This document shows, one piece after another, positions 1 to 41,558 of a stretch of DNA of 41,558 nt; position 1 is the first letter of the stretch; each line of letters opens with the position of its first letter. The stretch is taken from contig JAISCL010000227.1 of assembly GCA_031265585.1 (NCBI GenBank), positions 1-41,558 on the forward strand. The letters run 5' to 3'. The stretch is from Tannerella sp. GTDB taxonomy: Bacteria; Bacteroidota; Bacteroidia; Bacteroidales; Tannerellaceae. The notes beneath the pieces were generated by a model. The model was not told where the DNA came from, ran no database searches, and worked only from the letters and a program-made list of their open reading frames with translations. The position numbers and the translations under genes are program-made.

Positions 1-2
1 CA

Positions 3-161
3 TTCGGTTACATGCAGGAAAAGCTGGCTAACGGGCGCGCCACCATGTACGAATACAACGATTCAAAAACAGCCATGACCAAAGCCCTCTCCAACCGCAC
101 GCAGGCCAAATACGACTTCATCCTGCGAACAAAAATCCTGGAATTTTACGAACGGCAATAA
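3..161 (+). CDS. TolC-family outer membrane efflux protein, C-terminal fragment
   Basis: This is the 3' end of a gene that begins before the window; 52 codons are visible up to TAA at 159-161. The tail reads FGYMQEKLANGRATMYEYND and continues through ALSNRTQAKYDFILRTKIL to a short end, FYERQ. This is the usual last helix of Bacteroidales TolC-like proteins, the outer membrane duct of tripartite RND or ABC exporters. Membrane-fusion and pump genes, if present, would lie to the left. The identification rests on C-terminal pattern recognition only. The reading frame stays open past the stop into the following tandem array, but there is no sign that read-through is used. Confidence 0.72.
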   Translation, partial: FGYMQEKLANGRATMYEYNDSKTAMTKALSNRTQAKYDFILRTKILEFYERQ

Positions 162-197
162 CAGGCCCTCTCCCCCAATGTCCGTTCATCCCGCGGC

Positions 198-403
198 AGA
201 TTGTCGACTTTCTTCATTAGATTGTCGACTTTCTTCGGCAGATTGTCTACTTTCTTCATTAGATTGTCGACTTTCTTCGGCAGATTGTCTACTTTCTTCA
301 TTAGATTGTCGACTTTCTTCGGAAGATTGTCGACTTTCTTCATTAGATTGTCTACTTTCTTCGGCAGATTGTCCACATTCTACATTAGATTGTCCACCGG
401 TTC
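198..403. repeat. Tandem array, 21-bp unit, about 9.8 copies (array 1)
   Basis: The units start at 198, 219, 240, 261, 282, 303, 324, 345, 366 and 387 (last one partial). Each reads AGATTGTCGACTTTCTTC plus a variable triplet that is ATT or GGC (GGA once) in alternation, so there is a 42-bp higher-order repeat. Some units have TCTAC for TCGAC, and the last two are more diverged. The array begins 36 bp after the TolC stop and ends 38 bp before the stop of the convergent antiporter gene. Because 21 is a multiple of 3, several frames stay open; the minus strand would give VDNLPKK/VDNLMKK heptads. It is called a non-coding minisatellite here because no convincing start region is visible. Confidence 0.93.
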
Positions 404-441
404 AACCTGTATTCGGGATAAGAATAGCCCGCGCGGAGTAA

Positions 442-1398
442 CTACGGCCGGTCCATGCTGTATATCGTCAGATAGAGATAAACGGCATAAATAAGTAACA
501 GTAAAAATCCGGCCCGGCGTTTTATCTCGTACTGTTTATTCGTCAGGACGAAGATCAGGACGAGCAGGCTGCCTGATGCCGCGATGCACAGGTCGATTTC
601 CATGTTCTTATAGGCAGGCAGGGGCCTGACCAGTGCGCTTATTCCCAAAATAAAGAATACGTTGAATATATTCGACCCGATCACATTTCCCAGTGCGATA
701 TCCGAGTTTTTCTTTACCGCAGCAACTACAGACGTTGCCAGTTCCGGCAGCGAAGTGCCCAGTGCAACAATCGTCAGTCCGATGATAGCCTGGCTGATCC
801 CTGATGCTTCGGCAATACGGGTCGCACTGCCGACGATCATCTGCCCGCCGATGACCAGCATCACCAGTCCGCCGGCAACCATCACGACCGACAGCGGGAA
901 CTTCTGCTGCTTTCCGCCTTCTTCCGCGTTTTCAGCCGACCGCATTCTCATCGCATTCCGGGACGTCACATACATGAAAAAGGAAAATACAAGCAGTAAA
1001 ATGATGCCGTCTGTCCTCGATATTTCACGGTCAAAGCACCAGGATAACAACAGAATGGCGACGGGCGCCGCCAGGCTCAGCGGAATATCAAATTTGCGCG
1101 ACTCCGCCCGGGATTTGATCGGGTAAACAAGCGCGGCAATACCTAATATGATAAAGGTATTGATCGTATTGCTTCCGATAATATTGGTGAGGGCCAGGTC
1201 GGTCGTGGAAGCATCCATGGCGGCAACCAGGTTGACGACCAGCTCCGGAGCAGAGGTGCCGAAGGCTACGATCGTCAGCCCGATAATCAGGTTGGGCACA
1301 TTGAAACGCCTGGCAATCCCCACCGCGCCGTCTACCAGGAAATTGGCGCCGAATATCAGCAGGACGAATCCCGCAACAATTAAAATATAATCCATCAT
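442..1398 (-). CDS. Calcium/sodium antiporter (CaCA family, YrbG-like)
   Basis: This is a polytopic inner-membrane exchanger of about 318 residues that couples Ca2+ movement to Na+ or H+. The two internally homologous halves of the CaCA superfamily are clear. The first alpha repeat contains GLTIVAFGTSAPELVVN. The second contains GLTIVALGTSLPELATS, followed by ALGNVIGSNIFN. The acidic residue in each GTSxPEL is the expected ion ligand. The frame extends further upstream, but those codons overlap the phosphoesterase gene. The MMDYILIVAG start at 1398, 1 bp after the upstream stop (1400-1402), gives a proper first membrane helix. It is probably co-transcribed with the metallophosphoesterase. Transported ion and direction are inferred from family. 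Confidence 0.9.
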   Translation of the reverse strand: MMDYILIVAGFVLLIFGANFLVDGAVGIARRFNVPNLIIGLTIVAFGTSAPELVVNLVAAMDASTTDLALTNIIGSNTINTFIILGIAALVYPIKSRAESRKFDIPLSLAAPVAILLLSWCFDREISRTDGIILLLVFSFFMYVTSRNAMRMRSAENAEEGGKQQKFPLSVVMVAGGLVMLVIGGQMIVGSATRIAEASGISQAIIGLTIVALGTSLPELATSVVAAVKKNSDIALGNVIGSNIFNVFFILGISALVRPLPAYKNMEIDLCIAASGSLLVLIFVLTNKQYEIKRRAGFLLLLIYAVYLYLTIYSMDRP

Positions 1399-1399
1399 G

Positions 1400-2479
1400 T
1401 TATTCCAGCACAAACGTAAATTCGTCGCAGGAAGCTGTGCGCCATGCATATTGCCGCGTGGTGGGCGAAGCGGCAAACAGCGGGGAGAAGGTTTTCACCT
1501 TCACCGTTTTTCCGTCCGGCAGGAACTCAAGCATCCGCAGCCAGCCGTCGCCGCCGTTCCCGTTCCAGCCGCCTCCGAGCGCCTGCGCGTTAAAGACCAT
1601 TTGATGCACCTTTTTACCGGCGGCATTCAGGTCGGTACGGAACGCGATGTGGCCCTTTTCATCATCCGGTCTTCCGATATGCCCCGCCAGGACAAGCTGT
1701 ATGTTTGTAGAAGGCTGAACCAGCTTTTGCCACAGGGCCGCCCCGTAATTGGGATTTTCGAGCTTGTAGCCCTCCTTTTCAATATGCTTGTTCTCGGCGT
1801 TCAGATAGGAATGGGTGAGCAGGATCACCGTGTGGCCGGCATATTTTTCCTGTGAGATGATATTTTTCGCCCAGTTGATGGTCTCGTCCCGCGGTGCAAA
1901 TTCCATCACCAGGATGAGGAGCTTTTTTCCATGGGGCGTCACATATTCGAACGTCGCGTTGGCCAGTGTCGGCAGACGGTCGCTGTTCAGGCCCGTATCG
2001 CGCAAAAGACGCTGGGTCAGCCGGTTTTTATCGACCGGGAAGTACTTGTCGAAATTCGTCTTGCGGTTTTCGGCGGATCTGTATCCATAGTCGTGGTTGC
2101 CGGTCGTCAGGATGCAGGGCGCTTTCCCGTCCAGGCGGCCGAAAGCTCCGGCAACGGCTTCCCACTGCGACTTGCTGGGCTGGTTTCCATTGATGCCGTC
2201 CGGATTCGGATATTCGTTCTGCTCGACCAGGTCGCCCGTACAGAGTACCAGCCGGATGTTCAGCGGCTCGATGTTCGAGGCTATCCATGCCGTCATCAGT
2301 TCGAACAGCGGCTGGTTATAATCAAACTTAATGTACGTTTGCGGATCCGGAATCATTACCATCGTCCACGAACCGGGATCGCTCAATTGCGGTGGACTGT
2401 ACGCCTCCTTCTGCTGCGCCGGCATACTGATCCGGCACAGGACAAGGGCCAGTAAAATTACTGATAGTCTTCTTTTCAT
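1400..2479 (-). CDS. Secreted calcineurin-like metallophosphoesterase
   Basis: The product has 359 residues with a signal peptide (MKRRLSVILLALVLCRISMPAQ) and is expected in the periplasm or on the surface. Metal-binding motifs appear in family order: IPDPQTY (residues 43-49, D-x-Q in place of the usual D-x-H), GDLVE (82-86), GNHD (127-130), LLTHS, and AGHIGR near the C-terminus. The fold and a dinuclear metal centre are well supported. The substrate is not: the family includes phosphodiesterases, nucleotidases and phosphatases. A -7 box lies at 2506-2513. The stop is 1 bp from the antiporter start, which suggests translational coupling. Confidence 0.87.
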   Translation of the reverse strand: MKRRLSVILLALVLCRISMPAQQKEAYSPPQLSDPGSWTMVMIPDPQTYIKFDYNQPLFELMTAWIASNIEPLNIRLVLCTGDLVEQNEYPNPDGINGNQPSKSQWEAVAGAFGRLDGKAPCILTTGNHDYGYRSAENRKTNFDKYFPVDKNRLTQRLLRDTGLNSDRLPTLANATFEYVTPHGKKLLILVMEFAPRDETINWAKNIISQEKYAGHTVILLTHSYLNAENKHIEKEGYKLENPNYGAALWQKLVQPSTNIQLVLAGHIGRPDDEKGHIAFRTDLNAAGKKVHQMVFNAQALGGGWNGNGGDGWLRMLEFLPDGKTVKVKTFSPLFAASPTTRQYAWRTASCDEFTFVLE

Positions 2480-2505
2480 TTCATTGATGTTTTTAAATAA
2501 CGGTG

Positions 2506-2513
2506 CAAAGATA
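2506..2513 (-). promoter_or_regulatory. Putative Bacteroides-type -7 box for the metallophosphoesterase gene
   Basis: On the minus strand this reads TATCTTTG, an exact match to TAnnTTTG, about 27 bp before the ATG at 2479. No TTTG is found at the expected -33 position, so only half of the consensus is met. Confidence 0.5.
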
Positions 2514-2590
2514 ATTATCCGCCCGGTATTTCCGCTTACCGTCCGGATAAAATTTACTGCCGGCCCGCGGGTTCTTATACTCCGGCGCTC

Positions 2591-4105
2591 TTAATGGGCA
2601 ATGTCTTCGGCCGGGCGGGTTGACGGGAAGCTGTTTCCGGACGGGAATGTGATGTCGAAACCTTTACTTTTCTTTGCGATGTCTACGATTTCGGCGCTTT
2701 TCAGGGTTATTTTCCCTTTTACGAACTCCGGGATGTTATAGGATTTCATAAGCCGGTGGTAAAAACCGGCGTCTTTTTGCGGTAACATAAAGGGTTTGGC
2801 GGCTTTTCCGTTTTCGTCTATGTACGAAAAGTAGGGATGTGTGTACAGTCCGTCCATCCGGCGGCTGCTGAAAACGATCCACCGGCTGTTGCTGCTCCAT
2901 GAATGATAGCTTTCCGCAAAATCACTGTTTGCTTCCTGCAGGGGATAATGCTCCCCTGTTTCAAGGTTGATCATATACAGATCGGCATCCTTGTGCCATA
3001 TAAAGAAATTACCGTAGGCGGACAGGGTGTACAGCAGGTATTTCCCGTCGGGAGAGACGCGCGGAAGCGCCGCACTTTTACCCGCTGCTTCCGCATTGTA
3101 GAGGGTGTCTACGGATTCCCCGAACGTCCCGCTTTCCGGATCGAACGGGATGGAGCATAAACTGTACCTTATCTTTTCAAAATCATCCGGGATATTCCGC
3201 ACGCCGGCGGTACAGAAGTACAGCGTCCGGCCATCCGGCGAAAAGGTGGGGAATGTTTCATAACACTGCTTTGAGAACAGGGGCAGCGCGGTGACAAGCT
3301 CCCTCCTGTCCGTATCATAAACTACTACATCCGAAGCCATATCAAAGACTTCGACCCGGTTCGGGTCATTCATGTGAAAAGCCTGCCGGGTATCATTGAC
3401 CGTAAAGGCGACATATTTGCCGGAGGGATGCCATGACGGGTAAACCAGTGCGGAAATCGTATGGTCGGTCTTTGTATTTAACTTTTCAACCGTCCCTCCC
3501 TGCGTAAGATACGTGCCGGGATACGTTTTACGCATGTGGAACAGCATTTGATCCGGTTCCCGGTTACAGAAGGCATGGCAGTTCATGCAATTATCCCCGG
3601 TCATCCGGTTTTCTATCACGGCATGTTGGCGGTCACTGTCCAGCCGCCGCTGGTAAATACCCATTTCATGCCATAAGGTATATCCCGGCGCGATCAGCCG
3701 GTAGGCAATATACGGATCTGCCGGCTCATTCGCCACGTGCCAGTAAAAAGGCTCAAAGCTCATCCAGCGGCCTTCTTTCTTTACGCAAACGACCGCCCGG
3801 ATGTCTTTTCCTTTGGAGAGATCCAGCAGTTTCCGCCATTTTTTAACCGGGATATGAAAGGAGCCGCCCTTGCCTCTTACCTGTATTTTTTCCCCGGCAC
3901 ATTCCAGCAGGAGGCGGGAGGCGCGGTAAGCGTCCTTTTCCAGTCGAAAGTTAAGCGGGGAAATGTTTTCCGGAATGGTCACATCCGTATAGTCGGGGAA
4001 AATAACGGGTTTCCCGCCGGCTTCTCCTGCAATCCGTACGGCGGGGTCGGAACATCCGGTGCAAACCAGTACGGTGATTATGAATAAAGATAATGTTACC
4101 CTCAC
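2591..4105 (-). CDS. Lipoprotein with CxxCH haem motif and TolB-like (PD40) beta-propeller
   Basis: The product has 504 residues. The N-terminus MRVTLSLFIITVLVCTGCSD is a lipoprotein signal with the acylated Cys at 18. A CMNCH motif (C173, C176, H177) matches a covalent c-type haem site. Four PD40-like blades follow: YPSWHPSGKYVAF, FPTFSPDGRTLYF, LPRVSPDGKYLLY and YHSWSSNSRWIVF. The protein should sit on the outer face of a membrane, and haem attachment would need the Ccm/Ccs export machinery, not seen here. It lies 9 bp downstream of the DUF6057 gene, so the two form an operon. Function is unknown; binding of a peptide or glycan by the propeller with a redox role for the haem is only a guess. 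A structural zinc or disulfide role for the cysteines is an alternative. Confidence 0.78.
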   Translation of the reverse strand: MRVTLSLFIITVLVCTGCSDPAVRIAGEAGGKPVIFPDYTDVTIPENISPLNFRLEKDAYRASRLLLECAGEKIQVRGKGGSFHIPVKKWRKLLDLSKGKDIRAVVCVKKEGRWMSFEPFYWHVANEPADPYIAYRLIAPGYTLWHEMGIYQRRLDSDRQHAVIENRMTGDNCMNCHAFCNREPDQMLFHMRKTYPGTYLTQGGTVEKLNTKTDHTISALVYPSWHPSGKYVAFTVNDTRQAFHMNDPNRVEVFDMASDVVVYDTDRRELVTALPLFSKQCYETFPTFSPDGRTLYFCTAGVRNIPDDFEKIRYSLCSIPFDPESGTFGESVDTLYNAEAAGKSAALPRVSPDGKYLLYTLSAYGNFFIWHKDADLYMINLETGEHYPLQEANSDFAESYHSWSSNSRWIVFSSRRMDGLYTHPYFSYIDENGKAAKPFMLPQKDAGFYHRLMKSYNIPEFVKGKITLKSAEIVDIAKKSKGFDITFPSGNSFPSTRPAEDIAH

Positions 4106-4114
4106 GACAGTTGA

Positions 4115-5875
4115 TTATTGTTTAAACATCACATAATACCAGTAGGTATCTCCGTACGAACTCTTCACGAAATCGGCCAGGCGCGGCTTGTTCTTATTTT
4201 CCAGTATAAACTTTTTATACCGTTCGAAACGTGCGATGACAGCCGGCGAGACGCCCCGCTCCCGCCATGAGCCGGGATCACCTTCGTTCATCACAATAAC
4301 CGCTTCCTGGAACGACAGCGGAAGGACGGGCAACACCTCCGTCCCCCAATAAGTATCAATCAGCGCCTTAAAAAGTCCCATATCCTTCATCAAAAGATAC
4401 ATGGCGCCTGCATATTCTATCGGGGCGCGGTTTGCGGGATTGGCGACCGACAGGCTGATAAGCTCCCGGTCCTGAAGCTGCTGTGTGAATAAAAAGTTTT
4501 CCGACGGCAGTGATTTTCTCCGCTTATAAAACTCCGGGTTCCCGTTTACTTCGTCTTCATTATGCAGGTACCTGCGCATTCCTTTCGCCCAGCTGCGATA
4601 ATAAAGGCTTTTCTCCAGCAGCGCGATGTATTTCTCCGCCACGGCATACTCGCCGTAAATGATGTTTGTTTCCACCAGACGCTGTATCATACGTCCCGTC
4701 CGCTGCCCCGGGGAACCGATATTCGCTTCGAATGCCATGTTCATGGCGCCGGCGGTATGTCCGACCGTATAATAAATATCGCAAAGCAGCATGGACGACA
4801 TGTGGAGATTATTCATCGGGATAAAAAGAGACTGGGGGCCTTTCTGGTCATACAGGAAGAGACTGTCGGCCAGCTGCCCCTTCTCTGCCAGCGAAAGATT
4901 CAAAAAACACAGGTACAGATAGTTTGAAACCTTCCCCCTGTTCATGGCTATGATTTTATCAAACTGTCCGGTTCTGCAATAATACTCCATTTTCCTGAAT
5001 TTCAGGGAGCGTTGGTCGCCATGCGTCTCCACGCCATAAACAAACAGCGCGCCGGCCAGCAGGAGTTGTGCGACGGTGGCAAAGGATCTCCTTTTCCCCG
5101 GCAAGCTGTTTTTTGAGCGCAAAAGACCGGTGACTGTCATGCCCGACAGAAGGGAGATCCATGACATATACAGGAATATATCGGATGGATTCAACAGTTT
5201 CTGATAATACATATCCGGAAGCATGGCAAAACGGTATTCACCTGCAAAACCGTACCTGACACTCAAAAAGGCCAGCAAAAACACCTCCGCGCAGGGAATA
5301 AGAAACAGGTAACTGCGGGAAGGCCGCGAAAATAATTCCCAAACAAACACGGACAGGGCAAATAATACAGCCACCGAACCGCCCCACCAGAAAAGAAGAA
5401 ACGTGCACAGGAGAGCAGTCCCCAACCTCCACCGGGCACTCCCGAATGGCCGGTAAGCATGAAGTAGCAGCAGCGTCATCAGGTAAGCAACCGTGCCCTG
5501 CATAAAATAATTGAAATCCAGCTGTACAAAAAGCAGGCTGAAGACCGGCAACAGCGACCAGGCATACACAAACGTCGAATCCCGGTCGATGCGTCTTAAC
5601 AGGGCATAGACCAGGAAACCCGTAACCGTCAGCAGCGTGGATGTGATAAGCGCTCCGGCACAGGGATAAATAAAAAACTGCGCCAGGAAGTCATGGACGA
5701 GCAGGCTTGCTCCGCCTGCTTTTTTCAACGTGGATAAAATATACGTATGATCAAATAAAAACAGCTGATACTGTTCAATATGGTAAAAATGAAACCTGTA
5801 TACCGATTGTAAAAAAACCGATAACATCAACCACAAAGAGATGAAAAACAAGCTATTTTTATTCCTTATATGCAC
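4115..5875 (-). CDS. DUF6057-type polytopic membrane protein (GTG start proposed)
   Basis: The product is a membrane protein of 586 residues if it starts at GTG 5875. The N-terminal half has many hydrophobic helices (from SLFFISLWLMLSVFLQ through SYLFLIPCAEVFLLAFLSVRYGF). The C-terminal half, from about VETHGDQRSLKFRKMEYYC, is soluble, helical and TPR-like. I recall this family as DUF6057; no function is known. The frame is open to ATG 6016, adding 47 residues, but an excellent promoter (5900-5931) lies inside that extension. A transcript starting there could only use GTG 5875 or a later codon. The extension (RSPRLAKEGFFSRSA) also looks like translated intergenic DNA. Coupled to the haem-motif propeller lipoprotein 9 bp downstream. 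Confidence 0.7.
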   Translation of the reverse strand: MHIRNKNSLFFISLWLMLSVFLQSVYRFHFYHIEQYQLFLFDHTYILSTLKKAGGASLLVHDFLAQFFIYPCAGALITSTLLTVTGFLVYALLRRIDRDSTFVYAWSLLPVFSLLFVQLDFNYFMQGTVAYLMTLLLLHAYRPFGSARWRLGTALLCTFLLFWWGGSVAVLFALSVFVWELFSRPSRSYLFLIPCAEVFLLAFLSVRYGFAGEYRFAMLPDMYYQKLLNPSDIFLYMSWISLLSGMTVTGLLRSKNSLPGKRRSFATVAQLLLAGALFVYGVETHGDQRSLKFRKMEYYCRTGQFDKIIAMNRGKVSNYLYLCFLNLSLAEKGQLADSLFLYDQKGPQSLFIPMNNLHMSSMLLCDIYYTVGHTAGAMNMAFEANIGSPGQRTGRMIQRLVETNIIYGEYAVAEKYIALLEKSLYYRSWAKGMRRYLHNEDEVNGNPEFYKRRKSLPSENFLFTQQLQDRELISLSVANPANRAPIEYAGAMYLLMKDMGLFKALIDTYWGTEVLPVLPLSFQEAVIVMNEGDPGSWRERGVSPAVIARFERYKKFILENKNKPRLADFVKSSYGDTYWYYVMFKQ

Positions 5876-5899
5876 AGTCTGTTGTTTTAAACCTGCCTG

Positions 5900-5931
5900 C
5901 AAATATAATGCATGCCGGGTGAAAAGACAAA
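5900..5931 (-). promoter_or_regulatory. Promoter of the DUF6057/propeller operon, with shared extended motif
   Basis: On the minus strand TTTG (5928-5931) is followed after 20 bp by TATATTTG (5900-5907), a full match to the Bacteroides consensus. The 12 bp just before the -7 box read CCCGGCATGCAT and closely match the promoters at 24810-24840 and 20135-20165. The start of transcription would fall near 5893-5896, about 18-20 nt before the GTG at 5875. Confidence 0.72.
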
Positions 5932-6016
5932 AATAAAGATTGTTTTTCACTGCCGACCGGCTAAAAAAGCCCTCCTTCGCCAGGCGGGGGGAGCGTATTT
6001 CCGCAAAAGTTTTCAT

Positions 6017-6278
6017 GGTTTTAATGCTTTCGTATAAACGTTATTCCTGCTTTTGCAAAAACAGTTTCCGCCCGTCATCCCGCGGGGAAGAAATCCAAAG
6101 CGCCGGATTTTCCGCCGACGGCGTAAAATATTGAAAAAAGGCGTCGGGTTTAACGCCACAGGGTGTGGGAAGAAATCCGAGGCGTCGGTTTTAATACTGA
6201 AAGGTGCGGGAAGGGATGCACGAATTCATGTGATGCGAAATTGCAGGGACAGGGTGCGCCCTGCCCCTGCCGGATTGA
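6017..6278. repeat. Intergenic stretch with a degenerate ~41-bp repeat
   Basis: There is no credible gene between the DUF6057 frame and ppdK. From about 6099 to 6219 three diverged copies of a roughly 41-bp unit can be aligned, starting AGCGCCGGATTTT (6099), AGGCGTCGGGTTT (about 6139) and AGGCGTCGGTTTT (about 6180). GAAGAAATCC occurs at 6087 and again at 6169. Short hairpins such as GGCGT/ACGCC lie within the copies. It follows the 3' end of ppdK and may help end that transcript, but no T-run terminator is seen. Confidence 0.5.
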
Positions 6279-9002
6279 TTATCCTTCTTCGATAGCCGCC
6301 TGCGCTGCTGCAAGGCGTGCGATGGGCACACGGTAAGGCGAACAGCTTACGTAATTAAGCCCTACCCGGTGGCAGAATTTTACGGACGAGGGTTCGCCGC
6401 CATGCTCGCCACAGATGCCGCATTTGAGGTCGGGACGGACAGAACGCCCTTTTTCCGTCGCCATACGCACTAACTGTCCGACTCCATTCCGGTCAAGCAC
6501 CTGGAACGGATCATTCGGTAATATTTTCATATCCAGGTAAGCGGGAAGGAAGGAGGCGATGTCGTCCCGGCTGTAACCGAACGTCATTTGCGTCAGGTCG
6601 TTTGTGCCGAACGAGAAAAATTCCGCCTTGCTGGCAATGCGGTCTGCCGTAAGCGCCGCACGCGGTATTTCGATCATCGTGCCTACTTTGAAATCCACCC
6701 GGTCGCCACGTTCTTCAAACAGTGTTGCGGCTGTTTCGCGGATCACCTTTTCCTGGGCGACAAATTCATGCAGGATGCCTGTCAGCGGCACCATGATCTC
6801 CGGATGCGTTTCCACGCCTTCCGCTTTCAGGTCGAGGGCGGCGCCAAGGATTGCGCGCGTCTGCATCTCCGTAATCTCCGGGTATGTATTCCCCAGGCGG
6901 CATCCGCGATGACCGAGCATCGGATTCGCTTCATGAAGCGATTCCACCCTTTCCCGGATGTAATCGTATGTTACCCCCATTATTTCAGCCAGTTCACGCT
7001 GTTCCTTTTCATAATGGGGGACAAACTCGTGAAGAGGCGGGTCAAGGAGGCGGACAGTGACCGGACAGCCGGCCATTGCTTTGAATATTCCTTTGAAATC
7101 GTCCTGCTGATAGGGCAGTATTTTTTCCAGCGCACGGCGTCTTTCTTCTACCGTCTCAGCCAGGATCATCTCACGCATGGCACGGATCTTTTCTCCTTCA
7201 AAAAACATGTGTTCCGTACGGCAAAGTCCGATACCCACAGCGCCAAACTCCCGGGCGATCCCGGCATCATACGGCGTATCCACATTCGTACGGACCACCA
7301 GTTTCGTGTATTTGTCACAAAGACTCATCAGTTCCGAGAAATCCGCATCAAGCTCGGCTTCTTTCGTCGCCACGGCTCCCGGATAAACATCCCCGGTAGA
7401 TCCGTTGAGCGAGATAAAATCACCCTCTTTCAGGATGATGTTGCCGATTCTGAGGCGTTTCGCCGCGTAGTCAATGACCAGTTCGCCCGCTCCGGAGACA
7501 CAGCATTTACCCATGCCGCGCGCTACAACAGCCGCATGGGAGGTCATGCCGCCACGTGCGGTCAGGATTCCTTCCGCAGCAGCCATACCGGCCAGGTCTT
7601 CCGGCGACGTTTCCACGCGCACCATGATCACCCGTTCGCCCTTATCGGCCCAGATGGAGGCGTCATCCGCATTGAAGACAATCTTGCCACATGCGGCGCC
7701 CGGCGAGGCAGCCAGCCCTTTTGTCAGTACTTTCGTCTCCCTGAGAGCGGCCTTGTCAAATACCGGATGGAGGAGTTCGTCCAGCTTATTCGGTTCCACA
7801 CGCATAATGGCCGTTTTTTCATCAATCACGCCCTGATGCAGGAGGTCCATGGCAATTTTGACCATGGCCGCACCGGTACGCTTGCCGTTCCGTGTCTGAA
7901 GGAACCAGAGTTTGCCTTCCTGTACGGTGAACTCCATATCCTGCATATCCTTATAATGATTTTCCAGCTTCTGCTGCAAGGCGTCCAGTTGTTCGTAAAT
8001 CACCGGCATCGCTTCTTCCATCGAAGGGTATTTGGTACGGCGTTCTTCTTCCGGAATACCGGCCAGCTTCGCCCATCTTTCGGATCCGGTTTTCGTGATT
8101 TGCTGCGGCGTACGGATACCGGCTACCACATCTTCACCCTGCGCATTGATAAGGTACTCGCCGACAAACTGGTCTTCCCCCGTCGCTGCGTCACGGCTGA
8201 AGGCCACACCCGTCGCGGAAGTATCGCCCATATTGCCGAATACCATAGCCTGTACATTGACCGCCGTACCCCATTCTGCCGGTATGCCTTCCATCTTGCG
8301 GTAAAGGATCGCGCGATCGTTCATCCAGCTGTCGAATACGGCGCAAACGGCTCCCCACAGCTGCACGTAGGCATCTTCGGGGAAATCCTTACCGGTCCGG
8401 TTTTTCACCGCTTCCTTAAACCGTGCAACCAGTTCTTTCAGGTCTTCGACGGTAAGCTCCGTATCCAGCCTGACCCCTTTCGTTTCTTTTACATGGTCTA
8501 TAATCACTTCAAACGGATCTTCCTCATTTCTTTCAAACGGTTTCATCCCCAGGACAACATCCCCGTACATCTGTACAAAACGGCGATATGAATCCCAGAC
8601 AAAACGCGGATTGCCGGTTTTCTTCACCAGACCTTCCACGACCCTGTCATTCAGCCCGAGATTCAGGATCGTATCCATCATACCCGGCATCGAAGCGCGC
8701 GCTCCGGAGCGAACGGAAACAAGCAGCGGGTTATGGATGTCACCAAACTTTGAATTCATCAGTTTCTCCACATTTGCCAGCGCATTCTCCACTTCGTCCT
8801 TCAATAAAGCGACAACGGCCTCTTTTCCTTTTTCAAAGTACTCATTACACACTTCTGTAGTAATCGTAAAACCCGGGGGTACAGGCACCCCAATCAGATT
8901 CATTTCAGCAAGATTTGCCCCTTTTCCTCCAAGCAGATTTCTCATATCCGCCTTACCTTCGGCTTCACCGTTCCCGAAAGTATAAACTCTTTTCTTTTCC
9001 AT
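6279..9002 (-). CDS. ppdK: Pyruvate, phosphate dikinase
   Basis: A 907-residue, full-length enzyme that interconverts pyruvate + ATP + Pi with phosphoenolpyruvate + AMP + PPi in the cytoplasm. The N-terminal nucleotide-binding domain begins MRNLLGGKGANLAEM and includes SVRSGARASMPGMMDTILNL. The phosphohistidine swivelling domain has GGMTSHAAVVARGMGKC with the catalytic His at 489. The C-terminal PEP/pyruvate barrel has GTNDLTQMTFGYSRDD and CGICGEHGGEP, which carries the general-acid Cys. In anaerobic Bacteroidales it links PEP and pyruvate with pyrophosphate economy. It appears to be a single-gene transcript with its own -7 box at 9052-9059, divergent from the egsA operon. Confidence 0.97.
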   Translation of the reverse strand: MEKKRVYTFGNGEAEGKADMRNLLGGKGANLAEMNLIGVPVPPGFTITTEVCNEYFEKGKEAVVALLKDEVENALANVEKLMNSKFGDIHNPLLVSVRSGARASMPGMMDTILNLGLNDRVVEGLVKKTGNPRFVWDSYRRFVQMYGDVVLGMKPFERNEEDPFEVIIDHVKETKGVRLDTELTVEDLKELVARFKEAVKNRTGKDFPEDAYVQLWGAVCAVFDSWMNDRAILYRKMEGIPAEWGTAVNVQAMVFGNMGDTSATGVAFSRDAATGEDQFVGEYLINAQGEDVVAGIRTPQQITKTGSERWAKLAGIPEEERRTKYPSMEEAMPVIYEQLDALQQKLENHYKDMQDMEFTVQEGKLWFLQTRNGKRTGAAMVKIAMDLLHQGVIDEKTAIMRVEPNKLDELLHPVFDKAALRETKVLTKGLAASPGAACGKIVFNADDASIWADKGERVIMVRVETSPEDLAGMAAAEGILTARGGMTSHAAVVARGMGKCCVSGAGELVIDYAAKRLRIGNIILKEGDFISLNGSTGDVYPGAVATKEAELDADFSELMSLCDKYTKLVVRTNVDTPYDAGIAREFGAVGIGLCRTEHMFFEGEKIRAMREMILAETVEERRRALEKILPYQQDDFKGIFKAMAGCPVTVRLLDPPLHEFVPHYEKEQRELAEIMGVTYDYIRERVESLHEANPMLGHRGCRLGNTYPEITEMQTRAILGAALDLKAEGVETHPEIMVPLTGILHEFVAQEKVIRETAATLFEERGDRVDFKVGTMIEIPRAALTADRIASKAEFFSFGTNDLTQMTFGYSRDDIASFLPAYLDMKILPNDPFQVLDRNGVGQLVRMATEKGRSVRPDLKCGICGEHGGEPSSVKFCHRVGLNYVSCSPYRVPIARLAAAQAAIEEG

Positions 9003-9051
9003 TTGATTGTGTTTTTTATATATTTGCTAATGTTTTGCAAAGTAAAGGTTG

Positions 9052-9059
9052 CAAATATA
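9052..9059 (-). promoter_or_regulatory. Putative -7 box of ppdK
   Basis: The minus strand reads TATATTTG, an exact TAnnTTTG, about 50 bp before the ATG at 9002. No TTTG is found 19-20 bp upstream. Confidence 0.5.
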
Positions 9060-9101
9060 CGATTTTTTCATGAAACCGCATCCGATTACGGCATAAATGA
9101 T

Positions 9102-9109
9102 TAAATTTG
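9102..9109 (+). promoter_or_regulatory. Putative -7 box of the egsA-rlmD-mltF operon
   Basis: The plus strand reads TAAATTTG, an exact TAnnTTTG, 25 bp before the ATG at 9135. No clear -33 TTTG is present. The ppdK and egsA promoters would lie back to back within about 60 bp. Confidence 0.45.
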
Positions 9110-9134
9110 GCCTCCAAATCATAAATTCATATAC

Positions 9135-10499
9135 ATGGACAAAGTAGCATTAGCCCTGAAAAGCGCATCACAAACAAAAGAACTGTTAGCAGGCAAGGGC
9201 GTCATTACCGAAACAGCTTCGGTTTTCAACAGGATGTATCCCGGACAAAAAGCCATTATCATCGCCGACAAAACAACGTTTGAAGTGGCCGGGAATACGG
9301 TTCGTCGCCTGCTGGAAAAAAGCGGAATAAAGCAGGAAGATTGTTACACCTTTGATGAACGCGACATGCATGCCGAGTGGAAATACATTGAACGCCTTGA
9401 TGAAAGGTTATCCGGAACAGACGCCATTCCCGTCGCCGTCGGTTCGGGAACGGTGAATGACCTGGTAAAGCTGTCCGCAACACATGCGCAAAGACCTTAT
9501 ATGACCGTTGCCACAGCCGCCTCCATGGACGGTTATACATCCTACGGCGCTTCCATCACAAAAGACGGCGCTAAACAGACCTTTTCCTGCAAGGCGCCGG
9601 AAGCGGTCATTGCCGATCTGGACGTGATTGCGACAGCTCCCGCGGAAATGACAGCCGGGGGCTATGCAGACCTGTTTGCCAAAATACCTGCGGGAGCCGA
9701 CTGGATTCTTGCGGATGCATTGAATATAGAACCCATTGACGAACCGGCATTCTCAATCGTACAGGACGGACTGCATGACGCACTGGGTGATCCGGCAGGA
9801 TTGCGCAAAGGCGACCTCCATGCACTGAAACAGTTAACGGAAGGCCTGATGCTGGGTGGTTTCGCCATGCAGGCATACCCCCGGTCAAGCCGTCCGGCAA
9901 GCGGTGCGGAACATCAGTTCAGTCACCTGTGGGATATGGAAAACTTTGTGATGAAAAACGGCATGGCCCCCTCCCACGGATTTAAAGTGAGTATCGGTAC
10001 GCTTGTATCCATCGCTTTTTACGAACTGCTCTTAAACAGCGACATCAAAAACCTGGACATTGAGCGGTGCGTAAGAGCCTGGCCCGTCCTTGCAGATGCC
10101 GAATCGAAAGCGATCGAATTATTCAAAGACACCGGCTTTCCCGCCATCGGACTAACCGAAACAAGGGCAAAATACATTACACACCAGGAATTAAGGCAAC
10201 AGCTTACCGGCTTCCGGGATACCTGGGAAACAACCCAAAAGCGCTTGCAAAACCAGCTAATACCGGTGAATGAAGCCGTCGAACGGCTAAAAACCGTCGG
10301 AGCGCCTGTCACACCGGAACAAATCGGCATCTCGCGCCAAAAGCTGCGGGACAGTATCATACCCGCCCAGCACCTGCGCCGGCGCTTCACCATATTAGAC
10401 ATCGCCGTCCGTACAGACCTGATTGACGAATGGATGAATACCCTTTTCGGAAAAGGCGGATTATGGGATATTCGGGAAGAAAGGATCATATTACAGTGA
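9135..10499 (+). CDS. egsA: sn-glycerol-1-phosphate dehydrogenase (EgsA/AraM family)
   Basis: A 454-residue member of the iron-containing alcohol dehydrogenase-like superfamily that reduces dihydroxyacetone phosphate to sn-glycerol-1-phosphate. The dinucleotide-binding GSGTVNDL is at residues 103-110. The likely metal ligands are D179 (GGYADL), H260 (SGAEHQFSH) and H281 (MAPSHGF), spaced as in the G1PDH/AraM family. The family makes the enantiomeric backbone used in archaeal lipids and, in some bacteria, heptaprenylglyceryl phosphate or related products. No prenyl transferase partner is in the window. First gene of a three-gene operon (22 bp to rlmD). Glycerol dehydrogenase is the main alternative but fits less well. 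Confidence 0.85.
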   Translation: MDKVALALKSASQTKELLAGKGVITETASVFNRMYPGQKAIIIADKTTFEVAGNTVRRLLEKSGIKQEDCYTFDERDMHAEWKYIERLDERLSGTDAIPVAVGSGTVNDLVKLSATHAQRPYMTVATAASMDGYTSYGASITKDGAKQTFSCKAPEAVIADLDVIATAPAEMTAGGYADLFAKIPAGADWILADALNIEPIDEPAFSIVQDGLHDALGDPAGLRKGDLHALKQLTEGLMLGGFAMQAYPRSSRPASGAEHQFSHLWDMENFVMKNGMAPSHGFKVSIGTLVSIAFYELLLNSDIKNLDIERCVRAWPVLADAESKAIELFKDTGFPAIGLTETRAKYITHQELRQQLTGFRDTWETTQKRLQNQLIPVNEAVERLKTVGAPVTPEQIGISRQKLRDSIIPAQHLRRRFTILDIAVRTDLIDEWMNTLFGKGGLWDIREERIILQ

Positions 10500-10521
10500 A
10501 AAGACGTACATTTGCCCCATT

Positions 10522-11937
10522 ATGAAACATAAAAAGAAGCCGTTACCGGTACTGCAGGAGATAGAAATAACGGATGTGGCCGCCGAAGGGAAGGCGCTGG
10601 CTAAAGTCAATGATCTGGTTGTCTTTGTTCCCTGGGTAGCTCCCGGGGACATTGTCGACGTTCAGCTGACACGCAAAAAAAACAGTTATGCGGAAGGTCG
10701 CGCCGTCAAATTCCATAAATATGCCGAGGAACGTGCGGAACCGTTCTGCGAACATTTTTCCATTTGCGGAGGATGTAAATGGCAACACCTCCCCTACGAA
10801 GCGCAACTCCGGTACAAGCAGCAGCAGGTAACCGACCACCTGACACGGATCGGGAAAGTCGACATGGAGGAGATTCTCCCGATAGCAGGTTCCGAACAGA
10901 CTGTTTTTTACCGGAACAAACTGGAATTTACCTTCTCCAACAAACGCTGGCTTACCGCCGGAGACCCGGATACGAAAACGGAAAATACCCCGCTTGACGG
11001 GGCCGGATTCCATATCCCGGGCAAATTCGACAAGGTGCTGGATATAAAAAAATGCTGGCTGCAGGAGGATATTTCAAACCGCATACGCCTGTTTATAAAA
11101 AACTTCTGTATGGCCCGTCAATATCCCTTTTTCGACCTGCGTGCACAGACGGGATTTATCCGGACGCTGGTCATCCGGACTTCTTCCACCGGCGAAGTGA
11201 TGGTGATCGCCGTCTTTTTTGAAGAGGACAGGACGAAACGCGAACAGCTGCTCAACGCCGTGAAAGATCATTTCCCGGAAATCACTTCGCTGATGTATGT
11301 GATTAACGGGAAATGTAATGATACGATCAGCGACCTTGAAGTTCATACGTTTCACGGAAAAGATCACTTGATTGAAAAAATGGAAGACCTGCAGTTCAAA
11401 GTAGGCCCGAAATCATTTTACCAGACCAACAGCCGGCAGGCATACCTGCTCTACTCCATCACCCGTGAATTTGCCGGACTGACCGGGAAAGAGACCGTAT
11501 ACGATCTGTATACCGGGACAGGCGTCATTGCCAATTTTATCGCAGGGAAAGCCGGAAAGGTCGTCGGTATCGAATCCGTTCCGGAAGCCATCGAAGATGC
11601 GAAAATCAACGCGAAGCTCAACCGGCTGGACAACACCTCCTTTTTTGCAGGCGACATGAAGGATCTCCTGACACCCGGATTCATTGAGGCGCATGGAAAG
11701 CCGGACGTGATCATAACCGACCCCCCACGCGCCGGCATGCACGACGATGTGACGGACACAATCCTTGCATCCGCACCGGAACGCATCGTTTATGTCAGCT
11801 GCAATCCCGCCACGCAGGCCAGGGATCTGAACCGTCTAAGCGTAAAATACCGCGTAGCCAGGGTGCAGCCGGTGGATATGTTCCCGCATACGCACCATGT
11901 CGAAAATGTCGTTTTGCTGGTATTAAAACATGCATGA
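10522..11937 (+). CDS. rlmD: 23S rRNA (uracil-5-)-methyltransferase, RlmD/RumA family
   Basis: A 471-residue SAM-dependent enzyme that methylates C5 of a uridine in 23S rRNA. An N-terminal TRAM domain (about residues 8-65) precedes a [4Fe-4S] site with C76, C82, C85 (CEHFSICGGC) and C178 (IKKCW). The Rossmann methyltransferase domain has DLYTGTGVIANF and DPPRAGMHD. The catalytic nucleophile is C427 in VYVSCNPATQARDL, and the general base is probably E461 (HHVENVVLL). The exact target position is inferred; Bacteroidota often carry several RumA-like paralogues, so RlmCD-type or TrmA-like specificity is possible. Its stop overlaps the start of the transglycosylase gene by 8 bp. Confidence 0.88.
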   Translation: MKHKKKPLPVLQEIEITDVAAEGKALAKVNDLVVFVPWVAPGDIVDVQLTRKKNSYAEGRAVKFHKYAEERAEPFCEHFSICGGCKWQHLPYEAQLRYKQQQVTDHLTRIGKVDMEEILPIAGSEQTVFYRNKLEFTFSNKRWLTAGDPDTKTENTPLDGAGFHIPGKFDKVLDIKKCWLQEDISNRIRLFIKNFCMARQYPFFDLRAQTGFIRTLVIRTSSTGEVMVIAVFFEEDRTKREQLLNAVKDHFPEITSLMYVINGKCNDTISDLEVHTFHGKDHLIEKMEDLQFKVGPKSFYQTNSRQAYLLYSITREFAGLTGKETVYDLYTGTGVIANFIAGKAGKVVGIESVPEAIEDAKINAKLNRLDNTSFFAGDMKDLLTPGFIEAHGKPDVIITDPPRAGMHDDVTDTILASAPERIVYVSCNPATQARDLNRLSVKYRVARVQPVDMFPHTHHVENVVLLVLKHA

Positions 11938-13324
11938 GACCGGAGTAAAAAGAACCGTCGTATATGTGTTACTGATAACACTTTCCGCCTGCAATCTTTC
12001 CGGGAAGAAGGATCCGGAACGGATGGCCGTTGACCTTCCGCAACTAAGAGAAAAAAAGGAGATTACCGTCGTAACCCTGAACGCCTCCACGTCCTACTTC
12101 ATCTACAAGATGCAGCAGATGGGCTATGAATATGACCTGATAGAAGACTTTGCCGGTTCGCAGGAGCTGGCACTGAATATAAAAGTGGCCGAAAACATCA
12201 CCCGCCTGGAAGAAATGCTCCGGTCCGGCGAAGCGGATCTTGTCGCCTATCCGGTACAAATGGATCATACGATGAAAAATAAATACCTGTTCTGCGGCGT
12301 GGAGCAGCAAAATCATTTGGTAATCGTACAGCGGGCGAATAAAGGAGATACGGTCTTAAGCGATGTCACGCAACTGATCGGAAAGGAGGTATGGGTGAAA
12401 AAGGAATCGCGGTACCATGAACGGCTGAAAAGTCTCAATGAAGAGCTTGGCGGAGGTATTATCATCCGGAATATCGAACGGGATACGGTTACGACCGAAG
12501 ACCTCATTGAAATGGTTTCACTCGGAGAAATACGGTATACGGTCAGTGAAAATAACCTGGCCCGGCTGAACCGGACTTATTACCGGAACATACATATCGG
12601 GATGCCGGTCAGTTTTCCTCAACGGGCTTCCTGGATTGTACGCAAAGATTCTCCCGAACTGGCGCAGGCCGTCAACGAATGGGCGGAAAAGGTTTCAAAA
12701 AGCCCGACACTGAAGGCGGCCGTCAAGCGCTATTTTGAACAGTCCAAAGACGAAGACCTCCCGGCAGAAGGACTGATCATTAAAAAAGGGGATATTTCAC
12801 CTTACGACGACCTGTTCAAAAAATATGCGGAAGACCTGGGATGGGAATGGCAGTTGCTTGCCTCCATCGCCTGTCAGGAATCCCGGTTCCATAACCACCT
12901 GGAATCATGGGCGGGAGCCAGAGGATTAATGGGAGTCATGCCCCGGACTGCGCGCAGCATGGGATTCATACCCGACAGCCTCGACAATCCCGAAACGGCA
13001 ATCAGGGCGGGAGTGAAATGCCTGATCTCTTTCAGGGACTATTTTTCAAACATAAAGGATCCGGAAGAAAAAATCAAATTCACGCTGGCCGCCTATAATG
13101 CGGGCAACGGACATATCACCGATGCACGGAGACTGGCATCGAAACATGGTGGAAATCCTGATATCTGGGAGGGTAATGTCGCCGAATACATCCGGCTTAA
13201 ATGCGAACCCGAATACTATAACGATCCGGTCTGTAAACACGGATACCTGCGCGGCGCAGAAACATTCGGGTACGTAAGCGAGGTTCTTTCAAGATACAGG
13301 TTCTATAAATCAAGGTCCGGTTAA
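11930..13324 (+). CDS. MltF-like membrane-bound lytic murein transglycosylase (lipoprotein)
   Basis: A 464-residue lipoprotein: the lipobox LSAC puts the acylated Cys at 21. Residues about 40-270 form a periplasmic amino-acid-binding-type domain (SBP_bac_3), as in MltF. Residues about 295-450 form the SLT goose-type lysozyme domain: IACQESRF with catalytic E317, then GARGLMGVMPRTA and AAYNAGNGH. It would cleave the MurNAc-GlcNAc bond of peptidoglycan to give 1,6-anhydro ends, from a membrane-anchored position. The start overlaps rlmD by 8 bp, indicating coupled translation. At the 3' end the stop overlaps that of the convergent small gene by 3 bases. Confidence 0.92.
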   Translation: MHETGVKRTVVYVLLITLSACNLSGKKDPERMAVDLPQLREKKEITVVTLNASTSYFIYKMQQMGYEYDLIEDFAGSQELALNIKVAENITRLEEMLRSGEADLVAYPVQMDHTMKNKYLFCGVEQQNHLVIVQRANKGDTVLSDVTQLIGKEVWVKKESRYHERLKSLNEELGGGIIIRNIERDTVTTEDLIEMVSLGEIRYTVSENNLARLNRTYYRNIHIGMPVSFPQRASWIVRKDSPELAQAVNEWAEKVSKSPTLKAAVKRYFEQSKDEDLPAEGLIIKKGDISPYDDLFKKYAEDLGWEWQLLASIACQESRFHNHLESWAGARGLMGVMPRTARSMGFIPDSLDNPETAIRAGVKCLISFRDYFSNIKDPEEKIKFTLAAYNAGNGHITDARRLASKHGGNPDIWEGNVAEYIRLKCEPEYYNDPVCKHGYLRGAETFGYVSEVLSRYRFYKSRSG

Positions 13325-13548
13325 TAGCTGAACGGAACCTCCTTCTCTTCATCCGTACTCATTTTACTGTTAAAGACAGAATAGGTATACGTGTAAGAAC
13401 CTGACGTATCTCTTGCCATATAGCTGTTGGGGGAAGTATTTTCATAGACAGAATTCAGCCCGTTGACAACCGAAAGCTTCGGTTCATTGTCGAAAAACAG
13501 TGAATAGCACAAAACAATCGCAAAAAAAGTAAATAATAACGGTTTCAT
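13321..13548 (-). CDS. Small exported or membrane-anchored protein of unknown function
   Basis: A 75-residue product with one N-terminal hydrophobic stretch (PLLFTFFAIVLCYSLFF). A polar, Ser/Tyr/Thr-rich region follows (SGSYTYTYSVFNS). No family was recognised. The evidence for a real gene is the start with a sensible exported architecture, the tail-to-tail arrangement with the transglycosylase gene (shared bases 13322-13323), and a 3' end that falls exactly where the neighbour ends. Only a weak -7-like TAAGTTTA lies upstream. It could be a small lipid- or envelope-associated protein, or an ORF that is not expressed. Confidence 0.5.
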   Translation of the reverse strand: MKPLLFTFFAIVLCYSLFFDNEPKLSVVNGLNSVYENTSPNSYMARDTSGSYTYTYSVFNSKMSTDEEKEVPFSY

Positions 13549-14006
13549 TTCTACAATAAAATTTGTTTAAACTTACTAAGACTCATTCGGAACAGCATCT
13601 TCAAGTATTCACAATGGCTGTTTCATAATCTGTCGTTTGTGTTCATAGATACAACTTTATCACAAAACGTTGCATGATATGGAAATATTGTGCAAAATAT
13701 AGATTTTTTATTACCACGGGATAAAAAGTAGCGGGTGGTAAGCCGGCGGACTGCCGGGTGTACGGGAAGAAACATTAGTCCCTTATTTGCAAAGGGTGCT
13801 TTTGCAGTGTTGCAAAGGGTGCTTTTGCAGCGTTGCAAAAGGTGCTTTTGCAGCGTTGCAAAAGCACCCTTTGCAAATCATGCATTTTCATTCGATCGTA
13901 ATCGAATGCCCCAGCGTTATCGAACGGGAATTGTTTATTCGTTTTTATCAGAATCGACGCCCCCTGTGTCAGAATCCGGTTATTTTAGCCCTTGCGAAGT
14001 AGATCC
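13549..14006. other. 458-bp intergenic region between the small gene and nqrF
   Basis: No coding gene is credible here. The region holds the 23-bp hairpin array (13787-13878) and an 8-bp-stem hairpin at 13889-13908 (CATTCGAT and ATCGAATG around a 4-nt loop). Both lie downstream of the nqr operon and could end or stabilise its mRNA; no T-run is seen after either on the minus strand. The left 180 bp hold the expected upstream region of the small minus-strand gene. Confidence 0.6.
13787..13878. repeat. 23-bp tandem array ending in an inverted copy (array 2)
   Basis: Three direct units of 23 bp start at 13787, 13810 and 13833 (TTGCAAAGGGTGCTTTTGCA plus GTG or GCG). A fourth, at 13856, is nearly the reverse complement. 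Each unit is self-complementary (TGCAAA and TTTTGCA), and units 3 and 4 together form a hairpin, 13835-13851 with 13858-13874, 17 bp with one mismatch and a 6-nt loop. It lies 129 bp beyond the nqrF stop. Confidence 0.9.
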
Positions 14007-15293
14007 TTACGCTCCGAAATCGTCAAAGTGAAGCATTTCGCGCGGAACGCCCAAGCTGTCAAGCATACCTTCCACGGCTTTTGACATCGGCCCGGGACCG
14101 CACATGTAATATTCGATTTCTTCCGGTTCTTCGTGATCTTTCAGATAAGTTTCATAGATAACCTGATGTACGAAGCCGGGGGTATATTTCACGCCGGCGG
14201 CATCTGCAGCCGGATCCGGACGGTCAAGCGCCAAATGGAAGGTGAAATTCGGAAAATCCTTTTCGATCCCCAGAAAATCATCCAGGTAGAACACTTCGTT
14301 CAGCGCGCGTGCACCGTAGAAATAAGACATTTTCCGGTCGGTCGTATGAAGTGTCTTTGTCAGGTGCATGATCTGCGCACGCAAGGGAGCCATGCCGGCG
14401 CCGCCGCCGATCCACATCATTTCGCGTTTCGAGTCGAAAACCGGGAAGAAGTCCCCGTAAGGGCCACTCATCTTCACTTTATCCCCGGGCTTCAATGTAA
14501 AGATATAGGAAGACGCAATGCCCGGCATCACATCCATGAAGCCCACCTGCGGTTTCGGTTTGAACGGAGGTGTTGCGATACGTACCGTCAGCATGATCCG
14601 GTCGCCTTCCGCCGGATAGTTTGCCATCGAATAGGCACGGACGGTTTCTTCGCTGTTACGGCATTTCAGCGTAAACAGACCGAACTGTTCCCATGCCGGC
14701 AGATAATCCGGCCCGATGGATTCCTTATCAATATCCTTCGCATAATCCATCGTAAACGCGGGAATAGTGATCTGTGAATAGGAACCCGGCACAAAATCCA
14801 TGTGCTCGCCTTCCGGCAGCGCGACGATAAATTCCTTGATAAAGGTAGACACATTCCTGTTGGAAATGACCGTACACTCCCACTCTTTCACGCCAAACAC
14901 TTCATCCGGCACTTTGATCGCCATATCTGCCTTCACTTTTACCTGGCATCCCAAACGCCAGTTTGCCTGAATCTGTTTCCGTGAGAAGAAGCCGGTTTCC
15001 GTCGGAAGGATATTGCCTCCGCCTTCCGGTATCCGGCACCGGCACTGACCGCAGCTTCCACTGCCGCCACAGGCGGAAGACAGGAAGATCCCCTGGCTCT
15101 GAAGCGTACTTAACACAGTACCTCCCATGGGTGTTTCAAACTCTTTTTCACCGTTCACTGTCACTTTCACATTTCCGGATGGAAGTAACTTTGCTTTTGC
15201 AAGCAACAGGGCGCCGACCAGAATCAGCGTGATCAGCAGAAAGATCACCGCTCCGGCCATAATTGTAAGTCCGCCCGACATTAATAGTATCAT
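14007..15293 (-). CDS. nqrF: Na+-translocating NADH:quinone reductase subunit F
   Basis: A 428-residue subunit that takes electrons from NADH. An N-terminal membrane helix (about 8-34) anchors a plant-type [2Fe-2S] domain with C75, C81, C84 and C116 (SACGGSGSCGQC; RLGCQV). A ferredoxin-reductase-like FAD domain follows (RAYSMANYP and GPYGDFFP), then the NADH domain (MWIGGGAGMAPLRAQI and YYMCGPGPMSKAV). The length and order match canonical NqrF. It is the last gene of nqrABCDEF, 27 bp after nqrE. Confidence 0.97.
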   Translation of the reverse strand: MILLMSGGLTIMAGAVIFLLITLILVGALLLAKAKLLPSGNVKVTVNGEKEFETPMGGTVLSTLQSQGIFLSSACGGSGSCGQCRCRIPEGGGNILPTETGFFSRKQIQANWRLGCQVKVKADMAIKVPDEVFGVKEWECTVISNRNVSTFIKEFIVALPEGEHMDFVPGSYSQITIPAFTMDYAKDIDKESIGPDYLPAWEQFGLFTLKCRNSEETVRAYSMANYPAEGDRIMLTVRIATPPFKPKPQVGFMDVMPGIASSYIFTLKPGDKVKMSGPYGDFFPVFDSKREMMWIGGGAGMAPLRAQIMHLTKTLHTTDRKMSYFYGARALNEVFYLDDFLGIEKDFPNFTFHLALDRPDPAADAAGVKYTPGFVHQVIYETYLKDHEEPEEIEYYMCGPGPMSKAVEGMLDSLGVPREMLHFDDFGA

Positions 15294-15320
15294 TTTATAG
15301 ATCCGTTTTTACGTTAATAA

Positions 15321-15938
15321 TTAGATGTTCAGTCCCGAGAAACACATAAATCCGATGCCCATCAAACCGGTGATGATGAATGCGATTCCCAATCCCCTTA
15401 AGGGTTTCGGGATATTCGAATAGGCCAGTTTTTCACGGACAGCAGCCATTCCCAAAATAGCGACCAGCCAGCCGATACCCGAACCCAGCCCGTAAACAGT
15501 AGCCTCTCCGACATTTATAAAGGCTTTTTGCTGCATAAACAGGGAACCTCCCATGATGGCGCAGTTTACAGCGATCAGCGGCAGGAAGATTCCCAGCGAG
15601 GCATATAAAGACGGAAGGAATTTCTCAACGACCATCTCTACCAGTTGTGTAAACGAGGCGATGATGGCTATAAAGATAATGAAAGACAAAAAACTCAGAT
15701 TGACCTCCGCATACTGCGAACCCAGCCACTTCAGCGCGCCCTCCTTCAATACGTAGTTTTCCAGCAGGTAGTTGATCGGCAGCGTGCAGACAAGGATAAA
15801 CGTAACGGCTATCCCTAACCCCAGTGCGGTCTTTACATTCTTGGAAACGGCAAGATACGAACACATACCCAGATAGTATGCGAAAATCATGTTTTCAACA
15901 AAAATCGACCGTATGAATGTGCTTACTATTTGTTCCAT
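15321..15938 (-). CDS. nqrE: Na+-translocating NADH:quinone reductase subunit E
   Basis: A 205-residue, six-helix membrane subunit. It carries the two conserved cysteines expected to bind the intramembrane iron-sulfur centre shared with NqrD, in YYLGMCSYLAVSKNV and IAVNCAIMGGSLFM. It is homologous to RnfA at 35721-36293 (LGICPFLGVSKKI and TTNCAILGVAI), which shows the common origin of the two complexes within one window. It lies between nqrD (28 bp) and nqrF (27 bp). Confidence 0.96.
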   Translation of the reverse strand: MEQIVSTFIRSIFVENMIFAYYLGMCSYLAVSKNVKTALGLGIAVTFILVCTLPINYLLENYVLKEGALKWLGSQYAEVNLSFLSFIIFIAIIASFTQLVEMVVEKFLPSLYASLGIFLPLIAVNCAIMGGSLFMQQKAFINVGEATVYGLGSGIGWLVAILGMAAVREKLAYSNIPKPLRGLGIAFIITGLMGIGFMCFSGLNI

Positions 15939-15966
15939 TCTGTTTCGTTATTTTTTATGTTCAGCA

Positions 15967-16599
15967 TTAATTTTCTTCCTGAAGATCCTTATTCCTCGAA
16001 CGGTGCACCCAGATAATGACCGCCACGCAAATCAAAGCCATCGGCGGCATAATCATCAGCCCGTTATTTACATAACCGGCATCATAGACTGCCTGGGGTA
16101 TTATCTGATAACCAAAAAGCGTCCCCGAGCCTAACAGCTCACGGAAAAACGCAACAATCACCAGGATAATTCCATACCCCAGGCCATTGCCGATCCCGTC
16201 CAGGAAGGAAGGCCACGGGCCGTTTCCCAAAGCAAAGGCTTCCAGGCGTCCCATCAGAATGCAGTTTGTGATGATCAAACCGATAAATACCGACAGCTGT
16301 TTACTTACATCATAAGCAAACGCTTTTAGAAATTCGCTGACAACAGTCACCAGGGCTGCTACCACGACTAACTGTACGATGATACGGATCCGGTTCGGAA
16401 TTGTATTTCTGATTAATGAGATAATTACATTTGCAAACGCAACGACGGCGGTCACAGAAAGGGCCATCACGATAGCAGGCTCCAGTTTTGCCGTCACAGC
16501 CAACGCAGAACAGATCCCGAGCATCTGAATAATGACCGGATTATTCCTGCTTAACGGGCCTAACAATATTTCTTTATTTTTTCCGGATAATAGTCCCAT
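15967..16599 (-). CDS. nqrD: Na+-translocating NADH:quinone reductase subunit D
   Basis: A 210-residue, six-helix membrane subunit and inverted-topology partner of NqrE. Cysteines in LGICSALAVTAKL and IITNCILMGRLEAFA match the intramembrane iron-sulfur ligands. The C-terminus is short and polar (RSRNKDLQEEN). It is homologous to RnfE at 35100-35687. It starts 6 bp after the nqrC stop. Confidence 0.96.
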   Translation of the reverse strand: MGLLSGKNKEILLGPLSRNNPVIIQMLGICSALAVTAKLEPAIVMALSVTAVVAFANVIISLIRNTIPNRIRIIVQLVVVAALVTVVSEFLKAFAYDVSKQLSVFIGLIITNCILMGRLEAFALGNGPWPSFLDGIGNGLGYGIILVIVAFFRELLGSGTLFGYQIIPQAVYDAGYVNNGLMIMPPMALICVAVIIWVHRSRNKDLQEEN

Positions 16600-16605
16600 A
16601 ATCCT

Positions 16606-17286
16606 CTATTTTTTAGCATTTAAAAATTCAACATAACGATCCAGGCTGCTCCTGATCATCTGATCAACCCCGTTACTGGTAATCGTGCCTCCTGATATTC
16701 CGTCCACATAATCCTGTCCCTGAAGCGTCTTGCCCGGCTTCACAACGGTAATACTCTTAAATTCATTATTCTTAAACAGTTGCTTGCCGGAAAACTGCAA
16801 ACGGAAAGCCGGACCCGCAATCTCGGCGCCTAATCCGGGAGTTTCTCCCTGATGACTGAAATCGGCTCCATATACCGTATTTTTGTCGTCATTCATGGCG
16901 ATATATCCCCAGACAGGCCCCCAAAGACCGCTTCCGTACAGAACAAGGATATATTTTGTCTGCCCGTCTACATTGGCCACAAACACAGGATACTGATTCT
17001 CAACAAACATTTTGGAGGCGTCGGCGGCAAAAGCGTCTCCCTCGACTTGCCGGCCATTATTATCCACCAGAAACGATTCCTTTATCAGCTCGTTATATTT
17101 CGCTTCCGTTTCACCTCCGGAAACAGAGACGTTAACCGAGCGCAATATTTGCTGCCGTTTATCATTTGCTTCATTTTTTTTCTGGTAGCTTCTTAACGAC
17201 TCGGAAGTAAAAGCCAGCAGCGCCGCAACCAGAACAACCATCACGGAAGCATATATAATAGTGTATGCATTACTCTCTCTGTTCAT
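16606..17286 (-). CDS. nqrC: Na+-translocating NADH:quinone reductase subunit C
   Basis: A 226-residue subunit with one N-terminal helix (about 8-28) and a periplasmic FMN-binding domain. FMN is expected on T201 by phosphoester linkage, made by ApbE (not in the window). The site reads DGISGGTITS, with Gly where many proteins have Ala (SGAT). Upstream is the conserved HQGETPGLGAEI. Electrons pass from NqrD/E to this FMN and then to NqrB. Confidence 0.96.
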   Translation of the reverse strand: MNRESNAYTIIYASVMVVLVAALLAFTSESLRSYQKKNEANDKRQQILRSVNVSVSGGETEAKYNELIKESFLVDNNGRQVEGDAFAADASKMFVENQYPVFVANVDGQTKYILVLYGSGLWGPVWGYIAMNDDKNTVYGADFSHQGETPGLGAEIAGPAFRLQFSGKQLFKNNEFKSITVVKPGKTLQGQDYVDGISGGTITSNGVDQMIRSSLDRYVEFLNAKK

Positions 17287-17305
17287 AATCTTTCGTATTA
17301 TAAAA

Positions 17306-18508
17306 TTAGCTTGCGACCCTTTTCAGACGGCGTTTGATATTGCTTTCAACCACACAGTAGTCGATCAAAGGTGCAAATGTATTCATTAACAAAATGGCAA
17401 GCATCATTCCTTCGGGATAGCCCGGGTTCAGCGCCCGGATAATAATCGCAAAGGCTCCCACGAGTAAACCGTAAATATATTTACCGGTCTCCGTACGGGC
17501 TGAAGTGACCGGATCCGTAGCCATAAATACAGCTCCAAAGGCAAATCCTCCCAAAAACAAATGATCGACCGGAGAAACCGTCATCACAACGGTGGTCCCT
17601 ATCAGGTTAAAGACAGCCGCCATCACTGCGCCACCTGCAAACACGGAAAACATGGTTTTCCAGCTGGCCACTCCTGTAAATAACAGGATGGCAGCGCCGA
17701 TCAAAATGGCCAGCACAGACGTTTCACCGATGGAACCCGGAATCAGCCCGATAAAATAATCCCAGGTTGTCAGCGGCTGTCCCAATACATCCACCGTCTG
17801 GAATGAACCGATCGCCTCTTTGGCCGCTGTTCCGATCTGTCCCAGCGGGGTCGCTCCGGAGAAAGCATCCAGCACGTTGGATCCTCCGATTCCGAAAACC
17901 GCGTCCGTCCGGACAAAAACCTGATCGCCGGACATGGCGGCCGGATAGGCAAAGAACAGAAAAGCGCGTGTCACCAGCGCCACATTAAATACATTATAAC
18001 CCGTTCCCCCGAATACTTCCTTCGCAAAAACGACTGCAAATGCCGTCGCTACAGCGATCATCCACAGGGGCGTATCAATCGGTACGATCATCGGGATCAA
18101 CATGCCGGATACAAGAAATCCTTCCTGTATTTCCTCCTTTTTCCATTGAGCCACAATAAACTCAATCCCCAGCCCGACCACATACGAAACAACGATCTTC
18201 GGCAATACAGCCAGTAAGCCGTAAACAAAAGTCATCCAGAATCCCGGATGCAAGCCTGTCGCCAGATTATGCTGATAGCCGATATTGTACATGCCGAACA
18301 GCAGGGCAGGCATCAGTCCCGCGATCACGACCGACATGATCCGTTTCGAGTCGATACTGTCATGAATATGCACTCCTGACGTTGCAGTCTTGTTCGGAAC
18401 GAATAAAAACGTATCGAATCCGTCAAAAACCGATCGGAACATCGACAGCTTACCCCCTTCTTCAAAGTTAGGTTTAATCTTGTTGAGAAAATTCCTTAAC
18501 GCTTTCAC
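17306..18508 (-). CDS. nqrB: Na+-translocating NADH:quinone reductase subunit B
   Basis: A 400-residue membrane subunit with about ten helices, carrying FMN and riboflavin and the main ion path. The covalent FMN site is canonical: DAFSGATPLGQ with T220. The N-terminal segment before the first helix and the C-terminal ETGKYIYGLLVGAFAIIIRA are family-typical. Homologous to RnfD at 33407-34414. Gaps of 21 bp to nqrA and 19 bp to nqrC support one transcript. Confidence 0.97.
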   Translation of the reverse strand: MKALRNFLNKIKPNFEEGGKLSMFRSVFDGFDTFLFVPNKTATSGVHIHDSIDSKRIMSVVIAGLMPALLFGMYNIGYQHNLATGLHPGFWMTFVYGLLAVLPKIVVSYVVGLGIEFIVAQWKKEEIQEGFLVSGMLIPMIVPIDTPLWMIAVATAFAVVFAKEVFGGTGYNVFNVALVTRAFLFFAYPAAMSGDQVFVRTDAVFGIGGSNVLDAFSGATPLGQIGTAAKEAIGSFQTVDVLGQPLTTWDYFIGLIPGSIGETSVLAILIGAAILLFTGVASWKTMFSVFAGGAVMAAVFNLIGTTVVMTVSPVDHLFLGGFAFGAVFMATDPVTSARTETGKYIYGLLVGAFAIIIRALNPGYPEGMMLAILLMNTFAPLIDYCVVESNIKRRLKRVAS

Positions 18509-18529
18509 TATGATTTATTTATTAATTTG

Positions 18530-19876
18530 TTAATTCAGTTCCTTATACAGCAAATCAAGTCCGTTACGAACGATTTTCTGTATTTCAATCTTCGACGTAT
18601 CCACAAACTCGCACAATGCAAAATCCTCCGGTGCCACTTCATATATACCCAGATTCTCCATTTTATCTATATCAAACGCAATAATCGCCTTCAATAAATA
18701 TTCCGGCAGGATATCCATCGGGAAGACTTTATCGTATTCGTTTGACATAATCATGGCGCGTTTCCCTCCACGTATCCGCGCGTCAAGCACATATTCCTTA
18801 TTCTTGCCGGACAGCCAGCTGAGATAGGTATGGCTCACACTGAATTTCCCGAATCCGGGAGTAGCCCAGCCGACAAATTCGTCGACGTCATCCCCTTCAG
18901 GTATTGCCGTCAGCTGATTATCGTACGCCCCGAGGAAATCGTCCGGGCCGACCTTCGTTCCGGTCAGTACATTGCCGCTGATTAAACGTACATGCCCTTC
19001 CGATACGTTTCCGTCCATGATACTGCGTACGGTACATCCGGCTATGACTTTCGCATATCCGCACTTCTTGAACTCCGGGCCTGTCAGCGCGATCACTTTG
19101 GTAAAATCAACTTTCTTTTCTTTCAGCAAACGTCCCATCATAAGGACATCCGTCGCATGAACCGTCCAGACTACCTCACCTTTGTTTACCGGTTTGATAT
19201 GATTGATCAGAACGCCTGCATTTCCCACAGGATGCGGGCCGGAAAGTTCCACTACTTCCACATCTCTCACTGTACGCAAGTCCGAACCCTGCCTGACCCC
19301 GAAATAAACCTTCCCTCCGGTAAGTTTGGCGAGTGCACTCAATCCTGTCTGCAAAGCATCTTCCTGCCCCTTTACGACAAAATCAAAGTCCGGAGCTAAA
19401 GGAGCAGAATTATAAGCCGTCACAAAAATATCGCGCGGCGTATCCGACGGATTAGCCACGCGATCATAAGGACGCTGTTTTATAAAAGGCCACATTCCCT
19501 TCGCCAGTAAAAGCGCCTTTAATCCTTCCGCATCATACGAAGAAACATCTTTTATGTCAAATGATTCATATTCAATCAGCTCGTCCGGCTTAACCGTAAT
19601 GCTCAATATTTTACGCTTTTCTCCACGGTTCACACCCGTAACGGTTCCGCTGACCGGCGAAACAAATTTTATTTCCGGACGACCCTTATCAATCATCAGC
19701 GGAGTACCGGCTTTTACACGGTCTCCTTCACGGACAAGCGCCTTAGGCGTTATTCCGACGTAATGATCGGGAACAATTGCATAACTTTCGGATTTGCCAA
19801 CATCAAAAAACGCCTCCGGAGCTTTCCCCTTCAGGTTTATGTCTAATCCTTTCCTGATTTTAATAAACTTTGCCAT
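18530..19876 (-). CDS. nqrA: Na+-translocating NADH:quinone reductase subunit A
   Basis: A 448-residue cytoplasmic-face subunit, first gene of the operon. The N-terminus KIRKGLDINLKGKAPEAF and the biotinyl-like DRVKAGTPLMIDKGRPEIKF followed by SPVSGTVTGVNRGEKRK are diagnostic of NqrA and related to RnfC. No redox cofactor is expected; it helps bind quinone together with NqrB. The -7 box at 19915-19922 lies about 40 bp upstream. Confidence 0.97.
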   Translation of the reverse strand: MAKFIKIRKGLDINLKGKAPEAFFDVGKSESYAIVPDHYVGITPKALVREGDRVKAGTPLMIDKGRPEIKFVSPVSGTVTGVNRGEKRKILSITVKPDELIEYESFDIKDVSSYDAEGLKALLLAKGMWPFIKQRPYDRVANPSDTPRDIFVTAYNSAPLAPDFDFVVKGQEDALQTGLSALAKLTGGKVYFGVRQGSDLRTVRDVEVVELSGPHPVGNAGVLINHIKPVNKGEVVWTVHATDVLMMGRLLKEKKVDFTKVIALTGPEFKKCGYAKVIAGCTVRSIMDGNVSEGHVRLISGNVLTGTKVGPDDFLGAYDNQLTAIPEGDDVDEFVGWATPGFGKFSVSHTYLSWLSGKNKEYVLDARIRGGKRAMIMSNEYDKVFPMDILPEYLLKAIIAFDIDKMENLGIYEVAPEDFALCEFVDTSKIEIQKIVRNGLDLLYKELN

Positions 19877-19914
19877 GTTTGTAACAATATTTCAGTTTGT
19901 TGAAAAATGCGGTG

Positions 19915-19922
19915 CAAAATTA
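19915..19922 (-). promoter_or_regulatory. Putative -7 box of nqrABCDEF
   Basis: The minus strand reads TAATTTTG, an exact TAnnTTTG, about 39 bp before the nqrA ATG. The -33 position reads GTCT rather than TTTG, so the promoter is only half canonical. Confidence 0.5.
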
Positions 19923-20134
19923 CACAAAAAATTCACTTGACAGACATAAATAAAGAAAAAATTCTTTAATCAATCCCGCAGAATCTCCCGGGAGACAAAT
20001 AAAACACCAAATAAACAGAAAATTAGGATAAGTTCTCAGCCTGTAAAAATATCCTGAACCCACGAATACGTCCCATTCAAAAACAAAAGGAAATGACTTC
20101 CGGATGACAGATACAAAACAACATAATATTTTAT

Positions 20135-20165
20135 TTTGTATTCCTCCCAGCTTGCGTTATCTTTG
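20135..20165 (+). promoter_or_regulatory. Promoter of the T9SS plug gene, with shared extended motif
   Basis: TTTG (20135-20138), 19 bp, then TATCTTTG (20158-20165): a full consensus. The last 12 bp of the spacer, CCCAGCTTGCGT, match those at 24810-24840 and 5900-5931 in 10 and 9 of 12 positions. The ATG follows 49 bp after the box. Confidence 0.75.
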
Positions 20166-20214
20166 TAAACCCAAACAGAACTCATTTAAAAACCGGGTAT
20201 AAAAAACCAGTAGC

Positions 20215-21492
20215 ATGTATACATATAAATATATACTGACCGCCATTACAGGATTTGTCCTGGTCTGTGGATATGTGGACGCACAGGAAACCTATCGAAC
20301 GGAAATATTCAGGGATCATATAAAAAGTCTGGAAATCAAAGTCGAAGGTGAGTTAATTTCCAGTCCGTACATTGAATTGAAGGGAGAAAAGAGGATAGAA
20401 ATCACCTTTGACGCATTGCACCGTTCAAGCGGACGGTATGCATATTCCGTTATTCATTGCGATGCGGACTGGAAAAAATCAGTCTTATCGCCGATCGAAT
20501 ATATGAACGGATTTCAGCAGGTGACGGTCAATGACTTTGCCAATTCAATAAATACCATGACACATTACACCAACTATAAGATCTGTTTCCCCAATGAAGA
20601 TACACGGTTTACCATGTCCGGAAATTATGCAGTACAGGTTTATGAAGAAGATAATATGGAAAACATTATTCTTACGGCCTGTTTCAGCCTTATCGAATCG
20701 TTAATAGATATAGAGGCATCCGTCAGCGGAAATACCGATATAGATTTCAACAGGGAACACCAGCAGATTGATTTCACCATCTACCCCCAAAACCTGAACA
20801 TCGTCTATCCGCAGAATGACCTGAAAATATTTGTCTACCAAAACAATAACCGCAACGATGTACGCACCGACATCCAGCCGATGACTGTTACCGGCGAACA
20901 GATTCAATACACACACAACAGGAAACTTATCTTCGAAGCCGGCAACGAATACCGGCGCATCGAATTTCTGACACACCGGTACAACGGCATGGGAGTAGAG
21001 GAGACCGGATTCTACAATCCTTATTACCATGCCACCCTGTTCCGGGAAAAAAAGCGTGCGAAGACATCCTATTTATATGATCAGGATCAGAACGGACGCT
21101 TTTTTATCCGCTGCAGTGAATGTCAGGATCCGGATACGGAAGCCGATTATTATGTCGTGCATTTCTCCCTGGCCTCCGAACCGATGAGCGAAGGGGACGT
21201 CTACATCACGGGAGAACTGTTCAATAACATCAACGACCACCGGAACCGGATGGAATATAACGCCGAAACGGGAGCTTACGAAAAAGCGGTGATGTTAAAA
21301 CTGGGATTGTATAATTATCAGTATGCCTTCATGGGAAAAGGAGGCGCTCAAACCACCCTGAAAGAAACCGAGGGTAATTTTTTTGAAACCGAAAACGAAT
21401 ACCTGATTGCCGTTTACTACCGGCCGGCCGGCGCCCGGTATGACCGCCTGATCGGCGCAAAATCAGTCAGTAACAGCCTGACGGCACAATAA
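20215..21492 (+). CDS. Type IX secretion system plug protein (DUF5103)
   Basis: A 425-residue exported protein with a signal peptide (YILTAITGFVLVCGYVDAQ). The N-terminal beta-rich domain has IKSLEIKVEGELISSPYIEL and AYSVIHCDADWKKS, the pattern I associate with DUF5103, now named the T9SS plug domain. In Flavobacterium a protein of this family caps the SprA translocon pore from the periplasm. A C-terminal part near residues 320-410 resembles an Ig or carbohydrate-binding-module fold (DVYITGELFNN). The gene appears monocistronic with a strong promoter and a terminator at 21495-21519. It implies a T9SS encoded elsewhere in the genome. Confidence 0.85.
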   Translation: MYTYKYILTAITGFVLVCGYVDAQETYRTEIFRDHIKSLEIKVEGELISSPYIELKGEKRIEITFDALHRSSGRYAYSVIHCDADWKKSVLSPIEYMNGFQQVTVNDFANSINTMTHYTNYKICFPNEDTRFTMSGNYAVQVYEEDNMENIILTACFSLIESLIDIEASVSGNTDIDFNREHQQIDFTIYPQNLNIVYPQNDLKIFVYQNNNRNDVRTDIQPMTVTGEQIQYTHNRKLIFEAGNEYRRIEFLTHRYNGMGVEETGFYNPYYHATLFREKKRAKTSYLYDQDQNGRFFIRCSECQDPDTEADYYVVHFSLASEPMSEGDVYITGELFNNINDHRNRMEYNAETGAYEKAVMLKLGLYNYQYAFMGKGGAQTTLKETEGNFFETENEYLIAVYYRPAGARYDRLIGAKSVSNSLTAQ

Positions 21493-21494
21493 CT

Positions 21495-21519
21495 GTCCGG
21501 CATCCGGCACGTTTTTTTT
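21495..21519 (+). terminator. Putative intrinsic terminator after the T9SS plug gene
   Basis: A short GC hairpin (CCGG, CAT loop, CCGG, flanked by GT and AC) is followed directly by eight T residues (21512-21519). It starts 3 bp after the stop codon. The stem is short, so confidence is moderate. Confidence 0.45.
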
Positions 21520-21619
21520 ATCATTAACATGTTTCGCTTTACACTCAACACTTTTCCTTTTGCATATAACATTTTTCTTTTTTAACCGAAACCCGCTTTT
21601 TTTATTTGAGAAGGAACTC

Positions 21620-21627
21620 TATATTTG
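21620..21627 (+). promoter_or_regulatory. Putative -7 box of the DUF362/polyferredoxin operon
   Basis: TATATTTG, an exact TAnnTTTG, 17 bp before ATG 21645. It sits inside a longer frame reaching back to TTG 21606 and so argues for the ATG. The -33 position reads TTTT. Confidence 0.5.
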
Positions 21628-21644
21628 CAAGCAAAAATAAAATT

Positions 21645-22586
21645 ATGAAACGTAGAGATTTCTTGAGAACAGGCGCAATCATGGGCGCGAGTGCAGCAGT
21701 ATCATTAAACTTTGATAAATTACAGGCAGCATTAAATACAAATACAACAGCCGTGGAGGCGACGCCCGATCTGGTAGCAGTCATGGGAGGAGAGCCGGAA
21801 GCCATGCTGGACAAGGCGCTGGAAACCCTTGGAGGTATCGGCAACTTTGTGAAAAAAGGGCAAAAAATAGTCATTAAGCCGAATATCGGCTGGGATCGCG
21901 CTCCCGAACTGGCAGGAAACACAAATCCCCGATTAATTGGGGCATTAGTAAAAAAATGCCTGGATGCAGGTGCATCCAAAGTAACTGTCTTTGACCATAC
22001 CTGTGACGACTGGAAAAAATGTTACGCTTCCAGCGGCATTGAGGCGGCTGTGAAAGCAGCCGGAGGAGTGATTGTTCCGGGAAATGATGAAAAATATTAT
22101 TCAAAAGAAGTAGCTTTACCGGACGGCGTCAGCCTGAAGTCAATCAAAGTACACGATGCACTCATTGAAGCGGATGCATGGATCAATATTCCGATACTTA
22201 AAAATCATGGCGGCGCGAAGCTGTCGTGCGCCATGAAAAACCTGATGGGAATCGTATGGGATCGCCGCTTCTTTCATTCAAACGACCTGCAGCAGTGTAT
22301 CGCCGACGTTTGCACATGGAACAAGAAACCGGTACTGAACATCGTCGATTCATACCGTATCCTGTTTCAGAACGGCCCCCAGGGGAAAAGTGAAGCAGAC
22401 GTGGCAACCGTGAAAACACTGATCGCCTCTAAAGATATCATTGCTACGGATACAGCCGCACTGCAATTTTTCAATCAGGTAAAAAAACTGGATCTGGAAG
22501 CCGTAGGACATATACGGATGGGACAGTCTCTCAAATTAGGCACTACGGATCTGAAAAACATTAATATCAAAAGAATCAAAATTTAG
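21645..22586 (+). CDS. Tat-exported DUF362 protein
   Basis: A 313-residue product. The N-terminus MKRRDFLRTGAIMGASAAVSL is a classic twin-arginine signal, so the protein is folded and probably cofactor-loaded before export. The body matches DUF362: VIKPNIGWDRAPELAGNTNP, VTVFDHTCDDWKKC and INIPILKNHGGAKLSCAMKNLMGIVWD. DUF362 proteins are often found next to or fused with ferredoxin domains, but no reaction is firmly known. ATG 21645 was preferred over TTG 21606 because the Tat motif then lies at the very N-terminus and the -7 box falls upstream. It is 25 bp from the polyferredoxin gene, with which it probably acts. Confidence 0.85.
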   Translation: MKRRDFLRTGAIMGASAAVSLNFDKLQAALNTNTTAVEATPDLVAVMGGEPEAMLDKALETLGGIGNFVKKGQKIVIKPNIGWDRAPELAGNTNPRLIGALVKKCLDAGASKVTVFDHTCDDWKKCYASSGIEAAVKAAGGVIVPGNDEKYYSKEVALPDGVSLKSIKVHDALIEADAWINIPILKNHGGAKLSCAMKNLMGIVWDRRFFHSNDLQQCIADVCTWNKKPVLNIVDSYRILFQNGPQGKSEADVATVKTLIASKDIIATDTAALQFFNQVKKLDLEAVGHIRMGQSLKLGTTDLKNINIKRIKI

Positions 22587-22611
22587 AACAGTGAAAAGAC
22601 TGTACCTTTAG

Positions 22612-24153
22612 ATGAGAAAAAAAACGATCAACAGGCTGAAAGCAGTAAGGGTCATACTTGCAGTTATCCTATTTATTCCCATCCTGTTCTTTTTCTTAGA
22701 CTTTACAGATCTGCTTCCGGATTCGTTGAGTAAACTCTTGCGAAGACAGCTGATGCCGGCCATTCTGACAGGCGCAACGGCTACGCTTGTGAGCTATTTC
22801 CTGTTAACATTGCTGTTCGGGCGGATTTACTGTTCCGTAATATGCCCGGCCGGTATCCTGCAGGATTTGTTTAACCGCATAGCATGTATCGGGAAAAAGA
22901 AAAAGATGCGTTTCCGCTACCATAAACCGGCAAACCGGCTGCGATATGTCATTTTAGGCTTAATCGCCCTGACGGCTGTTTTCGGAATCACGGAACTGTG
23001 CCTTCTTCTCGACCCGTACAGTAATTTCGGACGCATTGCAACCGGTCTGTTCCGTCCTGCAGTCGTATGGATCAATAATATACTGGCAGATTTTCTCTCG
23101 TCAAAAGGGGATTATTCTTTCTATCATGTGACGGTACGCACCTCGACTGTGGCGCTTATTTCAGCAGTTGCGGCATTTCTTGTCTTTGCCGTTATGGCAT
23201 ATTTCAGGGGACGTTTATTTTGCAATACGGTCTGTCCGGTAGGAGCGCTGTTAAGTCTTGTTTCACGCTACTCCCTGTTCCGCATCACATTCGACAAAGA
23301 CAAATGTAATCATTGTACCCTGTGTGAAAGAAACTGCAAAGCGGAAGCTATTGATTCAAAAAACGGAACGGTAGACGCATCAAGCTGTGTCACCTGCTTT
23401 AACTGTACATCCGCATGCAACCGGAACAGTTTAAAATACACTTTCGCTCCGCCGTCATGGAAGAAGACATCCGCGATAACAGGAGCGAAAAAAGCGCCCC
23501 TCATTTCAAAAAGCCGCCGTTCATTCATTACAACGGGCGCCGCATTAGCGGGTTCCGTTCCCCTGACAGCTCTTGCAAATGAAAAATTCAGGGAAAGCGC
23601 CGCCCCTGTTACCCCTCCGGGTTCCCTCAGTATCGAACGGTTCAAAAACTTATGTACGGGATGCCATCTTTGCGTGGTGCAGTGCCCGACACAGGTTCTT
23701 CATCCGGCGGGACTGAAATATGGACTGGGATATATGCTGAAACCCTATATGTCATACGAAAGCAGCTACTGCAACTACAGTTGCACGGTCTGTTCGGAGG
23801 TATGCCCGACGGATGCCATCAAACCGGTTACCGTTGAAGAAAAGAAGGTAACCCAGATCGGTATTGCACATTTTTACAAAGAGATTTGCGTTGTCTATAC
23901 GGATGAAAATGACTGTGGCGCCTGTTCGGAGCATTGCCCTTTGCAGGCCGTTCACATGGTTCCGTATAAAGGGACACTGACCATCCCCCAGGTAGAAGCG
24001 GAATTATGCGTCGGATGCGGAGGCTGCGAATCCATCTGTCCGGTACGTCCGGTACGCGCCATTGTCATCCTGTCCAATCCGGTACATCAAACCATACAGC
24101 TGCCGGAAGAAGAAGAAGTAAAGGAATTTGAGGTCGATGACTTCGGATTTTAA
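22612..24153 (+). CDS. Membrane polyferredoxin: NapH-like module fused to a ferredoxin module
   Basis: A 513-residue protein. Residues 1-220 have several helices and the two NapH/CcoG-type motifs GRIYCSVICPAG (from about 71) and RLFCNTVCPVG (from 201). Two ferredoxin motifs follow (CNHCTLCERNC, 232-242; CVTCFNCTSAC, 259-269). Then comes a twin-arginine-like hydrophobic segment, SRRSFITTGAALAGSVPLTA (301-320), and a second ferredoxin part with four more Cys clusters (CTGCHLCVVQC; CNYSCTVCSEVC; CGACSEHC; CVGCGGCESIC). It looks like a NapH and a NapG fused into one chain. It should carry electrons across or along the membrane, probably to or from DUF362. The stop lies 9 bp from the convergent DUF5606 stop. 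Confidence 0.88.
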   Translation: MRKKTINRLKAVRVILAVILFIPILFFFLDFTDLLPDSLSKLLRRQLMPAILTGATATLVSYFLLTLLFGRIYCSVICPAGILQDLFNRIACIGKKKKMRFRYHKPANRLRYVILGLIALTAVFGITELCLLLDPYSNFGRIATGLFRPAVVWINNILADFLSSKGDYSFYHVTVRTSTVALISAVAAFLVFAVMAYFRGRLFCNTVCPVGALLSLVSRYSLFRITFDKDKCNHCTLCERNCKAEAIDSKNGTVDASSCVTCFNCTSACNRNSLKYTFAPPSWKKTSAITGAKKAPLISKSRRSFITTGAALAGSVPLTALANEKFRESAAPVTPPGSLSIERFKNLCTGCHLCVVQCPTQVLHPAGLKYGLGYMLKPYMSYESSYCNYSCTVCSEVCPTDAIKPVTVEEKKVTQIGIAHFYKEICVVYTDENDCGACSEHCPLQAVHMVPYKGTLTIPQVEAELCVGCGGCESICPVRPVRAIVILSNPVHQTIQLPEEEEVKEFEVDDFGF

Positions 24154-24162
24154 AAACGGCTG

Positions 24163-24780
24163 TCACCCTCCGCGTTTAGCGCCGACAACGCTCTTCTTGG
24201 GAGTGGAGGCTTTGGGTATGAACTTCGCCTTTGCACCTTTTGCCGCAGTTATTGAGACCGGACCTTCTTTGCGCTTCGCGGTCTTTGCCGCCGCCGCTTT
24301 TGCAGGAGCCGCCGTCTTTGCGTCTTTCTTTTCTTCAGCGGATTCGTTTTCGTCTTTTACCTCATCCTCTTCTGCCGGTTCCTTTTCCTTCTTTGAGAAG
24401 TCCGTGATATTGTTGGATATGAGGAGTTCATACCATTTCAGCACCTTCTTTATATCACTCGGATAAACACGTTCCCGGTTGAAACCCGGCAATATTTCTG
24501 CAAAATAAGCACGTAAATCATCCGGTTGCGCCTTTGAAAGGTCAATGGAGACTTTTCCGCCATGCTCCTTTTCTCTGATGGCAGTAAGCACTTTACCTAT
24601 TGAAACTTCATCCTCATCCGTATAAATGGATATATCACCCACAGAAATAACTTTATCCCTTATATAGGCCGGGATACGCTTCTTATCAATCAAAGATTCT
24701 ACTATCAGCAGATTATTGCCTTTAGACACCAGCTTATACAAACCGGGCTTACCCGACACAACCAAAATTTCCTTCAACAT
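24163..24780 (-). CDS. DUF5606 protein with basic low-complexity tail
   Basis: A 205-residue cytoplasmic protein. The N-terminus MLKEILVVSGKPGLYKLVSK is the start of the DUF5606 family; residues 1-132 are compact and conserved-looking. Residues about 133-205 are low complexity: first acidic (EEDEVKDENESAEEKKD), then Ala/Lys-rich (AAPAKAAAAKTAKRK), ending basic. Such a tail resembles histone H1-like or nucleic-acid-binding regions, which is inference only. It has its own strong promoter (24810-24840) and sits downstream of yidC on the same strand. Function unknown. Confidence 0.8.
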   Translation of the reverse strand: MLKEILVVSGKPGLYKLVSKGNNLLIVESLIDKKRIPAYIRDKVISVGDISIYTDEDEVSIGKVLTAIREKEHGGKVSIDLSKAQPDDLRAYFAEILPGFNRERVYPSDIKKVLKWYELLISNNITDFSKKEKEPAEEDEVKDENESAEEKKDAKTAAPAKAAAAKTAKRKEGPVSITAAKGAKAKFIPKASTPKKSVVGAKRGG

Positions 24781-24809
24781 ATAATTTAAAGTTTAATGTT
24801 TAACGGAGA

Positions 24810-24840
24810 CAAAGATAATGCAAGCCGGGTGAAGATCAAA
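24810..24840 (-). promoter_or_regulatory. Promoter of the DUF5606 gene, with shared extended motif
   Basis: On the minus strand TTTG (24837-24840), 19 bp, then TATCTTTG (24810-24817). The 12 bp before the box are CCCGGCTTGCAT, 11 of 12 identical to the DUF6057 promoter. The similarity to that promoter extends 24 bp with 22 identities, although the genes are unrelated. Confidence 0.78.
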
Positions 24841-24891
24841 ATGTGTTCGCTCATTTTTTTTCGGGGGCGTTGCAATTTTCAGCTCCAAATC

Positions 24892-26817
24892 CTATCTTTT
24901 GCTTGAACGCTGACGTTTCTCACGTTCTTTCTGCTGTTTACGCACCTGTTCCTGCTGCATCCGCTGCGCTTCTTCCAGCCGTTTCATGAAACCGGATTTC
25001 TTTTTCGGTTTCTTTTTGTTTGCTTCCAGTTTTGCCAGCAGTTTTTCTTCATTGATAGCAAAACGGAAAATCATCGTCTGGGCGATCGTAATCAGGGTAG
25101 ACACCAGGAAATAGTAGCTCAAGCCGGCAGAGTTCTGGTTAAACATAAAGAAGAACATCAACGGCATGATATACATCATCATACTCATCCCCGGCATTTG
25201 TTGCTGCCCGGTATTCGTCATATTCATGTTGACTTTTGTGTATACGAGGTTCACAGCTGTCATCAACAAACAGAACAGACTGAGATGATTCCCGATAAAC
25301 GAACTGATAAAGGGTATATTTACATTCCACGAGATAACCGCATCATACGTCGAAAGATCCTCCGCCCAAAGGAATCCCTGCTGGCGAAGCTCTATCGCGG
25401 TAGGAAACAGCCAGTATAAGGCAATCAGGATCGGCATCTGAAGTAACATCGGCAAACAGCCGCTCATCGGACTGGCGCCGGCGCTGCTATACAGGGCCAT
25501 CGTCGCCTGCTGCAATTCCATGGACTGCTCTTTCTTGGGAAATTTAAGCTTTAACGCTTCCACCTGCGGACGCAATACACGCATCCGGGCCTGCGACATA
25601 TAGGATTTGTAAGTAAGAGGAAACAGGACAAGCTTAACAGCCAGGGTCAAAAGGAAAATAATCAATCCGTAATTGGACATAAACTTACCGAGGTAGTCAA
25701 ATATCGGCAAGATAAAATATTTATTGATCGGACGTATCCACTTGTACCCCATCGGCACAAGGTTGTCAAGTTCCAGCTGCTGATCCGGGTCAACGCCCTT
25801 GTCGTATGAACGCAATAGTTTATACTTGTTTGGCCCGAAGAAATACCTGAATCCGATGGACTCATCGCCTGTAAGACTGAATGCCACAGCGGTTGTCGTA
25901 TAAAAGTCTTTCAGGTATCTGGCATCTGCCGTCTCCTGTTTGGCGGAAAGGGTCGTTGCTGCAAAAGCACCATCGGCAATCAGCGCCGATGTAAAATACT
26001 TATTTTTGTAGCCCACCCATTTCAGGCGGTTTGACAGCTGTTTTTCTTCATCTTTCGCCTCCCCGAAATGTTCCACATCATCTGCAAGGAATTTATAATA
26101 TAACCCGGTATACTGATTTTCAAGCTTGCGTCCCTTTTCCTGCGTCCTCATCCGCTGGCTCCACTGGATGTCAAGCGCATTCGTAGAAGGGGCCAGAATA
26201 CCGTTCAATCCGTTCGCCCGGATCGTAAAGTGCAGCATGTAATCATCCGGATTCAGCGTATAGACAAAATCCACGATGCCGCTTTCCCCTACTTTCAGGT
26301 GCATCGTTACGGAGTTGGGATCACTGCCCGTTACCGGTGTAAAATATAAATCGGACGTATTGACGACACGGTTTGTCGCCGTCACAAAAGTGACATTAAA
26401 CTTCGAGTCGTTGTCGTCAAACAATATCAGCGGCTCTTTTTCGTAAGTCAGCGCATCTTTCACGCGGGCATAAGATACGCGCCCTCCCTTACTGCTGATC
26501 TTTACTTCTATCTTACTGTTTTCAAGCGTGAAAACTTCATCCGTACCGGTAACGGCATCTGCAAAGGCCCCGAAATTATGCTGAACCTGCACCTGGCGCA
26601 ATGAATCGGAAAGATCTTCCGTTGCCTCACTGAATGAGGCTTCCGGCTTCCCCTGCTCCAAAACCGCCTGTTCCCGGGCCTCTTTCATGACAGACGCAAT
26701 CGAATCCTGATAACGCTGCCGCGCTTCCGCCTGTTCTTTCGACGGGCGGTTAAGCCAACTGAAACCGATTAAAACTAATCCGATTAAAACAAAACCTATG
26801 ACTGTATTCTTATCCAT
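24892..26817 (-). CDS. yidC: Membrane protein insertase YidC
   Basis: A 641-residue insertase/chaperone for inner-membrane proteins, acting with or without SecYEG. The first helix (TVIGFVLIGLVLIGFSWL) is followed by a large periplasmic domain (about 60-355) typical of Gram-negative YidC. The conserved core helices run from FDYLGKFMSNYGLIIFLLTL through MSGCLPMLLQMPILIALYWL to SYYFLVSTLITIAQTMIFR. The C-terminus (about 590-641) is strongly basic, as expected for a ribosome-contacting tail. Nine bp separate it from pyrG; transcription probably starts before pyrG. Confidence 0.97.
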   Translation of the reverse strand: MDKNTVIGFVLIGLVLIGFSWLNRPSKEQAEARQRYQDSIASVMKEAREQAVLEQGKPEASFSEATEDLSDSLRQVQVQHNFGAFADAVTGTDEVFTLENSKIEVKISSKGGRVSYARVKDALTYEKEPLILFDDNDSKFNVTFVTATNRVVNTSDLYFTPVTGSDPNSVTMHLKVGESGIVDFVYTLNPDDYMLHFTIRANGLNGILAPSTNALDIQWSQRMRTQEKGRKLENQYTGLYYKFLADDVEHFGEAKDEEKQLSNRLKWVGYKNKYFTSALIADGAFAATTLSAKQETADARYLKDFYTTTAVAFSLTGDESIGFRYFFGPNKYKLLRSYDKGVDPDQQLELDNLVPMGYKWIRPINKYFILPIFDYLGKFMSNYGLIIFLLTLAVKLVLFPLTYKSYMSQARMRVLRPQVEALKLKFPKKEQSMELQQATMALYSSAGASPMSGCLPMLLQMPILIALYWLFPTAIELRQQGFLWAEDLSTYDAVISWNVNIPFISSFIGNHLSLFCLLMTAVNLVYTKVNMNMTNTGQQQMPGMSMMMYIMPLMFFFMFNQNSAGLSYYFLVSTLITIAQTMIFRFAINEEKLLAKLEANKKKPKKKSGFMKRLEEAQRMQQEQVRKQQKEREKRQRSSKR

Positions 26818-26826
26818 CCGTTTCTC

Positions 26827-28446
<1,620 letters not shown>

Positions 28447-28463
28447 TTAAATTTTTGAAGCGA

Positions 28464-28471
28464 CAAAGATA
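28464..28471 (-). promoter_or_regulatory. Putative -7 box of pyrG-yidC
   Basis: The minus strand reads TATCTTTG, 29 bp before the GTG start. No TTTG is present at -33. Confidence 0.5.
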
Positions 28472-28524
28472 TGGATTTTTTTTCGATTTTACCGGGATGC
28501 AGCATGAAATATAAAAAAATATAG

Positions 28525-28532
28525 TACTTTTG
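28525..28532 (+). promoter_or_regulatory. Putative -7 box of the DUF3078 gene
   Basis: TACTTTTG, an exact TAnnTTTG, 27 bp before ATG 28560. It overlaps a TTG at 28530 in the same frame and so argues against that start. No -33 TTTG is seen. Confidence 0.5.
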
Positions 28533-28559
28533 CAAGCAAGTATAAACCGATTGGTGAAA

Positions 28560-29948
28560 ATGAATGATATAAGAAAACATAAAATAGCCTCTATCCTGTC
28601 TTTTACTTTTTTACTGGTTATCATCGCGGATGCAAATGCGCAGCACAGTAAAACAACAGGCTTATCGGAAGAAGTAATGGCATGGACCAAATCCACGCTG
28701 GAACCCTGGCCGCCCGACCGCTACAAATCACTGAAAGAGGCGATGATCGATAATAATTTTTATGTCCCCGTGGTATTCCGCGGCGGTATGTTCCCGGAAT
28801 TGAAATACGAATTTAACCGCGACTCCATCGCACTGATGGGACTTCAGATCCCCCCGGCCCTAACCTACGAAAATAAGCGTGTGAAAAACCTGTTCAGATA
28901 CCAACTGCTGAAGAAACAGCTGGAAGACAGCGCCTACAAAAACGTAATGCTCAAAGACCCCCGGAACTTCCGGTACAGGATCAAACAATTACCGGACAAA
29001 CCGGAAAAAGTGATAAAATCTAAAAGTATTGACAAATCCGGCGAGCAGGTCAAATTAGAGGTGAAAACGACTGTGGTGACGCCGGAAGCCGTCGATCCGA
29101 TCGTTAAATTTATACCCGACAGGAGATACTGGAAATCCTCGTTTTTCGCCAACATACAGTTTTCCCAGAGCAAAAGTTCGGCAAACTGGTACAAGGGCAA
29201 AATCGACAACATCAATATTATCACCCAGACAAATACGTCCTACAATTATGAAAGGGATAGAATATCGCTGACAAACAACCTGTATACCACCCTCACCTTC
29301 AACAATGTCCCCAACGACACGCTGCGCGACTATACCATCGGAAGCGACGAACTCCGCTACCGCAGTGTCTTCGGACTGAAAGCGATCCGTAACTGGAAAT
29401 ATTCTACTACTGCAGATTTTATCACCTCCATGGGGAACAAATACATTGCTAATACAAAGAATAAACACTCCGCCTTCCTGGCGCCTTTCACGCTCAACCT
29501 CGGGGTGGGGATGACCTATGATGTCAATCCGAAGTTCAAAAAACCGAACCGTTCGGTTGGCCTGTCCCTGACCCTGGATCCTCTTTCATTCAAATATATG
29601 TACAGTACGGATAAGAAGATTAATCTCCCGGCTTTTTTCTCCGACAGAAACGAAGACGGCACCTATAAGCATGTGTTTAGAAGTTTCGGGTCCAGCCTCA
29701 CGATGACAAACAAGGTCCGGTTCAACAAAAACGTGACGATAGAAAATTCACGCCTGTATTACTTTACTAACTATGAACGCGTATTCATTGAATTTGACAA
29801 CACGGTAAAAGTCATCCTAAGCAAATATTTTTCCACCACATTCCAGCTCTACCTGCGATATGACGACGCCGTGGCAAAAGCGCCCGATTCCGATACATAC
29901 CTCCAGGTGTACGAACTGTTTTCATTCGGATTCAGCTACACCTGGTAA
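28560..29948 (+). CDS. DUF3078 outer-membrane-type protein
   Basis: A 462-residue exported protein with a signal peptide (ASILSFTFLLVIIADANAQ). From about residue 190 the sequence alternates in short amphipathic strands (WKSSFFANIQFSQSKSSANW, NIITQTNTSYNYERDRISL, TTADFITSMGNKYI) and ends with an aromatic strand FSFGFSYTW, as in outer-membrane beta-barrels. This pattern fits DUF3078 of Bacteroidota. Function unknown. ATG 28560 was chosen over TTG 28530 because the signal peptide then starts normally and the -7 box is upstream. It is not linked to the genes that follow, which are 811 bp away. Confidence 0.78.
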   Translation: MNDIRKHKIASILSFTFLLVIIADANAQHSKTTGLSEEVMAWTKSTLEPWPPDRYKSLKEAMIDNNFYVPVVFRGGMFPELKYEFNRDSIALMGLQIPPALTYENKRVKNLFRYQLLKKQLEDSAYKNVMLKDPRNFRYRIKQLPDKPEKVIKSKSIDKSGEQVKLEVKTTVVTPEAVDPIVKFIPDRRYWKSSFFANIQFSQSKSSANWYKGKIDNINIITQTNTSYNYERDRISLTNNLYTTLTFNNVPNDTLRDYTIGSDELRYRSVFGLKAIRNWKYSTTADFITSMGNKYIANTKNKHSAFLAPFTLNLGVGMTYDVNPKFKKPNRSVGLSLTLDPLSFKYMYSTDKKINLPAFFSDRNEDGTYKHVFRSFGSSLTMTNKVRFNKNVTIENSRLYYFTNYERVFIEFDNTVKVILSKYFSTTFQLYLRYDDAVAKAPDSDTYLQVYELFSFGFSYTW

Positions 29949-29996
29949 TTTCGCTTCAAACTCCTCACGGTAGAGTAACCTGCAGGAAGGATCTCA

Positions 29997-30090
29997 GTCC
30001 GGGCGGACAAACAGTCTTTGTTCGCCTGGACAAAAGGTCTCTCATGGGAGGATGAGAGAGTCTCTCAAGGAAGGATGAGAACGTCTCTCG
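29997..30090. repeat. 23-bp array of hairpin-forming units (array 4)
   Basis: Units start at 30014, 30037, 30060 and 30083 (last one partial), with a shorter related unit at about 29997. Each starts GTC and is self-complementary in its own way: GTCC/GGAC (first), TTTGT/ACAAA (30014), TCTCTCAT/ATGAGAGA with a 6-nt loop (30037), TCTCA/TGAGA (30060). Changes in one arm are matched in the other. Confidence 0.75.
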
Positions 30091-30100
30091 AAAAACAAGT

Positions 30101-30304
30101 TTAATTCAATATCCATCTGCAAAATCAAATACTGACTACACCATTCCGGGTACAGTTTCATCTATTGAAGATGCTGTATTTTATCATAATGCTTATTTGA
30201 CGAAAGATGCGGGCGCGGCGACGTTTGACATCAGCCATTTGCCAAAAGGCGTATGGATCGTCAAAAGCAGCAGCGGCTGGACAGGGAAAGTGGTCAAACT
30301 TTGA
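30101..30304 (+). pseudogene. Relic of a secreted protein with a T9SS type A sorting domain
   Basis: This is an open frame of 67 codons without a usable start, ending at TGA 30302-30304; an upstream in-frame TGA lies at 30053. It reads in part SSIEDAVFYHNAYLTKDAG and ends FDISHLPKGVWIVKSSSG, then WTGKVVKL. The run phi-D-I-S-x-L-P-x-G-V-W-I-V-K and the final KVVKL are what the last two strands of T9SS type A C-terminal domains look like. It is probably the tail of a decayed or deleted T9SS cargo gene. A real gene using a non-standard start is unlikely at this length. Confidence 0.55.
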
Positions 30305-30425
30305 ACCGTCCGTTTTTCAATGAATGGGAAACAGACTGAACATAAATAACAGGAATGGAATCAAGGACAAACGTCATCCATGAATGATGATTCTATAAAT
30401 GTTTTATGCAGGTAATTCAAAATCC

Positions 30426-30455
30426 TGTAGAGACGCGATGCATCGCGTCTCTACA
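30426..30455. repeat. Perfect 30-bp palindrome
   Basis: The left arm TGTAGAGACGCGATG (30426-30440) is exactly reverse-complementary to 30441-30455 with no loop. Similar TAGAGACGCGAT-type palindromes are known as dispersed REP-like elements in several bacteria. Only one copy is present here. Confidence 0.85.
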
Positions 30456-30504
30456 AGGTACCAGGCGAAGGCGCCAGCCCAATGCCGTCAACTTAAGGAC
30501 TGAA

Positions 30505-30643
30505 ATCCCTTATTCTCCGAATATACCTTAATAGCCCTGCAAACCCTCCACCTGCCCTTATTTCCTTATTACCGTGCGATATAATAAGGAAATAAGGAGG
30601 GGGGGGGCCGGGCTACTAAAGGCTCCGGCTGAAAATAAGGGAT
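30505..30643. repeat. 139-bp nested inverted repeat
   Basis: The inner stem is perfect: 16 bp, 30556-30571 with 30582-30597 (CCTTATTTCCTTATTA), around a 10-nt loop. The outer arms ATCCCTTATT (30505-30514) and AATAAGGGAT (30634-30643) are also perfect complements. Between them TAGCCC and GGGCTA pair again. A run of nine G (from 30600) lies on the right side. It could be a MITE-like element, an RNA hairpin or a replication- or transcription-arrest structure. Confidence 0.8.
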
Positions 30644-30690
30644 CTTTGCCATTGACCTGTCATCTTTAACAAAAAATATTACCTGTATAC

Positions 30691-30721
30691 ATTGCCCATA
30701 TATTTTTAATTATTACTTTTG
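30691..30721 (+). promoter_or_regulatory. Promoter of the rseC-rnfBCDGEA operon
   Basis: ATTG (30691-30694, three of four bases of TTTG), 19 bp, then TACTTTTG (30714-30721), an exact -7 box. The ATG at 30760 follows 38 bp later. Confidence 0.6.
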
Positions 30722-30759
30722 CGCCCGAATTGCAATGTGGAGTTTGCAATTTATACGTT

Positions 30760-31203
30760 ATGAAAGATTTGATTCAACATCAGGGTATAATAGAAAAAAT
30801 CGAAAAACGGACAGTGTTTGTCAGGATTGAACAAAAGGCGGCATGCAGCGCTTGCCATGCACGTTCCGCATGTCTTGCTTCCGACAAAAAAGAAAAAATA
30901 ATTGAAATTGACGCGACTCCCGGAATGTACGCCATCCGTGAAACGGTGATCATTTCCGCCCGCTCCTCCGCAGGTTTCCTGGCCGTCGTCATCGCTTTTG
31001 CCATACCGCTGGCTTTGGTCATCATCACATTCATCACCGGAATGAATCTAAGCGGAAGTGAAGGTATCGGCGGACTGGCGGGACTGTCCGTTTTGATTCC
31101 CTATTATTTCACCCTGTCTGTTTTCCGTGACAGATTAAAGAAAAAATTTGTATTCTCACTGTCAAAAGCGCCGGAGACAGAGAACCTAAACCAATCATTC
31201 TAA
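30760..31203 (+). CDS. RseC/MucC-family protein, first gene of the rnf operon
   Basis: A 147-residue inner-membrane protein of the SoxR-reducing/RseC family. The N-terminal domain has a cysteine cluster, AACSACHARSACLA (C29, C32, C38). Two membrane helices follow (SAGFLAVVIAFAIPLALVII and GIGGLAGLSVLIPYYFTL). Family members sit in rnf operons of many Bacteroidota and are linked to Rnf-dependent SoxR reduction in Enterobacteria; the exact role here is unproven. ATG 30760 was preferred over TTG 30730, which overlaps the expected start of transcription. It is 8 bp from rnfB. Confidence 0.83.
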   Translation: MKDLIQHQGIIEKIEKRTVFVRIEQKAACSACHARSACLASDKKEKIIEIDATPGMYAIRETVIISARSSAGFLAVVIAFAIPLALVIITFITGMNLSGSEGIGGLAGLSVLIPYYFTLSVFRDRLKKKFVFSLSKAPETENLNQSF

Positions 31204-31211
31204 GTAATTAT

Positions 31212-32066
31212 ATGTATATAGCAATTATTCTATTAGGTATTATAGGAGCCACAGCAGCATTCATCCTGTTTATTTTATCAAAAAAATTTGAGGTGAAAGA
31301 AGATCCCCGTATCGCCCTGGTGCTTGAAGCGCTGCCGGGCGCTAACTGTGGAGGATGCGGATATCCGGGATGCAGCGGTTTCGCAGTCGCCTGTGTGAAA
31401 GCGGAATCTCTGGAGGATTTATCCTGTCCGGTCGGTGGAGCCGGTGTGATGAAAAGCGTTGCAGCGATCATGGGTAAAGACGCGGGGGAGACTGTTCCGA
31501 AAGTAGCCGTTGTACGCTGTAACGGGACCTGTGACGCCCGTCCGCGGACAAGTGAATATGACGGGGCGAGGAATTGCAGCATCGCGGCATCGCTGTATGG
31601 CGGCGAAACGGGCTGTTCGTTCGGCTGCCTCGGACTGGGCGACTGTGTCGATGCATGTACGTTCGGTGCAATACATATAAATCTGCAAACAGGGCTGGCC
31701 GAAGTCAGGGAGGACAAATGCGTGTCATGCGGAGCCTGCGTGAAAGCGTGTCCTAAAAACATCCTTGAGATGCGTAAAAAAGGGCCGAAGTCACGCCGCA
31801 TCTTTGTTTCATGTATCAACAAGGACAGGGGAGGCATTGCACGCAAAGCCTGTTCCAGCGCCTGCACCGGCTGCAGCAAATGTTTGAAGGAATGTACCTT
31901 CGGCGCTATCACGGTCGAAAACAACCTGGCTTATATAGACGACGTCAAATGTCGCCTGTGCCGTAAATGCGTCGCCGTCTGTTCCACGAATGCCATCCAC
32001 GAGCTGAATTTCCCGCCGCGAAAAGCAGCGGAGGAGAAGAATGAGAAACCATTAAACAATCTATAA
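31212..32066 (+). CDS. rnfB: Rnf complex subunit B, electron-transfer ferredoxin
   Basis: A 284-residue subunit that receives electrons from reduced ferredoxin. An N-terminal helix (YIAIILLGIIGATAAFILFIL) is followed by the NCGGCGYPGCSGFA cluster domain. At least four ferredoxin-type clusters follow: CSFGCLGLGDCVDAC, CVSCGACVKACP, CSSACTGCSKCLKEC and CRLCRKCVAVC. This is the long, multi-cluster RnfB found in anaerobes. It lies 4 bp before rnfC. Confidence 0.96.
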   Translation: MYIAIILLGIIGATAAFILFILSKKFEVKEDPRIALVLEALPGANCGGCGYPGCSGFAVACVKAESLEDLSCPVGGAGVMKSVAAIMGKDAGETVPKVAVVRCNGTCDARPRTSEYDGARNCSIAASLYGGETGCSFGCLGLGDCVDACTFGAIHINLQTGLAEVREDKCVSCGACVKACPKNILEMRKKGPKSRRIFVSCINKDRGGIARKACSSACTGCSKCLKECTFGAITVENNLAYIDDVKCRLCRKCVAVCSTNAIHELNFPPRKAAEEKNEKPLNNL

Positions 32067-32070
32067 ACAA

Positions 32071-33399
32071 ATGCGCACCTTTCGAATCGGAGGTATACAT
32101 CCACCGGCAAATAAATTATCGGCAGGCAGGCCGATAGAAACGATAGCCGTTCCGGCAGCCGTTGTCATCCCGTTAAGCCAGCATATCGGCGCACCGGCCA
32201 AAGCGGTTGTCGCCAAAGGAGATAAAGTCAAAGTCGGCACACTGATCGGTAAAGCCGAAGGGTTTGTTTCCGCCCATGTTCACTCGTCCGTATCCGGTAC
32301 GGTCGCCAAAATTGACACGGCGCCCGGCGATTCCGGAACGGCACGCCCGGCGGTCTATATAAATGTGGAAGGCGATGAGTGGGAAACGGATATTGACCGC
32401 AGCGATACGCTTGTCAAAGACTGCAACCTTTCATCCGAAGAAATTATTAAAAAAATCGAAACGGCCGGCATTGTCGGGATGGGAGGCGCCACGTTCCCGA
32501 CCCGGATAAAACTCACGCCTCCACCGGGAAACAAGGCTGAAATACTCATCATCAATGCGGTGGAGTGCGAGCCTTACCTGACTGCCGACCATTCGCTGAT
32601 AATGGAAAAAAGCGAACAGATCCTGGTCGGAACGGTCATTTTGATGAAGTCACTGCATGTCAGTCGCGCCGTCATTGGCATCGAATGCAATAAACCCGAT
32701 GCGATAGAGCGGATGACGGGGCTTTCGGCGGAATATAAGGGCATTGAAATCATGCCGCTGAAAACGCGGTATCCGCAGGGAGGTGAAAAGCAGCTGATCG
32801 ACGCCGTGATCCGCCGTCAGGTGAAAAGCGGGGCGCTGCCTGTTTCCGTGGGAGCCGTTGTGCAAAACGCCGGCACCGTTTATGCCGTATATGAAGCGGT
32901 GCAGAAAAACAAACCGCTTATCGAACGGGTGATAACGGTCACAGGGAAAAAAGTAACCCGGCCGTCCAATTTCCGGGTGCGTATAGGGACGCCCGTCAGT
33001 ACGCTGATCAATGCGGCCGGAGGCATGCCGGAAGATACGGGCAAGCTGATCGGCGGCGGTCCGATGATGGGCCGGGCGATGGTCGGCGCAGCCGCACCGG
33101 TGATGAAGGGAAGCTCCGGCATCCTGCTCCTGACGAAGGAGGAATCCCTGCGGCGTCCGTCGCACGACTGCATACGCTGCGCCAAATGCGTGGGAGCCTG
33201 CCCGATGGGACTTGAACCGAGCCTGCTGATGAACCTGTCCGAATACAAGCTGTGGGATGATGCGGAGAAGAATTACATCACAGACTGCATCGAATGCGGG
33301 TCATGCAGTTATACCTGTCCCGCAAACCGCCCGTTACTGGATTACATACGCCTGGGAAAAAGCGCCGTTACGGGAATGATCCGGGCAAGAAAAAATTAA
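32071..33399 (+). CDS. rnfC: Rnf complex subunit C, NAD(H)-binding
   Basis: A 442-residue peripheral subunit that reduces NAD+. It has an NqrA-like N-terminal lobe (GDKVKVGTLIGKAEGFVSAH), the FMN/NADH domain with GIVGMGGATFPTRIKL, and an SLBB region. Two [4Fe-4S] motifs follow, CIRCAKCVGACPMGLEP and CIECGSCSYTCPANRP. The long Ala-rich C-terminal repeats of some proteobacterial RnfC are absent. Seven bp separate it from rnfD. Confidence 0.96.
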   Translation: MRTFRIGGIHPPANKLSAGRPIETIAVPAAVVIPLSQHIGAPAKAVVAKGDKVKVGTLIGKAEGFVSAHVHSSVSGTVAKIDTAPGDSGTARPAVYINVEGDEWETDIDRSDTLVKDCNLSSEEIIKKIETAGIVGMGGATFPTRIKLTPPPGNKAEILIINAVECEPYLTADHSLIMEKSEQILVGTVILMKSLHVSRAVIGIECNKPDAIERMTGLSAEYKGIEIMPLKTRYPQGGEKQLIDAVIRRQVKSGALPVSVGAVVQNAGTVYAVYEAVQKNKPLIERVITVTGKKVTRPSNFRVRIGTPVSTLINAAGGMPEDTGKLIGGGPMMGRAMVGAAAPVMKGSSGILLLTKEESLRRPSHDCIRCAKCVGACPMGLEPSLLMNLSEYKLWDDAEKNYITDCIECGSCSYTCPANRPLLDYIRLGKSAVTGMIRARKN

Positions 33400-33406
33400 T
33401 GCACGT

Positions 33407-34414
33407 ATGAAAAAAATGATCGTATCTCCTTCGCCCCATATACATAGCGGCGATTCAATAAGTAAAAACATGTACGGGGTGCTGGCCGCGCTCATCCCGG
33501 CGTTCCTGGTATCGCTGTACTGCTTCGGACTGGGCGCATTGATTGTGACCCTTACCTCGGTCGCCTCCTGCGTCCTCTGCGAATACTTTATCCTGAAATT
33601 CCTGTTCAAAAAAAAGCCGGCCATCCACGACGGTTCCGCGATCCTTACCGGCGTCCTGCTCGCGTTCAACCTGCCGTCAAACCTGCCGGTATGGATCGTC
33701 ATTGCAGGCGCCTGTGTCGCCATCGGAATCGGGAAAATGTCATTCGGCGGGCTGGGAAACAACATTTTTAATCCGGCGCTCGTGGGCCGCGTGTTCCTGC
33801 TTATTTCGTTTCCGGCGCAAATGACCACCTGGCCTGTGGCGGGAGCCTTTCCGATGACCTACCTGGATGCAGAGACCGGGGCAACCACCCTGTCCCTTAT
33901 TCATTACGGCGACAGTATCGCGGCGGCAGGCCGGGCGGTCACCGGACTTACGGGCGGCAGCCTGGGAGAGGTCAGCGAGATCGCCCTGCTCTTAGGACTG
34001 ATCTTTATGCTTTCCCGGAAAATTATCACCTGGCACATTCCCGTTTCCATCCTCGGAACCGTGGCCGTCTTCACCGGCCTGCTTTTTGCCGGCGCCATGC
34101 TTCATGCCCATTACACGGAAGGAACGGCGGACATGCAGGCTCTTATGGATTCGGCGAGAATTTATAATCCGCTGATTCATCTCACATCCGGAGGGCTGAT
34201 GCTGGGAGCCGTGTTCATGGCGACGGATTATGTGACCTCGCCGATGAGTAAAAAAGGCATGGTCGTTTACGGTACGGGCACAGGCATTATTACGGTCGTC
34301 ATCCGCGTATTCGGCGCTTACCCCGAAGGCATGTCTTTCGCCATCCTGATCATGAACGCGCTGACCCCGCTTATCAATACGTATATTAAACCCAAACATT
34401 TCGGAGGAAAATAG
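33407..34414 (+). CDS. rnfD: Rnf complex subunit D
   Basis: A 335-residue membrane subunit homologous to NqrB. The covalent FMN site is probably T160 in AETGATTLS (TGAT instead of SGAT). Helices run throughout, with GGLGNNIFNPALVGRVFLLI and the C-terminal YPEGMSFAILIMNALTPLIN typical of the family. It is part of the ion-translocating core. The stop lies 1 bp before the rnfG start, so translation is coupled. Confidence 0.96.
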   Translation: MKKMIVSPSPHIHSGDSISKNMYGVLAALIPAFLVSLYCFGLGALIVTLTSVASCVLCEYFILKFLFKKKPAIHDGSAILTGVLLAFNLPSNLPVWIVIAGACVAIGIGKMSFGGLGNNIFNPALVGRVFLLISFPAQMTTWPVAGAFPMTYLDAETGATTLSLIHYGDSIAAAGRAVTGLTGGSLGEVSEIALLLGLIFMLSRKIITWHIPVSILGTVAVFTGLLFAGAMLHAHYTEGTADMQALMDSARIYNPLIHLTSGGLMLGAVFMATDYVTSPMSKKGMVVYGTGTGIITVVIRVFGAYPEGMSFAILIMNALTPLINTYIKPKHFGGK

Positions 34415-34415
34415 A

Positions 34416-35069
34416 ATGGAAAAACTGAAATCGACATTGCCCAATATCTTACTGTCACTGACCGTGATCTGCCTTGTCGCCGGCGTTGCCCTGTCGGCTG
34501 CCGACAAATATACCGCAGACGCCATCGCAAGATCCAAAGCGGTCGAACTGCAAAACGCCATCCGGAACGTCACGCCCGAGTTCGACAACGACCCGTCCGA
34601 AGAACAGTACAAAGCGGCCGTTGCAGAAGGCGATTCGCTCATTGTCTATCCGGCAAGAAGGGAGGGAAAGCCTGTCGGATATGCCGTTGAGAGCTATACG
34701 AAAAACGGCTTCGGCGGAATCATCCGCGTGATGGCGGGATTTGACACGGAGGGCAAACTGCTCAACTATTCGGTGCTGGAACATAATGAAACGCCCGGCC
34801 TCGGCTCCAAAATGGAAGAATGGTTCCGTGAAGACAGGAACCGGCAGAATATCATCGGACGGAATCTGAAGAAGAACGGACTGAAAGTGGCCCGTGACGG
34901 AGGCGACGTGGACGCCATCACGGCCGCAACTATCTCTTCACGCGCCTTCCTGGAAGCGATCAACCTGGCGGCACATGCTGCATTTCCCGGCAATGCCGAT
35001 GCCGTAAGCGGAGCGACAGGTTTCGTTGACGGCAATCACACCGGCGTAACGGACGGCGAAACCGAATAA
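34416..35069 (+). CDS. rnfG: Rnf complex subunit G, FMN-binding
   Basis: A 217-residue subunit homologous to NqrC. It has one N-terminal helix (ILLSLTVICLVAGVAL) and an extracytoplasmic FMN domain with EHNETPGLGSKM. The flavinylation motif reads DAITAATISS (T172 the expected FMN-Thr), so the usual S-G-A-T is T-A-A-T. A Gly-rich acidic tail follows after about residue 195. It needs ApbE, which is not in the window. Thirty bp lie before rnfE. Confidence 0.94.
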   Translation: MEKLKSTLPNILLSLTVICLVAGVALSAADKYTADAIARSKAVELQNAIRNVTPEFDNDPSEEQYKAAVAEGDSLIVYPARREGKPVGYAVESYTKNGFGGIIRVMAGFDTEGKLLNYSVLEHNETPGLGSKMEEWFREDRNRQNIIGRNLKKNGLKVARDGGDVDAITAATISSRAFLEAINLAAHAAFPGNADAVSGATGFVDGNHTGVTDGETE

Positions 35070-35099
35070 GCGGAATTTCTTTAATATAAAAATAATCGA

Positions 35100-35687
35100 A
35101 TGAAATACTTGAAGATAATCAAAAACGGCATCCTGGATGAAAATCCGACATTCGTCCTGCTGTTAGGTATGTGTCCTACGCTTGCAACCACCTCGTCCGC
35201 GATCAACGGAATGAGTATGGGACTCGCTACGGCATTTGTGCTGATCGGCTCAAACGTCGCCATTTCGGCCATTAAGAACCTCGTGCCCGACCAGGTGCGG
35301 ATTCCGGCCTATATCGTGGTCATCGCTTCCTTCGTAACGGTTCTGCAGATGTGCATGGAAGCTTTCACGCCCGGTTTATACAAAAGCCTCGGGCTTTTTA
35401 TCCCGCTGATTGTGGTCAACTGCATCGTCCTGGGGCGCGCGGAATCTTTCGCTGCTAAAAACGGCGTGATCGCTTCCGGATTTGACGGGATCGGCATCGG
35501 GCTGGGCTTTACGGTCGCATTGACACTGCTCGGCTTTATACGTGAACTGCTCGGTACGGGCAAAGTGTTCGGACTGACCGTCTTCCCGGAAAACTGCGGA
35601 GCCTTGCTGTTCGTTCTTGCACCCGGCGCATTCATCGTCCTCGGATACCTGATCGCAATCGTAAACAAAACCGTCAAGAAAAATTAA
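35100..35687 (+). CDS. rnfE: Rnf complex subunit E
   Basis: A 195-residue, six-helix membrane subunit homologous to NqrD. The conserved cysteines are in LGMCPTLATTSSA and IVVNCIVLGRAESFA and are expected to bind the intramembrane iron-sulfur centre with RnfA. Together with RnfA it forms the inverted-repeat core that carries electrons across the membrane. Thirty-three bp lie before rnfA. Confidence 0.96.
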   Translation: MKYLKIIKNGILDENPTFVLLLGMCPTLATTSSAINGMSMGLATAFVLIGSNVAISAIKNLVPDQVRIPAYIVVIASFVTVLQMCMEAFTPGLYKSLGLFIPLIVVNCIVLGRAESFAAKNGVIASGFDGIGIGLGFTVALTLLGFIRELLGTGKVFGLTVFPENCGALLFVLAPGAFIVLGYLIAIVNKTVKKN

Positions 35688-35720
35688 CCCCGCCGCATAT
35701 CAATCATTAATCATTATAAA

Positions 35721-36293
35721 ATGGAATACATTATTATCTTCATCGCCGCCGTTTTTGTAAACAACATCGTCCTGTCGCAGTTCCTGGGCATCTGTCCGTT
35801 TCTGGGCGTGTCAAAAAAAATAGATACCGCGCTGGGGATGGGTACGGCCGTTACGTTCGTCCTGACCATCGCTACCATTGTTACATTCCTTATACAGAAA
35901 CACGTACTCGACGTATTCGGACTCGGCTATCTCCAAACGATCGTATTTATCCTCATTATCGCCGCACTGGTGCAAATGGTGGAAATCGTGCTCAAAAAAG
36001 CATCTCCCGCACTTTATCAGGCGCTGGGCGTGTTCCTCCCGCTTATAACGACCAACTGCGCCATCCTTGGGGTCGCCATTCTTGTGATACAGAAAGAATA
36101 CAACCTGACGCAATCCATCGTCTATGCCGTATCAACAGCGATCGGCTTCGCCCTGGCCCTCGTCATTTTTGCAGGAATACGCGAACAGCTGGCGCGCACA
36201 AACGTACCCGCCGCCATGCAGGGAGCGCCAATCGCCCTCATCACCGCAGGACTCCTCGCCATGGCATTCATGGGATTTTCCGGCATCGTTTAG
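35721..36293 (+). CDS. rnfA: Rnf complex subunit A
   Basis: A 190-residue, six-helix subunit homologous to NqrE, with the Cys motifs LGICPFLGVSKKID and TTNCAILGVAI. It is the last gene of the operon; the order B-C-D-G-E-A is the usual one in Bacteroidota. Sixteen bp after the stop a 21-bp tandem array begins, so the operon's 3' end runs into repeats. No T-run terminator is seen between. Confidence 0.96.
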   Translation: MEYIIIFIAAVFVNNIVLSQFLGICPFLGVSKKIDTALGMGTAVTFVLTIATIVTFLIQKHVLDVFGLGYLQTIVFILIIAALVQMVEIVLKKASPALYQALGVFLPLITTNCAILGVAILVIQKEYNLTQSIVYAVSTAIGFALALVIFAGIREQLARTNVPAAMQGAPIALITAGLLAMAFMGFSGIV

Positions 36294-36675
36294 CACCTTG
36301 CACACGTTATTCCGGGGAGGCCCTGCAAAGTTCCGGGGAGGCCCTGTGAAGTTCCGGGGATCCCCTGCAAAATTCCGGGGAGGCCCTGCAAAGTTCCGGG
36401 GAAGCCCTGTGAAGTTCCGGGGATCCCCTGCAAAGTTCCGGGAAGGCCCTGCAAAGTTCCGGGGAAGCCCTGTGAAGTTCCGGGGATCCCCTGCAAAATT
36501 CCGGGGAGGCCCCCGTTTCCGACAATTTGAGGATAATTTATTTTACTGAAAACCTGTATATGGTTCGTGTGTGATAATTTTCTCCCGGACGCAGTGTGGT
36601 GGAAGGAAAGCCCGGCTGATTGGGAGAATCCGGGAAATGCCGGGTTTCCTAATGTTCATGATTTGGAATCTCCTT
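36294..36675. other. 382-bp intergenic region between convergent rnfA and the fucosidase fusion
   Basis: It holds array 3 (36310-36516) and 159 bp that contain no credible gene. Long frames across it exist only because the repeat unit is a multiple of three. Confidence 0.7.
36310..36516. repeat. Tandem array, 21-bp unit, about 9.8 copies (array 3)
   Basis: Units start every 21 bp from 36310 (TTCCGGGGAGGCCCTGCAAA plus G). Three unit types, A (AGGCCC..GCAAAG), B (GCCC..GTGAAG) and C (GATCCCC..GCAAAA), follow one another in strict order three times and then A again, a 63-bp higher-order repeat. Length, copy number and period match array 1 (206 bp), yet the sequences are unrelated. On the plus strand one frame reads KFRGGPA-type heptads; it is not in frame with rnfA. 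Confidence 0.95.
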
Positions 36676-39615
36676 TTATTTAATTTCAAACCGGAAAGCC
36701 CAGGCATACTCGCAGGGACGGTTTTCGGGCGATTGCAGGGAGTCGGGGATTTCGATTTTGATGCCTTTATCCGTTGCAGACCATTTCAGCGCTTTTTTGT
36801 ATCCCAACAAATATATTTTACTGCCTTTTTGCAGACTGAGCGACTCGACTGTCAACGCCGTTCCAGGCCACTGTTCCGTAAACACAAACACCTGCTTTTC
36901 GTCTTTGCTTTGGGTGAAACGCAGGTCGCCTTCCCGATACGTTTCGCGGAATTTGGTCCCGTATATGCCGGCGCCGTTTACTGCCAGCCAGCGACCGGTC
37001 TCTTCCAGCTGTTCGACGGCTTTCGGATGGAACCGTCCGGTAGCGTTCGGGCCTATCCCGACCATAAAATTGCCGCCCTTGGATACGGCGTCAATCAGGT
37101 TGTGGATAATCCAGGCGGCGCCCTTGTATTTATTGCCGTTGGCGTCGTACGAAAAGCTGGAAGCCAGGGCGTCAATAGTCATCCATGGCATATTGGTGTT
37201 GCCCTTGGCGCCCGGCACAAATCCTTCAGGCGTGTAGAAGTCGCCGTAATTGCCTGTCCCGCGGCAGCGCAGCATCACGTCGGGCTGCAGTTCGCGCATC
37301 ATCTTCACCGTCTCGCGCATCTCGGGCCAGAGGTCTTTTCCCATCCACTGGTCGAGGCAAAGCATGTCGATTTTGCCGTAATTAGTCAGCAGTTCGCGCA
37401 ACTGCTCACGATGGCGGGCGATGAGGCGGGCTTTTTCTTCCTGCGACAGCTCGGGCGTTATGGCGCTCCACTTTCTGGTTCCCGTCTCGAAACCGTAGTC
37501 CCCGTTGTACTCCAGATAATATGGAGTTGTTAAAGGGTGGTAATTGTAGGGGCGGAAATCGGCGTCGTACCAGTCGGGATGCGAGAAATAGAGGTCGATT
37601 TTGATGTCCTTCCTGTGCGCAGCCTCGCACAGTTCCCTGACGATATCGCGTTTGAAAGGAGTTTCCTCGATGCTGTAGGCAAGGTCGCAAGGCTCGATAA
37701 TTTTGTCTGCCGGATTAAGATAGTTGGCACGCTGTTTCACTCTTGTTTTCGTGTGGAACATCGAGAATCCTTCATGATGCTTGGTCGTGAAAGCAAAAGC
37801 GCGGATACCCGAACGTTTGAACAGATCCATCCATTCGTCGGCGTCAAATTGCACAGGATTAAATGTTTTATACAGCTCATTATATTCCTGCTTCTTTTCG
37901 TTCGACAATCCGAGAAAGCCCCAGGATGCGCCGCTCATTCCCTTCATGGAATATATTCCCCAGTGAATCCGCACGGCAAACTTGATGTCGCGGAAGTCTT
38001 CGTATGCTTTCTCCGAGGCGTGGAGATAGTCGGGATCGGGATCTTCTTCGACATAATACCGGGTTTTTTGGTAGTGAAAGTCTGTTTTGGGAAGCGTAAT
38101 CCCTCGTGCACGGTCATTTTTGTAAGCTTCGCTTTCGTAAGCCTCAGCCGGAAAGTCCTGCCGCCGCTGCGTCTCCCAATATCCGGTAGCTTTCAGGATG
38201 AAATCGACAACGGGTCTGGGATTTTGCAGGCCGGGAGGATGATGGCCAATATCTTTCTTGTGAATGACGCTGATTTCCCCTCCGGCTGCCTTGATTTTTT
38301 CTTCGAACGGAGTTGTATTTTCAGCTATGGGTACAGTCTCGTCCGCATCGCCTACTATGTGCAGCATCGGATAGCCACCGGCAGCTATTTCGGCAGTCAG
38401 ATCCAGCGGATTGCCTTTCCATGCAATGGCTGCTTCGTCGCTTTCCAGTCCGAAATGTTTTTTAAAATCATTCCACACCTCCTCGCTGCGTTTACTCTTG
38501 CCCATACCTCCGGGCCAGCTTTTCAAATCCAGCACGGGAGCATCGACATAAACGGCCGCCACGCGCTCGGGATACTTCGCCGCCCAGCGATAGGAATACA
38601 TCCCGCCGCGGCTCATGCCTTCCATCACCGCTTTCGGCGCAAGTCCCGCGTCGCGAAGCAAAAGATAGAAATCGTTCCAGACAGACATGGCTTCATCATT
38701 GAGAAAAGTCTCGCTCACATCGCAGTATGCAAGATGATAGCCCTTCTCAAGCAAGGCGATATCCGCCTGCGGAGCCGAATCGAAAAAGCGTGTGCGCCAA
38801 ATCCAGGGATGACCGATAGCCGCCTGCCGGGGAACTGCGATCTGCGCAGTCCGTCCCTTAAACTTAAATTCATAGCCGTTGAATCCGAAATGACTGAACG
38901 GTTTGGCGTCCGCAGGCCATACTCCCGACAGGCGGAATCCGGCGTCGGATTTCATACGGATATGTTCGCAGACGCGTTGCGCGATGGCCAGTGCGCCCGA
39001 TTGCATGGGGTGTACCAAATCCTTGTTGAACAGGCCGGGCGATTCTATCAGAAGGTTATACAGGTTGATAACTTCGCATCCGCTCTCACAGGCTACCTGC
39101 CGTACCATCGGCAATATGCGGTTTACGAGGACGCTGTCGCTGACGTACTCCGTCTCGCTCCCGAAGACCGGCGCCGGCAGCAGCAGTGTGACTTTCGGAG
39201 AAGACGGAAGCTCCCGGAACGAGCGAATCATGTCCATGTAATCCTGCACAAATTCGTCGAGACGGGCATAATCTTCCGGACGGCTGTCGTTGGTTCCCAT
39301 CTTGATAAAAACCAGGTCGGGACGAAAGTCGAGCGCCGCCCTGTATTCCTCGCAGTCCCAGTACGGAAGGCGGCTTTTGCGCATCATGGCTGCACCGCTC
39401 CTGCCGAAGTTGCGAACCTCGTAGCCCTCGCCGAGCATTACCGACAGTTGGGCGGGATAACTGTTGACCTCCCTGCCGGCTATTCCCGAACCGTAAGTAA
39501 TACTGTTACCTGCACATGCCACACGGATTTTATCCCGGGACCAGGAAAATGTGACACATGCTAAAAATACGCATACAATGACTATGCGTGTAAAAATGCT
39601 GTTTCTCTTGTTCAT
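36676..39615 (-). CDS. Three-domain SGNH esterase / alpha/beta hydrolase / GH29 alpha-L-fucosidase
   Basis: A 979-residue secreted enzyme with an N-terminal signal (IVIVCVFLACVTFSWS). Residues about 28-225 are an SGNH hydrolase: nucleophile S38 in AGNSITYG, G-T-N-D at 107-110, D199 and H202 in DLVHP. Residues about 230-480 are an alpha/beta hydrolase: S335 in GMSRGG, D423 or D425 in VGDADE, H458/H459 in GHHPPG. Residues about 520-979 are a GH29 fucosidase: HWGIYS (551), TKHHEGF (611), probable nucleophile D755 in DMLCLDQW. It would remove acyl groups and fucose from one glycan. The frame is continuous, so this is a true fusion. Substrate unknown. Third gene in a fucosidase row, 109 bp after the preceding one. 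Confidence 0.88.
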   Translation of the reverse strand: MNKRNSIFTRIVIVCVFLACVTFSWSRDKIRVACAGNSITYGSGIAGREVNSYPAQLSVMLGEGYEVRNFGRSGAAMMRKSRLPYWDCEEYRAALDFRPDLVFIKMGTNDSRPEDYARLDEFVQDYMDMIRSFRELPSSPKVTLLLPAPVFGSETEYVSDSVLVNRILPMVRQVACESGCEVINLYNLLIESPGLFNKDLVHPMQSGALAIAQRVCEHIRMKSDAGFRLSGVWPADAKPFSHFGFNGYEFKFKGRTAQIAVPRQAAIGHPWIWRTRFFDSAPQADIALLEKGYHLAYCDVSETFLNDEAMSVWNDFYLLLRDAGLAPKAVMEGMSRGGMYSYRWAAKYPERVAAVYVDAPVLDLKSWPGGMGKSKRSEEVWNDFKKHFGLESDEAAIAWKGNPLDLTAEIAAGGYPMLHIVGDADETVPIAENTTPFEEKIKAAGGEISVIHKKDIGHHPPGLQNPRPVVDFILKATGYWETQRRQDFPAEAYESEAYKNDRARGITLPKTDFHYQKTRYYVEEDPDPDYLHASEKAYEDFRDIKFAVRIHWGIYSMKGMSGASWGFLGLSNEKKQEYNELYKTFNPVQFDADEWMDLFKRSGIRAFAFTTKHHEGFSMFHTKTRVKQRANYLNPADKIIEPCDLAYSIEETPFKRDIVRELCEAAHRKDIKIDLYFSHPDWYDADFRPYNYHPLTTPYYLEYNGDYGFETGTRKWSAITPELSQEEKARLIARHREQLRELLTNYGKIDMLCLDQWMGKDLWPEMRETVKMMRELQPDVMLRCRGTGNYGDFYTPEGFVPGAKGNTNMPWMTIDALASSFSYDANGNKYKGAAWIIHNLIDAVSKGGNFMVGIGPNATGRFHPKAVEQLEETGRWLAVNGAGIYGTKFRETYREGDLRFTQSKDEKQVFVFTEQWPGTALTVESLSLQKGSKIYLLGYKKALKWSATDKGIKIEIPDSLQSPENRPCEYAWAFRFEIK

Positions 39616-39685
39616 ATATAAAAATATTTTATTGTTAATCGATAAATCTTCGCTCTTCTCATTGGAATATACATGAGTTATTATT

Positions 39686-39693
39686 CAAAGGTA
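39686..39693 (-). promoter_or_regulatory. Putative -7 box upstream of the fusion gene
   Basis: The minus strand reads TACCTTTG, an exact TAnnTTTG, about 70 bp before the ATG at 39615 and inside the 109-bp gap. No -33 TTTG. It may give the fusion gene its own transcript within the cluster. Confidence 0.45.
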
Positions 39694-39724
39694 AAACACA
39701 GGATGTTCTAAAAAACAGGCAGAT

Positions 39725-41407
39725 TCAAAACCTTATCCGTTTAATTTCTCCACTTATGGAAATCAGCGGATGCTTTGCCACTGCACGGTATTCGTATTCC
39801 ACTCCTTTTTCCAGTCCGGATACATCCACGTTGTATGTACCGGTCGCACTGATTTCGACGAGCGGAGATTCCTGCCATTCCCTGCTGTACAGATTTTCAA
39901 CAAATCCTGCGTACGGACGGAAAAGGAAACCTGCCTTCAACTGCTTACTGTCGCCTGTCGCGGCTATCTTTCCCGTCATGCTCAGTTTCCCGTTTTCACT
40001 TTTTGCCGATACGGTAAGTATTTGCGGCGGGTCTAAGGCCGGTTCGACATTTTCGAGCTTTACGACAATGGGATTGGGCCACTTGCTATTATTGTAAATC
40101 CGCTGTGCGCGGACGCATGACAGTTTCAATCCTTCCGGCGTCTGTTCAATCCTCGTGTCCGGAACCTGATTGCTATACTCCAATACTTTGTCATTCTGAC
40201 CCAAAACGCTTCCCCGCGAACCGGCAGTAGCCTTTACCGAGCGCAGCATGAACTCCTTTCGCGTACCCTTCCGCCAGTCGGGGATTCCCGTAATATATAC
40301 ATATACGTCTTTCCCGTCTTTCGAGCGGGTAAACCATAGATTGTCCTCGCTGGTAATAATCCAGGGTCGCACACCGTAGATACTTTCCTGATTGATAAAC
40401 ATCCAGGCCGCCATTTCCCTCATGCGCTCCTCCTGTTCCTTGGGAATATAACCGTCCGGATGGGGGCCTATGTTTAACAGGAAGTTCCCACCCTTGGCGC
40501 GTGTTTCGATCAGGATTTCGATCAGGCGGGTGCCGGATTTGAGGTCGTCGTTGGTCGGCTTGTACTGCCATTGAGTACCCATGGTAATGTTCGATTCCCA
40601 CAACACGTTCGAGGCTGCTCCGGGAATGGTCTGTTCGGGCGTATTGACGGCGCCCCGTGTTACAATCAGCTCGGGCTGTAGCTTCCATCCCGTATATTTG
40701 GCAGGGTCTTTAGGCTCGCCGTCGATAAAAAGAATGTCGACTTTTCCGTATTCGGTAAACAGTTCCGTGCACTGCGCCCTGATAAAGTCTTCGTATTTCA
40801 CAACAAATTCCGGCGTAAGGTTCAGGTTTCCGCGGTTAATCAGTATCCCGTTATCGTATAAAAACTTGAAGTCTTCGGGAGAATAATAGAATCCAACGGC
40901 AAGACCTTCCTTACGCAAAGCCTCCGTCAGTTCCTTAAGTATATCCTTTTTATATGGCGTATTCATTATGCCGAAATCCGTTGTTTTCGTATCCCACATA
41001 CAGAATCCGGAATGATGTTTAGTCGTGAACACCACATATTTTACTCCCATCACTTTAGCCAGACGCGCCCATTCGGCAGCATTAAATTTGTCGGGGATGA
41101 AGGTTTTGGGCAATTCCTCGAAATAGCGCCGGCAGTAATCGTCGGAAGCGCCTGCCAGAGAATGGCTGATGACGATTCCCAGCTGGCTGTCGTGCGACCA
41201 GTGGATAAACAGTCCGAATCCCAAATCGCGAAGCCATTCTTCGCGTTCCGGCCTGTTCAGGTTAAACCCTGTCCGGTTGTCGTCTTCTTCTATCCGCTGT
41301 CCCATGCCCATAAGCGAGACAAGGCAGAAAACCGTAATCAATAAAACTCTGACTGGATTTTTAATATACATATTCATACAAGTAAATAATTTATCAACGT
41401 ATGACAT
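39725..41407 (-). CDS. Secreted GH29 alpha-L-fucosidase
   Basis: A 560-residue exported glycoside hydrolase. Signal helix VLLITVFCLVSLMGMGQ, then the GH29 barrel: GLFIHWSHDS (H69), FTTKHHSGFCMWDT (H131/H132), the probable nucleophile D229 in VDILFIDGEP, and GGNFLLNIGPHPDGYIP. A C-terminal beta-sandwich domain (about 455-560) ends the protein. ATG 41407 shares its A with the TAA of the upstream gene (TAATG) and has AAAGGA 8 bp before it, which argues for coupled translation. ATG 41377 or 41371 would give a shorter, more usual signal peptide and cannot be excluded. It releases L-fucose; linkage preference unknown. Confidence 0.9.
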   Translation of the reverse strand: MSYVDKLFTCMNMYIKNPVRVLLITVFCLVSLMGMGQRIEEDDNRTGFNLNRPEREEWLRDLGFGLFIHWSHDSQLGIVISHSLAGASDDYCRRYFEELPKTFIPDKFNAAEWARLAKVMGVKYVVFTTKHHSGFCMWDTKTTDFGIMNTPYKKDILKELTEALRKEGLAVGFYYSPEDFKFLYDNGILINRGNLNLTPEFVVKYEDFIRAQCTELFTEYGKVDILFIDGEPKDPAKYTGWKLQPELIVTRGAVNTPEQTIPGAASNVLWESNITMGTQWQYKPTNDDLKSGTRLIEILIETRAKGGNFLLNIGPHPDGYIPKEQEERMREMAAWMFINQESIYGVRPWIITSEDNLWFTRSKDGKDVYVYITGIPDWRKGTRKEFMLRSVKATAGSRGSVLGQNDKVLEYSNQVPDTRIEQTPEGLKLSCVRAQRIYNNSKWPNPIVVKLENVEPALDPPQILTVSAKSENGKLSMTGKIAATGDSKQLKAGFLFRPYAGFVENLYSREWQESPLVEISATGTYNVDVSGLEKGVEYEYRAVAKHPLISISGEIKRIRF

Positions 41408-41558
41408 TATAATGATCCTTTATTTTCATATTTTTCAAGCGATTCCGGCACAGGGATTAAATCCGGTATGATTTTCAGACAGACTGCATGTTCGCAGGGT
41501 TTCGTTTCGGGCAGGACGATAAGCAAAGCATCGTCTTTCTGCTCGAATTTCAGTTCGC
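41407..41558 (-). CDS. Probable alpha-L-fucosidase, C-terminal fragment
   Basis: Fifty codons at the window edge read ELKFEQKDDALLIVLPETKP, then CEHAVCLKIIPDLIPVPESL and a short end to TAA 41407-41409. This resembles the beta-sandwich tail of GH29 fucosidases (phi-x-phi-x-LP..P...A-V-phi-K-phi). The stop overlaps the start of the next gene (TAATG). The identification is by tail only; another glycoside hydrolase with a similar tail is possible. Confidence 0.6.
   Translation of the reverse strand, partial: ELKFEQKDDALLIVLPETKPCEHAVCLKIIPDLIPVPESLEKYENKGSL

Follow-up and report, generated by a model that had tools for sequence, protein, structure and literature searches.

Solitary 21-bp tandem arrays in a Tannerella sp. 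genome as very probable relatives of the leader arrays of a multicopy Bacteroidota gene family

Abstract

Two tandem arrays with a period of 21 bp, arrays 1 and 3 of a Tannerella sp. contig, are very probably solitary (orphan) members of a class of leader arrays that stands upstream of the genes of a multicopy, as yet undescribed protein family, since they match leader arrays of that family in sequence and no family gene was found near them. A 21-bp leader array is nearly universal in the family genes examined here, and the 21-bp arrays that we examined usually reside in the leader of a gene. Taken as a whole, the best explanation at hand is that arrays 1 and 3 are orphan copies of family leader arrays and that such an array would serve as a cis target of the product of the neighbouring gene, a reading whose chances we hold to be evenly balanced.

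The window and its arrays

The window, meaning the whole stretch of 41,558 nucleotides analysed here, belongs, as contig C180, to a draft genome of 4.88 Mb in 383 contigs, and its relevant features are collected in Table 1. Array 1 was placed by TRF at 194-394 (9.4 copies of 21 bp, 94% matches, 42-bp higher order), with its last units degenerate and extending to about 403, and array 3 at 36309-36512 (9.7 copies of 21 bp, 96% matches, 63-bp higher order). These results bear out what an earlier note on this DNA had described: two arrays of 21-bp period at these places, with a two-unit and a three-unit order respectively, each beginning shortly after the stop codon of a plus-strand gene (36 and 16 bp) and each followed by a convergent minus-strand gene. 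The convergent genes are identified here as a calcium/sodium antiporter gene and a GDSL-lipase/fucosidase gene. Both upstream genes had also been named; rnfA is confirmed by its TIGRFAM match, and the name TolC is unconfirmed, the 52-residue end of the open reading frame at 1..161 having no match in Pfam.

Table 1. Features of the window around the tandem arrays
Feature	Position	Strand	Description
3' end of ORF cut by contig start	1..161	+	array 1 starts 36 bp after it
Array 1	194..403	+	21-bp units (AGATTGTCNACTTTCTTC plus an alternating CGGC/CATT side), 42-bp higher order
Calcium/sodium antiporter	442..1476	-	TIGR00367, E 7.3e-70; convergent to array 1
23-bp palindromic-unit array, generic class	13787..13875	.	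found by TRF at 13787-13862; between convergent genes
Short 23-bp palindromic array, generic class	30037..30089	.	found by TRF; in a co-directional gap
rnfA	35721..36293	+	TIGR01943, E 3.6e-86; stop 16 bp before array 3
Array 3	36309..36516	-	21-bp units, 63-bp higher order; the minus strand is the gene sense of C146
GDSL-lipase / alpha-L-fucosidase domain protein	36676..39615	-	domains matched; convergent to array 3

Each of the two arrays lies past the 3' end of a gene when read in the array's own sense, array 3 being 164 bp past the stop of the GDSL-lipase/alpha-L-fucosidase gene. Their units are only weakly palindromic, with P values of 0.065 and, in a second test, 0.24 for array 1, and of 0.35 and 0.30 for array 3.

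Neither array is unique. A pattern search of the same genome found the unit of array 1 again at contigs C3 and C227 and, in weaker copies, at C78; the unit of array 3 recurs at C146. Array 1 is 92% identical to the C3 array over 169 bp and to the C227 array over 131 bp, and array 3 is 88% identical to the C146 array over 74 bp; in every case the likeness is confined to the array and the flanks are not shared. Array 1 has the strand sense of the C3 and C227 leader arrays, and the alternating 42-bp order is common to all three, which must therefore have split after that order arose; the comparison does not give the direction of copying. At C3 and C146 the array stands just upstream of a gene for a family protein of about 220 residues. 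At C227 the promoter region, the array and the tail of the gene are as at C3 and most of the gene body is missing, leaving a gene remnant. A profile search with E values up to 1 found no family gene or remnant in the window.

In a search of 24 relatives, including 15 members of the genus, the unit of array 1 (up to one mismatch) gave single matches in two genomes only, and that of array 3 (up to two mismatches) gave single matches in three. Among the genomes searched, arrays built of these two units are thus private to their own genome.

The protein family and its leader arrays

The family protein consists of a helical N-terminal domain (a helical bundle) and an Fn3-like C-terminal domain. Its median pI is 7.8 and hence not clearly basic. 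The family members scanned matched no Pfam or NCBIfam family and contained no transposase domain, six family proteins scanned with PADLOC gave no match, and structure searches with the family protein indicated no nucleic-acid binder. The own genome contains 14 family matches by single-protein search and 16 by profile. Within the genus the family was found in 20 of 25 genomes, with as many as 34 matches in one genome when fragments are counted, and elsewhere in the order in 1 of 16 other genera. Wider surveys detected it in 18 of 393 genomes of the order, the own genome included, and in 5 of 395 genomes of the phylum besides the own; the first 7 or 12 candidates per genome were scored, which makes the match counts of these two surveys lower bounds. 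Judging by their isolate codes, the named relatives presumably come from termite guts.

In the own genome an array of 21-bp period stands upstream of 10 of the 14 family matches, against 11 of 516 control genes taken from sampled stretches of the same genome (Fisher P 7e-13); the four matches that lack one are C283, C137, C282 and C151. The leader units differ from locus to locus, those of C3 and C227 excepted. Among named loci of the species collection (28 in all, several from one genome), 23 of the 24 with at least 250 bp of upstream sequence carry an upstream array. The proportion was 25 of 27 for loci from relatives with at least 300 bp upstream, a set in which L150 is a duplicate of the named locus L083 and L130 and L146 have little more than two copies each. 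Fifty-three further loci, picked among the matches listed and mostly for having some 900 bp of sequence upstream, yielded 21-bp arrays in 46 cases, and six of the other seven have periods of 20 or 22 bp. Close members account for 33 of 38 with 21 bp and 4 more with 22-bp arrays, distant members for 13 of 15 with 21 bp and 2 more with 20-bp arrays.

Outside the family Tannerellaceae the association persists. Of the loci that could be tested in other families of the phylum, 13 of 16 carry an array whose period is a multiple of 21 bp (0/1 loci of genome G212 and 0/2 of G307 had one, and two further loci were unscored). In the order, eight new loci from other families came with upstream sequence; seven of them have an array, three of the seven being weak (2.2-2.8 copies) and two nearly identical to each other. 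For both sets a laxer TRF score was used, and the control rate is that of the own genome alone. The members without an array outside the own genome are L074, L131, L142, L204, L303, L304, L308 and L329. Loci with too little upstream sequence were left out of the counts: L059, L070, L080 and L082 from the 24-locus set (L070 has an array), L145 from the 27-locus set (it has one too), L210 and L230 from the 53-locus set (with 21-bp and 22-bp arrays, respectively), L318 and L321 from the phylum set, and L326 from the order set.

Period, length, symmetry and turnover of the arrays

Anatomy was compared over 106 family arrays of at least three units each, with L150 dropped as a duplicate of L083, as it also was from the protein, leader and reading-frame counts. 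The period is 21 bp in 100 of them, 22 bp in four and 20 bp in two, whereas only 8 of the 26 other non-coding 20-24 bp arrays sampled in the own genome have a period of 21. All six deviant periods differ by 1 bp and none by 3, which fits a constraint on helix phase better than one on reading frame. Copy number ranges from 3 to 17 and array length from 67 to 389 bp, with a median of 200 bp, and higher orders of two or three units occur often in the class. The nearly equal lengths of arrays 1 and 3 (206 and 207 bp), to which the earlier note had attached weight, are on this evidence a coincidence, 10 of the 106 arrays being 200-213 bp long.

The units are palindromic as a class. With permuted columns as the reference, the summed score has a z of 24.6 and 55 of the 106 arrays reach P <=0.05 on their own; with dinucleotide-shuffled consensus sequences, z is 15.1 and 22 arrays are individually palindromic, the other 84 consensus units not being so. 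Arrays inside genes were palindromic in 0 of 11 cases, and other non-coding 20-24 bp arrays in 11 of 30 including the four of the window, or 9 of 26 without them. Palindromic arrays of 21-23 bp thus also occur more widely, away from any family gene, and an array as such does not depend on the protein. Compensatory changes within arrays are barely above chance (29 against 22.1, sd 3.6), and G.T mismatches are not more frequent than A.C mismatches (154 against 202), which gives no pointer to RNA hairpins.

Units of different loci resemble each other at the level of shuffled units until the proteins reach at least 70% identity. No protein pair in this comparison is more than 89% identical, so no duplicates are evident in the set, L150 apart. 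The period of 21 bp and the symmetry of the class are kept, then, while the sequence of the unit turns over faster than the protein. The proposal that length and phase rather than sequence are under selection accordingly stands in part: the period is kept and the sequence is free (100 of 106 arrays; units alike at shuffle level), and a fixed length is contradicted by the range of 67-389 bp.

The leader

The distance from the end of the array to the start codon has a median of 78 bp over 103 loci; 7 of 124 loci were dropped from the protein and leader measurements for want of a usable start or length. The motif TAnnTTTG, which we take to be the -7 element of Bacteroidetes promoters, occurs in the sense direction in the 250 nt preceding the array at 43 of 93 loci, against 14 in antisense and a mean of 10.4 in shuffled sequence; at L054 the box lies downstream of the array. 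The gap between array and gene has 29% G+C, is A-rich at -14 to -11 and is unstructured (mean folding z -0.16), and a simple test for terminator-like hairpins, defined as a perfect stem of at least 5 with a T run, detected none in the 92 gaps examined, each 40-200 nt long. With a promoter-like box upstream of the array and an unstructured gap free of terminators behind it, many arrays are probably transcribed as part of a 5' leader.

Proposed mechanism

The link to one gene family, the private unit, its symmetry, the spacing of two helical turns, the position in the leader and the loose copies elsewhere would be accounted for most simply if the arrays were sites for the product of the neighbouring gene. 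An array would then line up sites of two-fold symmetry in phase, 21 bp corresponding to two helical turns, and would act in cis as the target of the adjoining gene's product, which could regulate itself through its leader at the level of DNA or RNA. Under such an arrangement the sequence of the array could change only together with the neighbouring product. Self-recognition of this kind is a tentative proposal, and we lean somewhat against it. Speaking against it are a protein that is not clearly basic, structure searches that indicated no nucleic-acid binder, the many units without individual symmetry, with arrays 1 and 3 among the weak cases, the near-chance level of compensatory change, the members that lack an array and the arrays that stand away from any family gene.

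On this view, recombination or repair would have carried arrays 1 and 3, like other orphans, to their present sites. A stray copy could either place a new site under the control of the same protein, where it could be useful, or be inert, and the window arrays may be of the inert kind. In its fullest form the proposal describes a self-addressing system, in which each product of a multicopy Bacteroidota family would recognise its own private palindromic 21-bp leader array, the pairs would be orthogonal, and orphans would put other genes under the same protein; in this full form we consider it unlikely. If protein and array do recognise each other, single genomes with up to 34 matches would hold many natural orthogonal pairs.

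Comparison with described systems

Plasmid iterons are direct repeats of about 20-22 bp, set on one face of the helix beside a Rep gene whose product binds them. The leader arrays likewise consist of direct repeats, each spanning roughly two helical turns, next to a gene, but they accompany many paralogues per genome and a protein that, in the members scanned, matched no Pfam or NCBIfam family, and binding is here putative. REP sequences are palindromic units found near RAYT transposase genes and as dispersed copies. The family arrays share with them palindromic units near one gene family together with dispersed copies, and differ in forming long head-to-tail arrays, in having a unit private to each gene and in lacking a transposase domain in the members scanned.

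Porphyromonas gingivalis belongs, like Tannerella, to the Bacteroidales. Its BrickBuilt minisatellite/MITE is the nearest described system that we found; it has 23-nt units, subunits that form a leader and a tail, and small inverted ends (PMC4596501). Both cases concern an intergenic tandem array with units of about two helical turns and dispersed copies in one genome, but BrickBuilt is one named element (PMC4596501), whereas here every locus has a unit of its own, the arrays go with one gene family and the period is 21. A common array sequence with leader, tail and inverted ends was not found in all copies here: units of different loci are alike at shuffle level, and array 1 shares only the array with C3 and C227, as array 3 does with C146.

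The open-access literature, surveyed by titles and the starts of abstracts with most subscription papers and all preprints outside its scope, yielded no description of an association between this family and such arrays. The combination of this protein family with a near-obligatory, locus-private and mostly symmetric array, seen in several families of one phylum, could not be matched to a described system.

Alternative explanations

The strongest rival to self-recognition is that the arrays are contingency leaders, that is, 5' leaders prone to slippage, through whose copy number the multicopy Fn3 genes would be tuned or switched; no specific protein recognition would be involved, and the sequences would be private since recombination between paralogues would do harm. 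The high number of matches per genome and the copy numbers of up to 17 are consistent with it. So are dinucleotide runs of at least 10 copies: three of the 15 members in the own genome have one upstream, where 0.18 would be expected (P 8e-4, with L150 dropped and with C137, one of the three, also in the background sample); two of the three (L046 and L053) have no 21-bp array, as if the runs were substitute repeats. The palindromes and a period fixed at 21 bp are left unexplained, and we judge this account rather improbable. If it were correct, the arrays would mark a large phase-variable family in uncultured bacteria.

Neutral minisatellites are a further alternative, according to which hairpin-prone units of 21-23 bp arise and expand by slippage throughout these genomes, arrays 1 and 3 being without function. 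Non-coding 20-24 bp arrays are indeed widespread, 26 having been found in 80 sampled stretches of the own genome (about 836 kb; three of the arrays lie at stretch edges), nine of them individually palindromic, and an array directly 3' of rnfA was present in 0 of 15 relatives examined, nine of the same genus. For the orphans themselves the neutral reading is possible. It does not explain the near-universal presence of arrays before one gene family or their sharper 21-bp period, and as an account of the whole it is improbable.

A module resembling type III toxin-antitoxin systems, in which the RNA of the array would restrain the neighbouring protein, is suggested by the order of promoter box, tandem repeats and gene, an order shared with ToxIN (PMC8860590), and by repeats private to each locus. 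Compared with the features given there (PMC8860590), tandem repeats do lie between promoter and gene, with the box in 43 of 93 loci, but the short hairpin terminator expected between repeats and gene appeared in 0 of 92 gaps. Also unlike ToxIN (PMC8860590), the family has palindromic units of 21 bp, and its protein apparently has an Fn3-like domain in place of an RNase-toxin fold. Together with the six proteins unmatched by PADLOC, these differences make such a module very unlikely.

A leader peptide is also conceivable: an upstream frame, coupled to the gene, would run through the array and be translated into 7-residue repeats. Frames that open with an ATG and have 45 nt or more ahead of the array run across it in the sense direction at 33 of 54 loci and in antisense at 6, a difference confounded by the AT-rich gap; all pairwise alignment gaps among three homologous leaders are multiples of three; pN/pS is 0.34-0.66 over four pairs; and some frames end on the start codon of the gene. 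Against this, a codon-position signal among units is absent (32 arrays, z -1.0), substitutions in the three homologous leaders are not third-position-heavy (18/22/21, 28/33/35 and 19/27/32), six of the 106 arrays have units of 20 or 22 bp, and open frames are similarly frequent on both strands (107 and 104 of 111), four of the 111 having no open sense frame. Some leaders may be translated, but translation does not account for the period, and a leader peptide as the reason for the arrays is highly doubtful.

The reading put forward in the earlier note, a transcription barrier or nucleoid-protein platform between convergent genes, drew on the window, where three of the four 20-24 bp arrays (array 1, array 3 and that at 13787) lie in convergent gaps, and is now scarcely credible, with no significant enrichment in the genome sample, variable array lengths and family arrays that stand upstream of a gene. 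The strong preference for convergent sites that it predicted is absent; a slighter bias is possible. The 23 sampled arrays with both neighbours called are distributed over 16 co-directional, 6 convergent and 1 divergent gap positions; 6 of 23 convergent compares with 26 of 196 intergenic gaps of at least 100 bp (P 0.07) and with 20% of intergenic bases (P 0.30), background counts that include the window and a sample in which two convergent cases share one long gap. Genes were called for these counts with a simple and crude codon model, and its misses in the window and a false call over array 1 were corrected by hand. Divergent gaps, with 1 of the 23 arrays, are depleted (P 0.02 by number of gaps and 0.04 by bases).

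Arrays with and without family genes

The contig C3 module, in which a promoter region and an array with the array 1 unit precede a family gene, has a second copy on contig C227 that has lost most of its gene body, showing how an array may persist after loss of its gene. Contig C78 also carries diverged sequences related to the array 1 unit, in both orientations. In relatives, other 21-bp arrays lie close to, though not at, the sites orthologous to those of the window. A wider class of non-coding 20-24 bp arrays, in many cases palindromic, occurs in the absence of a family gene, with 26 found in the sampled stretches of the same genome (about 836 kb).

Features flanking family genes, and Nqr/Rnf genes of the window

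Dinucleotide runs of 17-30 copies were found upstream of the gene at 7 of 124 family loci, against a background of 13 runs in 877 kb (sample plus window); these runs are possibly phase-variation tracts. The single leader at L081 holds two neighbouring arrays whose units differ and share an ACATGT core. Very strong inverted repeats, for which folding energies as low as -129 kcal/mol over 260 nt are predicted, immediately follow the stop of the family gene at loci L063, L069, L072 and L077. Both an NqrA gene with an RnfA/NqrE-like neighbour and Rnf genes are located within the one 42-kb window.

Coordinates of arrays, dinucleotide runs and Nqr/Rnf genes
Feature	Location	Remark
C3 module, second copy	L049, C227:13804-14388	promoter region, array, gene tail
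Array 1 unit relatives	L018, C78:10615-10820	between GH92 and glycogen-debranching genes
21-bp array in relative	L259	+614 after rnfA
21-bp array in relative	L266	+1076 after rnfA
21-bp array in relative	L286	+83 after antiporter
Wider-class array	window 13787-13875	
Wider-class array	window 30037-30089	
Dinucleotide run	L045	-503 relative to gene
Dinucleotide run	L046	-393 relative to gene
Dinucleotide run	L053	-214 relative to gene
Dinucleotide run	L058	-537 relative to gene
Dinucleotide run	L127	-545 relative to gene
Dinucleotide run	L142	-296 relative to gene
Dinucleotide run	L221	-512 relative to gene
Two 21-bp arrays	L081 2431-2585, 2618-2815	single leader
NqrA gene and RnfA/NqrE-like neighbour	window 14007-19876	region
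RnfA/NqrE-like gene	window 15330-15926	NqrA neighbour
Rnf genes	window 31212-36293
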